Source: Clostridiales bacterium (lineage in GTDB: Bacteria; Bacillota; Clostridia; Oscillospirales; Oscillospiraceae). Taken from it: 51,884 nucleotides of DNA. Of this stretch, positions 1 through 51,884 are shown in pieces. Location of the stretch: assembly GCA_022785125.1 (NCBI GenBank), contig JALFRA010000030.1, positions 1 to 51,884 on the forward strand. Reading direction: 5' to 3'. Both the position numbers and the translations under genes were made by a program. How positions within the stretch are numbered: position 1 is the first letter of the stretch; the number at the start of each line of letters is the position of its first letter. Under the pieces are notes generated by a model. That model was not told where the DNA came from, searched no databases, and saw only the letters and a list, made by a program, of their open reading frames with translations.

Positions 1-237
1 AATGAACACATCCACCAGCGAAGCTGGTGGTTGTCACTATGCGGGCATAGCCCTTTGTTCCTCGCGGACGCGTGCAACGCGTAATACGATCTGCCAACTG
101 CGTGAGGACTGCTACTTGCCGCCCGTAAACGGGCTGTTAGATGGGATTCTCAGTTGTTCTCCCATCTCGTCCTCTTTTAGTTGGTTCCTCACATACTCCG
201 CAATTCGGCTCTCATTTTTCCCGACTGTGTCCACATA
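1..237 (-). mobile_element. IS200-type element, right-end fragment (3' part of tnpA)
   Basis: Right part of an IS200/IS605-family element cut by the ICE. A hairpin at 12-30 (CCACCAGC, loop GAA, GCTGGTGG) matches the subterminal hairpin type that TnpA recognises. Codons 113-153 of tnpA follow at 112-237 on the minus strand. The matching left part, with its own hairpin at 27783-27801, lies beyond the ICE. Flanking chromosome to the left is outside the window. Confidence 0.88.
112..237 (-). pseudogene. tnpA: IS200 TnpA transposase, C-terminal part (interrupted)
   Basis: Minus-strand reading gives YVDTVGKNESRIAEYVRNQ and continues to a final FTGGK and a TAG stop. This is the C-terminal helix of Y1 HUH transposases, with the likely catalytic tyrosine in the AEYVRNQ stretch. 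It has no start of its own. Joined to the 112 codons at 27343-27678 it restores a 153-residue TnpA, a normal length for the family. The split separates the HUH histidines from the catalytic tyrosine, so neither half should work alone. Excision of the ICE would restore the gene exactly. Confidence 0.9.
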
Positions 238-258
238 TGGGCAATATATATTAGGAAA
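215..258. other. attL of the ICE, core TA at 236-237
   Basis: Left junction between IS200 tnpA (up to 237) and ICE DNA. The core dinucleotide TA at 236-237 is also found at the right junction (27341-27342). The first ICE bases, TGGGCAATATATATTAGGAA, are an imperfect inverted copy of the last ICE bases. Together they form a symmetrical attP when the element is circular. The serine recombinase gene starts its 3' end only about 55 bp away. Confidence 0.85.
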
Positions 259-291
259 ACCAGCAAACGGATTAGGTAATAGGGCTATATA

Positions 292-1989
292 TCAGCCCGC
301 AGCCCCTTGAACCATCGGGGCGTTGAGCTCGATATATTCAGCCATGCGGCGGAACTCGTCAGCGTATTTGAACTTCACGCTAATATTGCCGCCCTCGTAA
401 ACTTTGATATAATCAATGAGTTCGGCCAGAATTTCCCGTGTCAGTTTGTCGATGTTCTGATATTTGAGAAATGCGGTCAGGAAAGGACTTTCCGCGTCCA
501 CACCGTTTTCCAGTTGTTCCTGCTCGTCTGTCAGCGTCCGCAGGACATTATTTAGGGCCTCGGCTTGCCGTTCATAGTCCTCGCTCATGTGGCGGTAGTC
601 GTTGTGGGTGATTTCCCCGTCTTTCCAGTCTTGATAAAGGGCTTGCTTATATCGCATGATTTTAGCAAGCTCTTTTTCTTTTGCGGCGATGGCATCCTCC
701 AGCCGCTTTGACTTGCTTTTTTTGAGGGGCGCGGAATTGATACGGGACACCAGCTCCGAATAGGCGACGGCCAAATGTACCTGTTGTTGAATGGCAAATA
801 GGACGCCCGCCTCCAGGCGGTCACTCTTGATGGAGTGCATGGTGCAAGCCTTTTTTGAAAGACTTTTATATGTTCCGCACTGGTAATAGACATAGATGCC
901 TTTTGAAGCGATCCGGGACATCGCTCTGCCGCAGTCGGCGCATTTCAGAAAGCCGCTGAACAGATAAAGCTGCTTTGCCTTTGGAGCTGTTCGCGTGTCG
1001 CGCTTGAGCAGGCCCTGCACCTTATCAAAGGTTTCCCGGTCAATTATGGCCTCGTGGGTATTTTCTACGATAAACCAATCTTCCTCCGGCACCCGCTCCT
1101 GGATATGGATTTTATAGCTTTTCACCCGTTGACGGCCCTGTACCATATCCCCCACATAGACGCGATTTTTCAAGATCGTATCTATGGTAATTGTGCTCCA
1201 CATGGGATTGCTTTGGGCGTTGGGAGCATTGTATTTGAGCCCCTGCTGTTTCTTGTAGGCCGCAGGGCAAAGGACACCATGATCGTTCAGATAATAGGTA
1301 ATCCCGCGCTTGTTCATGCCAGACAGAAACATGGAAAAAATGCTTTTGACTACTTCGGCGGCCTCCGGGTCAATCAGCAAGGCGTGTTTGTCGCCGGGGT
1401 CTTTCACATATCCATACGGAGCATACGAGCCGATGAACTCACCGTTGCGGCGCTTCATATCAAACACCTGTCGGATTTTCTTTGAGGTCTGGTAGCAGTA
1501 TTGATCGTTCATTACATTCGTAATGGGGACGATAATATTTGATACGCTGTCGGGGTTGCGGTAGCTGTCCACGCCCTCCGCCAAGCTGATAAAACGGACG
1601 TTGAGCCGGACGAAAAGATTTTCAATCAGGTTTCCGGCATCGGTATAGTTTCGGGAAAGCCGGGACAGGTCTTTTACAATCACGCAGTTGATCCTGCCGC
1701 TGGATATATCGGACAGGAGCCGTTGGAAGTCCTCGCGGTTGGTGTCCGTACCTGTTTTTCCGTCATCCACATATACGTCCGCTTCCGCGCCCTCATAGAA
1801 CTCATCCAGGTGGGCTTGGTGGTATTGTTCCAGGAGCCGCCGCTGGTTTACCACGCTGTTGCTTTCATCGCGGCCACGGAGCAAATCTTCTTTAGAAAGG
1901 CGAATGTATTTCCCTAATCTCCAGCGCATCACATTGTATGAAGTTGGGGAACTGGCGCTCATTGTCCCCCGGTTTGCTGTTCTTGCCAT
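292..1989 (-). CDS. Large serine recombinase (integrase of the ICE)
   Basis: A 565-residue site-specific recombinase expected to integrate and excise the ICE. The N-terminal resolvase domain has the catalytic serine in YIRLSKED (Ser32) and the conserved LSRLSRNY stretch near residue 110. A recombinase domain follows, then a zinc ribbon (CADCGRAM, later QCGTYKS and KKACTMH), a coiled coil around residues 420-500 and a DUF4368-like tail. This resembles the TnpX/TndX class. It lies next to attL. A promoter at 2020-2048 precedes it, with GGAGG about 5 bases before the ATG. No excisionase was recognised. Confidence 0.93.
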   Translation of the reverse strand: MARTANRGTMSASSPTSYNVMRWRLGKYIRLSKEDLLRGRDESNSVVNQRRLLEQYHQAHLDEFYEGAEADVYVDDGKTGTDTNREDFQRLLSDISSGRINCVIVKDLSRLSRNYTDAGNLIENLFVRLNVRFISLAEGVDSYRNPDSVSNIIVPITNVMNDQYCYQTSKKIRQVFDMKRRNGEFIGSYAPYGYVKDPGDKHALLIDPEAAEVVKSIFSMFLSGMNKRGITYYLNDHGVLCPAAYKKQQGLKYNAPNAQSNPMWSTITIDTILKNRVYVGDMVQGRQRVKSYKIHIQERVPEEDWFIVENTHEAIIDRETFDKVQGLLKRDTRTAPKAKQLYLFSGFLKCADCGRAMSRIASKGIYVYYQCGTYKSLSKKACTMHSIKSDRLEAGVLFAIQQQVHLAVAYSELVSRINSAPLKKSKSKRLEDAIAAKEKELAKIMRYKQALYQDWKDGEITHNDYRHMSEDYERQAEALNNVLRTLTDEQEQLENGVDAESPFLTAFLKYQNIDKLTREILAELIDYIKVYEGGNISVKFKYADEFRRMAEYIELNAPMVQGAAG

Positions 1990-2019
1990 GTGTCCTCCTT
2001 CCTATCACATTACATCTAT

Positions 2020-2048
2020 ATTATACCTCTGCACCGGGGGTACAACAA
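2020..2048 (-). promoter_or_regulatory. Promoter of the serine recombinase gene
   Basis: On the minus strand there is a -35 TTGTTG (2043-2048), a 17-base spacer and a -10 TATAAT (2020-2025). Transcription would start about 20-25 bases before the recombinase ATG. The upstream stretch CGGAGTCATCC and the -35 are identical to those of the promoter at 11245-11273 before the relaxase operon. A degenerate copy of the 21-bp palindrome lies directly upstream at 2061-2081. Confidence 0.7.
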
Positions 2049-2060
2049 GGATGACTCCGC

Positions 2061-2081
2061 CTCTGGACAATGTGTCTGGAA
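2061..2081. repeat. Dispersed 21-bp palindrome, copy 1 (degenerate)
   Basis: Left arm CTCTGGACA, centre ATG, right arm TGTCTGGAA. The right arm has diverged from TGTCCAGAA. It lies 12 bp past the stop of the small gene at 2093-2359 and just upstream of the recombinase promoter. Confidence 0.6.
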
Positions 2082-2092
2082 GTGGCGGATCG

Positions 2093-2359
2093 TTACAGCC
2101 CGCTTTTCTGCCGCAGGAAAAAGCCCGTCAGCAATTCCTGGAGAGAGGGGCCGTCCTCGGCAAATTCCAGCTTGATGGCCATATCGCCATAGCGGAAACA
2201 ATAGGGGTTTTTCAACTGTTCCAGCATACGAGCAGCTCGCTTTTCCAGCGGTAACGAATTATCAAAAACAAAACCGCTTGCGTCAACAAGCGTTTCCTTA
2301 TCCACCGCGTCAAGATTGACGCTCTGCATCTTTTCAATCACTTGTGCGTTTAGCTTCAC
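2093..2359 (-). CDS. Small conserved ICE protein, function unknown
   Basis: An 88-residue soluble protein without signal peptide or membrane segment. The first half is helical and charged, and the second half contains NPYCFRYGDMAIKLEF and a leucine-rich end. It resembles small uncharacterised proteins found beside recombinases in clostridial ICEs, possibly a DUF6870-type family, but I cannot confirm the family. The start has an AAAGGAGG-type site. Its place between the recombinase and another small protein might suit an excision or regulatory role, but that is only inference. Confidence 0.7.
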   Translation of the reverse strand: MKLNAQVIEKMQSVNLDAVDKETLVDASGFVFDNSLPLEKRAARMLEQLKNPYCFRYGDMAIKLEFAEDGPSLQELLTGFFLRQKSGL

Positions 2360-2451
2360 AGAAAACCTCCTTTGCAGTTATTCGCCAGTATTTCCGATGA
2401 TGAGCAGAAAGGGCCAGCACTGCAAAAGTGCTGGCCCTTGTTCGTCTGCAC

Positions 2452-2472
2452 CTCTGGACAAAGTGTCCAGAA
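2452..2472 (+). repeat. Dispersed 21-bp palindrome, copy 2 (AAG centre)
   Basis: CTCTGGACA, AAG, TGTCCAGAA. It ends one base beyond the stop codon of the gene at 2474-2674. A separate hairpin (GGGCCAGCAC / GTGCTGGCCC) lies at 2411-2438, about 13 bp away, and could act as a terminator. Confidence 0.9.
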
Positions 2473-2473
2473 C

Positions 2474-2674
2474 TTAATAGGGGCTGTTTTCGTAGTGCTG
2501 CTGGGCCTCTTCCAGCCCACGGATGTCAAAGACCTCGTAGAGCTCCGCCACCACACGCCGGATGTCATTGGGAGAAAAACCGCAGTTCTCCATCGCGTAA
2601 ATGACATAGCCACGGCAGGCGTTGTTGCTCCACGGCTGGGCCGGCATAGCGGCCAACATAGCATCGTATTCCAT
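2474..2674 (-). CDS. Small conserved ICE protein, 66 residues
   Basis: A short protein starting MEYDAMLAAMPAQPW and continuing ACRGYVIYAMENCGF. The start is chosen because AAGGAGG lies 8-9 bases before this ATG; a longer reading frame to 2773 lacks such a site. It has no signal or membrane segment. Similar small proteins occur near sigma-like factors in Tn1549-type elements, and their function is unknown. An inverted repeat with 11-bp arms (2708-2718 and 2760-2770) lies upstream, between this gene and the sigma-like gene. Confidence 0.65.
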   Translation of the reverse strand: MEYDAMLAAMPAQPWSNNACRGYVIYAMENCGFSPNDIRRVVAELYEVFDIRGLEEAQQHYENSPY

Positions 2675-2878
2675 CGGTATTTCCTCCTTGATAAGACTAA
2701 AAATGGAGGGAGCGCCGCGCTCATTTTCTTGCCCCGTCATAAGACAGCCATCCTCGGCGGCGGCGCTCCCCACACAAGGCGGGGCGGCGGCCTTTGGCCC
2801 CCGCGCCCACCCTGCGGAGAGGGGAAATTACTTCCTCTCATATACCACCAGAAAAAAAGGCGAAATGGAGCCCCTAAA

Positions 2879-3301
2879 TCAAAAATTTTCCCGCAAATAT
2901 TTTTTCATGTTTTCCTTTCCGCACTCCACAGAACGGCGGACAACACTTTTGTCCGTACCCTCCTCGCGGGCGATCTGGCGGTAGCTCTTGCCCTGGATCA
3001 AATGAGCGTCCACGCGGCGGCCCTGGATCTCCGGCAGGGAGTTAAGGGCGTTCCACAGCCGGAAGAACAGCTCCTTGCGATCCAGGAGCTCCTGGGGGCT
3101 GGGCTCGTGCAGGCAGGCGGAGTATTCGATCCCATCGTCACAATCAAGGGAATAGTACGCCTTATTGCAGCGCACCCGCTCGACATAGGCTGCCTCGGCC
3201 CGCTTGCTTGCCAGAAGCACCTCGGCCACTTCGTCGGAAACCTCCATATATTCATCCGTTACATACCAGGAATAAAAGTCTTTCAGATTGATGGTCGTCA
3301 T
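2879..3301 (-). CDS. Sigma-70-like factor (region 4 type) of the ICE
   Basis: A 140-residue protein. The C-terminal half (about 75-135) reads as a sigma region 4 helix-turn-helix, with LPEIQGRRVDAHLIQGKSY followed by RQIAREEGTDKSVVRRSVE. The N-terminal half is short and acidic, so a full region 2 is not evident. The start MTTINLKDF has GGAGG 9 bases upstream; a longer reading to 3346 is less likely. Such small factors are common in clostridial ICEs and probably regulate element genes. A palindrome copy and a possible promoter lie upstream. Confidence 0.8.
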   Translation of the reverse strand: MTTINLKDFYSWYVTDEYMEVSDEVAEVLLASKRAEAAYVERVRCNKAYYSLDCDDGIEYSACLHEPSPQELLDRKELFFRLWNALNSLPEIQGRRVDAHLIQGKSYRQIAREEGTDKSVVRRSVECGKENMKKYLRENF

Positions 3302-3392
3302 AATCGTTACCTCCATTTTGTTTTGTGGTTGGTTGGCCGGAAACAAAATGGAGGGCTGGCGGGGAGCGGCACCCTGGGGAGCCGCCCCGCAC

Positions 3393-3413
3393 TTCTGGAC
3401 AAAGTGTCCAGGG
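3393..3413 (+). repeat. Dispersed 21-bp palindrome, copy 3 (AAG centre)
   Basis: TTCTGGACA, AAG, TGTCCAGGG; the last two bases of the right arm are changed. It lies about 90 bp upstream of the sigma-like gene start and marks the last backbone repeat before the cargo block, where none is found until 9361. Confidence 0.85.
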
Positions 3414-3789
3414 AGAAAAACAAAATGCGCCTACGCGACACAAAGCCGCACAAGCGCACGAAATTATACATTCGTTATTGTGATACTTTATTTCATGTTC
3501 GTAGTCGGACTGTCCCGGAGGGGGAGCTACGCTTTTTTTTGCTGGTGCAAATCATGGGTACTGTGAAAAAAGGAAAAAATAGACACGGCGGCAATCCTCC
3601 TATATGCCGCCGTGGATTTACACGGTGTTAGGTCGTCGTTGGTTTAGGATAGACGAAAAGAAGCGGCGGCTCTGATTTCTCAAAACCGCCGCAGAAATGA
3701 AAAAGTCATTGAAACATGGAAAATCGCCCTGCCCCTGACAACGGTTTTTTTCTTTCCCCGTCAGGGGCAGGTTTGCACATTATAATCAG
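3414..3789. other. Intergenic region: possible promoter and three hairpins
   Basis: No gene is seen in this 376-bp stretch. A TATAAT on the minus strand at 3463-3468 could serve the sigma-like gene, although its -35 is weak. Three hairpins follow: arms at 3585-3593/3605-3613 with a downstream minus-strand T tract, arms at 3663-3669/3686-3692, and 12-bp arms at 3728-3739/3760-3771. They separate the backbone from the cargo ABC operon. Confidence 0.6.
3570..3613 (-). terminator. Intrinsic terminator after the ABC exporter operon
   Basis: The stem ACGGCGGCA / TGCCGCCGT (3605-3613 and 3585-3593) is followed on the minus strand by GTCTATTTTTTCC. It lies about 180 bp downstream of the last ABC gene. 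A second hairpin at 3728-3771, closer to the gene, has a long loop and no clear T tract. Confidence 0.65.
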
Positions 3790-4800
3790 TTAAATATGTT
3801 TCTTCTGTCGCTTAGATACAAACAGATAGAACAAGAACCAAAGAACACAATGGAGAGTGAGAATAACGATGTCCTTAATCGCTGTTGATGCAGTTCCATT
3901 TGCTAAATCCATAATGCCCTCAAAGGTGGCGCTGGACGGGATCAGGTAGCAAATGTAGGAAATGGCTTTGTTTTCTGCACCGACCAGATAATTCAAGATT
4001 GGAACCGCCATAAATACGATCATCACGATTTTAATATAGACCACACCCACCATCATGCCGTCGGAAAGTTTGCCCACAAATAGACCGATCAGAGCCGACA
4101 CAAATGCAGAAAGGACGATCAATGCCAGCATGACTGCTGCCCCTGTGAAAGAGAGCCGGAAGCAGATTGCCGCCGTAAGAACAGCGGACAGGCAGCCGAA
4201 CACAAAACCCACAAAGATTTTCTGCATCATGTACTGCCTGTGTGTCATGGGCAGTATTTCATTGATCAGCGCAACACCGTCCTCTTTTTCAGAAATAATG
4301 TTCATGGCATTAAAGGTACAGCCCATGAACATTGCCACGATCAGCGTGATGGCAATAAAGATATTCTGATAGCCTGCCATCATATCCGGGCGCTCCAATA
4401 CCTGCACATTGGCCTGTGCTGCCCATTCCCTCTGCTCATAAAGAGTCGGGAGGGTGTTGGCTGTCTGCTGGAACATATCCAGTTCATCGCCGGAAAGGAT
4501 TGTCTGGATGCTGCCGTTAGCCATTTCCACGCCGATCAGGTTTGTTGAAGGTTCGTTGATGGCCGCAATCAGTTCTTCCTGTGTGGGATAAACGGTAACA
4601 GTCCCATACCGTTCCAGCCATGTGTTGACTTCCGAAGTGGTGGTTTTTTCCGTTACTCCAAAATGAAATTCCCCCAACGAAGAAAGGTCAATGGAGCCGA
4701 CAAAATTCAATGCCACAGCGACCACAATAGGCAGGAGAAATGACATGATACAGAACTTGTCTTTTCGGACACTTTTCAGTTGATAGATCAGTCCTTTCAT
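3790..4800 (-). CDS. ABC-2 type exporter permease (second subunit)
   Basis: A 336-residue membrane protein with one N-terminal membrane segment, a soluble loop of about 110 residues and five segments in the second half, the usual ABC-2 permease layout. It begins MKGLIYQLKSVRKDKFCIM. It is 2 bp from the upstream permease gene, and both are co-transcribed with the ATPase. Related clostridial cargo exporters are often labelled as fluoroquinolone-type ABC permeases, but the substrate here cannot be read from sequence. A peptide antibiotic or bacteriocin is equally possible given the partner two-component system. Confidence 0.85.
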   Translation of the reverse strand: MKGLIYQLKSVRKDKFCIMSFLLPIVVAVALNFVGSIDLSSLGEFHFGVTEKTTTSEVNTWLERYGTVTVYPTQEELIAAINEPSTNLIGVEMANGSIQTILSGDELDMFQQTANTLPTLYEQREWAAQANVQVLERPDMMAGYQNIFIAITLIVAMFMGCTFNAMNIISEKEDGVALINEILPMTHRQYMMQKIFVGFVFGCLSAVLTAAICFRLSFTGAAVMLALIVLSAFVSALIGLFVGKLSDGMMVGVVYIKIVMIVFMAVPILNYLVGAENKAISYICYLIPSSATFEGIMDLANGTASTAIKDIVILTLHCVLWFLFYLFVSKRQKKHI

Positions 4801-4802
4801 TG

Positions 4803-5795
4803 TCAGCCCTCCTTTCCCATTTCCTTGCGGAACGCAGCTTCTACAAGGATAAAGAGTAAAATGATTGCACCTATCGCACCGACATAGTAGACCGGGCTTG
4901 TAGTCGGGACACCGAAAAAGGCGTTTTTCAGGCCCATATACACATGGTAAAACGGGTGATAATCAATCCACGCCATCTTGACAGAAGTATTCGCTGCCAG
5001 AAATACCGGCGTAGCCGCAAAGAGCGCAATTACCAGATACGCCAATGAAAATTGCTTAAAGTCCCGCAGGAGCATGGTACAGCCGAAGCCTGCCAGTGCC
5101 ATGATCAAGGAGAGGATAGCGGTCTGTACCAGCACCGCAGGCAAAATCGACATCCCGCCCAGCCCCACATTGAACAGAACCATCAAGGCCGTAAAAACCA
5201 GATCGGTAATCAGAAAGAGCATAATTTTAGAGCATACAAACAAGCTTTTATGCAGCGGCATAATGGCATGAACGCGGATCACTCCCATCTGCTTTTCCTT
5301 AAACAGAACCGAAGCAATCCCCAAAAATCCAACAGCTACAATCTCAATAAAGAGAAGTTCACAGGTGATCTCCCGGCGCTGCTTCATTTCAGGGCTGTTG
5401 CTGCCGACGATTTTAGCTGTATCATTTCCATCTGGGGAAAGCAGGGACAGCGCATAGTCTGCTCTGTGTCTGTCTGCTTTTTCGGTCGCCGCATAGAACA
5501 GGACATGAGGCGTCTTGCCGCTGGCGTCAATCCCGACACCGTTCGTATCACTGGCAAGGGCAGTATTCAGTTCTTCTAAAGAAGACACGGGCCGAACGAA
5601 GGAGGAAACCTCTGTCTGCGTCCCAGCCGGATCATACAGATACACATTGTAGAGCCGGGCGTCCATGAATTTCACATAGCCGAAATTGATGAACAGCGTG
5701 TATAAAACAAGGGAACCCAGCGCCACCAGAAAGAATTTTCCGGACATCATCATCCGGCAGTCTTTTTTGAACAGAGAACAAAGGCTTTTCCACAT
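4803..5795 (-). CDS. ABC-2 type exporter permease (first subunit)
   Basis: A 330-residue permease with an N-terminal membrane segment (about 22-40), an extracellular loop to about residue 145 and five or six C-terminal segments. The start codon overlaps the ATPase stop by one base and the next permease follows after 2 bp, so the three subunits are translationally coupled. The two permeases share the same layout but little sequence, so the working exporter is probably a heterodimer with two ATPase copies. Base composition is less GC-rich than the conjugation genes, in line with separately acquired cargo. Confidence 0.85.
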   Translation of the reverse strand: MWKSLCSLFKKDCRMMMSGKFFLVALGSLVLYTLFINFGYVKFMDARLYNVYLYDPAGTQTEVSSFVRPVSSLEELNTALASDTNGVGIDASGKTPHVLFYAATEKADRHRADYALSLLSPDGNDTAKIVGSNSPEMKQRREITCELLFIEIVAVGFLGIASVLFKEKQMGVIRVHAIMPLHKSLFVCSKIMLFLITDLVFTALMVLFNVGLGGMSILPAVLVQTAILSLIMALAGFGCTMLLRDFKQFSLAYLVIALFAATPVFLAANTSVKMAWIDYHPFYHVYMGLKNAFFGVPTTSPVYYVGAIGAIILLFILVEAAFRKEMGKEG

Positions 5796-6649
5796 TAAGA
5801 CAGCCCCCTTCCCGTGTACTGGATAAAGACATCCTCCAGTGTCGGCTCCTGTGAATGGATGCTGATGATTTCATCATACGCAAAAGGAATACCGGCTTTC
5901 AGTTCAGGCGCTTCTATGGTCTGCTTCTTTCGCTTGCCCTGATGAAGATAGGAAACCACAATGCGGTGATTGCTGTTTTTTTCTTTCAGATTTTGGGGTG
6001 TGTCCAGCGCAACGATATTTCCATTCGTGATAAACGCCACGCGGTCACAGAGCAGGTCAGCATCCAGCATATTGTGTGTTGTGAGAAATACCGTTGTGCC
6101 TTTTTGTCGTTCTTCCTCGATGATTTTCCGAAAAAGCACTGCACCGGCGGGATCGAGGCCGCTGGTGGGTTCGTCCAGAAATAAAAGCTTCGGATTGCTG
6201 ATCAAAGCTCTCGCCATACTCACACGCTGCCTCATCCCTTTGGAGTAGGAGGACACCGGCTTATTGAGAAAGTCTTTCTTGAATTCCAGTTCTTCCAGCA
6301 GCTCTTTTACATCCCGCAGTTGTTCTTTGGGATAAAAGGACGCAAAATAGTTCAGATTGTCCACTGCGCTTAAATTGGCGTACAGATATGGAAATTCAAA
6401 CAGGACGCCGATCTGCTGAAAAAACTCCTGTGTCTGTGCGGTTCTCAAATCCTTTCCAAATAGGGAAACCTCGCCGCCATGCCCTTTCAAGATGCCGGTC
6501 AGTATCTTTTGGGTGGTGGACTTCCCGGAGCCATTCGGCCCCAGGAATCCGAAAATCTCTCCATCTGCCACAGAGAAATTCAAGCCGTGTAACGCCTGCT
6601 TATCCTTTCTGTAGGAAAAGGTCAGGTTTTTAACCTCGATCATCTTCAT
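5795..6649 (-). CDS. ABC exporter ATP-binding subunit
   Basis: A 284-residue nucleotide-binding protein. Walker A is GPNGSGKST (about 38-46), the signature is SYSKGMRQR (about 133), and Walker B is LLFLDEPTSGLD (about 155), with the switch histidine in LTTHN. The C-terminal 70 residues carry the extension typical of drug and bacteriocin exporters. It would power the two downstream permeases. Its 5' end overlaps the small membrane protein gene by 20 bp. The tandem 11-bp repeats at 6852-6895 suggest that the neighbouring response regulator controls the operon. Confidence 0.93.
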   Translation of the reverse strand: MKMIEVKNLTFSYRKDKQALHGLNFSVADGEIFGFLGPNGSGKSTTQKILTGILKGHGGEVSLFGKDLRTAQTQEFFQQIGVLFEFPYLYANLSAVDNLNYFASFYPKEQLRDVKELLEELEFKKDFLNKPVSSYSKGMRQRVSMARALISNPKLLFLDEPTSGLDPAGAVLFRKIIEEERQKGTTVFLTTHNMLDADLLCDRVAFITNGNIVALDTPQNLKEKNSNHRIVVSYLHQGKRKKQTIEAPELKAGIPFAYDEIISIHSQEPTLEDVFIQYTGRGLS

Positions 6650-6791
6650 CCCCCCATTTTCCGGTCTGGTTCTTTTTCTTCTCCTGTTCCCGTTTGCTCC
6701 ACCATTTCATAAACTTTACCTTGAGCGGGATGCAGATTACCAGCGCCACAACAATCAAAAGCCACCAGTACCATTCCATACCTAAAAACAT
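6630..6791 (-). CDS. Small single-pass membrane protein, first gene of the exporter operon
   Basis: A 53-residue peptide with one membrane segment (YWWLLIVVALVICIPL) followed by a basic and then acidic tail. The start is the ATG with AGGAGG 8 bases upstream; an earlier in-frame start at 6821 lies upstream of that site. It overlaps the ATPase gene by 20 bp, so translation is coupled. Function is unknown. Its position suggests an accessory subunit or stabiliser of the exporter. Confidence 0.75.
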   Translation of the reverse strand: MFLGMEWYWWLLIVVALVICIPLKVKFMKWWSKREQEKKKNQTGKWGDEDDRG

Positions 6792-6851
6792 AATCGTTAC
6801 CTCCTTTGTCTGGAGGGTCATTCCCTCCTTGTGGGATAAAGGTACGAAAAT

Positions 6852-6895
6852 GCGTTGAAGTCGGTGTGAGGTCGCTGTGAAGTTGGTGTGAAATC
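6852..6895. promoter_or_regulatory. Four tandem 11-bp repeats, likely response-regulator operator
   Basis: Four units in direct tandem: GCGTTGAAGTC, GGTGTGAGGTC, GCTGTGAAGTT and GGTGTGAAATC. The period of 11 bp is typical of OmpR/PhoB-family dimers binding one face of the helix. The block lies about 60 bp before the exporter operon start, and a TTTATC -10-like box (6835-6840 on the minus strand) follows. The adjacent two-component system is the obvious candidate regulator. Confidence 0.75.
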
Positions 6896-6962
6896 TTCCC
6901 GGCAGAAGAAAAGGCCCTGATCTCCATTTGGAAACCAGAGCCTATGAGAGAATATGGACTTG

Positions 6963-8039
6963 TTATTTTACTATGGGGAGGGAAAAATAAAAGGTCACGC
7001 CTCCCGGCTGATTTTCTGCGCCATAGTGTAGGTGCTGCATGGACAAGACCTGTGCAACAATGGCAAGGCCCAGCCCGGAACCGCTGTATTTGGAATTTTT
7101 ATCACGATAGAATTTCGACCATATCTTTGACAGGCTTTCTTCCGGGATAGGCGGCCCCTGATTGAAGATAGAGAAGTCCAAAAAACCGTCTTTTTCAAGC
7201 AGGGAAAGTCTCAAAATCCCGCCCGGTCTGTTATTTCGTTTGGCATTGACAATCAGATTATTCAAGACCTGCTCCATCCGCCCTTTGTCCGTATTGACAT
7301 AGACAGGATGCTCCGGCAACTCGTATTCCAAAACAAAATCTGCGTCCGGGGTGTCGATCAACAGCCGCCCCGCCACTGTTTCCAAAAAGTCTACAAAGTC
7401 AAACCGCTCCAGGCGGAGCTGGGCAGCCCCATTTTCCAGCGCCGACAAATCAAGCAATGTAGTGATCAAGCGGCTCATGCGTTCTGTTTCTGTTATGATG
7501 ACCTCAGAATACTTTTGCCGCTTTGCTTCGTCTGTTTCGTCCTGTAATCCTTCGGCATAGGCCCGGATCACGCCCAGCGGAGTTTTCATTTCATGGGAGA
7601 GGCTGTCCACCAGCTCTTTACGCTCGGCAAGCAGCCTTTTTTTCTGCTCCACATCCTGCTCTAATCTCTGGTTGGCATCTTCCAAAGAAGAAAACGCTTG
7701 TTGCAGATTTTCAGCCATCGTGTTCAGGCTCTCCGCAAGTTCTCCAAATTCATCACGGCTTTTCACACGGCAGGGGTGGGAAAAATTAAGCTCTGCCATG
7801 TTCCGGGCAGCTTCATTCAGTTCCGAAACCGGCTTTGTGATAAAGCGGGCCATAAGCAGGTCAATGGCACAGATCAGCACCACCACAAAAGACAGCCAGA
7901 TGATAAAAGAAATATCTGTATTCACTGGCAGCTTGGTGGACAGTATATAAGAAACAATTAGGGCAACGCCAATCAGTTTGGAGGCCAGCAGGATCTTCTT
8001 TCGTATGGTAAAGATATTCATGCTTTCATTGATTTTCAT
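6963..8039 (-). CDS. Sensor histidine kinase
   Basis: A 358-residue membrane kinase. Two membrane segments (about 17-35 and 44-66) flank a very short external loop, so it probably senses within the membrane or through the exporter. HAMP follows, then HisKA with LSHEMKTPLG (phosphorylated histidine near residue 150) and HATPase with NLIVNAKRNN and GSGLGLAIV. Its start overlaps the response regulator stop by 4 bp. Intramembrane-sensing kinases of this size are often paired with ABC exporters for antimicrobial peptides, which fits the neighbours. Confidence 0.92.
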   Translation of the reverse strand: MKINESMNIFTIRKKILLASKLIGVALIVSYILSTKLPVNTDISFIIWLSFVVVLICAIDLLMARFITKPVSELNEAARNMAELNFSHPCRVKSRDEFGELAESLNTMAENLQQAFSSLEDANQRLEQDVEQKKRLLAERKELVDSLSHEMKTPLGVIRAYAEGLQDETDEAKRQKYSEVIITETERMSRLITTLLDLSALENGAAQLRLERFDFVDFLETVAGRLLIDTPDADFVLEYELPEHPVYVNTDKGRMEQVLNNLIVNAKRNNRPGGILRLSLLEKDGFLDFSIFNQGPPIPEESLSKIWSKFYRDKNSKYSGSGLGLAIVAQVLSMQHLHYGAENQPGGVTFYFSLPIVK

Positions 8040-8704
8040 ACGCTCACCTCGAATTTGTAGCCAGAACGGATCAGAGTAACAATATGCTTACCCTCATCAC
8101 CCAATTTCTGCCGCAGGGTTTTGATATGGGTATCTACTGTCCGTGTCGTTCCCTCAAAGTCGTAGCCCCAAATCCGATTCAGCAACTGCTCTCTGCTGAA
8201 TATCTGGCCGGGATTCCCCATGAAGAAATGCAGCAGTTCATATTCCTTGTGGGTCAAATTGATTTCCTGTCCGTCCACAAAGACCTTATGAGATGTGGGA
8301 ATGATCGTAATTTTTCCGGCGTTCACAGAATCGGCAGGCGTGATAGAGGAACGGCGCAGCAAAGCACCCACCTTTGCCAGCAACACTTTGGGACTGAATG
8401 GTTTGGTAATATAGTCATCGGCTCCCAGCTCATAGCCTTTCAGTTTATCTTCTTCCTCACTTTTCGCGGTCAGCATGATAATAGGGAGGTTGCTCATTTC
8501 CCTTGCCATCTTGCAGACGGAAAAACCGTCAAGGTGGGGCATCATCACATCCAGTATCATCAAGTCCATAGGATTGCTTTTCAAGATCATCAAAGCATCT
8601 ATGCCGTCGTCAGCCGTGAAGCAGGTGTGACCACCTCGCTGCATATACTCGGCAATAATATCCTGCATATTCTTTTCATCTTCAACAATTAGAATATTTG
8701 CCAT
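8036..8704 (-). CDS. OmpR-family response regulator
   Basis: A 222-residue regulator with a receiver domain (phosphorylated Asp52 in LMILDVMMPH, Lys in MLTAKSEEE) and a winged-helix DNA-binding domain in the C-terminal 95 residues (RTVDTHIKTLRQKLGD). It is the first gene of the two-component operon and is followed by its kinase. A strong promoter lies at 8745-8773. The likely target is the 11-bp repeat array before the exporter operon. Confidence 0.94.
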   Translation of the reverse strand: MANILIVEDEKNMQDIIAEYMQRGGHTCFTADDGIDALMILKSNPMDLMILDVMMPHLDGFSVCKMAREMSNLPIIMLTAKSEEEDKLKGYELGADDYITKPFSPKVLLAKVGALLRRSSITPADSVNAGKITIIPTSHKVFVDGQEINLTHKEYELLHFFMGNPGQIFSREQLLNRIWGYDFEGTTRTVDTHIKTLRQKLGDEGKHIVTLIRSGYKFEVSV

Positions 8705-8744
8705 AGAGGGGCCTCCTTTCTTTTAATCTCTTAACTATAAAACG

Positions 8745-8773
8745 ATTATAATACCAAACAGGACAAAAGACAA
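8745..8773 (-). promoter_or_regulatory. Promoter of the two-component operon
   Basis: The -35 TTGTCT (8768-8773), 17-base spacer and -10 TATAAT (8745-8750) on the minus strand lie about 40 bp before the response regulator ATG. The divergent XRE gene starts at 8858, so the two promoters share this 150-bp region. Confidence 0.7.
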
Positions 8774-8857
8774 TTTAGTGAAATAAAATACTACTTCACA
8801 TAAAATTTCATTACATTCTCATAATTCAACGCGAAATGTAGAATGATATAGGGTGAT

Positions 8858-9223
8858 ATGAGAATGAACCAGAATGAAAGAGGGTTTGACTTTCATGGCC
8901 TCGGGTTGGCGCTGAAAAAAGCCAGAGAGGAAAAGGGCTGGACACAAGCCTATGTTGCGGAATTAGTAGACCGTGACTCCCGCACCATTATGAATATTGA
9001 GAACAAAGGTCAGTATCCCAGCTTCGACCTTTTTGTTAAACTCATTACCATGTTTGACGTTTCAGTTGACCAGTTTATTCATGCGGACGGAGGAGCAAGG
9101 TCAAGTTCTTGCAGAAAGCACATTGATGTGCTTCTAAACTCCATGAATGAAAAAGAGCTTGTCGTGATAGAAGCCACAGCCGAGGGCATTAAGAAAGCCA
9201 GAGAAACGGAGGTTCCAGAATAA
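8858..9223 (+). CDS. XRE-family transcriptional regulator
   Basis: A 121-residue regulator with an N-terminal helix-turn-helix (about 15-70: LALKKAREEKGWTQAYVAEL, then RTIMNIENKGQYPSF) and a short C-terminal tail. It is divergent from the two-component system and is the only plus-strand gene of the ICE. The ATG half-site ATGAGAATG (8858-8866) is matched by CATTCTCAT at 8814-8822, which could be an operator for autoregulation. It may control the exporter cargo. Confidence 0.88.
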   Translation: MRMNQNERGFDFHGLGLALKKAREEKGWTQAYVAELVDRDSRTIMNIENKGQYPSFDLFVKLITMFDVSVDQFIHADGGARSSSCRKHIDVLLNSMNEKELVVIEATAEGIKKARETEVPE

Positions 9224-9276
9224 GGGCCTCTGTTTTTTTGCACTATTTTCGGGGCTTGCACGTTTTGGCAAGCAGG

Positions 9277-9327
9277 GCAGGTGTGCCCACACCTGCTATT
9301 TTTGCGTGGCCGGGGGCCCCGCAAAAA
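9277..9327. terminator. Two adjacent hairpins ending the XRE gene
   Basis: GCAGGTGTG / CACACCTGC (9277-9296) is followed by TATTTTTG on the plus strand. A second hairpin with arms TTTTTGCG and CGCAAAAA enclosing GGCC/GGCC (about 9299-9327) could work in both directions. They separate the XRE gene from the convergent relaxase gene. Confidence 0.65.
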
Positions 9328-9360
9328 TGCTTGTTGGGGAGCTCCCCAAACCCGCCGGAC

Positions 9361-9381
9361 TTCTGGACACTTTGTCCAGAA
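9361..9381 (-). repeat. Dispersed 21-bp palindrome, copy 4 (CTT centre)
   Basis: TTCTGGACA, CTT, TGTCCAGAA; a perfect copy. It lies 25 bp downstream of the relaxase stop codon and is the first copy after the repeat-free cargo block. Confidence 0.92.
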
Positions 9382-9406
9382 GTCCTTGTTGTCTGCGGCC
9401 CCGGCG

Positions 9407-10825
9407 CTATCGCTCCTGGGCCTTGTTCCGCTCGTCCGTATGTCCGAGCAGATGGTCGATGTTCCCCTTGACGGCCACAGCCTCCCGCATATCCGCCTGG
9501 GCTTTGCGGTACTCGGCATAGAGAGCCTTTTTCTTGTCTGCCAGCTCCCGCCGCTTCTTTTTCAGCGCGTCCATCTTTGGGAGCTTCGCCCCGCCCAGCA
9601 GATCACTCATAGCGGCCTTTGCCGCCCGGTAGTCCGAAAGCTCCGCCTCGTGCTGGGCCAGATACTTTTTAGAATACCGGGCCGCCTTGTAGCCGTCGAA
9701 CACAGGGCGCGTTTTTGCATACTGCACCACCGCGCCCATAAGCTGGGACGTGTGGGAAAGGGCCGCCTCGGTGTCCCGCAGCTCCCCGGCCAGTGTGTGA
9801 AAGCGATCCACCGCCGCCTCGGTGCTGGCCGCAAGCGCCTCGTAATCGGCAAGCCCATGCTCCCGGAGATACAGGAGCGCGGCGGCCATCTGCTTTATGT
9901 TGTAGACTTTGGCCCACCGCTCATAGGCCGGGCCTTTGCCCTGAGCTAAACGGTTTTGAATATCAATGATAAGATCGACACGCCGGGGCGGTGGCAGGCC
10001 CTCCTTTGGCAGCTCCGGGATCGGGCGCTCCCCGGCAATCACTGCCCGGATGTCTGCCGCGTCAAAGCCGGGGCCCAGGGTGGACGAGCGCAGGCGGGTG
10101 GGCTTATCCTGCCCAGGGGCCAGAAAGGAAATGACACCGCCCCGGCCATGCTTCACCGCAAAGCCCGCCTCCTCCATGAGCCCCAGGAACGCCGCAAAGT
10201 CGGCGGGCCGTTTCCCCAGGGCCTCCACGATGGCCAGCCGCACCCGCTGTTTGGCCGAGGGCGGGCGCTCCCCGATCCATTGTCCATAGTGGAGAAAGCG
10301 GCCCTTGCTGTGGAGCTTCGGGTTTTGGATCACGGACAGGTCATGCTCCAGGCACACCCGGTCAGAGAGTTTCCGCAGGGCCGCCGCCGATCTGAAAAAG
10401 TCCCGGAATTTCCCGGTATAGTCCAGGGTGGTGGAATTGTAGTAAATGTGATTGTGGATGTGCTGGCGGTCTGTGTGGGTGGCAACGAAAAAGGCGTGCC
10501 TGCTCTTTGTCCAGCGCATGGCCGTTTCATAGCCCACCCGGTTTGCCTCCTCCGGGGTGATCTCCCCAGGGCGAAAGGACTGCCGGATCTGATAGCACAG
10601 CACATCCGCATCCCGCCGCTGTTCCCGGCCCGTGGTTGCCTTGTACTTTGCCTTTGCCAAAAGGAACTCCGCATCGGCGGTCATGTAGTCGCACTCATAG
10701 GCGGAAATGAGCTCGCCGCCCTGGGTTTTCTCCGGGTTCTGGCCGTAGTCAAAACGGTCTTTCAGCGATTGGGCAACAGTTTCCCCCTTACTGATATGAT
10801 GGGTGATCAAGCGCGTTGTGGCCGT
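9407..10825 (-). CDS. Relaxase (VirD2/MOBP type), apparent ACG start
   Basis: About 472 residues; nicks oriT and leads the transferred strand. The HUH-like triad is in HTDRQHIHNH (about 117-126) and the N-terminus ATTRLITHHISKGETVAQSL is typical of the family. The C-terminal half is helical. No ATG fits: GGAGG (10833-10837) sits 7 bases before an ACG codon at 10823-10825, exactly where relatives have ATG. The next in-frame candidate, TTG at 10808-10810, is 22 bases from the site. MobC and a membrane protein lie upstream. Reduced translation is possible. Confidence 0.9.
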   Translation of the reverse strand, partial: TATTRLITHHISKGETVAQSLKDRFDYGQNPEKTQGGELISAYECDYMTADAEFLLAKAKYKATTGREQRRDADVLCYQIRQSFRPGEITPEEANRVGYETAMRWTKSRHAFFVATHTDRQHIHNHIYYNSTTLDYTGKFRDFFRSAAALRKLSDRVCLEHDLSVIQNPKLHSKGRFLHYGQWIGERPPSAKQRVRLAIVEALGKRPADFAAFLGLMEEAGFAVKHGRGGVISFLAPGQDKPTRLRSSTLGPGFDAADIRAVIAGERPIPELPKEGLPPPRRVDLIIDIQNRLAQGKGPAYERWAKVYNIKQMAAALLYLREHGLADYEALAASTEAAVDRFHTLAGELRDTEAALSHTSQLMGAVVQYAKTRPVFDGYKAARYSKKYLAQHEAELSDYRAAKAAMSDLLGGAKLPKMDALKKKRRELADKKKALYAEYRKAQADMREAVAVKGNIDHLLGHTDERNKAQER

Positions 10826-10883
10826 ATGCTCACCTCCTTATCACAGATGAAAACAGGCGGCGGGAAAGCCCGCCGCCCGCCGC

Positions 10884-10904
10884 TTCTGGACAAAGTGTCC
10901 AGAG
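10884..10904 (+). repeat. Dispersed 21-bp palindrome, copy 5 (AAG centre)
   Basis: TTCTGGACA, AAG, TGTCCAGAG. It lies 4 bp past the stop of the membrane protein gene at 10909-11199 and about 60 bp upstream of the relaxase start. Confidence 0.92.
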
Positions 10905-10908
10905 GTCA

Positions 10909-11199
10909 TCAGCTAAACATAAAATCCTGCAAGGCGTATTTCACCCCATACAGACGATCCAGCAGCCACTCTCCAATGGCCGGGAGCCCAAAGGGGGAAA
11001 CAAGGAACGCCAGCACCAGAGCAGCAATACAGCCCGTATGCAGCCCCGCGAAAAAGGCGCAGGCCGCCAGCAGGACAAATACCGTACACGCAAGGCCGCA
11101 GCACGCGCCCGCGATGCAGGCAAGGAACGAGAGCACCGCCACAATGAGCATCAGCGCCAGGACAAAGGGAGCCGCGATAATTTTTAAGATTGTCCGCAT
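10909..11199 (-). CDS. CD1845-family membrane protein
   Basis: A 96-residue hydrophobic protein with two or three membrane segments and the conserved C-terminal stretch VSPFGLPAIGEWLLDRLYG. This matches the CD1845 family seen beside relaxases in clostridial conjugative elements. The ATG has GGAGG 8 bases upstream. It heads the relaxase transcript, behind the promoter at 11245-11273. Its role is unknown; it could help place the relaxosome at the membrane. Confidence 0.85.
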   Translation of the reverse strand: MRTILKIIAAPFVLALMLIVAVLSFLACIAGACCGLACTVFVLLAACAFFAGLHTGCIAALVLAFLVSPFGLPAIGEWLLDRLYGVKYALQDFMFS

Positions 11200-11244
11200 G
11201 GTTCATACCTCCTACAAAAATTTGATCTTTGCCTCTATATGTAT

Positions 11245-11273
11245 ATTATAACTCCGTAGGAGAGGGACAACAA
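11245..11273 (-). promoter_or_regulatory. Promoter of the CD1845-relaxase operon
   Basis: Minus strand: -35 TTGTTG (11268-11273), 17-base spacer, -10 TATAAT (11245-11250). The stretch CGGAGTCATCCTTGTTG, including the -35, is identical to that of the recombinase promoter at 2020-2048, while the spacers differ. The long palindrome at 11282-11330 lies immediately upstream. Confidence 0.7.
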
Positions 11274-11281
11274 GGATGACT

Positions 11282-11330
11282 CCGGCTGCCCCGGCTTCTG
11301 GACAAAGTGTCCAGAAGCCGGGGCAGCCGG
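11282..11330. repeat. 49-bp perfect inverted repeat containing 21-bp palindrome copy 6
   Basis: Copy 6 (11296-11316: TTCTGGACA, AAG, TGTCCAGAA) is extended by 14 more paired bases on each side, giving 23-bp arms (11282-11304, 11308-11330) around AAG. It sits between MobC (stop 11356) and the CD1845-relaxase promoter. It could be a bidirectional terminator without T tract, a regulator site, or part of oriT. Confidence 0.9.
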
Positions 11331-11355
11331 GGAGCGTCACGCTCCCCGGCAAGGG

Positions 11356-11706
11356 TTAAAGCTCCACCACCGCCGACAGTTTTTTGAGCAGATCGGACAG
11401 CGGCCCCCACAGGGTTTCATAGTCCCGCTGCAACGCCTTGATCTCCTCCGGGTAAATGCCGCCGTAGGTGTTGGCCTGGATCGCCACCTGGTTTAGATTG
11501 TTGGAGCACCGCCGCTGGAGGGACACCAGCTCCCGCACGTCGGAAAGGTCAACATGGAGCACATAGCCGTTGAGGGCCATTTTCCGCACATAGGCCCCCA
11601 GGCTGCGGACGCCCGCCTCGTCCATGCGTTCCCGGATCAGCGCCAGTTCCTCCTCGGACACCATGACGTGCAGGTGGATGGGGCGGCGGCGTTTCTTCTG
11701 GCTCAC
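11356..11706 (-). CDS. mobC: MobC-like relaxosome protein
   Basis: A 116-residue basic protein with a ribbon-helix-helix-like N-terminus (IHLHVMVSEEELALIRERM) and the MobC-type C-terminal helix LVSLQRRCSNNLNQVAIQAN. It should bind oriT DNA and help the relaxase. It starts at GTG (11704-11706), overlapping the TGA of the upstream small gene, with GGGAGG four bases ahead. MobC next to a MOBP relaxase supports oriT lying in the 11.2-11.7 kb region or the intergenic region beside it. Confidence 0.9.
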   Translation of the reverse strand: MSQKKRRRPIHLHVMVSEEELALIRERMDEAGVRSLGAYVRKMALNGYVLHVDLSDVRELVSLQRRCSNNLNQVAIQANTYGGIYPEEIKALQRDYETLWGPLSDLLKKLSAVVEL

Positions 11707-11876
11707 CGATCCTCCCGATCCAGGCTCCGGCGGCGGTGGGGTGGTTCCTTTACCTTGTCCAGCGGCTTTTCCTGCTCCGGGGGCGGGGCCTGGTTGTTGA
11801 GCACCCCGTCCAGCATATTGTAGTTGTGCTCGGTGGCGATCTCCGCGCTTTTCATGGGGTTATATTTTTCTTCCAT
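11703..11876 (-). CDS. Small ICE protein, 57 residues
   Basis: Reads MEEKYNPMKSAEIATEHNYN, then MLDGVLNN, a proline-rich linker and a basic end (RRRSLDRED). The ATG has GGAGG five bases upstream and the stop overlaps the MobC start, so it belongs to the same transcript. The N-terminus resembles that of proteins labelled DUF4316 in related ICEs, shortened here. It is soluble, with no known function. Confidence 0.75.
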   Translation of the reverse strand: MEEKYNPMKSAEIATEHNYNMLDGVLNNQAPPPEQEKPLDKVKEPPHRRRSLDREDR

Positions 11877-11885
11877 ATTCTCCTC

Positions 11886-12668
11886 CTATCTGTCGCCCCG
11901 GTCAGGGGCGCTCCGTTTGGGTGTGTCCTGGCCCCGGCCAGCCTGGGCCTCCCGCTGGGCCGCTTTCAGTTGTTCGGCAATCGGCTGTTTGCCCTTTTCC
12001 TGCTTGTGAGCCCTGGCCGCCGCTTGACGCTCCACGCTGCGGGCGCGGGCGGTGAGCTGCTCCGGGGTAACATATTCTTTCGCCACATAGCAGCCGAAAT
12101 CGGGATAAAACCAGGTCAGCCGCTTTTGTTCCGGGACGTGGTGAGCGTCCTCCCATTTGCCCACCACCTGGGCCTGGGCGTCCATCTGCCGCCGGATGTC
12201 CAGATTGTCACGGGCGGGCCGCAGCTCATAATCCCGCATTTCCTGTTCCGTCAACGGCTGGGCATAGGTGATCGCTCCCCACGCCTGGAACGCCTCGCCC
12301 GGCACCTGCTGGCGGGTTGGGTATATGTCCATGTGGACAGGGCGGTTGAAATCGCTTTTGGGATAGGTGCCGATGTCGATGGGCCGCTGGGTAGAATAGT
12401 ATTTGTAGGTTTCCTTGTCTGGGGCCTGCTCCACTTCAAACACATAATAGCGCCGCTGATAGTCCTCGGCCCGATTGTGCAGGTCACGCTCGGCCATGTC
12501 CGGCTCGTTGTGGTAGTGGCCCCAAAAGTAGTCCCGGTGCCCGTCCTGCTCGTTGAATTGCCAGGTCACATAGGGGTTCGGGGCCTTGGGATTTTCCCCC
12601 AGCACAAAGCCGCATTTGTTGTCAAACAGGATCGTGCGGCGGATCACATAGCCTTGATTTTCTTCCAG
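11886..12668 (-). CDS. Conserved ICE protein, unknown function, apparent CTG start
   Basis: About 260 residues, rich in aromatic and charged residues (GHRDYFWGHYHN, QRRYYVFEVEQ, TWFYPDFGCYVAKEY), with a basic coiled C-terminus. No membrane segment. It resembles uncharacterised YodL/DUF4316-like ICE proteins, but I am not certain of the family. GGAGG (12676-12680) lies 7 bases before CTG at 12666-12668, giving (M)EENQGYVIRRTILF. The nearest standard codon, GTG at 12645-12647, is 28 bases away. The CTG start is therefore preferred. Confidence 0.75.
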   Translation of the reverse strand: MEENQGYVIRRTILFDNKCGFVLGENPKAPNPYVTWQFNEQDGHRDYFWGHYHNEPDMAERDLHNRAEDYQRRYYVFEVEQAPDKETYKYYSTQRPIDIGTYPKSDFNRPVHMDIYPTRQQVPGEAFQAWGAITYAQPLTEQEMRDYELRPARDNLDIRRQMDAQAQVVGKWEDAHHVPEQKRLTWFYPDFGCYVAKEYVTPEQLTARARSVERQAAARAHKQEKGKQPIAEQLKAAQREAQAGRGQDTPKRSAPDRGDR

Positions 12669-12697
12669 AATAACACCTCCTTAAATGTGCCCGCCAC

Positions 12698-12718
12698 CTC
12701 TGGACAAAGTGTCCAGAA
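12698..12718 (+). repeat. Dispersed 21-bp palindrome, copy 7 (AAG centre)
   Basis: CTCTGGACA, AAG, TGTCCAGAA, extended by imperfect GC-rich arms (GCCCGCC / GGCGGGGC). It lies between the gene at 11886-12668 and the cysteine-rich gene at 12833-13201. Confidence 0.92.
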
Positions 12719-12832
12719 GCGGCGGGGCAGATGTTGACAGCATTTCGGTAAAACAGGGGCAGGCCATAGAAACACACGGCCTACCCCAAAAGCGGCCCCG
12801 GAAAGCCTTGATACAAGCTGGTTTTTGAGGGC

Positions 12833-13201
12833 CTAATTGTCAACATCACAGCCCCGTTTCTTCTGCATATATTCCCGCTGCTGGCGGCGGTGGGCTTTCT
12901 TTGCACAGGCCGCCGAACAGTAAGCCAGCCGCCCATCCAGGGGGACAGGCCCGCCGCAGACCGGGCAGGGCTTAAACTCCGGGGGCGGCCCCTTGCTCAT
13001 AAGGGCGGCCTCCAGCGCCGGATCGAGGGGCAGGACGGCCTCCCGGAAATAGCGGCAATAGGCACCCGTCCAGCACTTGCCGAACATATAACATTCGCAC
13101 TCCATGGGCAGACACCCATATTCCTTGTCATAGTTGGCGCACCACTTTGTCACCAGGGTGCGGATCTTTCGCTTTTCCTCGCGTGTCAGTTCACGGGACA
13201 C
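12833..13201 (-). CDS. Cysteine-rich VLP-type protein
   Basis: A 122-residue protein with clustered cysteines: CANYDKEYGC, CECYMFGKCW, CRYF and a C-terminal zinc-finger-like CPVCGGPV / YCSAACAKKAH. This is the layout of cysteine-rich VLP-domain proteins found in clostridial ICEs. It probably binds metal. It starts at GTG, seven bases after GGGAGG. The stop of the next small cysteine-rich gene lies just 4 bp upstream, so the two are co-transcribed. Function unknown. Confidence 0.85.
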   Translation of the reverse strand: MSRELTREEKRKIRTLVTKWCANYDKEYGCLPMECECYMFGKCWTGAYCRYFREAVLPLDPALEAALMSKGPPPEFKPCPVCGGPVPLDGRLAYCSAACAKKAHRRQQREYMQKKRGCDVDN

Positions 13202-13205
13202 GGCC

Positions 13206-13379
13206 TCACCTCCCGCCAGGGGTTCTCAAAAGCTCCCGGTAACAAGCCATACAGCGGATGCCGCGCCAGTAGGGGCACCCGGCGCACCGGGAGCCCCTGG
13301 GCGCTTTCGGGACAGACGGGGCCATGGGCTGGGGGCGCTGCTTCATCATTTTTTCATAACGGTTATTGGTAAAATTCAT
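13206..13379 (-). CDS. Small cysteine-rich ICE protein, 57 residues
   Basis: Reads MNFTNNRYEKMMKQRP, then a proline-rich stretch and a compact motif CAGCPYWRGIRCMACYREL. Four cysteines in that motif suggest metal binding. The ATG has GGAGG four bases upstream and overlaps the DUF4366 stop (ATGA), so translation is coupled. The function is unknown. Confidence 0.78.
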   Translation of the reverse strand: MNFTNNRYEKMMKQRPQPMAPSVPKAPRGSRCAGCPYWRGIRCMACYRELLRTPGGR

Positions 13380-14131
13380 TGTTCCTCCTCCTCGCTGTTT
13401 TCGTCAGGCTCGTCCTCGTCCCAGGGCGGGCCGTCGTCCTCATAGTCCTCCGGCTCGGTATCATCGTCCTCCGGTTCGCTGTCTTTCTGCCGTTTGGGGC
13501 GGATCACCTTGAAATAGACCGCCGCGCCGCCGCCGATCACCGCCACCGCCAGAATGAGCAGAAGCGTCCCCATATTGCCGCCCGTTTCCGGTTCGGCCTC
13601 TTCCGGGGCGGGTTCCTCAGTTTCCGCAGGTTCCGGCTCCGGCTCCACGCCCACGCACTCGGCCATCTTGAGGGAGCAGACCGGGCAATCCGTGTTGACG
13701 GCCCCCGCCGCGCATTTTTCCGAGCAGGAACAAACCGCCTGCTCCACGCCAGCGGCCTCGGCTGCCGCCAGCAGGTCGGCCTCGTCCACCATGTTTAAGA
13801 AATAGGTTTCGTATTGCTCGCCCTCCTCGTCCACGGGCTTGTCATAGTCGATAACGATGTAAAAGGTGCTGCCGCCCGCCGTCTGTACCGTGATAAACTG
13901 CTTGTTGGTGTGCTCGTCATAGAGCAGATCGCGGGTGACGAGGTTGCCCTCTTCCTCAAAGCCCTCGCCGGGCTCAATGGTGGGCTCCGGCTCCGGGGCT
14001 GGGGTTTCCATGGTGGGATCGCCGTAGTCCTCACCCTCGCCGCCGTCCGCATAGGCATACGCCGGGACGCTAAAGCCGCATAAAAGAACGGCGGCGCAGA
14101 GCGCCGCCGCCATCACTCGAAAGCGTTTCAT
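13376..14131 (-). CDS. DUF4366/CD1107-family secreted ICE protein
   Basis: A 251-residue secreted, membrane-anchored protein. A signal peptide (VMAAALCAAVLLCGFSVPAYA) is followed by a DUF4366-type domain, a cysteine cluster (VCSCSEKCAAG, CPVC), an acidic proline linker, one membrane segment (GTLLLILAVAVIGGGAAVYF) and an acidic tail. Family members sit between NlpC/P60 hydrolase and relaxase genes in Tn1549-like elements, and probably take part in the cell-wall part of the conjugation channel. ATG at 14131 is chosen; a TTG six bases earlier is possible. Confidence 0.87.
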   Translation of the reverse strand: MKRFRVMAAALCAAVLLCGFSVPAYAYADGGEGEDYGDPTMETPAPEPEPTIEPGEGFEEEGNLVTRDLLYDEHTNKQFITVQTAGGSTFYIVIDYDKPVDEEGEQYETYFLNMVDEADLLAAAEAAGVEQAVCSCSEKCAAGAVNTDCPVCSLKMAECVGVEPEPEPAETEEPAPEEAEPETGGNMGTLLLILAVAVIGGGAAVYFKVIRPKRQKDSEPEDDDTEPEDYEDDGPPWDEDEPDENSEEEEQ

Positions 14132-14133
14132 CT

Positions 14134-14388
14134 TCAATTTTCCTCCTTTCCGCCGTCCTCGGACTTCTGGACACTTTGTCCAGAGGTGCCGCCGTCCCGG
14201 AGCCGCTGGAGCACCAGGGGCAGCTCCTCCAGGGACACGCTCATGCCCCGCACAATGTCCACGATCTCCGTGTTTTCGGCCTCCAGCTTGTTTTTCTCCA
14301 GCTCTTTCAGCCGGGCCTGCTGTTCGGCTATTTTGGCCTTGACCTTTTCAATCTCGGCCTGGATTTTCTGGCTTTTACTTGCCGCCAT
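14134..14388 (-). CDS. DUF4315-family small coiled-coil protein
   Basis: An 84-residue protein dominated by a coiled coil (IQAEIEKVKAKIAEQQARL and onward), as in DUF4315 proteins of ICEs. The ATG at 14388 has GGAGG six bases upstream; longer readings lack it. Palindrome copy 8 is translated near the C-terminus as TSGQSVQKSEDGG, apparently an insertion after the family domain. The gene lies between the NlpC/P60 and DUF4366 genes, with short spacings on both sides. Confidence 0.85.
   Translation of the reverse strand: MAASKSQKIQAEIEKVKAKIAEQQARLKELEKNKLEAENTEIVDIVRGMSVSLEELPLVLQRLRDGGTSGQSVQKSEDGGKEEN
14165..14185 (-). repeat. Dispersed 21-bp palindrome, copy 8 (CTT centre), inside DUF4315 gene
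   Basis: TTCTGGACA, CTT, TGTCCAGAG. It is read in frame near the 3' end of the gene as SGQSVQK. Confidence 0.92.
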
Positions 14389-14402
14389 ACATAACCTCCT
14401 CG

Positions 14403-16025
14403 TCATGGTAAACGCCCGTAGGCGTAGAAATGAGATTGCCAGTAGCTTGTGTTCAGATTTGCGTAACTGATGGGATCTCCGCAATGGATCATCATATTGT
14501 CCCCCACATAGATGCCGCAATGGGACACGCCCGCCGTGTCATAGGTGCCCACAAAGAACACCAGATCGCCGGGTTTCGGGTTGCTGGTAGGGGTGCAGAT
14601 GTTATAAAGCCCCTGGGCCCCCAGGCGGCCCACATTCCAGCCGGAGTGATTGATCACCCAGGACACAAAGCCGGAGCAGTCAAAGGACGTGGCCGGGGAG
14701 CTGCCGCCCCACACATAGGGATAGCCCAGGTATTTCTCCGCCTCGGAGAGAATGGCCGCAAAGGTTTCATCGTCCAGATATTCCCCCGGCACGTCATAGT
14801 CGGCGGGCGGTTTTGTGTATTTGTCCACATACTCCGAACCGGGAAACAGGTCGGGGCGGTTGCCCAGGGTAGACAGGTAGAGGGAATACCGGGCCATCTG
14901 TTCCTCGCTCATAAGTTCCAGGGGCAGATGGGACAGGTTACGGTTTTCCAGCGTGACATAGCAGATATACCAGGAGTAGGGATCGCCCTCGCTGTCATAC
15001 CGGGTTTCCCGCACCACGCGCTCCGTCAGGATATACTGGCGGTCAAAGAGGGTTTCCAGGGTGCCCTGCACCTCGTCCGCCGTCCATTCCCCCTCGTGGA
15101 GCACAGACAAAATGGAAATGAGCACATAAGGGTCGTGCTCGATCCCGTCCAGGTCAAAATGGTACTCGTCATAGCTGTGGGTGCTTTCGTAGGTGTCCAG
15201 GTAGTGTTGCAGCTCCGCCTCCATGCCGGAATAGCTGGCCTCCGCCGCCAAAATATCCTCGTCCTTTGAGGGGTAAGTGGTCGCGCCCACGGCCCCCGCG
15301 CCGGAGTTGCCCAGCATCACCAGGGAGGAAGAACAGGACTGCATCACAAAGAGCAGGAGCAGGCAGGCCAGGGCCAGCAGCACCCCCACAGGATGCCGTT
15401 TGACAAAGCCCACCGCCTTTGCCCCGGCCTTTTCCGTGGCGGCGGCTGTCTTTTTGGCCGCGCTTGCCGCCCCGGTCTTTGCAGCCTCCCGCGCCTTTTT
15501 TTGATACTGCTTTTTTAGGCGGTGCTTGCGCCACATCCGGGAAACGGAATTGCCGGACATTTCCGGGTGCTCCTGGGCGGCCATGCGGAAATGATAATCC
15601 GCCGTTGCCTTGATATATTTGGACTCCGCCTTGCGGACGGCCTTTGCCGGGTGCTCCCGGACTTTCCGCTTCACAAACCGGGAGCCATGCCGCAGAGCGG
15701 ACTCGCCCACCAGCTCGGAGCGGTGGGCCCCCTCGGTGCCCACATTTTCCTGTTCCACTTCAAACAGTTTCCCATGCACAAAGCCGTGGACGCCCCGGCC
15801 CGCCGTCCGGCCCACACGTTTCACCGGGCCGGGCTTTTTGGGCGGCTTCTGTTTTGCCAGCTTGTCCTTGGCCTTTTCCAGCTTTTCCCCGCGCTGTTCC
15901 ATGCGGAGCTTGCTGGCGGCGGCCTGTTCCTGTTTGCTTTTCTGGCGGAATTTCGACTTATGGACACTTTGTCCAGAAGTGCCCCCGGCCTCCGGGCCCG
16001 CCGTTTTATTCGTTTCCTGATTCAT
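14403..16025 (-). CDS. NlpC/P60 cell-wall hydrolase of the conjugation system (CD1108-like)
   Basis: A 540-residue protein: a basic cytoplasmic N-terminus of about 200 residues, one membrane segment (VGVLLALACLLLLFVM), an extracellular linker domain typical of CD1108-family ICE proteins, and a C-terminal NlpC/P60 peptidase with catalytic Cys in SFDCSGFVSW (about 446) and His in VSHCGIYVGD (about 503). It should open the peptidoglycan for the transfer channel. ATG has GGAGG nine bases upstream and overlaps the VirB4 gene by 20 bp. Palindrome copy 9 is translated at residues 17-23 as SGQSVHK. Confidence 0.92.
   Translation of the reverse strand: MNQETNKTAGPEAGGTSGQSVHKSKFRQKSKQEQAAASKLRMEQRGEKLEKAKDKLAKQKPPKKPGPVKRVGRTAGRGVHGFVHGKLFEVEQENVGTEGAHRSELVGESALRHGSRFVKRKVREHPAKAVRKAESKYIKATADYHFRMAAQEHPEMSGNSVSRMWRKHRLKKQYQKKAREAAKTGAASAAKKTAAATEKAGAKAVGFVKRHPVGVLLALACLLLLFVMQSCSSSLVMLGNSGAGAVGATTYPSKDEDILAAEASYSGMEAELQHYLDTYESTHSYDEYHFDLDGIEHDPYVLISILSVLHEGEWTADEVQGTLETLFDRQYILTERVVRETRYDSEGDPYSWYICYVTLENRNLSHLPLELMSEEQMARYSLYLSTLGNRPDLFPGSEYVDKYTKPPADYDVPGEYLDDETFAAILSEAEKYLGYPYVWGGSSPATSFDCSGFVSWVINHSGWNVGRLGAQGLYNICTPTSNPKPGDLVFFVGTYDTAGVSHCGIYVGDNMMIHCGDPISYANLNTSYWQSHFYAYGRLP
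15958..15978 (-). repeat. Dispersed 21-bp palindrome, copy 9 (CTT centre), inside NlpC/P60 gene
   Basis: TTATGGACA, CTT, TGTCCAGAA; one base in the left arm is changed, giving His instead of Gln in SGQSVHK. It lies in frame near the 5' end of the gene. Confidence 0.88.
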
Positions 16026-18369
16026 GCTTCAAGTCCTCCGGGCGGGTAGTGAGCAGGTTATAGATCTCCCCTTTGGGGAACCGATCCACAAACGGGATGG
16101 TCACATCCCCATAGAACAGCAGCCCCTCGCCCGCGTTGGAATGGGTGATATAGGAAAGCTGGTGCTCGGAAATGCCGAGCTGCTTTGCCAAAATCGCCCG
16201 GTCACTTTGCGCCTGGGCCAGCAGGATCATAAAGTCGGTGTTGTCTAAAATGGCCTCGATCTCCCGGCTGGCTAATAGGTCTTTGACGTTCTGCGTTAAA
16301 GCTGACGGCACACAGCCTTTTTTGCGGAGCATCTTCCAGACGGCTACAAAATAGCTGGCGGTGAGCGCGTCCCGCAAAAGGATATGAAATTCATCAAAGT
16401 AGCACCAGGTAGAAATACCGCTGTGAAAGTTCACATTGACTGCCGAAGTCACAAAGTCGTTGGTGATGTGCATGGCGATCTTGCGCAGGTTTTCCCCCAG
16501 CCCTTTCAGCACGATACACACCACGCGGGCGGTCAAGTCCACGTTGGTGGGGTGGTTAAAGAGGTTGAGGGAGCCGGTGCAGTAGAGCTCCAGGGCCGTC
16601 GCCACACGGCGGGCCTCCGGCTCCGGCTGCTTCAAAAGCTCCTCGTACAAGTCCTGGAGCAAGGGGGGCTTGCCGTCCCCGATCCCCAGGGCCATGTCCC
16701 GGTAAATGAGCCGCACACAGCGGTCGATCACCGTTTTCTCGATGGGCTGCAAGCCGTCCTTGCCGCCCACCACCAGCTCGCACAGGGACAACAAAAAATC
16801 CGCTTTCATGGAAAGCGGGCTTTCGTCATCGTCCAGGTCAAGCTGGATGTCCATGGGGTTGATATGGCTGGGGGAGCCGGGGGCGATCTCGATCACCTGG
16901 CCGCCCAGCCGCCGCACCAGCGGCGCATATTCGCCCATTGGATCGACAATCAGAATCCGATCCTTTGGGATGGTGAGGAACACGTTTAAGAGCTCCCGTT
17001 TTGCGGCGAAAGATTTTCCCGATCCCGTGGAGCCAAGGTACAGGCCGTTGGCCGATTTCAGCTTTTTGCGGTCAGCCATGATGACATTGTGGGAAAGGGC
17101 GTTCATGCCGTAGTAGAGGGACGGCCCGGCCATGCGCAGCTCCCTTGTCATAAAGGGAATAAAGATCGCCGTGGAGCTGGTGGTCATGCCCCGCTGGATC
17201 TCCACCTCGTTGTAGCCCAGGGCCAGGGAAGAAACGAACCCCTGCTCCTGCTGCCAGTCCAGCCGCTTTAGGGCGCAGTTGTATTTCTGCGCGATACCGC
17301 CCACGGTAAACACATCGTTTTCCAACCGCTGGCGAGTGGGGGCAAGGTTTACCACCGTGAACGTCAAGAGGAACATCCGCTCGTTGCGGGATTGCAGATC
17401 GGCCAGGAGCTCCGCCGCGTCCTTGCTGAACGTGATGAGGTCGGGCGGGAGAATGTCGGGATCATACCCGGCCCGCACCGCCTTGCGCTGTTCCTCCACT
17501 TTCATTTTGCCGATGTCGGAGAGCTTGCCTTTGACGGTCTTAATGGCTTTGAGCTGATCCACCGTCTGAACGTGCATGGTGACAGTCAGCTCCGCATCCA
17601 GCTCCAAAATCTCCGACAGCAGCTTGTCCGAGAGCTCGGAGGCCAAAATCTGCAAATAGGATGCCGCGCCCCAATACTGGCCCACCCGGAACGTCCGGGA
17701 CTGCCGGAAGTCGAAGCTGTCCGGGGCGATATAGTCCTTTGTGCCCATGCCTGTTTTTGGGATGTCCTGCCAGGAGAAACAAAACGCCTCCCGGCTGCCG
17801 GGGTGCATCTGCCCATGGAGCAGGGCCAGCCGCTCCCGCCCGTCCAGCGCCTCCGAGGGCACGCCCAGCCGTTTCAGATTGCCCGTCACATCGGCCTCCA
17901 CACGTTCCAGGCGGGGCCGGGCCTCTCCGATCCCCCCGGCTGGCAGGCCGAATGTGATGTACTTGGAACGCTCAATGCCGTTGTTGCTTTTGGCGATCTG
18001 GTTTTTTAACATCCCGGTAAACTCGGCCCGGACGCTGTTAAAGCTGTCCTGGGCCGGGGGAATGTTCACCCGGTACTTGCTCCGGGAGTGGGAACGGCGG
18101 TTGATAAAGGAAAGCTGGAACGGCAAAGAGGTATCAAAGTAGTTGAGGAACGAGCTCCAGCCGCCGAAAATCGCCGTCTGATCCTCGGTGCTTGCCACCG
18201 AATAATTGATGTCCTCATATTCCACGGTTTTTGTGTAGAGCCCGCCGGGAAGCTGGCATACCCCGTCCGGGTGCATCACCAGATAGGGGATCGTCTGCTG
18301 GGCAGACAACGCAGCTTTCCGTTTAGCGCCCTTTCCGGGGCCGCGCTTTTGGTTTTTTGCTGTTTTCAA
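16006..18369 (-). CDS. VirB4-type conjugation ATPase
   Basis: A 787-residue type IV secretion ATPase that powers substrate transfer. Walker A GSTGSGKSFA lies near residue 450 and Walker B-like ILIVDPMGEY shortly after; further ATPase motifs include WCYFDEFHILL and LTQNVKDLL. The N-terminal domain is of the CagE/TrbE/VirB type. A TTG start (18367-18369) is preferred because GGAGG lies six bases upstream; the ATG two codons earlier abuts that site directly. It overlaps PrgI by 47 bp and the NlpC/P60 gene by 20 bp, so all are translationally coupled. Confidence 0.94.
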   Translation of the reverse strand: MKTAKNQKRGPGKGAKRKAALSAQQTIPYLVMHPDGVCQLPGGLYTKTVEYEDINYSVASTEDQTAIFGGWSSFLNYFDTSLPFQLSFINRRSHSRSKYRVNIPPAQDSFNSVRAEFTGMLKNQIAKSNNGIERSKYITFGLPAGGIGEARPRLERVEADVTGNLKRLGVPSEALDGRERLALLHGQMHPGSREAFCFSWQDIPKTGMGTKDYIAPDSFDFRQSRTFRVGQYWGAASYLQILASELSDKLLSEILELDAELTVTMHVQTVDQLKAIKTVKGKLSDIGKMKVEEQRKAVRAGYDPDILPPDLITFSKDAAELLADLQSRNERMFLLTFTVVNLAPTRQRLENDVFTVGGIAQKYNCALKRLDWQQEQGFVSSLALGYNEVEIQRGMTTSSTAIFIPFMTRELRMAGPSLYYGMNALSHNVIMADRKKLKSANGLYLGSTGSGKSFAAKRELLNVFLTIPKDRILIVDPMGEYAPLVRRLGGQVIEIAPGSPSHINPMDIQLDLDDDESPLSMKADFLLSLCELVVGGKDGLQPIEKTVIDRCVRLIYRDMALGIGDGKPPLLQDLYEELLKQPEPEARRVATALELYCTGSLNLFNHPTNVDLTARVVCIVLKGLGENLRKIAMHITNDFVTSAVNVNFHSGISTWCYFDEFHILLRDALTASYFVAVWKMLRKKGCVPSALTQNVKDLLASREIEAILDNTDFMILLAQAQSDRAILAKQLGISEHQLSYITHSNAGEGLLFYGDVTIPFVDRFPKGEIYNLLTTRPEDLKHESGNE

Positions 18370-18727
18370 TCGCATCCTCCTTTCCCGCAGCGCCCCGCTG
18401 GGTAAACGGGGCGTAAATATTCTGCGTCTGATAGGGCCTGATCCCAGGCCGCAGGAAACGGGCCCGGATGATGTTTTTCACCACCTTTTCCAGCGGGAGC
18501 CCGTCTTTTTCATACATCGCCAGCAGGAACGCCGGGAGCGCCACGGCCATCATCAGGAACATGGCCCCGGTATTGCCGATGGTGCTCCGGGCCAGCAGAT
18601 AGGTGGGGACGCCCACCGCCGCCGCGATCCCGAAGCATACAAGCTGGCGTTTCGTCAGGTTAAAGGCAAGTTTCGTCTTGACCTTTGACAAATCGTTTGG
18701 AACATTTACATAGGGAATGTTGATCAC
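18323..18727 (-). CDS. PrgI-family membrane protein
   Basis: A 134-residue protein with two adjacent membrane segments (LVCFGIAAAVGVPTYLL and AMFLMMAVALPAFLLAM) and the family N-terminus VNVPNDLSKVKTKLAFNLTK. PrgI is the usual VirB3-like partner encoded before VirB4. GTG at 18725-18727 overlaps the TGA of the upstream methylase and is chosen. The extended ribosome site AAAGGAAGTGATC runs through this GTG, so an ATT two codons downstream cannot be excluded. The longer reading to 18757 starts inside palindrome copy 10 and is unlikely. Confidence 0.86.
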   Translation of the reverse strand: MINIPYVNVPNDLSKVKTKLAFNLTKRQLVCFGIAAAVGVPTYLLARSTIGNTGAMFLMMAVALPAFLLAMYEKDGLPLEKVVKNIIRARFLRPGIRPYQTQNIYAPFTQRGAAGKEDAIENSKKPKARPRKGR

Positions 18728-19299
18728 TTCCTTTCCGGCCCGGCCACCTCTGGACACTTTGTCCAGAAGTCCGGCAGGGTACTTTCCACCTCATTTCCCC
18801 ACACATCCCAGCCGGGCGGCGTCTGCCTTGCGAACAGCTCCACCCTGGGCAGGTCGCCCATCAGGGCCACGATCTTATCACGGGCCTCGTCCGGCTTTTT
18901 GCTGTGGGCTTCAATGGGGGAAATGATAAACTGGTGGACATTGGCCGCCTGCCGTTTCAGGTGTCCCCGTGTTGCCAGCAGACACACCTCTGCGTTGCCC
19001 CGTGTCCAGAAGCCCAGGCCGTAAAACCAGCCGGGGGACTTGCGGTTTTGTTTGAGCCAGACGAAAGCAACGCTCTTGTAAGTGAAGCCCCACGCCTCAA
19101 TCAGCCGCAGGGCCTCCGGGAGCTGGGGAAAGGTGGCCCATAAAAAAAGCGCGCTGTCCGGGGCCGCAAGATCGGCCACAGGCAACGCGCAAAGCTCGTC
19201 GATCCCCATGGTGGGATAGTGATTTTCCGCCGCCCCCTGTACTTTCTTTGCGGAATACCGCCAGGGCGGATCGGCGTAAATGATAGAATACTTCTTGAT
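18724..19299 (-). CDS. MT-A70-type DNA adenine methylase, apparent ATC start
   Basis: A 191-residue protein. The N-terminus KKYSIIYADPPWRYS carries the catalytic DPPW motif of MT-A70 methylases, followed by an AdoMet fold (SALFLWATFPQLPEALRLI, WLKQNRKSPGWFYGLGFW). The only start that keeps DPPW is ATC at 19297-19299, seven bases after AAAGGAG; there is no ATG, GTG or TTG in frame nearby upstream. Palindrome copy 10 is translated at the C-terminus as FWTKCPEV. It follows the DPPY methylase with a 2-bp gap. Likely role: protecting ICE DNA from restriction. Confidence 0.85.
   Translation of the reverse strand: MKKYSIIYADPPWRYSAKKVQGAAENHYPTMGIDELCALPVADLAAPDSALFLWATFPQLPEALRLIEAWGFTYKSVAFVWLKQNRKSPGWFYGLGFWTRGNAEVCLLATRGHLKRQAANVHQFIISPIEAHSKKPDEARDKIVALMGDLPRVELFARQTPPGWDVWGNEVESTLPDFWTKCPEVAGPERK
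18748..18768 (-). repeat. Dispersed 21-bp palindrome, copy 10 (CTT centre), inside MT-A70 gene
   Basis: CTCTGGACA, CTT, TGTCCAGAA. It is translated in a third frame as FWTKCPE near the C-terminus of the methylase, about 20 bp upstream of the PrgI start. Confidence 0.92.
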
Positions 19300-19301
19300 G
19301 G

Positions 19302-20096
19302 TTACACTCCTTTCTCCCCGGCCTCCACCGCCGCCCGCGCCAGACGGACGCGCTCCGTGGCGGCGGCATAGTAGGCCGGGACGGTTTCAAAGCAAATAAA
19401 GCGGCGGCCTGTATTAAGGGCGGCAACCGCCGTTGTAGCAGAGCCCGCGCAGATGTCCGCCACCACCTCGCCGGGCCGGGTATAGGTCTTGATGAAATAC
19501 TCGCACAGTTCCACCGGCTTTTGCGTGGGGTGGACGGTGCGCTGGACAGCGGGAAAGGCCAGCACATTTCCGGGAAAGCGCAGGCCGTCCTCCGAGCCGC
19601 TGCCGGAACGGGTGAATTTCCCGTAATTGGTGCTGTTCCCACGGTTGCCTGCGATTTTCTTGTAGGGCTTGCCCTGTTCAAACTGCGGGTTGTATAGCGG
19701 AAGTTTCTGATAGAACACCAGAATATTCTCCGTCTTTTTCAGCGGGGCCCGCCTTGCGTTGAGAAAGCCTGTGCAGCGGCTTTTGTACCATACCCACTCA
19801 TAGCGGAGCATGGGCAGGTTGGAGGCCCCCAGCACCTTGTCATAGGGGCATTGGGCGAAAAACAGCACCGCGCCCTCCGGCTTGACGGCCCATTTCACCG
19901 CCTCCCACAGCTCCGGGAGCGGCAGGGGCACATCCCAAAAGTTCCGGGTGGTGCCATAGGGCGGATCGGTCAAGAGCATATCCACCGAATGACGAGGGAG
20001 AGAGCGCAGGCCCTCAATGCCGTCCATAAGGAACAGCCCCTCCGAAAGCTCCGGGGACTTCTGGACACTTTGTCCAGAGGTTGCCCTATCGGTCAT
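19302..20096 (-). CDS. DNA adenine/cytosine-N4 methyltransferase (DPPY type)
   Basis: A 264-residue methylase with the catalytic motif TDPPYGTTRN near residue 50 and the AdoMet-binding motif DICAGSATT near residue 210, an order typical of beta-class enzymes. The target sequence cannot be predicted. ATG at 20096 has GGAGG six bases upstream and overlaps the SpoVG-like gene by 11 bp. Palindrome copy 11 is translated at residues 7-13 as SGQSVQK, ahead of the catalytic domain. With the adjacent MT-A70 protein and ArdA it probably protects the ICE during establishment. Confidence 0.92.
   Translation of the reverse strand: MTDRATSGQSVQKSPELSEGLFLMDGIEGLRSLPRHSVDMLLTDPPYGTTRNFWDVPLPLPELWEAVKWAVKPEGAVLFFAQCPYDKVLGASNLPMLRYEWVWYKSRCTGFLNARRAPLKKTENILVFYQKLPLYNPQFEQGKPYKKIAGNRGNSTNYGKFTRSGSGSEDGLRFPGNVLAFPAVQRTVHPTQKPVELCEYFIKTYTRPGEVVADICAGSATTAVAALNTGRRFICFETVPAYYAAATERVRLARAAVEAGEKGV
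20059..20079 (-). repeat. Dispersed 21-bp palindrome, copy 11 (CTT centre), inside methyltransferase gene
   Basis: TTCTGGACA, CTT, TGTCCAGAG. Read in frame as SGQSVQK near the N-terminus, the same frame as copies 8 and 9. Confidence 0.92.
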
Positions 20097-20652
20097 CCCT
20101 GGCCTCCTTGCCCTTTGCCGGGGCGGGACGGGCGGCGTTTTCCTGCGCGGCCTCCTTTGCCGCTTTTGCCATTTGCTCCTTGATCGGGGCGGGCCGCAAA
20201 GCCTCGGCGCGGGCAATCAATTTTTCCACGGCCTGGGTATAGCCCTGGGCCGCCGCCGCGTCCAGCCGTTCCTGCAAGTGGCGATCCATCACCCGCGCCG
20301 TGGAGCGGTAGCCTGTCCTGCTGGTGGGATCGGGTTTGCTGGGTGCCCCAAGAAAGACGCCGTTTTTTCCGTCTATCACCCGGAAATCATCCACCACCAT
20401 ACCGCCAATATTCACGCTGGCAAAACCCATCGTCTTGCCCTGTTTTTCAATGGGGCGCACCGTCACCTCAATCGGCACCTCGGCGGCCTCCAGGTTTTTC
20501 TCCACGCGAAGCTGTACCGCCTCGTCAATGGAAATCCCTTGGGACTCTGCCAGTTCCGCGATGGGGGCTTCAAAAATCAAGCGGCGCATTTCTTCCATCG
20601 CCGCCTCGTCCACAACAGGGCCGCCCTGGGCCGCTGCCTGCATTTTTGCCAT
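20086..20652 (-). CDS. SpoVG-domain protein of the ICE
   Basis: A 188-residue protein. A short helical N-terminus is followed by a SpoVG-like domain (IEVTVRPIEKQGKTMGFASV, DDFRVIDGKNGVFLGAPSKP) at about residues 65-115, then a long helical, alanine-rich basic tail. SpoVG is a site-specific nucleic-acid-binding regulator, so the ICE copy may regulate transfer genes or bind RNA. The ATG at 20652 has GGAG seven bases upstream. It overlaps the downstream methylase and follows the VirB6-like gene by 17 bp. Confidence 0.85.
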   Translation of the reverse strand: MAKMQAAAQGGPVVDEAAMEEMRRLIFEAPIAELAESQGISIDEAVQLRVEKNLEAAEVPIEVTVRPIEKQGKTMGFASVNIGGMVVDDFRVIDGKNGVFLGAPSKPDPTSRTGYRSTARVMDRHLQERLDAAAAQGYTQAVEKLIARAEALRPAPIKEQMAKAAKEAAQENAARPAPAKGKEARDDR

Positions 20653-20669
20653 AGACAAACTCCTTTCTT

Positions 20670-21536
20670 TTAATGTGCGTTAAAGATACTGCGGGCAATC
20701 GAGCCCGTTTTGAACAGCATGAAGCAGAGCAGGACGGTATATCCCACAATGCCCCAGATCGCGCCGATGGGGTCGCCGCCCGTGGCGATCCCCTGGATCA
20801 ACACCGCATAAATGGCGACGCATACCAGAATGAGCAGCCCTTGAAAGCCCACGGCAAACAGGGAGCGCAGATAATTCTGGCCCATTTGCCCCACCTCCCG
20901 GTGGGAGATGGTCGCCATGGGGATGGGGGCCAAACTGGTCAGGATATAAATTTCCAGCATACGGCCATAGACTAAAACAAAAATGACGATGCCCAGCACC
21001 CACATCGTAACGCCGATAATGGAGGACTGGAGCCATAGGCCAATGAGGGGCCCAACATCCATCCCCTCCAGGGTGGTTTCCAGTTCTGCCAGCATATCCG
21101 GCGTGATGTCCGTGGAGCCCTGGATCAGACCGCCCGCCTGGGCGATCACACTTTGGGACACATCGAACACCGCCATCACGATATTGAATGTGTTGGAGAG
21201 AATGAAGATGGCGCAAGCGGTTTTGAATATCCACTTGTAGATATTCGCTACGTCAAACTCGTGCATATTGTTTTTTTCCAAAAGCATCTGGATAAGCTCA
21301 TAGGTGGCAACGAAAGTCAGCACCATCCCGGCAATCGGTAAAATCACCGTTTCGGAAAGCTGGCGTATGAGGGAGAAAACCCCGGCGTTCCATGCCGCCG
21401 GGGTCGTCCCCACCTGTACCGCGATCTCTCCGACCTGGGCATTGACATAATCGGTAAGCCCCTCCAGGTTGCTCATGATCCCGCTGATGAGCAGTTCTTT
21501 GAGCCAATCCGTAAGCCAGTCGGTGAGAAAATCCAT
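20670..21536 (-). CDS. VirB6/TrbL-like conjugation membrane protein
   Basis: A 288-residue polytopic protein with about six membrane segments (for example ETVILPIAGMVLTFVATYEL, GVTMWVLGIVIFVLVYG, LLILVCVAIYAVLIQGIA). Its place between the Maff2-like peptide and the VirB4 group is that of the VirB6-like channel subunit in Tn1549-type systems. The ATG follows AGGTAGGGG. It is expected to form the inner-membrane part of the type IV secretion channel. Confidence 0.87.
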   Translation of the reverse strand: MDFLTDWLTDWLKELLISGIMSNLEGLTDYVNAQVGEIAVQVGTTPAAWNAGVFSLIRQLSETVILPIAGMVLTFVATYELIQMLLEKNNMHEFDVANIYKWIFKTACAIFILSNTFNIVMAVFDVSQSVIAQAGGLIQGSTDITPDMLAELETTLEGMDVGPLIGLWLQSSIIGVTMWVLGIVIFVLVYGRMLEIYILTSLAPIPMATISHREVGQMGQNYLRSLFAVGFQGLLILVCVAIYAVLIQGIATGGDPIGAIWGIVGYTVLLCFMLFKTGSIARSIFNAH

Positions 21537-21547
21537 AGGCCCCTACC

Positions 21548-21760
21548 TTAGAACAGGCCGGACAGCAGAGGGATCAGGGTGGTGCCCAGCAGGATGATAC
21601 CACCGCCCGCCATAAGCTGTTTCATGCCTTGGCTTTTGGAGCCAGGGTTGTCGGAACCATAACCTTCCAGCAGGTTCACAACGCCCCACACGCCAAGGCC
21701 AGCGCCCAGGGCCACAACAAGGGTCTGCAACGTATCGACAGCAGAAGAAAAGAACTCCAT
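21548..21760 (-). CDS. Maff2-family small membrane protein
   Basis: A 70-residue protein with two membrane segments (LQTLVVALGAGLGVWGVVNL and GGGIILLGTTLIPLLSGLF) joined by a short polar loop, the Maff2 layout. The start MEFFSSAVDT has GGAGG four bases upstream; a longer reading would start beyond palindrome copy 12. The small size and two helices suggest a VirB2/pilin-like subunit, which is inference from the family and position. Confidence 0.85.
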   Translation of the reverse strand: MEFFSSAVDTLQTLVVALGAGLGVWGVVNLLEGYGSDNPGSKSQGMKQLMAGGGIILLGTTLIPLLSGLF

Positions 21761-21828
21761 AAATCCTCCATTTCTCCGGGGTTCCCCGGCTATGAAAAAA
21801 GCCGCCATTTCTGGCGGCAGGTCACAAC

Positions 21829-21849
21829 CTCTGGACACTTTGTCCAGAA
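21829..21849 (-). repeat. Dispersed 21-bp palindrome, copy 12 (CTT centre)
   Basis: CTCTGGACA, CTT, TGTCCAGAA. It lies 5 bp beyond the stop of the coupling-protein gene and about 70 bp before the Maff2-like start. Confidence 0.92.
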
Positions 21850-21854
21850 GCCCT

Positions 21855-23708
21855 TTATACAAAAGCGTCCGGGTCGTCCACATCGTCATAGTTGAGGATG
21901 TCCTCGTCCTCGCCTATGGGCGCTGTGTCCGGCGCGTCCGCCTCGTACACCTCACAAACCTCGGAAAGCCCTGGCCGCCTGCGGCGGTTGATGAGCTTGT
22001 CCAGGTCAAAGGCGTTTTTCTGTTTATCGGCCTCCGCCGTGTACTTGTAGTTCGGGTGCTTTTTCAAGTCATATTTGGGGGAATAGAACGGGGGCAGGCC
22101 CCGAAGCTGCAAAATGCACTTGTCGCCGGGCATGGTGGCGAGTTCGCTGGGGGTCATCAGCTCCCGGCCCAATCGCTGGGTATTGAGATTGTAGCTTTCC
22201 GACTGCCCCTTTGAGCGCCCGTCCGTCTGCATATAGATGGTCGCTTTTCCCAGCCAGTTCTCGGAAATCTCCTTAATGGTGGAGCTTTCCCGCCCGCCCA
22301 GGAAAATCACGCTGTCCATGTTGCCGAGTATCGTTTCCGCATGGTCTTTGTAAATGGCCTTGCATTGGGCCATCTGCTGATAAAAGAGCGTCAGCGACAC
22401 CTCACGGGAACGGATGACGGCCACCAGCTTTTCAAGCTGGGGCACCTGGCCCGTATTGGCCGCCTCGTCCCACAGCACCCGCACATGATGGGGCAGGCGG
22501 CCCCCGTGAACACTGTCGGCCCGTTCACACAGCAGATTGAACATCTGCGAAAAGGCCAGGGCAACCAGAAAGTTATAGGTGGGCGTGGTGTCGGAAATGG
22601 TGAAAAACACCGCTGTTTTCCGATCCCCGATGCGGTCAAGCTCCAGCTCGTCATAGGCCATGATCTCCCGGAGCTGGGGGATGTCAAAGGGGGCCAAACG
22701 GGAGCCGCAGGAAATCAAAATGCTTTTGGCCGTCTTGCCGCTTGCAAGTTTGTATTTCTTGTACTGCTTCACAGCAAAGCAATCCGGCTTTCGCTTTTCC
22801 AGCCCCTTAAACATATAGTCCACGGCATTTTGGAAATTTTCATCGTCCTCCTTGACCTCCATGCCGGAAATCATATCCACCAATGTATTCATGTTCCGAT
22901 CCTCAGCGGGGCCCTCAAAAATGATATAGGCGATCAGGGCGCAGTATAAAAGCGTTTCCGCCTTTTGCCAAAATGGATCGCCCTCTTTGCCCTCGCCCTT
23001 TGTGTTGCTGATCAAAGCATCCACAAATTTCAGAATATCGGCCTCGTTTCGGATATACGCCAGCGGGTTATAGTGCATGGACTTGGAAAAATCTATGCTG
23101 TTAAAAACTTTGATTTTATACCCCCGCCGTTGCAGAAAGCGGCCTACCTGTCCGAGAACACCTCCTTTCGGATCGACCACCACATAGCTGCATCCGGCCT
23201 TTTTATCCGCGCTGGCCTGCAAGATCTGCGGGGTAAGCCAGAACCGGGTTTTGCCGGAGCCGGACGAGCCGATGACGCAGGCGTTAAGGTTGCGGGCGTT
23301 GGCCGGGTTTTTGGGGCGGGTATTCATGGTGAGAAACTCCGTCCCGGTGAGAATGATATTGTTTTCAAACTTTGGATCGACAAAGGGCTGGATGTCTTTT
23401 GCCGTTCCCCAACGGGAGGAACCGTACTCTTCATCCCGCCTGTACTTTTTCGCGTTTTTGCTTTTCACATAGATCAGCAGGCGAAAGGCAGCCGCGCCCA
23501 CAATGCCCACCAGCCAGTCAAAGGGAGCAAGCCCCGGCGCAAAGTCGGCAAAGGCCGGGCCGATAGTCTGGCCCAGCCCCAGGAGCTTGTGGGCGAAGTC
23601 TGCGCCAGCGGCCAGCCGGTAGGCCGTCCCCAGCTTCAGACAGGCCCACAGAATAAACAGGTACGGGATATTGGGTATCACATATTTTTTTACGCTATCT
23701 GTCCTCAT
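21855..23708 (-). CDS. VirD4/TraG-type coupling protein
   Basis: A 617-residue type IV coupling ATPase. The N-terminus has two membrane segments (about 10-30 and 65-80), followed by Walker A VIGSSGSGKTRF (about 148) and Walker B VRVLWDEAANTG (about 414). It recruits the relaxase-DNA complex to the secretion channel. The ATG has GGAGG six bases upstream and overlaps the pcfB stop. Its acidic C-terminus is typical of substrate-recruiting tails. Confidence 0.95.
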   Translation of the reverse strand: MRTDSVKKYVIPNIPYLFILWACLKLGTAYRLAAGADFAHKLLGLGQTIGPAFADFAPGLAPFDWLVGIVGAAAFRLLIYVKSKNAKKYRRDEEYGSSRWGTAKDIQPFVDPKFENNIILTGTEFLTMNTRPKNPANARNLNACVIGSSGSGKTRFWLTPQILQASADKKAGCSYVVVDPKGGVLGQVGRFLQRRGYKIKVFNSIDFSKSMHYNPLAYIRNEADILKFVDALISNTKGEGKEGDPFWQKAETLLYCALIAYIIFEGPAEDRNMNTLVDMISGMEVKEDDENFQNAVDYMFKGLEKRKPDCFAVKQYKKYKLASGKTAKSILISCGSRLAPFDIPQLREIMAYDELELDRIGDRKTAVFFTISDTTPTYNFLVALAFSQMFNLLCERADSVHGGRLPHHVRVLWDEAANTGQVPQLEKLVAVIRSREVSLTLFYQQMAQCKAIYKDHAETILGNMDSVIFLGGRESSTIKEISENWLGKATIYMQTDGRSKGQSESYNLNTQRLGRELMTPSELATMPGDKCILQLRGLPPFYSPKYDLKKHPNYKYTAEADKQKNAFDLDKLINRRRRPGLSEVCEVYEADAPDTAPIGEDEDILNYDDVDDPDAFV

Positions 23709-24171
23709 GCGCCGCCTCCTTTACCCGTTCTTTCTTGTGGGACGGCTGGCGGGCCAGTTCAGCGGCGGCCCGTTTGAGCTGTTCCCGGATGGGAACACGC
23801 CTGGACTTTGAACGCTTGAGCAGCCGTTTGGAATACTCTGCGAAACAGGCGGTAATGGCGTCGGCCTGCCCAGCCTTGAAGAAAAGCAGGTGCTTGTCCG
23901 GCGCTACCTTGTAAAAGGCATAGTCCACATTCCATTTCCGGGCCACCCGGTCAAAGAGGGCGGGAGCCTCCACCTCAATGCTGTTGGCAGAAGCACCCTG
24001 GCCCATCAGCTGGCCTACCGTCTGCCTGCCGTGGGGCGTTTGCTTGGCCCGGTGGTGTTTGGCAATCTTCCGGGCAATCGCTCCCAGTACATAGGCAAGC
24101 CCTTTTGCCGTCAGCTTGCTTACCTTGATCGATACCGCTATGGTGCGTCTGGAAACATCCTCGTCAACCAG
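23695..24171 (-). CDS. pcfB: PcfB-family relaxosome protein, apparent CTG start
   Basis: About 158 residues, starting (M)VDEDVSRRTIAVSIKVSK as in PcfB/DUF3801 proteins, which link relaxase and coupling protein. The extended ribosome site AAAGGGGGTGATC (one mismatch to the 16S complement) ends 3 bases before CTG at 24169-24171. The in-frame GTG at 24178-24180 lies inside that site and is less likely. The basic C-terminus (KKERVKEAAHEDR) overlaps the coupling-protein start. Palindrome copy 13 lies upstream. Confidence 0.87.
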   Translation of the reverse strand: MVDEDVSRRTIAVSIKVSKLTAKGLAYVLGAIARKIAKHHRAKQTPHGRQTVGQLMGQGASANSIEVEAPALFDRVARKWNVDYAFYKVAPDKHLLFFKAGQADAITACFAEYSKRLLKRSKSRRVPIREQLKRAAAELARQPSHKKERVKEAAHEDR

Positions 24172-24204
24172 GCGGATCACCCCCTTTCATACAAAAAGCG
24201 GCTC

Positions 24205-24225
24205 CTCTGGACAAAGTGTCCAGAA
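24205..24225 (+). repeat. Dispersed 21-bp palindrome, copy 13 (AAG centre)
   Basis: CTCTGGACA, AAG, TGTCCAGAA, extended by GCGGC / GCCGC. It is 6 bp beyond the ardA stop and just upstream of pcfB. Confidence 0.92.
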
Positions 24226-24231
24226 GTGCCG

Positions 24232-24936
24232 CTATCGGTCATCATGTTCTTTTGCGGTCATCTTGCGATAGCCCTCCAGAGAAGAACCGTCAATAATTTC
24301 CTTATAGGCGGCCATCTGTTCCCGGATGGAAAGTTGCGGATATGAGAAAACCCTGTGCTCGGCTGGAATATCCTCGATCCCGTGGTAGTGCTCAATGAAT
24401 TTGCCGCCGTTGTTCAGCACATAGCCGCCGGGGGCTAAATGGCCGCCATCATTGATTAGTACATCCCGTCCGTATGCCTCATAATCGAAATAGTCTTTCA
24501 GTTCTTCCGGGATTGGCAAGTCCTCCGCAGAGTAGCGGCCTAAATCTTCCTCGCTTTCAATGTCGGGATAAAATTCAAAACAATCCAGGTTTTGCGTCAG
24601 GTTGATGAGGTCGGCCACGCTGGAAGTATGCTCGCCGCTGTCGATCACCGCCTCGAATTTCTCCAAATCACTTTGATCCAGCTCGGAGAGCAGGCAGGCC
24701 AGATGGTTAAGCTCGTCCAGATTTTCATATTCGGTCAGATAGTCATAGAGCCCCAGCACATCACCGTCAAAGCTGGTAATGAAAAACTCCTCGTAACGCA
24801 CCCCATCCACGCCGATGCGTTTCAGCAGACCTTGCACCTCTTCTTTGGTGGTGGGGAATTTCAGCGTTTCTCCAACCAGCTCACCCTCGTTGTATTTTCC
24901 CAGGTTGGTAATGTAGGCTTCAAACAGCGCAGGCAT
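24232..24936 (-). CDS. ardA: ArdA-like antirestriction protein
   Basis: A 234-residue acidic protein of ArdA type: N-terminal AYITNLGKYNEGELVGE, a middle domain rich in Asp/Glu (ENLDELNHLACLLSELDQSD), and C-terminal GYVLNNGGKFIEHYHGIEDI. ArdA mimics DNA and blocks type I restriction enzymes when an element enters a new host. The ATG overlaps the end of the upstream gene. Together with two methylases it forms a defence-evasion set. Confidence 0.9.
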   Translation of the reverse strand: MPALFEAYITNLGKYNEGELVGETLKFPTTKEEVQGLLKRIGVDGVRYEEFFITSFDGDVLGLYDYLTEYENLDELNHLACLLSELDQSDLEKFEAVIDSGEHTSSVADLINLTQNLDCFEFYPDIESEEDLGRYSAEDLPIPEELKDYFDYEAYGRDVLINDGGHLAPGGYVLNNGGKFIEHYHGIEDIPAEHRVFSYPQLSIREQMAAYKEIIDGSSLEGYRKMTAKEHDDR

Positions 24937-24937
24937 A

Positions 24938-25279
24938 TCAGCGCCGCCCCTGGCCCTTGACAGTCAGGATGCCCTCCAGGGTGGTGGCTGTAATCCCCAG
25001 CCGCTGGGCAACGGCGATGTCATTTTTTACCGCCTCGTTGACATAGTTCCCGCACACCACCAGCACACGGGAGCGCCGGAGCAGGTCGCGCCCCATGTCG
25101 ATGCCGTTCTTATGCTCCTCCGGCACCGCGTCATTGAGGAACAGCGGCAGGAAAAGCATGGGGCAGATAGGGGAATAGCCCGCGTCATAGACAATGCGGC
25201 AATATTTAGCCGCCTGTTCCGTAATCTCGCACTCGTCGCCGCGCCATGCGGCGGTCACATACGCAAGGGGTCGTTTCAT
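24938..25279 (-). CDS. Small nucleotide-fold protein (DUF4406-like)
   Basis: A 113-residue protein starting MKRPLAYVTAAWRGDE, with a Rossmann-like pattern (ICPMLFLPLFLNDAVPEEHK, GRDLLRRSRVLVVCGNYVNE) similar to DUF4406/DUF7768 proteins related to nucleoside 2-deoxyribosyltransferases. Whether it has enzymatic activity is unknown. The ATG has GGAGG eight bases upstream. It is followed at once by ardA, and its mRNA would begin beside the large structured region upstream. Confidence 0.8.
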   Translation of the reverse strand: MKRPLAYVTAAWRGDECEITEQAAKYCRIVYDAGYSPICPMLFLPLFLNDAVPEEHKNGIDMGRDLLRRSRVLVVCGNYVNEAVKNDIAVAQRLGITATTLEGILTVKGQGRR

Positions 25280-25329
25280 AGTCAAAACCTCCATTTCTTT
25301 CCTTATATATAGTAGATAGCGTCAACCCT

Positions 25330-25520
25330 ATCTCCCCGCCCTTTCCCATTCATGGGAAAGGGGGCGGCTCTGGAGGATATACCCCCGTCGCTTCGCCGGA
25401 AATAGCACAGCCGGGCCAGGCCGTCAAGGGCATGGCCGCCGCTATGCGGCGGTGCGCTGCACCCTTGACTGCCTGTACCCGGCTGTGCTGGAAGATACCC
25501 GGCGACGGGGGATATATCAC
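25330..25520. other. Highly structured intergenic region, possible ncRNA or replication/transfer origin
   Basis: No gene fits the roughly 300 bp between the DUF4406-like gene and parB. Two structures stand out. The first is a hairpin with arms CCGCCCTTTCCCA and TGGGAAAGGGGGCGG (about 25337-25367). The second is a nested cruciform: ATACCCCCGTCGC pairs with GCGACGGGGGATAT (about 25379/25502), GCACAGCCGGG with CCCGGCTGTGC, TCAAGGG with CCCTTGA, and GCCGCC with GGCGGT. The outer-to-inner pairing spans about 140 bases. Palindrome copy 14 follows at 25553. Confidence 0.7.
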
Positions 25521-25552
25521 CACAGAGCCCATCCCAAACGGGGAGCGTCTGC

Positions 25553-25573
25553 CTCTGGACAAAGTGTCCAGAA
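25553..25573 (+). repeat. Dispersed 21-bp palindrome, copy 14 (AAG centre)
   Basis: CTCTGGACA, AAG, TGTCCAGAA, 10 bp beyond the parB stop codon. Confidence 0.92.
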
Positions 25574-25583
25574 GCGGGGGCGG

Positions 25584-27125
25584 TTACTTGTCCAGTTCGT
25601 TCTTTTTCTCCGGCTTTGCCAGTTCGGGCGGCTGCTTTTCTTTCCACTCGTCCAGCAAGGCCAAAATCTGCGCTTTCATTTTGGCCGGTGTCACTTCCTT
25701 GCCAAAATATTTGTTGAGTTCATCGGTACTGATGATCACGTTATCAACCTCCCTTTTTTCCTCGCTTAAAATACCATCGATCACGTCACCATTGAGCAAG
25801 CCCTCCTGATCCAACTCCCGGAGCCGCTTTGCCTGCTTGACGGTGGGGGACGCCACCTCCCCGTCAATCGACACGGCAATGAGCCGCTGGTTTTCCGGCT
25901 TGATGTACGACAGCTCCACGGCGGGCATAAAGCCCATGCTTTTTGCGTCCACCTTTTCCAGAAGCTCCGGGACAAGATGGTTGAGCCGGACATAACGGAG
26001 CACCTTTTTATAGTTCATGTCATGCTCCTTGCCCACAATCTCCACCGAGAGCTTACCCAGGGCCTCCGCCTCTTTCTCGTTTTTGGGGCGGGCCCCCTGG
26101 CGCTTAATGGCCTCCAGTTCCAAATCCAGGAGCTTTGCAAGCTCGCTGGGGAGCGGTTCACCCCGCTGCTTGTTGCTGTTGCGCATTTCCCGGACAGCTT
26201 CCAGGTCGGTCATATTACGGATGATACAGGGCATTTCCTCCAGCCCGGCAAGTATGCCGCCAAACTGACGGCGATGGCCCGCGATGATCTCATAACCCTT
26301 GCCGTCCTTTTCCGGACGGACGGTGCCGGGTGTCATAATGCCGTGTTCCTTGATCGTCCCCACCAGATCATCCATTGCTTTATCGTGCGTTACCTTGAAT
26401 GGGTGCTCCCGGAACGTATGGAACGGGTGAAGCTCCGCCATTTTCAGATAGACGACTTTTCCCTCTTCCACCGGGCGGGGCGGGACTTCCGGAGTAGGCG
26501 GCAGCTTGATCTCCGGGGGCGGGGCCTCCGCCTCCTTGACAGGGGCGGTCTTGCCTTTTGGAGCTTTCACGCCGGGCCCAATCCCCCCGGAGCCCGTTTC
26601 CTTGTCCTTATCTTTTTTTCCACCTCTGGACACTTTGTCCAGAACGCTGGGGGCCGGGGACTTGTCAAGGGCCGCCTTGTCAGCCTTAGCTGGGCGGCCC
26701 TTGCGGGTGCCCGGCCCCTTTTCCGGCTTGTTGGGCTCCACCTTATCCTTTGCCTTTTTGGGACGGCCCCGGCGCTTTTGTGCGTTTTCCTCCTCCTTGA
26801 TTTCATCCAGTGATTTTTCCCAGGGTGGTTTTTCCTCGTTCCCGAACAAGTCACGGAACGCCTCATCCCTATGTTTGGGGGAGCCCTCCTCGACAGCCGG
26901 GGCCTCCGCCGTTGATACAGCCTCACGCGCCGCCGCCCGCCGCTGGGACATAAGCTCGTTGATCTTGTCAAAATCAACCACCACCTCGCCCGGAGCAGCC
27001 CTGGCCGGAGTATCCCTGTCTATACCGGCTTCGGCAGGCTCCAATGCTTTTTCCGGCGTGGCAGTTTCCGGGGCCTTTTCCACGGGGACATCATCCGGGC
27101 CTGTTTTCAGCTTGTCATCTGCCAT
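25584..27125 (-). CDS. parB: ParB-like DNA-binding protein
   Basis: A 513-residue protein. The first 215 residues are low-complexity, Lys/Pro-rich linker; a ParB/Srx-like domain follows (about 222-320, with HPFKVTHDKAMDDLVGTI, EIIAGHRRQFGGI and a RNSNKQRGEPLPSELA region), then a helix-turn-helix around VGKEHDMNYKKVLRYVRLN and a C-terminal helical end. ParB proteins bind palindromic parS sites and spread. No ParA gene accompanies it. Palindrome copy 15 is translated at about residues 160-166 as LDKVSRG. ATG has GGAGG seven bases upstream. Confidence 0.92.
   Translation of the reverse strand: MADDKLKTGPDDVPVEKAPETATPEKALEPAEAGIDRDTPARAAPGEVVVDFDKINELMSQRRAAAREAVSTAEAPAVEEGSPKHRDEAFRDLFGNEEKPPWEKSLDEIKEEENAQKRRGRPKKAKDKVEPNKPEKGPGTRKGRPAKADKAALDKSPAPSVLDKVSRGGKKDKDKETGSGGIGPGVKAPKGKTAPVKEAEAPPPEIKLPPTPEVPPRPVEEGKVVYLKMAELHPFHTFREHPFKVTHDKAMDDLVGTIKEHGIMTPGTVRPEKDGKGYEIIAGHRRQFGGILAGLEEMPCIIRNMTDLEAVREMRNSNKQRGEPLPSELAKLLDLELEAIKRQGARPKNEKEAEALGKLSVEIVGKEHDMNYKKVLRYVRLNHLVPELLEKVDAKSMGFMPAVELSYIKPENQRLIAVSIDGEVASPTVKQAKRLRELDQEGLLNGDVIDGILSEEKREVDNVIISTDELNKYFGKEVTPAKMKAQILALLDEWKEKQPPELAKPEKKNELDK
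26624..26644 (-). repeat. Dispersed 21-bp palindrome, copy 15 (CTT centre), inside parB
   Basis: CTCTGGACA, CTT, TGTCCAGAA; in frame in the linker region of ParB, read as LDKVSR. Confidence 0.92.
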
Positions 27126-27219
27126 TCACGAACCTCCTTTTAATTTTGGCATTTTGCATATAAATCAGCTTTGATTTTCTACTTGGAAATTTCCCTCCTT
27201 TCCAAGCCCACCACGCAAA

Positions 27220-27249
27220 AAAGCCGTCCATTTTTACCTGGACGGCTTT
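27220..27249 (-). terminator. Intrinsic terminator shielding the right end of the ICE
   Basis: Arms AAAGCCGTCCA and TGGACGGCTTT (27220-27230, 27239-27249) are followed on the minus strand by TTTTTTGCG. With no ICE gene upstream, it would stop host or IS200 transcripts from entering the parB operon. A second 8-bp hairpin (CTTGGAAA/TTTCCAAG) lies at about 27182-27205. Confidence 0.7.
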
Positions 27250-27320
27250 CAGCGTAATGTGATAGACTTTTATTTTATTTTTTCGGATTGTAGGCTCCGA
27301 TAAGCCTTATATTTGCAGTT

Positions 27321-27364
27321 TTCCTATTTTATATGGCCCTTAGTACCCTCTGCACCAAAATTCT
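27321..27364. other. attR of the ICE, core TA at 27341-27342
   Basis: Right junction. ICE DNA ends TTCCTATTTTATATGGCCCT followed by the TA core, and tnpA resumes at 27343. The inner 22 bases match the inverted left end at 18 positions. In the present orientation TA joins with the next base to create a TAA stop after tnpA codon 112. Confidence 0.85.
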
Positions 27365-27678
27365 CGGTTCCGATATTTGTATTTCAGCTCGCCGAATTGC
27401 TCATACAGCATTGTACTGCTCTTCCCTTTCAGATACCCCATAAAGTGCGATACTGATAGTTTCGGTGGTATCTCTACAAACAGGTGAATATGGTTCGGGC
27501 ACCCTTCCGCTTCTATGATCTTTACCCCTTTCCACTCGCACAACTGCCGCAGTATTTTTCCTATTGCCGCTTTCTTTTCTCTGTAAAATACCTTCCTGCG
27601 GTACTTCGGCGCAAATACAATATGATATTTGCAATTCCATCGTGTATGAGATAAACTACTAATATCATTCAGTCCCAT
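27340..27678 (-). pseudogene. tnpA: IS200 TnpA transposase, N-terminal part (interrupted by the ICE)
   Basis: Reads MGLNDISSLSHTRWNCKYHI and onward to EFWCRGY, then a stop created by ICE DNA. It has the HUH motif in CPNHIHLFVEIPP and the family stretch VSHFMGYLKGKSS, but lacks the helix with the catalytic tyrosine, which lies at 112-237. With that part restored it is a full-length 153-residue Y1 transposase of IS200/IS605 type. No tnpB is present. Confidence 0.9.
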
Positions 27679-27815
27679 CTGAATGTCCTCCCTTTGCTAT
27701 TCTTTGTGCAGTTGGCAGACCGCACTTTTATTATAGCAAAGGGAGTTTTTTTATCACTTTCATCGCCATAGGCTTTTTGCTACCACTCGCCTAGCGAGTG
27801 GTTTTCTTTATACAA
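27343..27815 (-). mobile_element. IS200-type element, left-end fragment (5' part of tnpA)
   Basis: Left part of the same IS200 element: tnpA codons 1-112 (27343-27678), its upstream region and a subterminal hairpin CCACTCGC, CTA, GCGAGTGG at 27783-27801. Hairpin stem and loop lengths match those of the right-end hairpin at 12-30. The exact tip was not defined; it lies before the terminator at 27816. Confidence 0.85.
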
Positions 27816-27854
27816 CCAAGTCCCCGGAGCGTGCCTCCGGGGACTTGGTTTTTT
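27816..27854 (+). terminator. Strong intrinsic terminator beside the IS200 end
   Basis: A 14-bp perfect stem CCAAGTCCCCGGAG / CTCCGGGGACTTGG with loop CGTGC is followed by TTTTTT on the plus strand. The gene it once ended must lie left of the IS200 insertion, outside the window. Confidence 0.9.
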
Positions 27855-27925
27855 CTTCTGTTTGCCAGCTGTTTTACCAAAAGCATATAAAATTTACCTG
27901 CTTTCTACACCGGGCCCTCTTGTAT

Positions 27926-27954
27926 TTTTGTTTCCGTTTTGTTACCATTATAAT
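27926..27954 (+). promoter_or_regulatory. Possible promoter of the 5'-nucleotidase gene
   Basis: A TATAAT at 27949-27954 is preceded by TTG-containing boxes at poor spacing (TTTTGT at 17 or TTGTTT at 15 bases). The 5' leader would be about 110 bases, with no gene between 27855 and 28070. Confidence 0.45.
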
Positions 27955-28070
27955 ATCCGAATTGCCCATGCCCGGAGAAAGTTTTTTGTGCCGGGGATGC
28001 GTTCAGGCTCCATCCAGCCGGCCTGTAAAGCCCCCTCCGGCAGGGCCCGGAAGGAAAGGTGGAATGTTTC

Positions 28071-30305
28071 ATGAGAAAACACACACGCAAGTTCCTGTCT
28101 CTGTTCCTGTCTCTGTCCATGGCCAGCAGCTTCTGCATCCCAGCCATGGCCGCAGCGGGAGAGACCACCGCTGCCGCGGATGACGGCATTGTGGTGCTGT
28201 ACACCAACGATGTCCACTGCACCAGCGACGACGGTATGTCCTATGCCGCCATCGCCGCCTACAAGGCCGAGATGGAAGCCAAATACGGCGCCGACAACGT
28301 CACCCTGGTGGACAGCGGCGACGCCATTCAGGGCGGCATCCTGGGTTCCCTGTCCAAGGGCAGCTGGATCGTGGACATCATGAACAACGTGGGCTACGAC
28401 ATTGCCATCCCCGGCAACCATGAGTTTGATTTCGGCATGGATACCTTCCTGGACATCGCCAAGAACCAGGCTGAGTACACCTATGTCAGCTGCAACTTTG
28501 TGGGGGCTGACGGCAAGACCGTACTGGAGCCCTACACCATGGTCACCTACGGCGATGTGGATGTGGCCTATGTGGGCATCTCCACCCCCGAGACCCTGAC
28601 CAAATCCGCCCCCGCCTACTTCCAGAACGACAAGGGCGAGTACATCTACGGCTTCTGCCAGGATAAGGACGGCAAGGCCCTCTATGACCAGGTCCAGGAC
28701 ACCGTGGATGCTGCCCGCAAGGCCGGCGCCGAGTATGTGGTGGCCCTGGCCCACCTGGGTGAGGACGCCCAGAGTTCTCCTTGGATGTCCACCGAGGTCA
28801 TTGCCAAAACCACCGGTATCGACGTGGTGCTGGACGGCCACTCCCACACCACCGAGCCCTCCAAGACCGTGAAGAACGCCGACGGTAAAGACGTGCTCCT
28901 GAGCCAGACCGGCACCAAGGCTGAGTCCGTGGGCAAGCTGGTCATCGCTCCCGACGGCACCATGACCACCGAGCTGGTGGCTCTGGCCGATGTGCCCACC
29001 ACCTCTCAGGCCTACACCTCCGCCAAGACCTTCATTGATGGTATTCAGGCTGAGTATAAAGCCAAGTCGGAAGAGATCGTCGCTACCTCCTCCGTGGATC
29101 TGACCATCAAAGATCCCTACACCGGCGATCGTGCCGTCCGCTCCGCCGAGACCAACCTGGGCGACCTGTGTGCCGACGCTTACCGCGTGCTGCTGGGCGC
29201 TGACATCGGCTTTGTCAACGGCGGCGGCGTCCGCGACAACATTGCCGCCGGCAACATCACCTACGGCAACATCATCGCTGTCCATCCCTTCGGCAACCTG
29301 GCCTGCCTGGTGGAGGTCTCCGGCCAGCAGATCCTGGACGCTCTGGAGCTGGGCTCCATGCAGGCCGGTGTGTCTGAGAGCGGCGGCTTCCTGCAGGTCT
29401 CCGGCATCAAGTACACCGTGGACACCTCCATCCCCACCTCCGTGGAGCTGGACGACGCCGGTAACTTCGTGAAGGTGGCCGGCGACCGCCGGGTCAAGGA
29501 CGTACAGGTCCTGGACAACGAGACCGGTAAGTACACCGCCATCGATCCCAAGGCCACCTATACCCTGGCCTCCCACAACTATATGCTCAAGTCCGGCGGC
29601 GACGGCTACGCCATGTTCGGCGCTGACAACGTGAAGATCCTGAAGGATGAGGTCATGGTGGACAACGAGGTCCTCATCAACTACATCAAGGACGAGCTGG
29701 GCGGCGTGGTAGGCGAGCAGTACGCCAATCCCAGAGGCGATGGCCGCATCACCGTTCTGTATGCCGACGCCGACTTCTCCTCCTGGTATGGCGAGGCTGT
29801 CCGCTATGTGGTGAACAACGACATGATGAGCACCACCAACGGCTTCAGCTTTACTCCCTTCGGCCTGGTGAGCCGCGCCACCGTATATCAGGTGCTCTAC
29901 AACATGGAGGGCGCTCCCGCTGTGGAAAAGGCCACCGTCACCGATACCGAGGGCAAGTGGTACTCCGACAGCATCAACTGGGCCGCTTCCGTGGGTCTGT
30001 TTAAGGGCACCACCTTCGGCGAGGATCGGACCATCACCCGCGCTGAGATCGCCGACCTGATCGCCGCCTATGCCGACTACAAGGGCATCAAGGCTCCCGA
30101 CGCCGACGGCTCCATGGAGAAGGCCCCCGACTACGCCTCCATCCCCGCCGAGTCTCTGGACGGCATGACCTTCTGCTACTATACTGGTATTATGACCGGC
30201 AACGAGACCGGCCAGCTGATGCCCACCGGCCAGCTGACCCGTGTAGAGTTTGCTCAGGTTCTGTCCAACTTCGGCGCCCTGACCGCCGAAAAGCCCGCTG
30301 CCTGA
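28071..30305 (+). CDS. Secreted 5'-nucleotidase/metallophosphatase with SLH repeats
   Basis: A 744-residue exported protein. A signal peptide (SLFLSLSMASSFCIPAMAAA) is followed by a metallophosphatase domain with NDVHC, DSGDAIQGG, GNHEFDFGMD and GHSHT, then a 5'-nucleotidase C-terminal domain (NLGDLCADAYR, FVNGGGVRDNI, HNYMLKSGGDGY). The last 180 residues form three SLH repeats that anchor it to the cell wall. It probably releases nucleosides and phosphate outside the cell. ATG at 28071 is chosen; GTG at 28059 is possible. Confidence 0.92.
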   Translation: MRKHTRKFLSLFLSLSMASSFCIPAMAAAGETTAAADDGIVVLYTNDVHCTSDDGMSYAAIAAYKAEMEAKYGADNVTLVDSGDAIQGGILGSLSKGSWIVDIMNNVGYDIAIPGNHEFDFGMDTFLDIAKNQAEYTYVSCNFVGADGKTVLEPYTMVTYGDVDVAYVGISTPETLTKSAPAYFQNDKGEYIYGFCQDKDGKALYDQVQDTVDAARKAGAEYVVALAHLGEDAQSSPWMSTEVIAKTTGIDVVLDGHSHTTEPSKTVKNADGKDVLLSQTGTKAESVGKLVIAPDGTMTTELVALADVPTTSQAYTSAKTFIDGIQAEYKAKSEEIVATSSVDLTIKDPYTGDRAVRSAETNLGDLCADAYRVLLGADIGFVNGGGVRDNIAAGNITYGNIIAVHPFGNLACLVEVSGQQILDALELGSMQAGVSESGGFLQVSGIKYTVDTSIPTSVELDDAGNFVKVAGDRRVKDVQVLDNETGKYTAIDPKATYTLASHNYMLKSGGDGYAMFGADNVKILKDEVMVDNEVLINYIKDELGGVVGEQYANPRGDGRITVLYADADFSSWYGEAVRYVVNNDMMSTTNGFSFTPFGLVSRATVYQVLYNMEGAPAVEKATVTDTEGKWYSDSINWAASVGLFKGTTFGEDRTITRAEIADLIAAYADYKGIKAPDADGSMEKAPDYASIPAESLDGMTFCYYTGIMTGNETGQLMPTGQLTRVEFAQVLSNFGALTAEKPAA

Positions 30306-30326
30306 GGGTGAACCATCATTGACAAA

Positions 30327-30363
30327 AAAGATGGGACGTGCTGACGCACGTCCCATCTTTTTC
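30327..30363. terminator. Bidirectional terminator between the nucleotidase and TSCPD genes
   Basis: Stem AAAGATGGGACGTGC / GCACGTCCCATCTTT with loop TGAC and T tracts on both strands. The two convergent genes share it. Confidence 0.9.
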
Positions 30364-30366
30364 TGT

Positions 30367-30615
30367 TTACGCCTGTGCCGTCTGCTTCAGCGCCTGGGCC
30401 AGCTGGTCCGGACAGGAGGTGGCTTTAAACCCGCAGCGGATGCCCTCCAGCCGACGGATGGCCTCCTCCACCTTCATGCCCTCCACCAGACGGGAGATTC
30501 CCTGAAGGTTGCCGTTGCAACCGCCCTGGACCTGGAGGGAGCGGATCACGCCGTTCTCCACATCCACCACCATTCGATTGGAGCAGACGCCCCTGGGACG
30601 ATAATCAATGGTCAT
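30367..30615 (-). CDS. TSCPD-domain protein (TIGR03905-like)
   Basis: An 82-residue protein with three conserved cysteines: RGVCSNRM, QGGCNGNLQG and RCGFKATSCPDQLAQAL, the last giving the TSCPD name. The domain also occurs at the C-terminus of some ribonucleotide reductases, where the cysteines bind metal; free-standing versions are common in Clostridia with no proven role. The ATG is preceded by GGAGAG. It is transcribed convergently with the nucleotidase and divergently from the TetR gene. Confidence 0.9.
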   Translation of the reverse strand: MTIDYRPRGVCSNRMVVDVENGVIRSLQVQGGCNGNLQGISRLVEGMKVEEAIRRLEGIRCGFKATSCPDQLAQALKQTAQA

Positions 30616-30676
30616 GTTTCTCTCTCCTTTGATGTTCCCGGTTAACGGGGCAAATCATACCATACTTTGGACAGGA

Positions 30677-30706
30677 TTGCAATTCTTTATACCGCTGTGG
30701 TATAAT
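30677..30706 (+). promoter_or_regulatory. Promoter and likely autoregulatory operator of the TetR gene
   Basis: -35 TTGCAA (30677-30682), 18-base spacer, -10 TATAAT (30701-30706). The palindrome TTATACC, GCTGT, GGTATAA (30687-30705) overlaps the spacer and -10. This is where a TetR-family repressor would block its own promoter. Confidence 0.7.
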
Positions 30707-30707
30707 A

Positions 30708-30761
30708 AGCGCAAAGCCGCAGATGTGCGGCTGTGCATTTTATGCATCTGCCCTTTGCGCT
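30708..30761 (+). other. Three-way-junction-like mRNA leader
   Basis: Outer stem AGCGCAAAG / CTTTGCGCT encloses two hairpins, GCCGC/GCGGC and TGCAT/ATGCA. It begins just after the -10 and lies 75 bases before the coding start. It could be a structured leader or part of the operator region; no known riboswitch was recognised. Confidence 0.45.
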
Positions 30762-30835
30762 GCAAAAGGCAGGTTGTGCTTGTTACACCATGGCCGAGCC
30801 GACAGAGCCGGCTTTCACGAGAGGAGGTGTGCCCA

Positions 30836-31396
30836 TTGACTCCCAGCACCAAACTTGCGCTCGCCAATTCTCTGCGGCGTCTGCTGCAGAAGAAGTTTCT
30901 GGATGACATTACCGTCAAGGAGATCGTGGAGGACTGTGAAGTCAACCGGCAGACCTTCTATTATCATTTCCAGGATATCTATGACCTGCTCCACTGGTCT
31001 CTGGAGCATGAGACCGCTGAAGTTCTGCAGCCCTGCACCTCCTGGCAGGAGGCTCTGATGACGACCTTTCGTTACATACAGGAAAACCACGTCATCATCT
31101 ATCATATCTACCGCTCCAGCGGCCGGGAGCATCTGGACTGCCAGTTCTTTACCATGTCCCGTGCCCTGACCACCCGGCTTCTGGACGCCGCCGCTGAGGG
31201 TCTTGTTCTATCGGAGCGGGATCGGGAATTTCTCATGGATTTTTATATGTATGCCTTGGCCGGTACCATGCTGGGCTGGCTGGCCGACGACATGAAAGAG
31301 GAACCCTCTGAGTTAGCCGCTCGTATCAGCTTTTTGCTGGAAGATGAATTCCGTCGGGTGGCTCAGCGCTTTTCCTCATCCGGGTCCCCCTCATAA
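30836..31396 (+). CDS. TetR/AcrR-family transcriptional regulator (DhaS-like)
   Basis: A 186-residue regulator with an N-terminal helix-turn-helix (ITVKEIVEDCEVNRQTFYYHF) and a C-terminal ligand domain of the kind seen in DhaS-like members. TTG at 30836 is chosen because GGAGG lies eight bases upstream; no ATG fits. The neighbouring antiporter gene starts 178 bp downstream behind its own promoter, so the main visible target is its own promoter at 30677-30706. An intrinsic terminator (GCGGGAACTGT/ACAGTTCCCGC) follows. Confidence 0.88.
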   Translation: MTPSTKLALANSLRRLLQKKFLDDITVKEIVEDCEVNRQTFYYHFQDIYDLLHWSLEHETAEVLQPCTSWQEALMTTFRYIQENHVIIYHIYRSSGREHLDCQFFTMSRALTTRLLDAAAEGLVLSERDREFLMDFYMYALAGTMLGWLADDMKEEPSELAARISFLLEDEFRRVAQRFSSSGSPS

Positions 31397-31416
31397 CCCA
31401 TCCATTTACATTCCTG

Positions 31417-31454
31417 GCGGGAACTGTTTTAGACAGTTCCCGCTAAAAATTTTT
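31417..31454 (+). terminator. Intrinsic terminator after the TetR gene
   Basis: Arms GCGGGAACTGT (31417-31427) and ACAGTTCCCGC (31433-31443), loop TTTAG, followed by TAAAAATTTTT. Confidence 0.8.
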
Positions 31455-31513
31455 CTTGTTTATTTTTCAGGATGTACCGGGGTGGAGGGCTAAAATTCTA
31501 TCCAGGTTGACAG

Positions 31514-31542
31514 TTGACTTTTTAACCAAACCAAACTACTAT
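31514..31542 (+). promoter_or_regulatory. Promoter of the cation/proton antiporter
   Basis: -35 TTGACT (31514-31519), 17-base spacer, -10 TACTAT (31537-31542), about 30 bp before the coding start. A TTGACA seven bases earlier may compete. Confidence 0.7.
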
Positions 31543-31573
31543 TTATAGTGCATTTTAGCCATATTGGAGAGGA

Positions 31574-32869
31574 GTGGTAGATACGAGTTATCATTTTCTG
31601 TTTGAAATTGCGGTCATCCTGCTGAGCACCAAGGTCCTTGGGATCGTCACGAAACGCTTTGCATTGCCCCAGGTCGTCGGCGCCCTGTTGGCGGGACTGC
31701 TATTGGGCCCGGCCATGCTGGGCGTACTGCAGGAAACCACGCTGATGGACCAGCTGGCCGAACTGGGCGTCATCGTTCTCATGTTCAACGCCGGTCTGGA
31801 AACCGACCTGGGTGAGCTGAAAAAGGCAGGCGCATCCGCCTTTATCATTGCCCTCATCGGCGTGTTGGTTCCGCTGGCAGGCGGCTTCGCGCTGGCCTGC
31901 TTCTTTAACTCCGGGACAGAAGCCTTTCTGCAGAACGTCTTTATCGGCGTCATTCTGACCGCCACCTCCGTCAGCATCACAGTGGAGACCCTGAAGGAGA
32001 TCGGAAAACTGTCCACTCGCTCCGGCAACGCCATCCTGGGAGCCGCCATCATCGACGACGTGCTGGGTATCGTAGCCCTCACCATCATCACCAGTATGTC
32101 CGGCACCGGCGCCAACGTGCTGATGGTTCTGCTGAAGATCATGGCCTTTTTTGCCATCAGCGTGGTGGTGTGGATCGTGCTTCATCGGACGGTAGAGTGG
32201 TGGTTCAGGCGATACGACCGGGATAAGCGCCGGTTTGTGGTCATCTCCTTTGCCTTTTGCCTGCTATACGCCTATTTTGCCGAGGAAGTATTCGGTGTGG
32301 CCGACATCACCGGCGCTTACATTGCCGGCCTGATTTTTGCCAAAACCCCTCGTGTGGCCTACTTGCAGGATCGGTTCGATACCCTGTCCTACACACTGCT
32401 TTCCCCCATCTTCTTTGCCAGCCTCGGCTTGAAGGTGGTGCTGCCCAAAATGAGCGCCTCCATCATCCTGTTCTCCGTCCTGCTGATCCTGCTGGCCGTG
32501 GCCTCCAAGGTGGTGGGCTGTGGACTGGGCGCCAGACTGTGCCGCTACTCCGGTCAGGACGCCCTCCGCATCGGCGTAGGTATGATCTCCCGTGGTGAGG
32601 TCGCCCTGATCGTGGCCAACAACGGTATCGCTGCAGGGCTGATGAACGACAACTTCTTTGGCCCCGTGGTGCTGATGGTCATTGCAACCACCATCCTCAC
32701 CCCCATCCTGCTCAAGCTGGTCTACCATGGCAAGGAAAAGGATTACAGCGACCTGCAGGAGAGCGAACTGGTCAACCGCTACGAAGACGCTGCAGCCTTC
32801 GATCTGGCCTCTCAGGCCCTGCTGGAAGATCACGAACGACTCCGCGATATCGCTCAGAAAAAGAAATAA
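31574..32869 (+). CDS. Cation/proton antiporter (CPA2, KefB/NapA-like)
   Basis: A 431-residue membrane protein with about twelve segments and CPA2 features: LGIVTKRFALPQVVGALLAG, LIVLMFNAGLE-like glutamate motif (VLMFNAGLETDL), ILGAAIIDDVLGIVAL with the paired aspartates needed for ion exchange, and GMISRGEVALI. It exchanges Na+ or K+ for protons. No TrkA domain is attached. GTG at 31574 follows GGAGAGGA closely; a start a few codons further in is possible. Confidence 0.9.
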   Translation: MVDTSYHFLFEIAVILLSTKVLGIVTKRFALPQVVGALLAGLLLGPAMLGVLQETTLMDQLAELGVIVLMFNAGLETDLGELKKAGASAFIIALIGVLVPLAGGFALACFFNSGTEAFLQNVFIGVILTATSVSITVETLKEIGKLSTRSGNAILGAAIIDDVLGIVALTIITSMSGTGANVLMVLLKIMAFFAISVVVWIVLHRTVEWWFRRYDRDKRRFVVISFAFCLLYAYFAEEVFGVADITGAYIAGLIFAKTPRVAYLQDRFDTLSYTLLSPIFFASLGLKVVLPKMSASIILFSVLLILLAVASKVVGCGLGARLCRYSGQDALRIGVGMISRGEVALIVANNGIAAGLMNDNFFGPVVLMVIATTILTPILLKLVYHGKEKDYSDLQESELVNRYEDAAAFDLASQALLEDHERLRDIAQKKK

Positions 32870-32872
32870 GAA

Positions 32873-32912
32873 AAGAACGGCTCCGCTGCAGCGGAGCCGT
32901 TCTTATTTTTTG
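32873..32912. terminator. Bidirectional terminator between the antiporter and DUF4358 genes
   Basis: A 32-bp perfect palindrome, AAGAACGGCTCCGCTG / CAGCGGAGCCGTTCTT, followed by ATTTTTTGG on the plus strand. Confidence 0.9.
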
Positions 32913-32916
32913 GAAA

Positions 32917-33399
32917 TCAGCCCTTCAGATAGCTGTTGTACAGCTCCACCAGCTCGTCCTGCTGGGGAGAGATAATGAGCCGCACATAGACGCCGTCCCG
33001 TTTGACCTCGCTCTTTTCCACAATGGCATACTGGTCGGGCAGATAGTTGTTAAACTCATTGCGGCGGGCGTCCAGCCGGCTCTGCAGCTTGCTCTCCACC
33101 GTCTTGGCGCTGTCCTCATCCTTGGCCTTCACAAGAACGATCTCCTTGGCGGTGATACCATCCGCCGCGAGGTTGGCGGCAAAGGCCTCCATATCCTCGC
33201 CCTGGATGCCGTAGAAGTTGAGCATATCATCCTGGCTCAGTTGAATACCGCCCTCAATAGGAGCCTTCTCCAGCATGGCCTCCATCACCTTTGATACGTC
33301 CATATCGGCGGTCTTTGTCCCGCCGCCGCAGCCGGCGGCGCCAATGGCCATCACGGCCGCCAATGCCAGCAGCAGTACGCTGCGTACTTTCTGACTCAT
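32917..33399 (-). CDS. DUF4358 lipoprotein
   Basis: A 160-residue lipoprotein: signal peptide with lipobox IGAAGC near residue 24, a glycine linker, then a DUF4358 domain (MDVSKVMEAMLEKAP, EAFAANLAADGITAKEIVLV, LQSRLDARRNEFNNYLPDQY, VYVRLIISPQQDELVELY). Function is unknown. It precedes the SLH-SGNH gene's 3' end by 44 bp in the same direction, so the two may share a transcript. Confidence 0.9.
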   Translation of the reverse strand: MSQKVRSVLLLALAAVMAIGAAGCGGGTKTADMDVSKVMEAMLEKAPIEGGIQLSQDDMLNFYGIQGEDMEAFAANLAADGITAKEIVLVKAKDEDSAKTVESKLQSRLDARRNEFNNYLPDQYAIVEKSEVKRDGVYVRLIISPQQDELVELYNSYLKG

Positions 33400-33443
33400 A
33401 TGATCACCTTTCCGCGGTTTTTACCGCACTGTTTTCCGTCCGG

Positions 33444-34748
33444 TCAGCCGCCCTGCCGGGCGGCTGCGTCCTGTTTCAAATAATCAACCCAGATCCGGCA
33501 GGCTTCATCGGTAAAGTGCATACCCATGCCGGAGGCGTCACTGCAATAGGCCGAGGGCAGATAGCCCTCCTCATCAGTGAGCACCGAGGCGATGTCCACA
33601 TAGTAGTAGCCGTTGCGGTCGCACATCTCCTTCAGCTTCTCATTGTACAGCCGCAGGTTGGCGTTGTTGAGCACTTTTTTCTCGTTGCCTTTGTGGATGG
33701 GAGTTGCCGACTGGACAAAAATCTCCAGATCGGGAGTCTTTTCCTTGATAAGCTTGAGCAGCGTCTCCATATTCGCCACCGAACCGTCCACACCGTACAT
33801 TCCAACGTCATTCATACCCAACAGGATATAGAGCTTTTTGGCGCCGCAGGCATGGATGGAATCCTCCAGCCGCATCTTGGTGCCCTGGTAGAGTGGATGG
33901 ACCGACTCGTCGCTTACCTCCCAAAGAGCGTTGCCGCTGCCCAGACTTCCGGCCGTGAGGAACTGGGCCTTGCCCAGGTAGTCCGGATCGCTCTGGCGCG
34001 TCTTGGTCACATATCCGGTCAGTTTCAGGGATACCGAGTCACCCACAAAGACCGCATCGTCAAACCAGGCCCACTCGTCCTCCGGCACTGCTGTAGAGAT
34101 CGTAGGGGTATCGCCCCCCTTTCCGTCGATCTTTCCAGCCAGATCCAGCGTCTTATAGAGAAGCGTGGCGGTCTCACTGCGGGTCACCAGCTGATGGGGA
34201 GCAAGAAGTCCGTCCCCGGTGCCGCTGACGATGCCCCGGGCGTACAGATCCCCGATGGCTGCCAAAGCCCAGCCGCTTACGCTGTCCACATCCTGGAAAT
34301 CTGCCAATCCCCCTGACAGTCCATCCCGCTGCTCCACACCGAACAGCGGCAGCGCCCGCCACAGGAACGTAAAGGCCTGTTCCCGGTCCAGGGATGCCGC
34401 AGGGGAGAAGGTGGTCTCAGAGGTCCCCTGCGAGACCCCCTGTTCCACCGCCCAGCCCACCGCCTGATAGCATGAGTCCTCCGGGCGTACATCTGTAAAA
34501 TTGGGGGACGCTCCGGCGGGGCTCCCCGCCGCCCGCCACAGGCTGAGCACAAAGTCACCCCGGTTGATCTGGACCTCCCCGAGGAAATTTCCTGTCTTGG
34601 TGATATACATCACATCGTGCTCCACCATGTAGGACACATAGGGGTAGGACCAATGGTCCTGCGCCACATCCTGAATGGTGGTTCCGGAAGAGCCGCCGGT
34701 CATCAACGCCCCGGCCAATAAAAATGCGACCACTTGTTGGATCAGCAT
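33444..34748 (-). CDS. Secreted SLH-domain SGNH/GDSL hydrolase
   Basis: A 434-residue exported protein. A signal peptide is followed by three SLH repeats (about 30-195) and a C-terminal SGNH hydrolase: block I VFVGDSVSLKL with catalytic serine, block III-like LLGMNDVG, and the Asp-His pair near GMHFTDEACRIW. It is likely a wall-anchored esterase or deacetylase acting on envelope polymers. SLH repeats at the N-terminus contrast with their C-terminal place in the nucleotidase at 28071. Confidence 0.88.
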   Translation of the reverse strand: MLIQQVVAFLLAGALMTGGSSGTTIQDVAQDHWSYPYVSYMVEHDVMYITKTGNFLGEVQINRGDFVLSLWRAAGSPAGASPNFTDVRPEDSCYQAVGWAVEQGVSQGTSETTFSPAASLDREQAFTFLWRALPLFGVEQRDGLSGGLADFQDVDSVSGWALAAIGDLYARGIVSGTGDGLLAPHQLVTRSETATLLYKTLDLAGKIDGKGGDTPTISTAVPEDEWAWFDDAVFVGDSVSLKLTGYVTKTRQSDPDYLGKAQFLTAGSLGSGNALWEVSDESVHPLYQGTKMRLEDSIHACGAKKLYILLGMNDVGMYGVDGSVANMETLLKLIKEKTPDLEIFVQSATPIHKGNEKKVLNNANLRLYNEKLKEMCDRNGYYYVDIASVLTDEEGYLPSAYCSDASGMGMHFTDEACRIWVDYLKQDAAARQGG

Positions 34749-34949
34749 ATTGTTCCCTCCTGCTGTAATTTGGCTTCAGTGTATCAGATTTTTCAAGTTC
34801 CGTCCAGAGAAAGAGGAAGAATCTTTTTACTCTATATTCCTTTTTTGCCACAGTGATACAAACTGTGCCTTCAATACCATTGCAGCCCAATGGGTTGAAC
34901 CCTTTTCTTTATACTTCTTACGATTTTATGATGAGCCGGAGCAAAACGC

Positions 34950-34989
34950 AAACAGGAGGGGCGCGCCTTTGAGGCGGCCCCTCCTGTTT
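34950..34989 (-). terminator. Intrinsic terminator of the class A PBP gene
   Basis: Arms AAACAGGAGGGGC and GCCCCTCCTGTTT at 34950-34962 and 34977-34989. On the minus strand TTTGCGTTTTGC follows. The PBP stop is 14 bp away. Confidence 0.8.
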
Positions 34990-35002
34990 CAGGTTGTTCC
35001 GG

Positions 35003-37666
35003 TTACCCGGCAGGAACGTAGGGTTCCTCCGGCGGCGTCTCCCCCGGCGATGGTGCCGGCGACGGGGTCACACCAGGCTCTGTTGTCTCTCCTCCGGACC
35101 CGCCTGTGTCCGTAGGCTCCGGAGGAACCGTGGGATAGGTGGCCGGGTTGGTAGGATCAAAGCCGGGCCACTGCTCCTGGGTTGGCCAGGTGGACTGATC
35201 CTCCAGCCGGAAGGTGGAGGGATCGTAAGCATCAGGCTCCGGCGGCTTTGGCGCGGAAGTGTGGACGGTGCAGCTGCCCTGAGACTCCAGATATGCCTTG
35301 GTATACTGGCTGCCGCTATCATCGCTGATAAGCACGCCGATGGATTTCACTGTACCTGCGGCAATCCCCAGCGCCTCGTTGGCCTCACGGGGGCAATGCT
35401 CTCCAGCCAGATGATACAGCCCCTCGATGGGATTGCCGTCAGCGCCCAGAATGGGAGATTCCGTGCAGACGTCCACCATGGTGTGCTTGTCGCAGTTCTC
35501 CACGGGAACATCCTCCGAGAAGAGATACATCTGGAAGACCCGATCCCCTCTGGGATCGCTGAGGCAGGCCTCGGTGGCCCGCAAGCCGCTGTCTTTACAG
35601 ATCTGTACGGGAGTCAGCCCGCTGGCCTGGGTAAAGTTCTTGTTGTCCAGGCCCTGGTGGACCTGACTCATAACCTTCTGCCACAGCACCGCGGCAGGGT
35701 TGTTGCTGGCGTAAATGCGTTCAGGGGTCTTGTATCCCACCCATACCGCCGCAGTGTAGTAGGGTGTGTAGCCCACAAACCAGCGGTCATTGTTGGCGGT
35801 GGTGGAACCGGTCTTACCGGCTACCGTCATGCCCGAGATACGGGCGGCGGTACCGGTACCATTGCTCACCACATTCTTGAGCATCTGATTCATATAATAG
35901 GTGGTTTTAGTGGAGAGGATTGCCTCGCTTTGGATATCAGTATGGTCCAGCAGCACCTCTTCCACCCCGTTTACCTCACGGGTGACCTTGGTATAGGTGC
36001 GGGGCTCGACATATACTCCGTCCCGGGGAAACACCGAGTAAGCGGCCGCCATATCCATAACGCTGACACCGTGGGTCAGACCACCCAGGGCCAGCTGGCT
36101 GGAGCCATAGTCGTTCTTGACCTCACCGTTACTGAGATAGGACTCCTCCAGATTGATGTGGAACTTCTGCTCCACAAAGTCGAAGGACGTCTCAGCACCC
36201 ATCTCCTCCAGGATACGCACCGCCACAGGGTTGGAGGACACCTCCACGGCGGTATTCACGGTAATGTTGCCCCGGTAGGTCTGGGGATTATTCAGGGGCC
36301 AGTTCTTTCCATTGAGTACCCGCACCGGTTCATCGGCATAGACCGAGGCCGGGGTGATCATACCCAGCTCAATGGCGGGCGCATAGACCGACAGGGGCTT
36401 GATGGACGAACCAGGCTGACGGACGGTGCCGCTGGCCATGTTGAGCACACGGTTGGCAGTCTTTTCTCCCAGGGCGCCCGCCAGGCCTACCACGTTGCCC
36501 TGGGGGTCAATGATCACAATGGAGGACTGAATATCCTGTCCTTTCTTGGAGGGGAGCTTCAAACTGCTCTGGTCATAGTATACCGACTCCACAATGGACT
36601 GGATACGGGTGTCCACACAGGCGTAGATCTTCAGGCCGCCGGAGTACACCATGTTCTCCGCCAGCTGCTCAGAGTAGCCGAATTCTTTCACCAGATCGTT
36701 GATCACATCGGTGATGACCTGTTCATCGTACCAGTTGTAAATGGTACTGGGCTTCTTTTCATCTTCGCTGCGGGTGAACACCAGTTCCTCCGCCACAGCC
36801 TGGTCATACTCCTCCTGAGAGATCATGCCCAGGTCCAGCATCTTCCAAAGCACCAGTTCCTGGCGCTGCTTATTGCGCTCCCGGCCGGTGGTGACATCCC
36901 CGGTCTCCTCATTGGTGATGCGAATATTGGAGTTTGGACCATAAAGTGTGGGGTTATTGGTGATGCTGATGAGGCTGGCACACTCGGCCAGGCTCAGCTG
37001 AGATACATCCTTGCCGAAGTAGTTTTCGGCGGCGGTGGCTACACCGTAACAGTTGTCTCCCAAATAGATGAGGTTCAGATACCACTCCATGATCTGTTCT
37101 TTGGAATAGGTGGCGTCAAAGTCCAAAGCGGTAAAGATCTCCAGGATCTTTCGCTTGACGGTGACGTCATCGTACTGGGTGGCGTTCTTGATGAGCTGCT
37201 GGGTGATGGTGGAACCGCCCTGGATATCCTTTCCGGTAAACATGAGCAGCACGCCGTTGAGGGTACGTTTCCAGTCCACGCCGTTGTGCTTCAGGAATCG
37301 CTCATCCTCGATGGCGATGGTGGCGTTGACCAGGTTCTCCGGGATCTGATCGTAGGTCACCTTCTTCCGGTTCTCTGTACCATGAAGGGAAAGATGTTCC
37401 TCGTATTCGCCCGTCTCGGGATTCATATAATAGATGTTGCTGGTTAGGTTCATATCAAAATTGGCATCCAGATGAGCCTGGGGCAGGATGACCGTTTTGA
37501 TATAGACCATGGCAAAGCAGAAGAGGATGATCCCGGTGATCAGCATGACCAGCAGGAAGGTCCCCAAGACCTTGCCCGCGATCCCCAGGATGTGCTTTCC
37601 GGGACTGTAGGGCTTTTCATTCCGGCGCCTGGGCGGCCGGGGACTTTGATTGGATCTTGACGGCAA
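35003..37666 (-). CDS. Class A penicillin-binding protein (PBP1A-like)
   Basis: An 887-residue bifunctional peptidoglycan synthase. A basic N-terminus and one membrane segment precede the GT51 transglycosylase domain (catalytic Glu in AIEDERFLKHNGVD, about 120; GGSTITQQLIKN) and the transpeptidase domain with SSIKPLS (about 420), SSN and KTGST (about 617). The C-terminus is a long Pro/Thr/Gly-rich tail. TTG at 37666 is chosen since GGAGG lies eight bases upstream; an earlier in-frame reading to 37711 lacks a site. Confidence 0.93.
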   Translation of the reverse strand: MPSRSNQSPRPPRRRNEKPYSPGKHILGIAGKVLGTFLLVMLITGIILFCFAMVYIKTVILPQAHLDANFDMNLTSNIYYMNPETGEYEEHLSLHGTENRKKVTYDQIPENLVNATIAIEDERFLKHNGVDWKRTLNGVLLMFTGKDIQGGSTITQQLIKNATQYDDVTVKRKILEIFTALDFDATYSKEQIMEWYLNLIYLGDNCYGVATAAENYFGKDVSQLSLAECASLISITNNPTLYGPNSNIRITNEETGDVTTGRERNKQRQELVLWKMLDLGMISQEEYDQAVAEELVFTRSEDEKKPSTIYNWYDEQVITDVINDLVKEFGYSEQLAENMVYSGGLKIYACVDTRIQSIVESVYYDQSSLKLPSKKGQDIQSSIVIIDPQGNVVGLAGALGEKTANRVLNMASGTVRQPGSSIKPLSVYAPAIELGMITPASVYADEPVRVLNGKNWPLNNPQTYRGNITVNTAVEVSSNPVAVRILEEMGAETSFDFVEQKFHINLEESYLSNGEVKNDYGSSQLALGGLTHGVSVMDMAAAYSVFPRDGVYVEPRTYTKVTREVNGVEEVLLDHTDIQSEAILSTKTTYYMNQMLKNVVSNGTGTAARISGMTVAGKTGSTTANNDRWFVGYTPYYTAAVWVGYKTPERIYASNNPAAVLWQKVMSQVHQGLDNKNFTQASGLTPVQICKDSGLRATEACLSDPRGDRVFQMYLFSEDVPVENCDKHTMVDVCTESPILGADGNPIEGLYHLAGEHCPREANEALGIAAGTVKSIGVLISDDSGSQYTKAYLESQGSCTVHTSAPKPPEPDAYDPSTFRLEDQSTWPTQEQWPGFDPTNPATYPTVPPEPTDTGGSGGETTEPGVTPSPAPSPGETPPEEPYVPAG

Positions 37667-37742
37667 AAATGACACCTCCGTATTGGGTAAGCAGGCTTTT
37701 GCTCCTGCCATCTACAACTAAAGCTTACAGAGAATCGATGCT

Positions 37743-37770
37743 ATTATATCACGTTCTCACCTGTTGTCCA
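37743..37770 (-). promoter_or_regulatory. Promoter of the PBP gene
   Basis: Minus strand -35 TGGACA (37765-37770), 16-base spacer, -10 TATAAT (37743-37748), about 75 bp before the TTG start. Confidence 0.65.
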
Positions 37771-37833
37771 CCCTCTTTCCCGGCTTTTTTGTATCCATTC
37801 CGTGATTCAAAAAAATTTTAGCCTGTCCTGCTC

Positions 37834-37862
37834 TTGCATTTTGCTCCGCTACAAGCTACAAT
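37834..37862 (+). promoter_or_regulatory. Promoter of the DUF1292 gene
   Basis: -35 TTGCAT (37834-37839), 17-base spacer, -10 TACAAT (37857-37862), about 20 bp before the coding start. Confidence 0.7.
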
Positions 37863-37883
37863 AGAGACGACACTGAGGAAGGT

Positions 37884-38216
37884 ATGGTGCCATCTATGAG
37901 TGAAGAATTTGGTCCCGATTTTATCACCGTCACCGATGAAGAGGGCAATGAGTTTGAGTTGGAGCACGTCGATACCCTGGACTACAACGGCCACACCTAC
38001 ATGGCCTTTTTCCCCGCCATCCAGGGCGAGGAACAGGACGGCGGCGTGGAAGAGGTTGATCTGGACGATGAAGAAAACGGCCTCATCATTCTGAAGGTAG
38101 TTCAGGTGGACGGCGAGGATCAGCTCTCCACCCTGGACAGCGACGAGGAGCTGGAACTGGTCTATCAGCAGTTTATGGAAGCTCTCTTCGCTGACGAGGA
38201 CGAGGAACATTCCTGA
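37884..38216 (+). CDS. DUF1292 protein (YrzB-like)
   Basis: A 110-residue very acidic protein of the DUF1292 family: FITVTDEEGNEFELEHVDTL, HTYMAFFPA, ENGLIILKVVQVDGEDQL and a C-terminal EELELVYQQFMEALF. In Bacilli the relative yrzB sits beside ruvX. Here ruvX is 4 kb downstream, so the neighbourhood is partly conserved. It is soluble with unknown function. ATG at 37884 follows GAGGAAGG; ATG at 37896 is the alternative. Confidence 0.9.
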   Translation: MVPSMSEEFGPDFITVTDEEGNEFELEHVDTLDYNGHTYMAFFPAIQGEEQDGGVEEVDLDDEENGLIILKVVQVDGEDQLSTLDSDEELELVYQQFMEALFADEDEEHS

Positions 38217-38219
38217 ACC

Positions 38220-38458
38220 TGATTCCTGCTCGGTGCGTGACGGGTTTTATTTAAACCCACATTTCTGAAACGGGACGCCCCCCTCATGGTGCGGACTGCA
38301 GGCCTCCCGGCGCCCCTTCGAGGGACAGCTGGAAGTTGGAAGCAACGAAACACCATGGAGGCGACCCACCTGCCATTTCGTGCAGGTTTTAAATGGATCC
38401 GCACGGCCAGAGCGGGGCCCCCACGAAACTGTGGTTTCGTGGGGTTTTCTTATATCCG
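38220..38458 (+). ncRNA. ssrS: Likely 6S RNA with its terminator
   Basis: This 385-bp gap has no gene but strong RNA features. CCTCATGGTG (about 38280) pairs with CACCATGGAGG (about 38353) around an open central region, giving a rod with an internal bubble as in 6S RNA. GGTTTTATTTAAACC is a local hairpin. The end is an intrinsic terminator (CCCCACGAAAC / GTTTCGTGGGG followed by TTTTCTT). In Bacillus subtilis a 6S gene lies next to the tcdA homologue yrvM; here tcdA is 1.8 kb downstream. The assignment rests on shape and context. Confidence 0.5.
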
Positions 38459-38493
38459 CAAATCTGAACAAAGTGTAAAACTGGTTTTTAGAC

Positions 38494-38522
38494 TTGAAAG
38501 ACAGGCCCTTTTCCTGTATAAT
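38494..38522 (+). promoter_or_regulatory. Promoter of the parvulin-type foldase gene
   Basis: -35 TTGAAA (38494-38499), 17-base spacer, -10 TATAAT (38517-38522), about 80 bp before the ATG. Confidence 0.75.
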
Positions 38523-38601
38523 ACAGGCTTGTCTATACAGATTTGGATGTACAGCCACCCTGCCGACGGCAGGAACATTGACGAGAGGACTGAAGCAACA
38601 A

Positions 38602-40200
38602 ATGAGCGCATCCAGAGAAAAAAAGCAGCGCCGGAGCGATCCCGAGCAGGGATTGACCCAGAAGCAGCGGGCTGAGCTCCGGGAGCAGAAGGCCGCCAAG
38701 CAGAAAACGGTATTGTATACCGCCATCGGCGTGATCATCGCCATTCTGGTGGTCATCCTGCTGGTTTGGCACTCCGGTATCTTCCAGCGCGGCGCCACCG
38801 CTCTCACCGTGGACGGGCGGAACTATAATGTCAACGACGTGGAATATTACTTCCGCGCAGCCATGAGCAACGCCTACTCCAGCGGTACCTCCTTTGATCC
38901 CCAGACTGATCTGCGGGAGCAGTATGTAGACGAGGAAAAGACTCAGACCTACTATGATTACTTCATGGAGCAAGCCATTAAAAGTCTGAAAGAGGCCGCT
39001 GCGGTAGAGAATGCGGCGGAAAAGGCCGGCTATACCTTTACCGAAGCCGATCAGACCATGGTGGAGAATATTATGGCCTATCAGAAAAGCTACGCCTCCC
39101 AGTCGGGCGCCGGTAGCTTTGAGGGCTTTTTGAAGCGCAGCTATGGCAAATATATGACTGAGGGCGCTTACGAGAACTGTGTGCGCCGGGATGTGCTGGT
39201 CTCCAGCTATAAGAACGTCTATATGGACGGTCTGGACATCACCGACGACACCATTCAGACCTACTATGACGAGCACAAGGACGATCTGGACAGCTTCACC
39301 TTCCGGGCCATCCAGATCGATGGCACCGCTCCCAGCGGCACCGACGAGGCGGGCAACACCGTGGAACCCACTGAGGAGGAGTCCGCCGCCGCCATGCAGG
39401 CCGCCAAGGCCAAGGCCGACGAGTTTGCCGCCGCTGTGAAGGCCGCCGAGGACAAGGAGTCTGCTTTTGCCGAACTGGCTCCCAACTATGTCTCCGAGAG
39501 CAGCAAGGAAAAGTATGAGAGCGATCCCGACTACTCCCTGAGCACCGGCCTTCTCGGCGCCAGCGTCGCCAGCCGCACCTACGGCGAGTGGCTGCTGGAT
39601 GCCTCCCGCACCACCGGCGATGTGGGCGTGGTGGAGTACGATACCGGCTACTATGTGGTGCTCTTCCAGGATCGTTATCAGGACGACACTCCCACCGCCG
39701 ATATCCGTCACATCCTCATCAAGGCCGAGCTGACCCAGGAGGACGACCCCGCCACTACCGATGTAAATGAGGCCACCGTCCCCTCTCAGGAGGCTCTGGA
39801 CGCAGCCAAGGCGAAGGCTCAGTCCCTGCTGGATGAGTGGAACGCCGGTGACAAGACCGCCGAGTCCTTCGGCACTCTGGCCGAGGCTAACTCTGAGGAT
39901 CCCGGCTCTAAGGACAACGGCGGCCTGTATGAGCAGGTCTACAAGGGCAAATTCACCATCTTTGACAGCTGGCTGTTTGGCGAGGAGACCCGCCAGCCCG
40001 GCGACGTCACCCTCATTGAGAACACCAACTCCGGCCAGCAGGGCTGGCACGTGGTCTACTACCAGGGCGCCAACGATCCCGTCTGGAAGCTCAGCGCCGA
40101 CAGCGAACTGCGCAAAGCCGATCTGGACACCTGGCTCACCGGTCTGACCGAAGGCCTGGAAGCTACCCAGGGCGACGGTATGAAGTACGTGTACAACTAA
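38602..40200 (+). CDS. Membrane-anchored parvulin-type peptidyl-prolyl isomerase
   Basis: A 532-residue protein: basic cytoplasmic start, one membrane segment (VLYTAIGVIIAILVVILLVW), a SurA/PrsA-like helical domain, then a parvulin domain with TADIRHILIKAEL, SLLDEWNAGDKTAESFGTLA and the closing GWHVVYYQG. It likely folds exported proteins, such as the SLH and PBP proteins nearby. ATG at 38602 follows GAGAGGA; an in-frame reading from 38494 would start inside the promoter. Confidence 0.9.
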   Translation: MSASREKKQRRSDPEQGLTQKQRAELREQKAAKQKTVLYTAIGVIIAILVVILLVWHSGIFQRGATALTVDGRNYNVNDVEYYFRAAMSNAYSSGTSFDPQTDLREQYVDEEKTQTYYDYFMEQAIKSLKEAAAVENAAEKAGYTFTEADQTMVENIMAYQKSYASQSGAGSFEGFLKRSYGKYMTEGAYENCVRRDVLVSSYKNVYMDGLDITDDTIQTYYDEHKDDLDSFTFRAIQIDGTAPSGTDEAGNTVEPTEEESAAAMQAAKAKADEFAAAVKAAEDKESAFAELAPNYVSESSKEKYESDPDYSLSTGLLGASVASRTYGEWLLDASRTTGDVGVVEYDTGYYVVLFQDRYQDDTPTADIRHILIKAELTQEDDPATTDVNEATVPSQEALDAAKAKAQSLLDEWNAGDKTAESFGTLAEANSEDPGSKDNGGLYEQVYKGKFTIFDSWLFGEETRQPGDVTLIENTNSGQQGWHVVYYQGANDPVWKLSADSELRKADLDTWLTGLTEGLEATQGDGMKYVYN

Positions 40201-40208
40201 CCACACGA

Positions 40209-40242
40209 AGGCGGACGGAGCCCAGCCCCGTCCGCCTTTTTT
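40209..40242 (+). terminator. Intrinsic terminator after the foldase gene
   Basis: Arms AGGCGGACGG and CCGTCCGCCT followed by TTTTT, 8 bp beyond the stop and just before tcdA. Confidence 0.85.
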
Positions 40243-40252
40243 CGGAGGCTTT

Positions 40253-40972
40253 ATGGACGAAAAATTCTTACGCACCCAAATGCTGCTGGGCGACCAGGCT
40301 ATGGATCGCCTTGCCGCCGCTCACGTGGCGGTGTTTGGTCTGGGGGGCGTGGGCAGCTGGTGCGCCGAGGCCCTGGCCCGCTCCGGTATTGGAGCCCTCA
40401 CCCTCATCGACCATGACGAAGTGGGACTCACCAACCTGAACCGACAGGTGGAGGCCACCCTGTCTACCCTGGGCGTGCCCAAGGCCCAGGCCATGGCAAA
40501 CCGCATTGCCGACATCAATCCCCAGTGCCGCACCACGGTGCGGGCGGAAAAGTATGAGGCCCAGAACCGGGAGTCCTTTTTTTCCACAACCTACGACTAC
40601 ATTGTGGATTGTATTGATCTGGTGTCCTGCAAGCTGGACCTGATCGAAACCGCCATCACCCGAAACATCCCCATTCTCTCCGCCCTTGGGACCGGCAACA
40701 AGCTGGATCCCTCTCTGTTCCGCATCGGAGATATCGCCAAAACCGAGGGCTGTCCCCTGGCCCGGGTGGTCCGTAAGGAGCTGCGCTCCAGAGGCATCCG
40801 CCACCACCGGGTGTTGTGGTCCCCGGAGGAACCCAAGGCAGCCGCCCAGCACGAGGCTCCGCCCCCCGGCCGCCGCTCCGTCCCCGGCAGCGTGGCCTGG
40901 GTACCTCCGGTTGTGGGGCTTATGATGGCCGGCGATGTGGTACTCACCCTGTCCGGGCTCCAAACCGTATAA
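40253..40972 (+). CDS. tcdA: tRNA threonylcarbamoyladenosine dehydratase
   Basis: A 239-residue ThiF/HesA-type E1-like enzyme that cyclises t6A37 in tRNA to ct6A. It shows the nucleotide-binding GLGGVGSW (about 30), the acidic LIDHDEVGLTNLNRQ and the family stretch DCIDLVSCKLDLIE. The ATG lies close behind the previous terminator with GGAGG seven bases upstream. The next gene's ribosome site lies in the terminator that follows. Confidence 0.93.
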   Translation: MDEKFLRTQMLLGDQAMDRLAAAHVAVFGLGGVGSWCAEALARSGIGALTLIDHDEVGLTNLNRQVEATLSTLGVPKAQAMANRIADINPQCRTTVRAEKYEAQNRESFFSTTYDYIVDCIDLVSCKLDLIETAITRNIPILSALGTGNKLDPSLFRIGDIAKTEGCPLARVVRKELRSRGIRHHRVLWSPEEPKAAAQHEAPPPGRRSVPGSVAWVPPVVGLMMAGDVVLTLSGLQTV

Positions 40973-41018
40973 AACATCCCTCCGTCGGCAAACTATAGCC
41001 AACGGAGGGATGTTTTTT
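40972..41018 (+). terminator. Terminator after tcdA whose 3' arm holds the next ribosome-binding site
   Basis: Arms AAACATCCCTCCGT (40972-40985) and ACGGAGGGATGTTT (41002-41015), loop of 16 bases, then TTT. The GGAGGG in the 3' arm is placed about 8 bases before the TTG start of the TSUP gene at 41017. The stem would hide it. Confidence 0.8.
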
Positions 41019-41385
41019 GCATCAGAATCATGGAATATGGCTCCGCTCCGCTCTGGCAGGAGGCGCGGCGGGCCTGGTCAACGGTTTTTTTGGGGGCGGG
41101 GGCGGTATGGTGCTGGTCCCCCTGCTGGCAGGCTGGTGCGGCCTGGGACAGCGGAGGGCTTTTGCCACCTCAGTGGCCATCATTCTGCCCATGTGTGCCT
41201 TGTCCGCCGCCATCTACCTGTTTCGGGGCGGTGTGGATCTGTGGATGGCGCTGCCCTACCTGCTGGGTGGGCTGCTGGGCGGTCTCATGGGTGGGAGACT
41301 GTTTCAGCGTATGAATATGGTGTGGCTCCACCGGCTCTTTGCCCTGCTGCTGCTTTACGGCGGGGTAAAGGCCCTGTTCTTCTGA
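41017..41385 (+). CDS. TSUP-family transporter, N-terminal half protein
   Basis: A 122-residue membrane protein with about four segments and the TSUP motif GGAAGLVNGFFGGGGGMVLVP. Full TSUP/TauE/SafE transporters are about 250 residues with two such halves; this gene encodes one half and the next gene the other. The TTG start has GGAGGG eight bases upstream, inside the preceding terminator stem. Its stop overlaps the next ATG by one base. It probably exports sulfite, sulfonates or similar anions, but the substrate is unknown. Confidence 0.85.
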   Translation: MHQNHGIWLRSALAGGAAGLVNGFFGGGGGMVLVPLLAGWCGLGQRRAFATSVAIILPMCALSAAIYLFRGGVDLWMALPYLLGGLLGGLMGGRLFQRMNMVWLHRLFALLLLYGGVKALFF

Positions 41386-41741
41386 TGGGCTGGCTGACCG
41401 CCATGCTGGCAGGGGCTCTGACCGGCATTCTGTCCGGCTTTGGGGTGGGAGGCGGCACCCTGCTTCTTATTTATCTGACTACCTTCGCCGGTATCGCCCA
41501 AAATCAGGCCCAGGGCATCAACCTGCTCTATTTTCTGCCTTCGGCCGCCGCGGCCCTGCCCGCCCACATCAGGAACGGTTATGTAGAAAAGTCGGTTCTG
41601 CTCCCCGCCATCCTCACCGGCCTGGCCTGCGCCGCCCTGGCCGCCTGGGCAGCCACCGGACTGGACACCGCCCTGCTGCGCCGCTGCTTTGGGGGATTTC
41701 TGCTGCTGGTGGGCTTGCGGGAGCTGTTTCGGAAAGGGTAG
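41385..41741 (+). CDS. TSUP-family transporter, C-terminal half protein
   Basis: A 118-residue membrane protein with four segments and its own TSUP motif (GALTGILSGFGVGGGTLLLIY). It follows the first half with a 1-bp overlap (TGATG), so the two are translated together and probably form a heterodimer equal to a normal TSUP protein. The pair could have arisen by gene splitting or be the ancestral half-size form. Reading frames are intact, so it does not look like a recent frameshift. Confidence 0.85.
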   Translation: MGWLTAMLAGALTGILSGFGVGGGTLLLIYLTTFAGIAQNQAQGINLLYFLPSAAAALPAHIRNGYVEKSVLLPAILTGLACAALAAWAATGLDTALLRRCFGGFLLLVGLRELFRKG

Positions 41742-41747
41742 TATTCC

Positions 41748-42167
41748 TTATCCTCTGGCCCGCTTAAAGGTGAGGTACCCCTCCAAAATCAAAGTAGCTG
41801 CAACCGCATCCACGTTTTTTTTATGATTCTTCATCTTTTTCCCTGAGGCATGGAGAATGTTGTGGGCCTCCACAGTGGTGCGCCGCTCATCCCACAGCAC
41901 CGGCTTCAGGCCGCAGGTCTCCTCCACCTGGGCGGCAAATGCCTTGTACAGCTCCGCCCGGGGACCCTCGGTGCCGTCCATATTCCGGGGAAAACCCATC
42001 ACCAGCTCGTCCACCTGGTGTTCCTTCACCAGCCGGGCCAGCTCCTCCGCCACCACCTCCGCCTTGCGGCTGTGGATCACGGTGGTGTAACCGGCCAGCA
42101 GGCCGGTGGGGTCGGAAATGGCAACGCCCGTCCGCGCGTCGCCGTAATCGATGGCCATGATACGCAA
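41748..42167 (-). CDS. ruvX: RuvX/YqgF Holliday-junction resolvase-like nuclease
   Basis: A 139-residue RNase H-fold nuclease: [17 protein letters not shown] with the first acidic residue, [11 protein letters not shown], and [12 protein letters not shown] plus [15 protein letters not shown] with further acidic residues. Family members take part in rRNA 5' processing and recombination. TTG at 42167 gives MRIMAIDYG with GGAG eight bases upstream and is preferred over an ATG two bases from the site. Confidence 0.93.
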
Positions 42168-42234
42168 GATCATCACTCCTTTTCTGCTTTCTACACTATA
42201 CAAAAGGAATGAAGAAAAAACAAGTGGAAACTGC

Positions 42235-42263
42235 TTGACTTTGGTCTCATGCTGTGGTATAGT
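42235..42263 (+). promoter_or_regulatory. Promoter of the rpmG-secE-nusG cluster
   Basis: -35 TTGACT (42235-42240), 17-base spacer, -10 TATAGT (42258-42263). The transcript would carry a leader of about 215 bases before rpmG. Confidence 0.75.
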
Positions 42264-42289
42264 TCAATTACCTATGAAAAAGGGCTCTT

Positions 42290-42480
42290 TTTTGTGCGCA
42301 TTTTTACGGTGTGATGACGTGCGAAACCCTTCCCTCCGCGTGAGACATAGGGAGGCAAATGTGCCGAATCCGCACCGTGACGTTCCATCCGGCGGCTTTT
42401 TGCAGCCGGTACGTGCTGGATTCGGCTTGCGGCCGCATCCGGCATTTTTGCTGTTATGCGGTCAAACAATGAAGGAGGTG
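42290..42480 (+). other. Structured 5' leader of the rpmG-secE-nusG mRNA
   Basis: No gene is seen. GCCGAATCC (42363-42371) pairs with GGATTCGGC (42418-42426) around inner pairing of GCACCGTGACGT with ACGTGC and CCGGC with GCCGG. This is a long compound hairpin ahead of the rpmG ribosome site. It may be an autoregulatory ribosomal-protein leader. Confidence 0.5.
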
Positions 42481-42486
42481 CCGAAC

Positions 42487-42651
42487 ATGGCGAAGGCCGG
42501 CAACCGGGTGAAGATCACCCTGCGCTGCTCCGAGTGCAAGCAGCGGAACTATAACACCAACAAGAACAAGAAGAACACTCCCGACCGTCTGGAATTGAAG
42601 AAGTACTGCCCCTTCTGCAGAAAGCACACGGTCCACAACGAGACCAAGTAA
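42487..42651 (+). CDS. rpmG: 50S ribosomal protein L33
   Basis: A 54-residue protein with two CxxC pairs (CSECK and CPFCRKH), so it is the zinc-binding form of L33. The ATG follows GAAGGAGG. It begins the rpmG-secE-nusG-rplK-rplA cluster, a standard Firmicutes arrangement, and is followed by secE after 43 bp. Confidence 0.96.
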
Positions 42652-42694
42652 TGAGCGCTGCAAGACGGCTCAGAAGAAAGAAGGGTTGAACGGA

Positions 42695-42979
42695 ATGTCT
42701 GAAAACGAGAAGCTCGAGCAGACCAAGCCCGCCAAGTCTGAGAAAAAGAAGGACGTAAAGGCGGACAAAAAGCCCGGCTTCTTCGCCCGCATCGGTAAGT
42801 GGTTCAAGGAACTCAAGAGCGAGCTGAAGAAGGTCCAGTGGCCCACCAAGAAACAGACCATTAACAACACCGTGATCGTCATTCTCTGCTGTATTGTCGT
42901 TGGGATCTGCATCTGGGTGTTCGACGCCCTCGCCGGCTCCGTGATTCGTGCCCTGTTGGATCTGTTTGGCAAGGGTTAA
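42695..42979 (+). CDS. secE: Preprotein translocase subunit SecE
   Basis: A 94-residue protein with a basic N-terminus, the SecE motif WFKELKSELKKVQWPTKKQ and one membrane segment (VIVILCCIVVGICIWVF). It stabilises SecY. ATG at 42695 follows GAAGGG by nine bases. nusG starts 10 bp downstream. Confidence 0.96.
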   Translation: MSENEKLEQTKPAKSEKKKDVKADKKPGFFARIGKWFKELKSELKKVQWPTKKQTINNTVIVILCCIVVGICIWVFDALAGSVIRALLDLFGKG

Positions 42980-42989
42980 GGTGTAGAAG

Positions 42990-43511
42990 ATGGCTGAGAA
43001 CGCGAAATGGTATGTGGTGCATACCTATTCCGGCTATGAAAACACCGTGGCCGCCAGCATCGAAAAGGCAGTGGAGAACCGCGGCCTGCGGGATCTCATT
43101 TTTGAGGTCAGCATCCCTCTGGAGACCGTTACCGAAATCACGGACAACGGCCCCAAGACCGTAGAGCGTAAGGTATTCCCCGGCTATGTGCTGGTCAAGA
43201 TGGTCCTGACCGATGAGACCTGGCATCTGGTACGCAACGTGCGCGGCGTTACCGGCTTTGTGGGCTCCGGCAATAAGGCCATCCCCCTCTCTGACGAAGA
43301 GATCGCCGCTCTGGGCGTGGAAAAGCGCGAGGTAGTGGTGAACTACCAGGTAGGCGACAACGTCAAGATCATCAACGGCGCCCTGGAGTCTTTCCTGGGT
43401 ACCGTGGAGGAGATCGATCTGGACCGCAGCAAGGTCCGGGTGGTGGTCTCCATGTTCGGCCGTGAAACTCCCGTGGAGCTGGAACTGGACGAGATCGAGC
43501 CAGTCGAATAA
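42990..43511 (+). CDS. nusG: Transcription elongation factor NusG
   Basis: A 173-residue protein with the NGN domain (KWYVVHTYSGYENTVAASI, VFPGYVLVKMVLTDETWHLV) and a C-terminal KOW domain (YQVGDNVKIINGALESFLGT). It binds RNA polymerase and links transcription to translation or Rho. The spacing of 92 bp to rplK contains the hairpin GGAACTGC-like and the rplK ribosome site. Confidence 0.96.
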   Translation: MAENAKWYVVHTYSGYENTVAASIEKAVENRGLRDLIFEVSIPLETVTEITDNGPKTVERKVFPGYVLVKMVLTDETWHLVRNVRGVTGFVGSGNKAIPLSDEEIAALGVEKREVVVNYQVGDNVKIINGALESFLGTVEEIDLDRSKVRVVVSMFGRETPVELELDEIEPVE

Positions 43512-43603
43512 GCCCCCGGGCACGGCTCTTTCCCCCGCACGTGGGAGGGACTGCAAAGCAGTTCCGCTTCCAACCACATTTATCGTAGGAGGTGCTGTTT
43601 CAA

Positions 43604-44029
43604 ATGGCACAGAAAATTACTGGTTATGTGAAACTTCAGATTCCCGCCGGCAAGGCGACTCCCGCCCCCCCCGTCGGTCCTGCCCTTGGTCAGCACGGCA
43701 TCAACATTGCCGCCTTCACCAAGGAGTTCAACGAGCGCACCAAGAACGATGTGGGCCTGATCATCCCCGTGGTGATCACTGTTTACGCCGACCGTTCTTT
43801 CAGCTTCATCACCAAGACTCCCCCCGCCGCCGTCCTCATCAAGAAGGCCTGCAACATCGAGTCCGGCTCCGGTGTGCCCAACAAGACCAAGGTGGCCACC
43901 ATCAGCAAGGAAGATGTGCGTAAGATCGCCGAGACCAAGATGCCTGACCTGAACGCGGCCAGCATTGAGGCGGCTATGAGCATGATCACCGGCACTGCCC
44001 GCTCCATGGGCATCGTGGTGGGCGACTAA
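43604..44029 (+). CDS. rplK: 50S ribosomal protein L11
   Basis: A 141-residue protein starting [20 protein letters not shown], with the RNA-binding C-terminal domain ending [20 protein letters not shown]. It forms the GTPase-associated centre with 23S rRNA. The ATG has AGGAGG nine bases upstream. rplA follows after 21 bp. Confidence 0.97.
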
Positions 44030-44050
44030 GCCGAAGGAGGGAATAGAGCA

Positions 44051-44743
44051 ATGTTTAGAGGCAAGAAATATCAGGAGAGCGCCAAGCTCATCGACAAGGG
44101 CGCTCTGTACGATACCGCTGAGGCCATGGAGCTGGTGGTCAAGACCGCTCCCGCCAAGTTCGACGAGACCGTTGAGCTGCACGTGAAGCTGGGCGTTGAC
44201 TCCCGCCACGCTGACCAGCAGGTCCGCGGCGCCATCGTTCTCCCCCACGGTACCGGCAAGACCCAGCGCGTGCTGGTCTTCGCCAAGGGCGACAAGGCTG
44301 AGGCCGCCAAGGCCGCCGGCGCCGACTTCGTGGGCGAGATGGACATGGTTGAGAAGATTCAGAAGGAGAACTGGTTCGACTACGATGTGGTCGTGGCTTC
44401 TCCCGACATGATGGGTGTTGTGGGCCGTCTGGGTAAGGTCCTGGGTCCCAAGGGCCTGATGCCCTCCCCCAAGGCCGGCACCGTCACCCCCGACGTGGCC
44501 AAGGCTGTTACCGAGATCAAGGCCGGTAAGGTTGAGTACCGTCTGGACAAGACCAACATCATCCACTGCCCCATCGGTAAGGTCTCCTTCGGCGCTGAGA
44601 AGCTGACCGAGAACTTCAACGCCCTGATGGGCGCCATCATCAAGGCCAAGCCTTCCGCCGCCAAGGGTCAGTACATTCGCTCCTGCGTGTGTGCTTCCAC
44701 CATGGGCCCCGGCGTGAAGATCAACGGCGCTAAACTCATGTGA
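44051..44743 (+). CDS. rplA: 50S ribosomal protein L1
   Basis: A 230-residue protein with L1 signatures ([40 protein letters not shown]). It binds 23S rRNA and commonly represses its own operon. The ATG follows GAAGGAGGG. An intrinsic terminator follows. Confidence 0.97.
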
Positions 44744-44750
44744 TGATAAG

Positions 44751-44788
44751 TGGGGAGCAGGTGTGTGCCTGCTCCCCATTCTTCTCGT
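44751..44788 (+). terminator. Intrinsic terminator after rplA
   Basis: Arms GGGGAGCAGG and CCTGCTCCCC, loop TGTGTG, then a T-rich stretch. It ends the rpmG-rplA transcript before the rplJ promoter. Confidence 0.8.
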
Positions 44789-44836
44789 TTTTCTTTGAGA
44801 TGCCTTCAAAAAAGTGCTAATACTCTAAAAAAGTGC

Positions 44837-44865
44837 TTGACATCTCGCAGCTTCTATTGTATACT
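44837..44865 (+). promoter_or_regulatory. Promoter of the rplJ-rplL operon
   Basis: -35 TTGACA (44837-44842), 17-base spacer, -10 TATACT (44860-44865); a near-consensus promoter that fits a highly expressed operon. Confidence 0.85.
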
Positions 44866-44874
44866 ATCAGTCGT

Positions 44875-45020
44875 GTTCAAAGACAGCAGGCGGCGCAAGC
44901 CATAAGTCCTGCCGAGAATGCAGCCACAACGGAATGAATTTCTTTGTGCTGTTTTCGCTGCTTTGAATGCGAAAACAGCTTTTTTGTTGCGTGACTGCAT
45001 CGGAAAAGTTGAACTCAAAT
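44875..45020 (+). promoter_or_regulatory. Ribosomal protein L10 leader with attenuator
   Basis: The leader between promoter and rplJ includes the GGCGGCGCAAGCC-type core found in L10 leaders, where the L10-L12 complex binds. It ends in an intrinsic hairpin, GCTGTTTTCGC / GCGAAAACAGC (44948-44979) with TTTTTT. Binding of L10 would favour premature termination. Confidence 0.75.
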
Positions 45021-45039
45021 TCAACGGAGGTGAATCCAA

Positions 45040-45573
45040 ATGCCTAACGCAAAGGTTCTCAGTGAGAAGCAGGCCATCGTGGCTGAGCTGACCGAGAAGC
45101 TGCAGGGCGCCGCCAGCGGCGTGCTCGTGGACTACAAGGGCATCACTGTGGCTGAGGACACCGCTCTGCGCGCCGAGTGCCGCAAGAACGAGCTGGACTA
45201 CGCTGTGGTGAAGAACACCCTGCTGCGTTTCGCCGTCAACAATGTGGGTCTCAGCGAGATGGATGAGGTGCTCAACGGCACCACTTCTCTGGCTCTGTCC
45301 AACGGCGATCCCATCGCTCCCATGCGTGTGATCAACAAGTTCGCCAAGCAGTTCAACGGTGCTAAATTCACCATCAAGGCCGGCTTCATGGACGGCAAGG
45401 TCCTGTCCATGGACGAGATCATGGCTCTGGCCGAGCTGCCCTCCAAGGAGGTCCTGCAGGCTCAGGTCCTGGGCACCATGCTGGCTCCCATCACCAGCCT
45501 GGCCATCGTTATCAAGGCCATCTGCGAGCAGAAGGGCGGCTCCGTCGAGACCGCCGAGGCTGCCGCCGAGTAA
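45040..45573 (+). CDS. rplJ: 50S ribosomal protein L10
   Basis: A 177-residue protein starting MPNAKVLSEKQAIVAELTEK, with the L10 fold (GVLVDYKGITVAEDTALRAE, VVKNTLLRFAV). The C-terminal helix binds L7/L12 dimers to form the stalk. It is controlled by the preceding leader. Confidence 0.97.
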   Translation: MPNAKVLSEKQAIVAELTEKLQGAASGVLVDYKGITVAEDTALRAECRKNELDYAVVKNTLLRFAVNNVGLSEMDEVLNGTTSLALSNGDPIAPMRVINKFAKQFNGAKFTIKAGFMDGKVLSMDEIMALAELPSKEVLQAQVLGTMLAPITSLAIVIKAICEQKGGSVETAEAAAE

Positions 45574-45624
45574 TTCCCCGCACCATTCTGTATCAATTAT
45601 AATTTATTTAGGAGGTTACCTATC

Positions 45625-45999
45625 ATGGCTTCTGAGAAAATCACTGCCCTCATTGAAGAGGTTAAGGGTCTGACCGTTCTGGAGCTCTCCGAGCTCGTCC
45701 ACGCTCTGGAGGAGGAGTTCGGCGTTTCCGCCGCTGCTATGGCCGCTCCCGCCGCTGGCGGCGCTGCCGCTCCCGCTGCTGAGGAGAAGACCGAGTTCGA
45801 CGTGGTGCTGGCTGAGGTCGGCGCCGAGAAGATCAAGGTCATCAAGGCTGTCCGTGAGATCACCGGCCTGGGCCTGGCTGAGGCCAAGGCTGCTGTCGAG
45901 GCTGCCCCCAAGGCTATCAAGGAGGGTGTCTCCAAGGACGAGGCCGAGGAGCTGAAGAAGAAGCTGGAAGAGGTCGGCGCCAAGGTGGAGCTGAAGTAA
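45625..45999 (+). CDS. rplL: 50S ribosomal protein L7/L12
   Basis: A 124-residue protein: N-terminal dimer domain, Ala/Pro-rich hinge ([16 protein letters not shown]) and C-terminal factor-binding domain ([20 protein letters not shown]). The ATG follows AGGAGG. It is followed by the terminator at 46022. Confidence 0.97.
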
Positions 46000-46021
46000 T
46001 TCCGCTTTCCAATCGGACAAA

Positions 46022-46083
46022 AAAGACCTGCCGCAGTGCGGCAGGTCTTTTTTACCGGGCCGGGAATGAATGCCCGGCCCGGT
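46022..46083. terminator. Terminators between rplL and lysA
   Basis: AAAGACCTGCCGC / GCGGCAGGTCTTT (46022-46050, loop AGT, then TTT) ends rplL. A second hairpin, CCGGGCCGGG / CCCGGCCCGG near 46056-46083, probably ends the convergent lysA. Confidence 0.88.
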
Positions 46084-46089
46084 TTTGTT

Positions 46090-47349
46090 TTACTCAAAGA
46101 TGAGAGTGGCGAAATAGTCCTCCGGGGTCTCAGCCCGGCGGATCAGGCGGGTGATTCCATCCTCCTGCAGGAGCACCTCGGCGGAACGCAGCTTACCGTT
46201 ATAGTTGTAGCCCATGGAAAAACCGTGGGCGCCGGTGTCGTGGATCACCAACAGGTCTCCCCGCTCCACCTCCGGCAGCATCCGGTCGATGGCAAACTTG
46301 TCGTTGTTCTCGCACAGGCCGCCGGTGACATCGTACTTGTGGTCACAGGGGGCATCCTCCTTGCCCATGACGGTGATATGATGGTAGGCGCCATACATGG
46401 CAGGCCGCATCAGGTTGGCGGCGCAGGCGTCCACTCCCACATACTCTTTATAGGTGTGCTTGAAGTGGAGCACTTTGGTGACCAGACAGCCGTTGGGCCC
46501 CAGCATGAAGCGGCCCAGCTCAGTATAGATAGCCACATCCCCCATGCCGGCGGGTATCAGGATCTGCTCAAACTGCTTGCGCACCCCCTCACCGATGGCG
46601 GCGATGTCGTTGGCGGCCTGGTCGGGCTTATAGGGGATGCCCACGCCGCCGGACAGGTTGATGAAGCAGATGTCACAGCCCGTCTCCTGCTCCAATTCCA
46701 CCGCCAGCCGGAACAGAATGCCGGCCAGAGTGGGATAGTACTCGTTGGACAGGGTATTGGAGGCCAGGAAGGCATGGATGCCAAATCGCTTGGCTCCCAT
46801 GGCCTTCAGCTTTTTGAAGCCCTCAAAGAGCTGCGCCCGGGTGAAGCCGTACTTGGAGTCCCCGGGGGTATCCATCACCTGAAAACCCTCGGTGGACTCA
46901 CCGATGGTAAAGGTACCGCCGGGATTGAAGCGGCAGGAAATGGTCTCGGGGATGTACCCGATGGTCTCCTTGAGAAAATCAATGTGGGTGAAATCATCCA
47001 GATTGATGGTGGCCCCCAGCTGGGCGGCCAGCTTGAAATCCTCCGCCGGGGTATCGTTGGAGGAGAACATGATCTCCGGCCCGGTAAAACCGCAGCGCTG
47101 AGCCATCATCAGCTCAGTCAGGGAGGAGCAGTCTGTGCCGCAGCCCTCCTCCCGCAGAATCTTCAGTATGGCAGGATTGGGGGTGGCCTTAACGGCAAAG
47201 TATTCTTTAAAGCCCGGATTCCAGGCAAAGGCGGCTTTCAACCGCCGGGCATTTTCCCGGATGCCGTTCTCATCATATAGATGGAAGGGCGTGGGGTACT
47301 GCTGGGTGATGGAGCGCAGCTGCTCCGCTGTCACAAAAGGTCGTTTCAT
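46090..47349 (-). CDS. lysA: Diaminopimelate decarboxylase
   Basis: A 419-residue PLP enzyme of the alanine racemase fold; it makes L-lysine from meso-DAP. The PLP lysine is in EYFAVKATPNPAIL, and the glycine-rich phosphate loop in NLSGGVGIPY. HDTGAHGFSMGYNYNGKLRS is the family C-terminal part. The start MKRPFVTAEQ has AAGGTG five to eight bases upstream. dapL and dapF at the end of the window complete the end of lysine synthesis. Confidence 0.93.
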   Translation of the reverse strand: MKRPFVTAEQLRSITQQYPTPFHLYDENGIRENARRLKAAFAWNPGFKEYFAVKATPNPAILKILREEGCGTDCSSLTELMMAQRCGFTGPEIMFSSNDTPAEDFKLAAQLGATINLDDFTHIDFLKETIGYIPETISCRFNPGGTFTIGESTEGFQVMDTPGDSKYGFTRAQLFEGFKKLKAMGAKRFGIHAFLASNTLSNEYYPTLAGILFRLAVELEQETGCDICFINLSGGVGIPYKPDQAANDIAAIGEGVRKQFEQILIPAGMGDVAIYTELGRFMLGPNGCLVTKVLHFKHTYKEYVGVDACAANLMRPAMYGAYHHITVMGKEDAPCDHKYDVTGGLCENNDKFAIDRMLPEVERGDLLVIHDTGAHGFSMGYNYNGKLRSAEVLLQEDGITRLIRRAETPEDYFATLIFE

Positions 47350-47489
47350 GAGGTCACCTTCTTCTCTTTTGCTATTTACTATAGTAAAGCTTTTCCTTTC
47401 TGTCAATGGACAGATGGTGAGGTATTTTCCTCTCTTCCCGTTTATTCTTTAGAAATATACCCAAAAGGAAAGAATTTTATGCCCTTGAC

Positions 47490-47518
47490 TTGCAGATACT
47501 AGTACGAACTGGTATAAT
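47490..47518 (+). promoter_or_regulatory. Promoter of the uracil permease gene
   Basis: -35 TTGCAG (47490-47495), 17-base spacer, -10 TATAAT (47513-47518). ACTAGTACGAACTGGT within the spacer is an imperfect inverted repeat that could bind a regulator. Confidence 0.7.
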
Positions 47519-47555
47519 AATTTGAATCTACAGCGCAGAGCGGGAGGTGTTCGTC

Positions 47556-47621
47556 ATGGATATGAGGATGGCTTTGTGGAAGGGCGGACGTCTTGTAAGA
47601 AGCGATTGTTTTTTCTTTTGA
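47556..47621 (+). CDS. Leader peptide of the uracil permease gene (21 residues)
   Basis: Reads MDMRMALWKGGRLVRSDCFF then one more F and a TGA stop. GGGAGG lies eight bases before the ATG. The last codons are T-rich (TGTTTTTTCTTTTGA), and the stop overlaps the first base of the terminator-like hairpin at 47621-47640. This is the pyrBI-type arrangement, in which UTP level sets RNA polymerase pausing and a following ribosome prevents termination. Translation has not been shown. Confidence 0.55.
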   Translation: MDMRMALWKGGRLVRSDCFFF

Positions 47622-47640
47622 AAAAGCAGTTGCTTTTTTT
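47621..47640 (+). terminator. Attenuator hairpin before the uracil permease gene
   Basis: Arms AAAAAGCA and TGCTTTTT with a GT loop core and a T tract. It sits directly after the leader peptide stop, 28 bp upstream of the permease ATG. The stem is A/T-rich and short, so it is a modest terminator. Confidence 0.55.
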
Positions 47641-47668
47641 CTGCCTGCGGAAAAGAGAGGAGCGCAAT

Positions 47669-49051
47669 ATGAACGACAAAAAAACGCCGGGCGCTGAGCC
47701 CATTCGGGACGCGCGTACCCTGGGTATGCCTAAAATGCTTATTTTGGGCCTGCAGCATATGTTCGCCATGTTTGGCGCCACCGTGCTGGTACCCATCCTG
47801 GTCCAGGCCTATGGCCTGCCCCTGTCCATCCAAACCACTCTGTTCTTTGCCGGTATCGGCACCCTTTTCTTCCATGTCTGCACCAAGCTGAAGGTGCCCG
47901 CTTTTCTGGGGTCCTCCTTTGCCTACCTGGGCGGCTTTGAGGCTATGTCCAAGCTGGATGTGGGCAAATACGCCGGCATGGACCCGGCCGTCAAGCTGCA
48001 GTATGCCTGCGGCGGCATTGTGGTGGCCGGCCTGCTCTATGTGATTTTGGCCGCCGTTATTAAAATGGTGGGTGTCAAGCGGGTCATGCGCTTCCTGCCC
48101 CCGGTGGTTACCGGCCCCATCATCATCCTCATTGGCCTGAATCTGGCGCCTAACGCTGTATCCAACGCCTCCACCTGTTGGTGGCTGGCACTGGTTGCCA
48201 TGGCCATTATCATCATCGCCAACATCTGGGGCAAGGGTATGGTCAAGATCATCCCCATCCTGCTGGGCGTGGTTGGTTCCTACCTTGTGGCCGTCATCGC
48301 CAACTCCATGGGTGCTACCGCTCTGGATGCCGCCGGCAATGTAGTGCCCCTCATCAACTTCTCCGGCGTGGCCCAGGCCGCTCCGGTAGGCCTCCAGCCC
48401 TTCTTCCTGGCCAAGTTTGACTTGACCTCCATTCTGGTCATGGCGCCCATTGCCATCGCCGCCATGATGGAGCACATTGGCGATATGTCCGCCATCTCCG
48501 CCACTGTGGGCCAGAACTTCCTGGAGGCCCCCGGACTCCACCGCACTCTCATCGGTGACGGTGTCGCCACCTCCCTGGCCGGTCTGTTTGGCGGCCCCGC
48601 CAACACCACTTACGGCGAGAACACCGGGGTTCTGGTCCTCTCCCGTGTGTACGATCCCAAGGTGGTGCGCCTGGCTGCCGTTTACGCGGTGATTCTGTCT
48701 TTCTCCCCCGCCTTTGCTGCCATCGTGAACTCCATCCCCACCGCCATCATCGGCGGCGTGTCCTTCATCCTCTACGGCATGATCTCCGCCATCGGCGTGC
48801 GCAATGTAGTGGAAAACCGGGTGGACTTCACCAACTCCCGCAACCTGATCATTGCCGCAGTCATTCTGGTATGCGGCCTGGGCTTCTCTGGCGGTATTAC
48901 CTTTGCCGTGGGTCAGGTCCATGTGACTCTCACCAACCTGGCCATCGCCGCCATTGCCGGCATTGCCCTCAACGCCATCCTGCCCGGCAAGGACTATGAA
49001 TTTGGCTCCGACGTTACCGAGGGCCGTTCCGGCGATTTCGGCCGCTATTAA
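47669..49051 (+). CDS. uraA: Uracil permease (NCS2/UraA family)
   Basis: A 460-residue membrane transporter with about fourteen segments. NCS2 signatures include the HMFAMFGATVLVPIL start and the conserved glutamate in APIAIAAMMEHIGDMSA, followed by GGPANTTYGENTGVL, typical of uracil carriers. ATG at 47669 follows GAGAGGAG. It imports uracil by proton symport. The leader peptide and attenuator upstream suggest control by pyrimidine nucleotides. Confidence 0.92.
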   Translation: MNDKKTPGAEPIRDARTLGMPKMLILGLQHMFAMFGATVLVPILVQAYGLPLSIQTTLFFAGIGTLFFHVCTKLKVPAFLGSSFAYLGGFEAMSKLDVGKYAGMDPAVKLQYACGGIVVAGLLYVILAAVIKMVGVKRVMRFLPPVVTGPIIILIGLNLAPNAVSNASTCWWLALVAMAIIIIANIWGKGMVKIIPILLGVVGSYLVAVIANSMGATALDAAGNVVPLINFSGVAQAAPVGLQPFFLAKFDLTSILVMAPIAIAAMMEHIGDMSAISATVGQNFLEAPGLHRTLIGDGVATSLAGLFGGPANTTYGENTGVLVLSRVYDPKVVRLAAVYAVILSFSPAFAAIVNSIPTAIIGGVSFILYGMISAIGVRNVVENRVDFTNSRNLIIAAVILVCGLGFSGGITFAVGQVHVTLTNLAIAAIAGIALNAILPGKDYEFGSDVTEGRSGDFGRY

Positions 49052-49064
49052 GCTATCCATTCAG

Positions 49065-49097
49065 GCAGTCGCAGCATTTTGCTGTGGCTGCTTTTTT
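49065..49097 (+). terminator. Intrinsic terminator after uraA
   Basis: Arms GCAGTCGCAGCA and TGCTGTGGCTGC (one mismatched pair), then TTTTTT. Confidence 0.8.
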
Positions 49098-49135
49098 ATT
49101 TAAACTGACCTCATTACATTTTCTATATCTGACGT

Positions 49136-49164
49136 TTGAATAAAGGTCAGTCCAGCGCTATAAT
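49136..49164 (+). promoter_or_regulatory. Promoter of the ECF S-component gene
   Basis: -35 TTGAAT (49136-49141), 17-base spacer, -10 TATAAT (49159-49164), about 35 bp before the ATG. Confidence 0.7.
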
Positions 49165-49199
49165 CATGACGAAGAAAAAGATCAAAGGAAGTGTTCTCC

Positions 49200-49769
49200 A
49201 TGCGATCCCGTTCCAATTCCACACTGAAAATTGCCGTTCTTGCCATGATGACCGCTCTGGTATTTGCCAGCAACTACCTGCGCATCACCATGCCCATCGC
49301 CATCGGAGGCAATACCTCCTTCACCCTGGCCAACATCATGTGCTGCCTGTCCGGCCTGCTGCTGGGCCCCATCGGCGGGCTGGCCTCCGGCCTGGGCTCC
49401 ATGCTGTTTGACTTCACCAATCCCCTGTTTGTCTCGGAATTCTGGATCACCTTCCTGACCAAGGGCGCCATGGGCCTGGGCGCCGGTCTTGTGATGTGGA
49501 AGGCCTCCCGCCGGGAGGAACCCACCTACCCCCGCTGTCTGTCCGGCGCTGCCCTGGGCTGTGTGATCTACTACATCCTCTACTTTGCCAAGAGCTACTT
49601 CTACAATGCTCTGCTGGTGGAGGGGCTGGCTCCCGCAGCGGCTCTGCTGACCCTGTACGCCAAGATCCCTGCTTCCATCTTTAACTCCGTGATCGCGCTG
49701 GTGGCCGCGCCTCTGCTGTGCCTTCTGATCCGTACCGCCCTCAAGCGCTCCCACTTGAAGCTGGCCTAA
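49200..49769 (+). CDS. ECF transporter S component (substrate unknown)
   Basis: A 189-residue protein with about five or six membrane segments. The N-terminal segment LKIAVLAMMTALVFASNYL, the TSFTLANIMCCLSGLLLGP stretch and GLGSMLFDFTNPLFVSEF are typical of ECF S components, which capture a vitamin or related compound and use a shared EcfAAT energising module. The module genes are not in this window. ATG at 49200 follows AAGGAAG by eight bases; a GTG nine bases earlier is less likely. Confidence 0.85.
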   Translation: MRSRSNSTLKIAVLAMMTALVFASNYLRITMPIAIGGNTSFTLANIMCCLSGLLLGPIGGLASGLGSMLFDFTNPLFVSEFWITFLTKGAMGLGAGLVMWKASRREEPTYPRCLSGAALGCVIYYILYFAKSYFYNALLVEGLAPAAALLTLYAKIPASIFNSVIALVAAPLLCLLIRTALKRSHLKLA

Positions 49770-49779
49770 TTATTGTATA

Positions 49780-49812
49780 AAAATGCCCGCTGCCTTGCAG
49801 CGGGCATTTTTG
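49780..49812. terminator. Bidirectional terminator between the ECF and dapL genes
   Basis: Arms AAAATGCCCGCTGC and GCAGCGGGCATTTT, loop CTT, with T tracts on both strands. Confidence 0.92.
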
Positions 49813-49818
49813 CATTTC

Positions 49819-51036
49819 TCAAAGCACAGCCTTAATGCGCTCCACGGCTTGACGGGTGGCCTCGGCCTCACCAAAGGCGGTGAGACGGATATAGCCCTCG
49901 CCGCTGGGACCAAAGCCAGCGCCGGGGGTGGTGACCACATTGGCCTCCCGCAGCAGCTTGTCGAAGAAGTCCCAGGAGCCCATGCCGTCGGGGGTACGGG
50001 CCCAGATATAGGGGGAGTTCTCTCCGCCAGACACGGTGAGACCGGCAGCAGCCAAGCCCTCCCGGATGACCTTGGCGTTATTCAGGTAGTAGTCGATGGT
50101 CTCCTTCACCTGAGCACGGCCCTCGGGGCTGTACACGGCCTCAGCGCCCCGCTGGACCACATAGGGCACCCCGTTGAACTTGGTGCAGTGGCGGCGGTTC
50201 CACAGGCTGTTGAGGGAGGTTCCATTGCGCTCCAGGTCCTTGGGGATCACGGTGTAGGCACAGCGGGTACCGGTGAAACCGGCGGTCTTGGAGAAGGAGC
50301 GGAATTCGATGGCACAGGTGCGGGCCCCCTCAATCTCAAAGATGGAGTGGGGAATGGCGGGATCGGTAATAAATGCCTCGTAGGCGCTGTCAAAGAGAAT
50401 GACGGCCCCGGTGGCATTGGCGTGGTCCACCCAGGCCTTCAGCTGTTCCCGGGTGGCCACAGCGCCGGTGGGATTGTTGGGGAAGCACAGGTAGATCAGA
50501 TCCACCTTCTGCTCCGGGATGGCGGGAGAGAAGCCATTTTCCGCCACGCAGGGCATATAGACCAGATTGCTCCACCGGCCGGTATTGGCGTCGTAGTCCC
50601 CGGCCCGGCCAGCCATGGCATTGGTATCCACATAGACGGGATACACCGGGTCGCACACCGCCACAACATTGTCCACGCCGAAGATGTCGCCGATGTTGCC
50701 GCAGTCGCTCTTGGCGCCGTCAGACACAAAGATCTCCTCAGGCTGGATATCCACGCCCCGGGCTTTGTAGTCGTGCTCCGCAATGGCCTGCCGCAGGAAA
50801 TCGTAGCCCTGCTCCGGGCCGTAGCCGTGGAAGCCCTGGGCGGTGGCCATCTCGTCCACCGCCTTGTGCATGGCAGCGGTAACGGCGGCAGGCAGAGGCC
50901 GGGTCACGTCCCCGATGCCCAGCCGGATCAGGGTCCGGTCCGGATTGGCCTCACTGTAAGCCGCCACCCGGCGGGCAATTTCAGAAAACAGATAGCTGCC
51001 GGGCAGTTTGTTGAAATTTGCATTGATGTTTGCCAT
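49819..51036 (-). CDS. dapL: LL-diaminopimelate aminotransferase
   Basis: A 405-residue class I aminotransferase that converts tetrahydrodipicolinate directly to LL-DAP. It shows the DapL N-terminus [53 protein letters not shown] and the PLP lysine in [13 protein letters not shown]. The presence of DapL, and not the succinylase route, fits many Clostridia. It follows dapF by 18 bp in the same operon. Confidence 0.94.
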
Positions 51037-51054
51037 TGTGCTCTCTCCTTTGCG

Positions 51055-51849
51055 TTAAACTGGGTATTCTCCTTCAAAGACCGTATTGGCCGGTCCCGTC
51101 ATCATCATTTCTCTCTCATCGTCCGGCCACTCCAGTTCCAGCACGCCGCCAGGAAGCTCCACAGCGGCTCGTCTGCCGCACTTTCCCTGAACCACCGCCG
51201 CCGCCAAGGCGGCGCAGGCCCCTGTACCGCAGGCCAGCGTTTCACCGCTGCCCCGCTCCCACACCCGCATAACCAGCCGGTCCGGGGCAACACAGCGGAC
51301 AAACTCCGTGTTGACGCCCTGAGGAAAGGCGGCATGGTGCTCAAAACAGGGACCCAGCCGTTCCAGATCCAGCTCCTCCGGCTGGTCCACAAAGAGGACA
51401 GCGTGGGGGTTGCCCATGGACACCGGGGTAACCTGCCACCCACGGTCCCCCGCTGTCAGCTCCATGGCTGCCCCCACCTGAGGGCGGCCCATATTTACCC
51501 GGACCGCCTTTACCAGGCCGTCCTGAGTCAGCAGCTCCAGAGTACGCAGGCCACCGCCGGTCTCAATAGTCAGTTTCTTTTTATTGGTCAGCCTCTTGTC
51601 ATAGACATACTTGCCCAGGCATCGGATGCCGTTGCCGCACATCTCTCCCTCTGAGCCGTCGGCGTTGAACATCCTCATTCGGAAGTCGGCCCCGTCCGAG
51701 GGACAGATACAAATGACGCCGTCGCTGCCCACACCGAAATGGCGGTCGCTCATCTGCCGGGCCAGAGCGGGCAGGTCCTCCGGCAGGCCCTCCAGACCGT
51801 TGAGATAGATATAGTCGTTGCCCAGGCCCTCCATCTTGGTAAAGCGCAT
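51055..51849 (-). CDS. dapF: Diaminopimelate epimerase
   Basis: A 264-residue enzyme that converts LL-DAP to meso-DAP. Both catalytic cysteines are visible: MCGNGIRCLG (near 75) and ACGTGACAAL (near 215). ATG at 51849 follows GGAGG by six bases; GTG two codons earlier lies within that spacing. It precedes dapL, so the operon makes and epimerises LL-DAP, for lysA and the cell wall. Only 35 bp of upstream DNA remain in the window. Confidence 0.95.
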   Translation of the reverse strand: MRFTKMEGLGNDYIYLNGLEGLPEDLPALARQMSDRHFGVGSDGVICICPSDGADFRMRMFNADGSEGEMCGNGIRCLGKYVYDKRLTNKKKLTIETGGGLRTLELLTQDGLVKAVRVNMGRPQVGAAMELTAGDRGWQVTPVSMGNPHAVLFVDQPEELDLERLGPCFEHHAAFPQGVNTEFVRCVAPDRLVMRVWERGSGETLACGTGACAALAAAVVQGKCGRRAAVELPGGVLELEWPDDEREMMMTGPANTVFEGEYPV

Positions 51850-51884
51850 ATGCACCCTCCTGTCGTCGGAATATACAGCGGCGG

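Follow-up and report, generated by a model that had tools for sequence, protein, structure and literature searches.

What reads a palindrome that recurs some fifteen times along a single conjugative element, and to what end? This question is raised by an ICE found in the window (the whole stretch of DNA analysed, 51,884 nucleotides of contig JALFRA010000030.1 of a Clostridiales bacterium of the Oscillospiraceae). A first-pass annotation made from the letters of the window had listed a ParB site, an RNA hairpin and a small mobile repeat among the options, and no description of the sites was found in the literature searched. The first option is strongly supported here by covariation between protein and site. 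The ICE's own ParB very probably docks at and reads the palindromes, because their sequence changes together with two ParB amino acids in related elements, and they are probably dispersed parS-like sites for this protein. They are best read as the loading sites of an orphan ParB clamp resembling KorB and Noc.

The palindrome family in the window

The fifteen copies have the form TTCTGGACA-AAG/CTT-TGTCCAGAA, fourteen of them with at most two mismatches, and cover 24.6 kb. A pattern search of the window allowing three mismatches returned 15 matches, at exactly the places given in the first-pass annotation, whereas 100 shuffles yielded a mean of 0.04 and none reached 15. The central triplet is AAG in seven copies and CTT in seven, as had been counted, with ATG in the remaining copy at 2061. 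The original length of 21 bp proved too short, as in many copies the palindrome extends further (29 bp at 9357-9385). Methylase recognition sites are 4-8 bp long, a size that 21 bp far exceeds, and the idea of a methylase site was dropped.

Nearly all copies sit at or near the start or end of a gene, as previously described, and several overlap last or first codons; the exception, at 26624..26644, lies inside the parB frame among the codons of the N-terminal tail. The degenerate copy CTCTGGACA-ATG-TGTCTGGAA (2061..2081) lies 2 bp from a promoter-like stretch upstream of a serine recombinase gene, GGAGTCATCC-TTGTTG...TATAAT, which recurs identically 12 bp from the copy at 11296..11316, which follows MobC. 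This stretch, which is absent from the list of a consensus promoter scan, is found near 2 of the 15 sites, the others being at gene ends. Copies are found 1 bp past the stop codon of an ORF ending at 2474 (2452..2472), upstream of the sigma-like gene 2879-3346 (3393..3413, with two mismatches), 25 bp past the relaxase stop (9361..9381, within the 29-bp palindrome), 4 bp past the stop of ORF 10909-11199 (10884..10904), and between the genes for a Cys-rich VLP protein and a DarA_C protein (12698..12718). The copy at 14165..14185 overlaps the final codons of a short reading frame that is DUF4315-like by position (a label taken from an annotated relative), that at 15958..15978 lies 27 bp past the VirB4 stop within the first codons of an NlpC/P60 gene, and that at 18748..18768 falls in the last codons of an MT-A70 gene, upstream of PrgI. 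Further along, sites follow the SpoVG-like gene by 6 bp (20059..20079, in the first codons of an N6_N4 methylase gene), VirD4 by 5 bp (21829..21849, then a terminator-like hairpin at 21818-21801), ArdA by 6 bp (24205..24225) and parB by 10 bp (25553..25573). The largest site-free gap, 3393-9361, contains the ABC-transporter and two-component cargo; the sites follow the transfer genes and avoid cargo.

The family had been called ICE-specific, and relative to the host chromosome this holds: in the rest of the 2.97-Mb genome (43 contigs) only two places match with up to three mismatches, both with three and both on contig 20. The family is not confined to this one element, as the system is common to a whole group of related ICEs. 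A 14-base core, allowing two mismatches, matches 62 places in the window's genome against 10 for a reversed control pattern. A similar excess is seen in genomes without a detected ICE-type ParB (46 against 12 and 59 against 14), so that weak matches to the core are frequent as background, put down here to codon usage. Lone CTGGACA-AAG matches occur in four genomes (G246, G091, G095 and G259) that yielded no ICE-type ParB. Among the matches listed in a pattern scan of viral contigs, every stretch but one has a single matching place, these being raw counts without a chance baseline.

Sites in related elements

Comparison with homologous ICEs, proposed in the first-pass annotation, bears out the positions but not the sequence: in related ICEs of the CD1115 type, palindromes occupy the same junctions between genes, with a sequence that differs by lineage and is mostly uniform within one ICE. 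In all, 514 such lineage-specific, near-uniform sites were collected from 84 sources, among which L172 and L247 are one and the same ICE and L244 and L245 are two parts of another. Site types A to G were distinguished, the window ICE being of type A. The position is kept across types at ParB (68/71), VirD4 (66/69), ArdA (60/67), SpoVG (33/35) and VirB4 (33/35), and the median spacing is 1.38 kb in loci with at least six sites. All 42 ParB-bearing loci of at least 18 kb have three or more sites (median 8), although by a stricter exact-arm measure 9 of the 42 lack a family larger than 2. None of eight ParB-less relatives, hand-picked from 25 listed rows among 352 matching records, carries such a family.

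Mixed states also occur. The site in the parB tail is half-converted in 12 rows, representing 9 distinct type-A relatives. One genome (G237) holds four site types, at locus L187, scored by its majority, two sites are of D-type and a third of B-type, and in genome G232 (L250) type-A sites adjoin a relaxase, yet the only close ICE ParB found there is of B-type.

These distributions bear on two of the alternatives. A small palindromic repeat that is mobile or spreads by itself, of no function to the host, would fit the many near-identical copies and their absence from the ParB-less relatives examined. REP-like repeats are recognized by positions that vary between relatives, whereas here the same positions recur from one lineage to the next and the sequence changes together with ParB, which leaves a mobile repeat scarcely credible. 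The sites of related loci have a median offset of 3-7 bp past the stop codons of ParB, ArdA, VirD4 and SpoVG, as would suit RNA hairpins that process, protect or terminate transfer mRNAs. On the coding strand, U.G outnumbers C.A (47 to 13) in the 17 loci with T at base 4 and A at base 7 of the half-site (types A, E and G), and AAG centres outnumber CTT centres by 87 to 35 (122 sites with either, homologous sites being counted repeatedly). Over all loci, however, mismatched arm pairs on the coding strand are G.U in 214 cases and A.C in 228, the latter as common as the former. The centres in the window are evenly oriented (7 and 7), and an ordinary terminator-like hairpin is already present past VirD4 both in the window and in the Tn1549-type element, in the latter without the palindrome. 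As the sites moreover covary with ParB residues, a role as RNA hairpins is very unlikely.

Covariation between ParB residues and site bases

The proposed reader is a ParB of 513 amino acids encoded at 25584..27125 on the minus strand. Among 298 aligned ParB columns, G and T at base 4 of the half-site are separated by one column alone, residue 359 (R against L/K), and C/T and A at base 7 by one other, residue 372 (V against Y/G). This separation is without exception in the 75 rows, out of 76, that hold the residue, and both residues fall in the helix-turn-helix. In the window they are Leu (codon 26049..26051, minus strand) and Tyr (codon 26010..26012, minus strand), the latter at the very start of the modelled recognition helix. 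With the half-site written T-T-C-p4-G-G-p7-C-A, it is well supported by these alignments that residue 359 sets p4, Arg going with G and Leu or Lys with T, and likewise that residue 372 sets p7, Val going with C or T and Tyr or Gly with A. The link between residues and bases was first spotted by eye on the same data, before the column scan.

On a ParB tree built with residues 351-390 excluded, residue 359 and p4 switch together on three branches, and so do residue 372 and p7; three independent events for each base are too few for a formal sign test. On a VirD4 tree, p4 and residue 359 change 6 and 6 times, and p7 and residue 372 change 4 and 4 times.

Another DNA-binding protein of the ICE (XRE, sigma-like, SpoVG-like or response regulator) might instead read the sites, with ParB merely travelling along. 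The genes for the sigma-like, XRE, relaxase and recombinase proteins lie outside most of the fetched flanks and so outside the covariation scan. In SpoVG (36 loci), 15 of 133 columns separate base 7, C or T at this base coming almost exclusively from one lineage, but none of 49 usable columns separates base 4. No column separating p4 or p7 was found in VirD4, DUF3801, ArdA, DUF7768 or Maff2 (70-75 shared loci); VirB4 and other downstream genes have some on smaller locus sets, with 5 of 763 columns for p4 and 19 of 759 for p7 in VirB4. That the separating residues among 298 ParB columns are those of the helix-turn-helix, and that the joint switches are convergent, makes a different reader highly improbable.

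Reading by ParB was also put to later-fetched ICEs with less than 97% ParB identity to the discovery set, where 16 of 16 (9/9 and 7/7) match the prediction, a weak test as regards base 4; the 16 include near-copies (L300/L303/L328 and L297/L307). The first later set comprised 15 regions, of which nine were counted. Three discovery records (L296, L308, L309) and one region with a 100% identical ParB (L298) were excluded, all agreeing, as were L310, which has no site, and L302, a near-copy (99.7% identical) in which one site agrees and another, GGGCCA, is discordant. In the second set, of 24 loci, seven were counted (L321, L324, L325, L327, L328, L329 and L332), including L321, whose site was overlooked by the scanner and recovered as a palindrome. 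Twelve loci were excluded at 98.6% identity or above, all agreeing by majority (L320, L322, L323, L326, L330, L333-L337, L339, L340); the other exclusions were L331 and L338 (internal stop in parB, no site), L342 and L343 (distant ParBs) and L341, whose residue is outside the code. In L341 residue 372 is Ala and base 7 is A in 3 of 4 half-sites, which constitutes an additional natural switch. An early check on short held-out loci, in which 8 of 8 agreed, overlaps with both the discovery set and the first later set and hence is uncounted. In the more distant ParBs of about 310 amino acids, an insertion makes the alignment of residue 359 unsafe, and only residue 372 was used.

Domains and fold of the ParB protein

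The protein consists of a low-complexity N-terminal tail, a ParB_N domain at 235-312 (PF02195, E 5.6e-15; TIGR00180, 62.7 bits against a cut-off of 58.45) and a helix-turn-helix at about 350-383. The tail is, by inspection, rich in Pro, Ala and Lys and carries [KR]GRP motifs. An AlphaFold2 model of residues 216-513 (pLDDT 83.8, pTM 0.71) contains a helix-turn-helix DNA-binding domain and the overall fold of a ParB clamp. Foldseek matched this model to ParB, Noc and KorB structures (6sdk, 5e-11; 7ol9, 2e-10; 8qa9, 3e-8), with query TM-scores of just 0.30-0.41 across the two-domain chain; the highest query-normalised score among hits with E below 4e-7 is that of the KorB-KorA complex 8qa9 (0.41). 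At the position of the phosphate-binding GERRxR-type motif the protein reads G-H-R-R, invariant across 33 aligned rows, with His in place of Glu. KorB has Ala at this Glu position and still hydrolyses CTP, according to the accessible part of its description (PMC11790492). Residue 372 aligns by eye with R173 of Caulobacter crescentus ParB, given in the available portion of that study as a specificity residue contacting parS (PMC7383237).

Loss of ParA and the proposed role

No ParA was found in the fetched DNA of 80 of 81 ICE sources, most loci being partial and the window not; the sole exception, L179, retains a 72-aa ParA remnant beside parB. Distant ParB relatives of about 310 amino acids have an adjacent ParA in 19 of 24 loci and a long perfect palindrome within parB in 15 of 25. 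The element has lost a ParA partner that is still present beside these relatives, and with that partner lost the system is probably no longer ordinary ParABS partition. Within the window's family, 35 of 400 genomes have ParBs of this kind (E up to 1e-65), a few of these proteins being the relatives of about 310 amino acids; so do 3 of 391 genomes of a class-wide draw, which included the window's own and so added two. In most of 80 named loci, ParB adjoins VirD4.

With the same ParB as reader, the sites could form a distributed centromere, by which an excised, replicating ICE is kept or segregated with help from host ParA or SMC, or a coat that shields the element. The ParA genes and in-gene palindromes of the distant relatives and the remnant in L179 favour this reading, but the fetched DNA of 80 of the 81 ICE sources lacks ParA, a centromere would not usually comprise about 15 dispersed sites, and the window sites follow transfer genes and skip cargo. 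A centromere is thus unlikely, though it deserves some weight.

For an orphan clamp, the following course may be envisaged by analogy with KorB and Noc. ParB would bind nucleotide, load as a clamp at each site and slide or spread across the roughly 1.4 kb to the next, the lysine-rich tail with its [KR]GRP motifs perhaps contributing non-specific DNA contacts. The resulting coat on the transfer module would keep its transcription low, or tuned, up to the time of transfer. The chance that clamp loading, with the transfer genes regulated or silenced by it, is the main role is put at slightly less than even; a counterpoint is that most sites are at gene ends and not at promoters. As ICE families differ in site sequence, co-resident ICEs might each be readable by their own ParB. 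A wider proposal, possible but rather doubtful as a whole, combines a ParA-less ParB that has become a coat or silencer for the whole element, with a loading site about every 1.4 kb along the transfer module, with a code of two residues and two bases (359-p4, 372-p7) that has repeatedly diversified. Co-resident ICEs, such as the four types in G237, would then each ignore the sites of the others, a form of self-recognition resembling incompatibility, and on at least three occasions the sites would have been rewritten together with the protein, half-converted intermediates surviving.

If the main reading is right, a role would be assigned to an unexplained ICE gene, and the sites would provide a marker for finding and typing ParB-bearing elements. 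They would also represent a natural replicated experiment in which a DNA-binding protein and its roughly 15 targets change specificity together, with intermediates preserved, and raise the testable question of how co-resident conjugative elements keep their regulation separate.

Comparison with known systems

ParABS systems share with the ICE a ParB_N domain, a helix-turn-helix and palindromic sites, and the relatives of about 310 amino acids mostly have ParA and an in-gene palindrome. In ParABS, however, a cognate ParA is encoded with ParB and a few clustered parS lie near the origin or parAB, whereas the ICE has no ParA, about 15 sites across 25 kb, and another palindrome. Noc of Bacillus, which is related to ParB and has a membrane-targeting N-terminal helix, likewise has dispersed sites and works independently of ParA, its NBS sites being on the host chromosome. 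Points in common with the ICE protein are the Foldseek hits 7ol9 and 7nfu and the alignment by eye of residue 372 with the parS/NBS specificity residue 173, as treated in the accessible part of PMC7383237. The geometry is not identical, as residue 173 in ParB and Noc sets another base, and the ICE sites have a different sequence and sit on a mobile element.

The stoperators of phage L5 are likewise many short sites in small intergenic gaps of one mobile element; they are asymmetric and oriented with transcription, unlike the palindromic ICE sites. BisD, from the unrelated ICEs of Pseudomonas, is a ParB-like CTP clamp regulating gene expression, and the available portion of its description (PMC12704722) does not mention dispersed family-wide sites. 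KorB of plasmid RK2 also has the ParB fold and belongs to a conjugative element; its operators (O_B) are several and, like the ICE sites, dispersed over the element. They are tied to promoters and work with a KorA-type co-repressor. The operator sequence differs, the ICE sites are mostly at gene ends and not upstream of promoters, and KorB has a peptide interacting with IncC (ParA), a partner missing from the window ICE (PMC11790492, as far as its accessible part describes it). From the same part of that source, KorB slides up to 1.5 kb and silences promoters, a distance that may be set against the median spacing of 1.38 kb between the ICE sites.

Palindromic sites of the integrated element

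At up to three mismatches, the pattern TTCTGGACA-NNN-TGTCCAGAA has 15 matches in the window, against 0.04 expected on average, and the scan recovers the same 15 places that the first-pass annotation had listed. Its description of the palindromes as ICE-specific is right relative to the host chromosome: the rest of the whole genome has only two additional places, both with three mismatches. The 14-base core alone (up to two mismatches) is found at 62 places in this genome versus 10 for a reversed control; a similar excess is seen in genomes without a detected ICE-type ParB, and such weak core matches are common background.

The sites occupy the conjugation module of the integrated element, which encodes recombination and mobilization proteins (serine recombinase, relaxase, MobC), DarA_C, Cys-rich VLP, CD1107, NlpC/P60, VirB4, PrgI, TrbL, Maff2, VirD4, MT-A70 and N6_N4 methylases, a SpoVG-like protein, DUF3801, ArdA, DUF7768 and ParB. 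Annotation of related modules assigns them to the CD1115/CD1110/CD1107 type. The ABC transporter/two-component cargo at 3790-8704 is without any site in the pattern scan of the window, and when the gap holding it is left out the median spacing is 1.40 kb. The N-terminal part of ParB (25584-27125, minus strand) contains [KR]GRP motifs, which we take to be AT-hook-like and which are present in 64 of 74 aligned rows. At the element's parB end lies an IS200-like transposase gene (Y1_Tnp, 27340-27678).

One and the same TTGTTG-17-TATAAT stretch stands beside two of the sites, 2 bp away from that at 2061 and 12 bp away from that at 11296; in it, GGAGTCATCCTTGTTGT (minus strand, 2042-2058 and 11267-11283) is followed by TATAAT 17 bp further on. 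Neither copy is among the matches of a consensus promoter scan; they are possibly two co-regulated ICE promoters, one for the recombinase and one for the genes that precede the relaxase. Two related loci, L246 and L249, have a counterpart of the weak 2061 site.

Conserved places and changeable letters

Related ICEs were collected by a VirD4 search of genome contigs, the best 80 of 531 confirmed loci being used. A palindrome stands directly 3′ of the VirD4 stop in most of 42 loci among the matches listed, yet its sequence varies, and seven types can be recognized: A, that of the window (CTGGACA with AAG), B (GGGACA with AAG or AAT), C (GGGACA with AAA), D (CTGG(C/T)CA), E (CTGGACA with CCG), F (CGGGCCA) and G (GTGGACA). 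Sites inside one ICE are mostly alike (514 sites from 84 sources, which include one ICE twice, L172/L247, one split ICE, L244/L245, and some with a single site). By majority per source, half-site bases 4 and 7 are G and A in 42 sources, T and A in 22, G and C in 15, and T and C in 5.

When sites between -60 and +140 of a stop codon are counted, they occur at the ends of the genes for ParB (68/71 loci), VirD4 (66/69), ArdA (60/67), SpoVG (33/35), VirB4 (33/35), TrbL (24/39), MT-A70 (19/27) and Cys-rich VLP (15/36), and are few at those for DUF7768 (2/69) and N6_N4 (4/27). None was found at the ends of DUF3801 (0/70), Maff2 (0/41), PrgI (0/40), NlpC (0/33) or CD1107 (0/33). The site places are old, and their letters change.

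The palindromes probably act as DNA; a role as hairpins in mRNA, an option of the first-pass annotation, is improbable and not needed. Over all loci, 214 of the mismatches between the arms, read on the coding strand, are G.U and 228 are A.C, although U.G is favoured (47 versus 13 C.A) among the type A, E and G loci, 17 in all. AAG and CTT centres are equally frequent in the window, whereas on the coding strand of related loci AAG exceeds CTT by 87 to 35, a count in which homologous sites enter many times and which is unlike full indifference to orientation.

The family was also sought in eight conjugative elements that share this kind of VirD4. They were chosen among 25 listed of 352 plasmid records, and tblastn detected no ParB in their fetched stretches. 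These elements have no palindrome family (largest exact-arm family 1-2; site-model matches 0, 0, 1, 0, 0, 2, 0 and 0). One of them is the Tn1549-type element on pMG2200, where a terminator-like GCGGC-TTTTTT stretch follows VirD4 and the palindrome is absent. ParB-bearing loci of at least 18 kb hold at least three model sites in 42/42 cases (median 8), with an exact-arm family of at least three in 33 and of 1-2 in the other nine.

Covariation of ParB residues and site bases

Identity of the ParB C-domain to that of the window drops stepwise, tracking site type. A link between residues and bases was first spotted by eye and then followed by a scan over all ParB columns, in which a single column of 298 separates the states of base 4 and a single one of 298 those of base 7. 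Where base 4 is G, residue 359 (window numbering) is R in 49/49 rows, and where base 4 is T, it is L or K in 26/26; residue 372 is V in 18/18 rows with C/T at base 7 and Y or G in 57/57 with A. One more row, L177, is truncated at this place and stands outside the counts. The combination of Arg359 and a base-4 G agrees with the common arginine-guanine contact.

Among neighbouring proteins (70-75 shared loci), no column separates base 4 in VirD4 (0/609), DUF3801 (0/158), ArdA (0/212), DUF7768 (0/113) or Maff2 (0/54 usable), nor base 7 in any of the five. Downstream proteins, scanned over 29-45 loci with some site types missing, do have separating columns for bases 4 and 7: VirB4 5/763 and 19/759, NlpC 2/518 and 106/526, DarA_C 8/146 and 23/137, and SpoVG 0/49 and 15/133. 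The test excludes these proteins less well, as even ParB has more such columns (up to 7 and 55) when scanned over the smallest of these sets of loci.

In a ParB tree from which residues 351-390 were left out, three changes each are required for base 4 and residue 359, and likewise for base 7 and residue 372, and independent pairs on well-supported branches go in the same direction in 2/2 cases. The VirD4 tree gives 6 and 6 changes and 4 and 4, with pairs 5/5 and 4/4; the pairs are too few for sign tests to reach 0.05.

Predictions, intermediates and mosaics

ICEs fetched later carried the predicted bases by majority in 9/9 counted (of 15 regions) in a first batch, whose ParBs are 85-96% identical to the nearest row of the discovery set, and in 7/7 counted (of 24 loci) in a second. 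Arg359 is present in all 16, which makes them a good test for base 7 and a weak one for base 4; several seem to be near-copies of each other. L341, whose ParB is 74% identical to one of type F, carries Ala at residue 372, and in three of its four half-sites base 7 is A instead of the C/T of type F, an additional switch.

A half-converted site, TTCGGGACA-AAG-TGTCCAGAG, is present in the parB tail of 12 type-A rows (nine distinct elements, one site each), and the same site is fully converted in the window, L164 and L237. L187 is a mosaic. Its ParB is D-type, as are the sites close to parB, and the site that follows its VirD4, which is 86% identical to that of the window, is B-type. One genome (G237) encodes four ICE-type ParBs with a different site type for every one: A, B, GGGACA (mixed centres) and F. 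In another (G232, contig 271), locus L250 combines a MobA-type relaxase and a sigma-like gene, next to another T4SS, with three adjacent type-A sites; the only close ICE-type ParB found in G232 is B-type, and L250 is possibly a mosaic or a mobilizable element using the ParB of another ICE. In L331 and L338 the ICE parB has an internal stop codon, and the roughly 3.8 kb fetched hold no recognisable site.

Origin of the sites

Distant ParBs are mostly about 310 aa long and 33-46% identical. In 15 of 25 such loci, parB itself contains a long perfect palindrome, and ParA adjoins parB in 19 of 24 (Pfam run for three). The window's genome also encodes a ParB of this type, with the palindrome there in single copy. 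In L273, L272, L292 and other such loci the palindrome overlaps parB codons immediately ahead of the helix-turn-helix or at its beginning, so that the bases of the site also encode a stretch of its possible reader. Half-sites vary with residue 372 here too: Arg accompanies CC at bases 6-7 in 6/6 distant cases (two of the ParBs near-identical), and L273 has Y with GA, exactly like the window.

For 80 of 81 sources, no ParA was found with the ICE ParB in the DNA that was fetched. In L179, from a Faecalibacterium genome, a 72-aa ParA remnant (6355-6570, 60% identical) survives immediately 5′ of the ICE parB. As the simplest history, we infer that a one-site ParABS operon lost ParA and its sites multiplied along the transfer module.

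Comparison with known ParB systems

The ParB structure model matches ParB, Noc and KorB structures and places residue 372 as the first residue of the recognition helix. By eye, this residue aligns with R173 of Caulobacter crescentus ParB, which, according to PMC7383237, touches parS and belongs to the four residues that set ParB/Noc specificity. The base set by R173 is, as far as it can be placed, not the equivalent one, so docking of the ICE ParB may differ. Among the matches listed in the open-access literature on Tn1549, ICE ParB/parS, in-gene parS, palindromic ParB sites in ICEs, ParB/Noc specificity, KorB, BisD and the site letters, no description of these sites was found.

Given the structure matches, the KorB-like spacing and the two promoter-adjacent sites, the favoured reading is a distributed clamp-loading array at which ParB would regulate the transfer genes; its main rival is a distributed centromere. 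From distal operators, KorB can slide as far as 1.5 kb and silence promoters (PMC11790492), and the gaps between ICE sites (median 1.38 kb; 270 gaps in loci with at least six sites) are of the same order as this sliding range.
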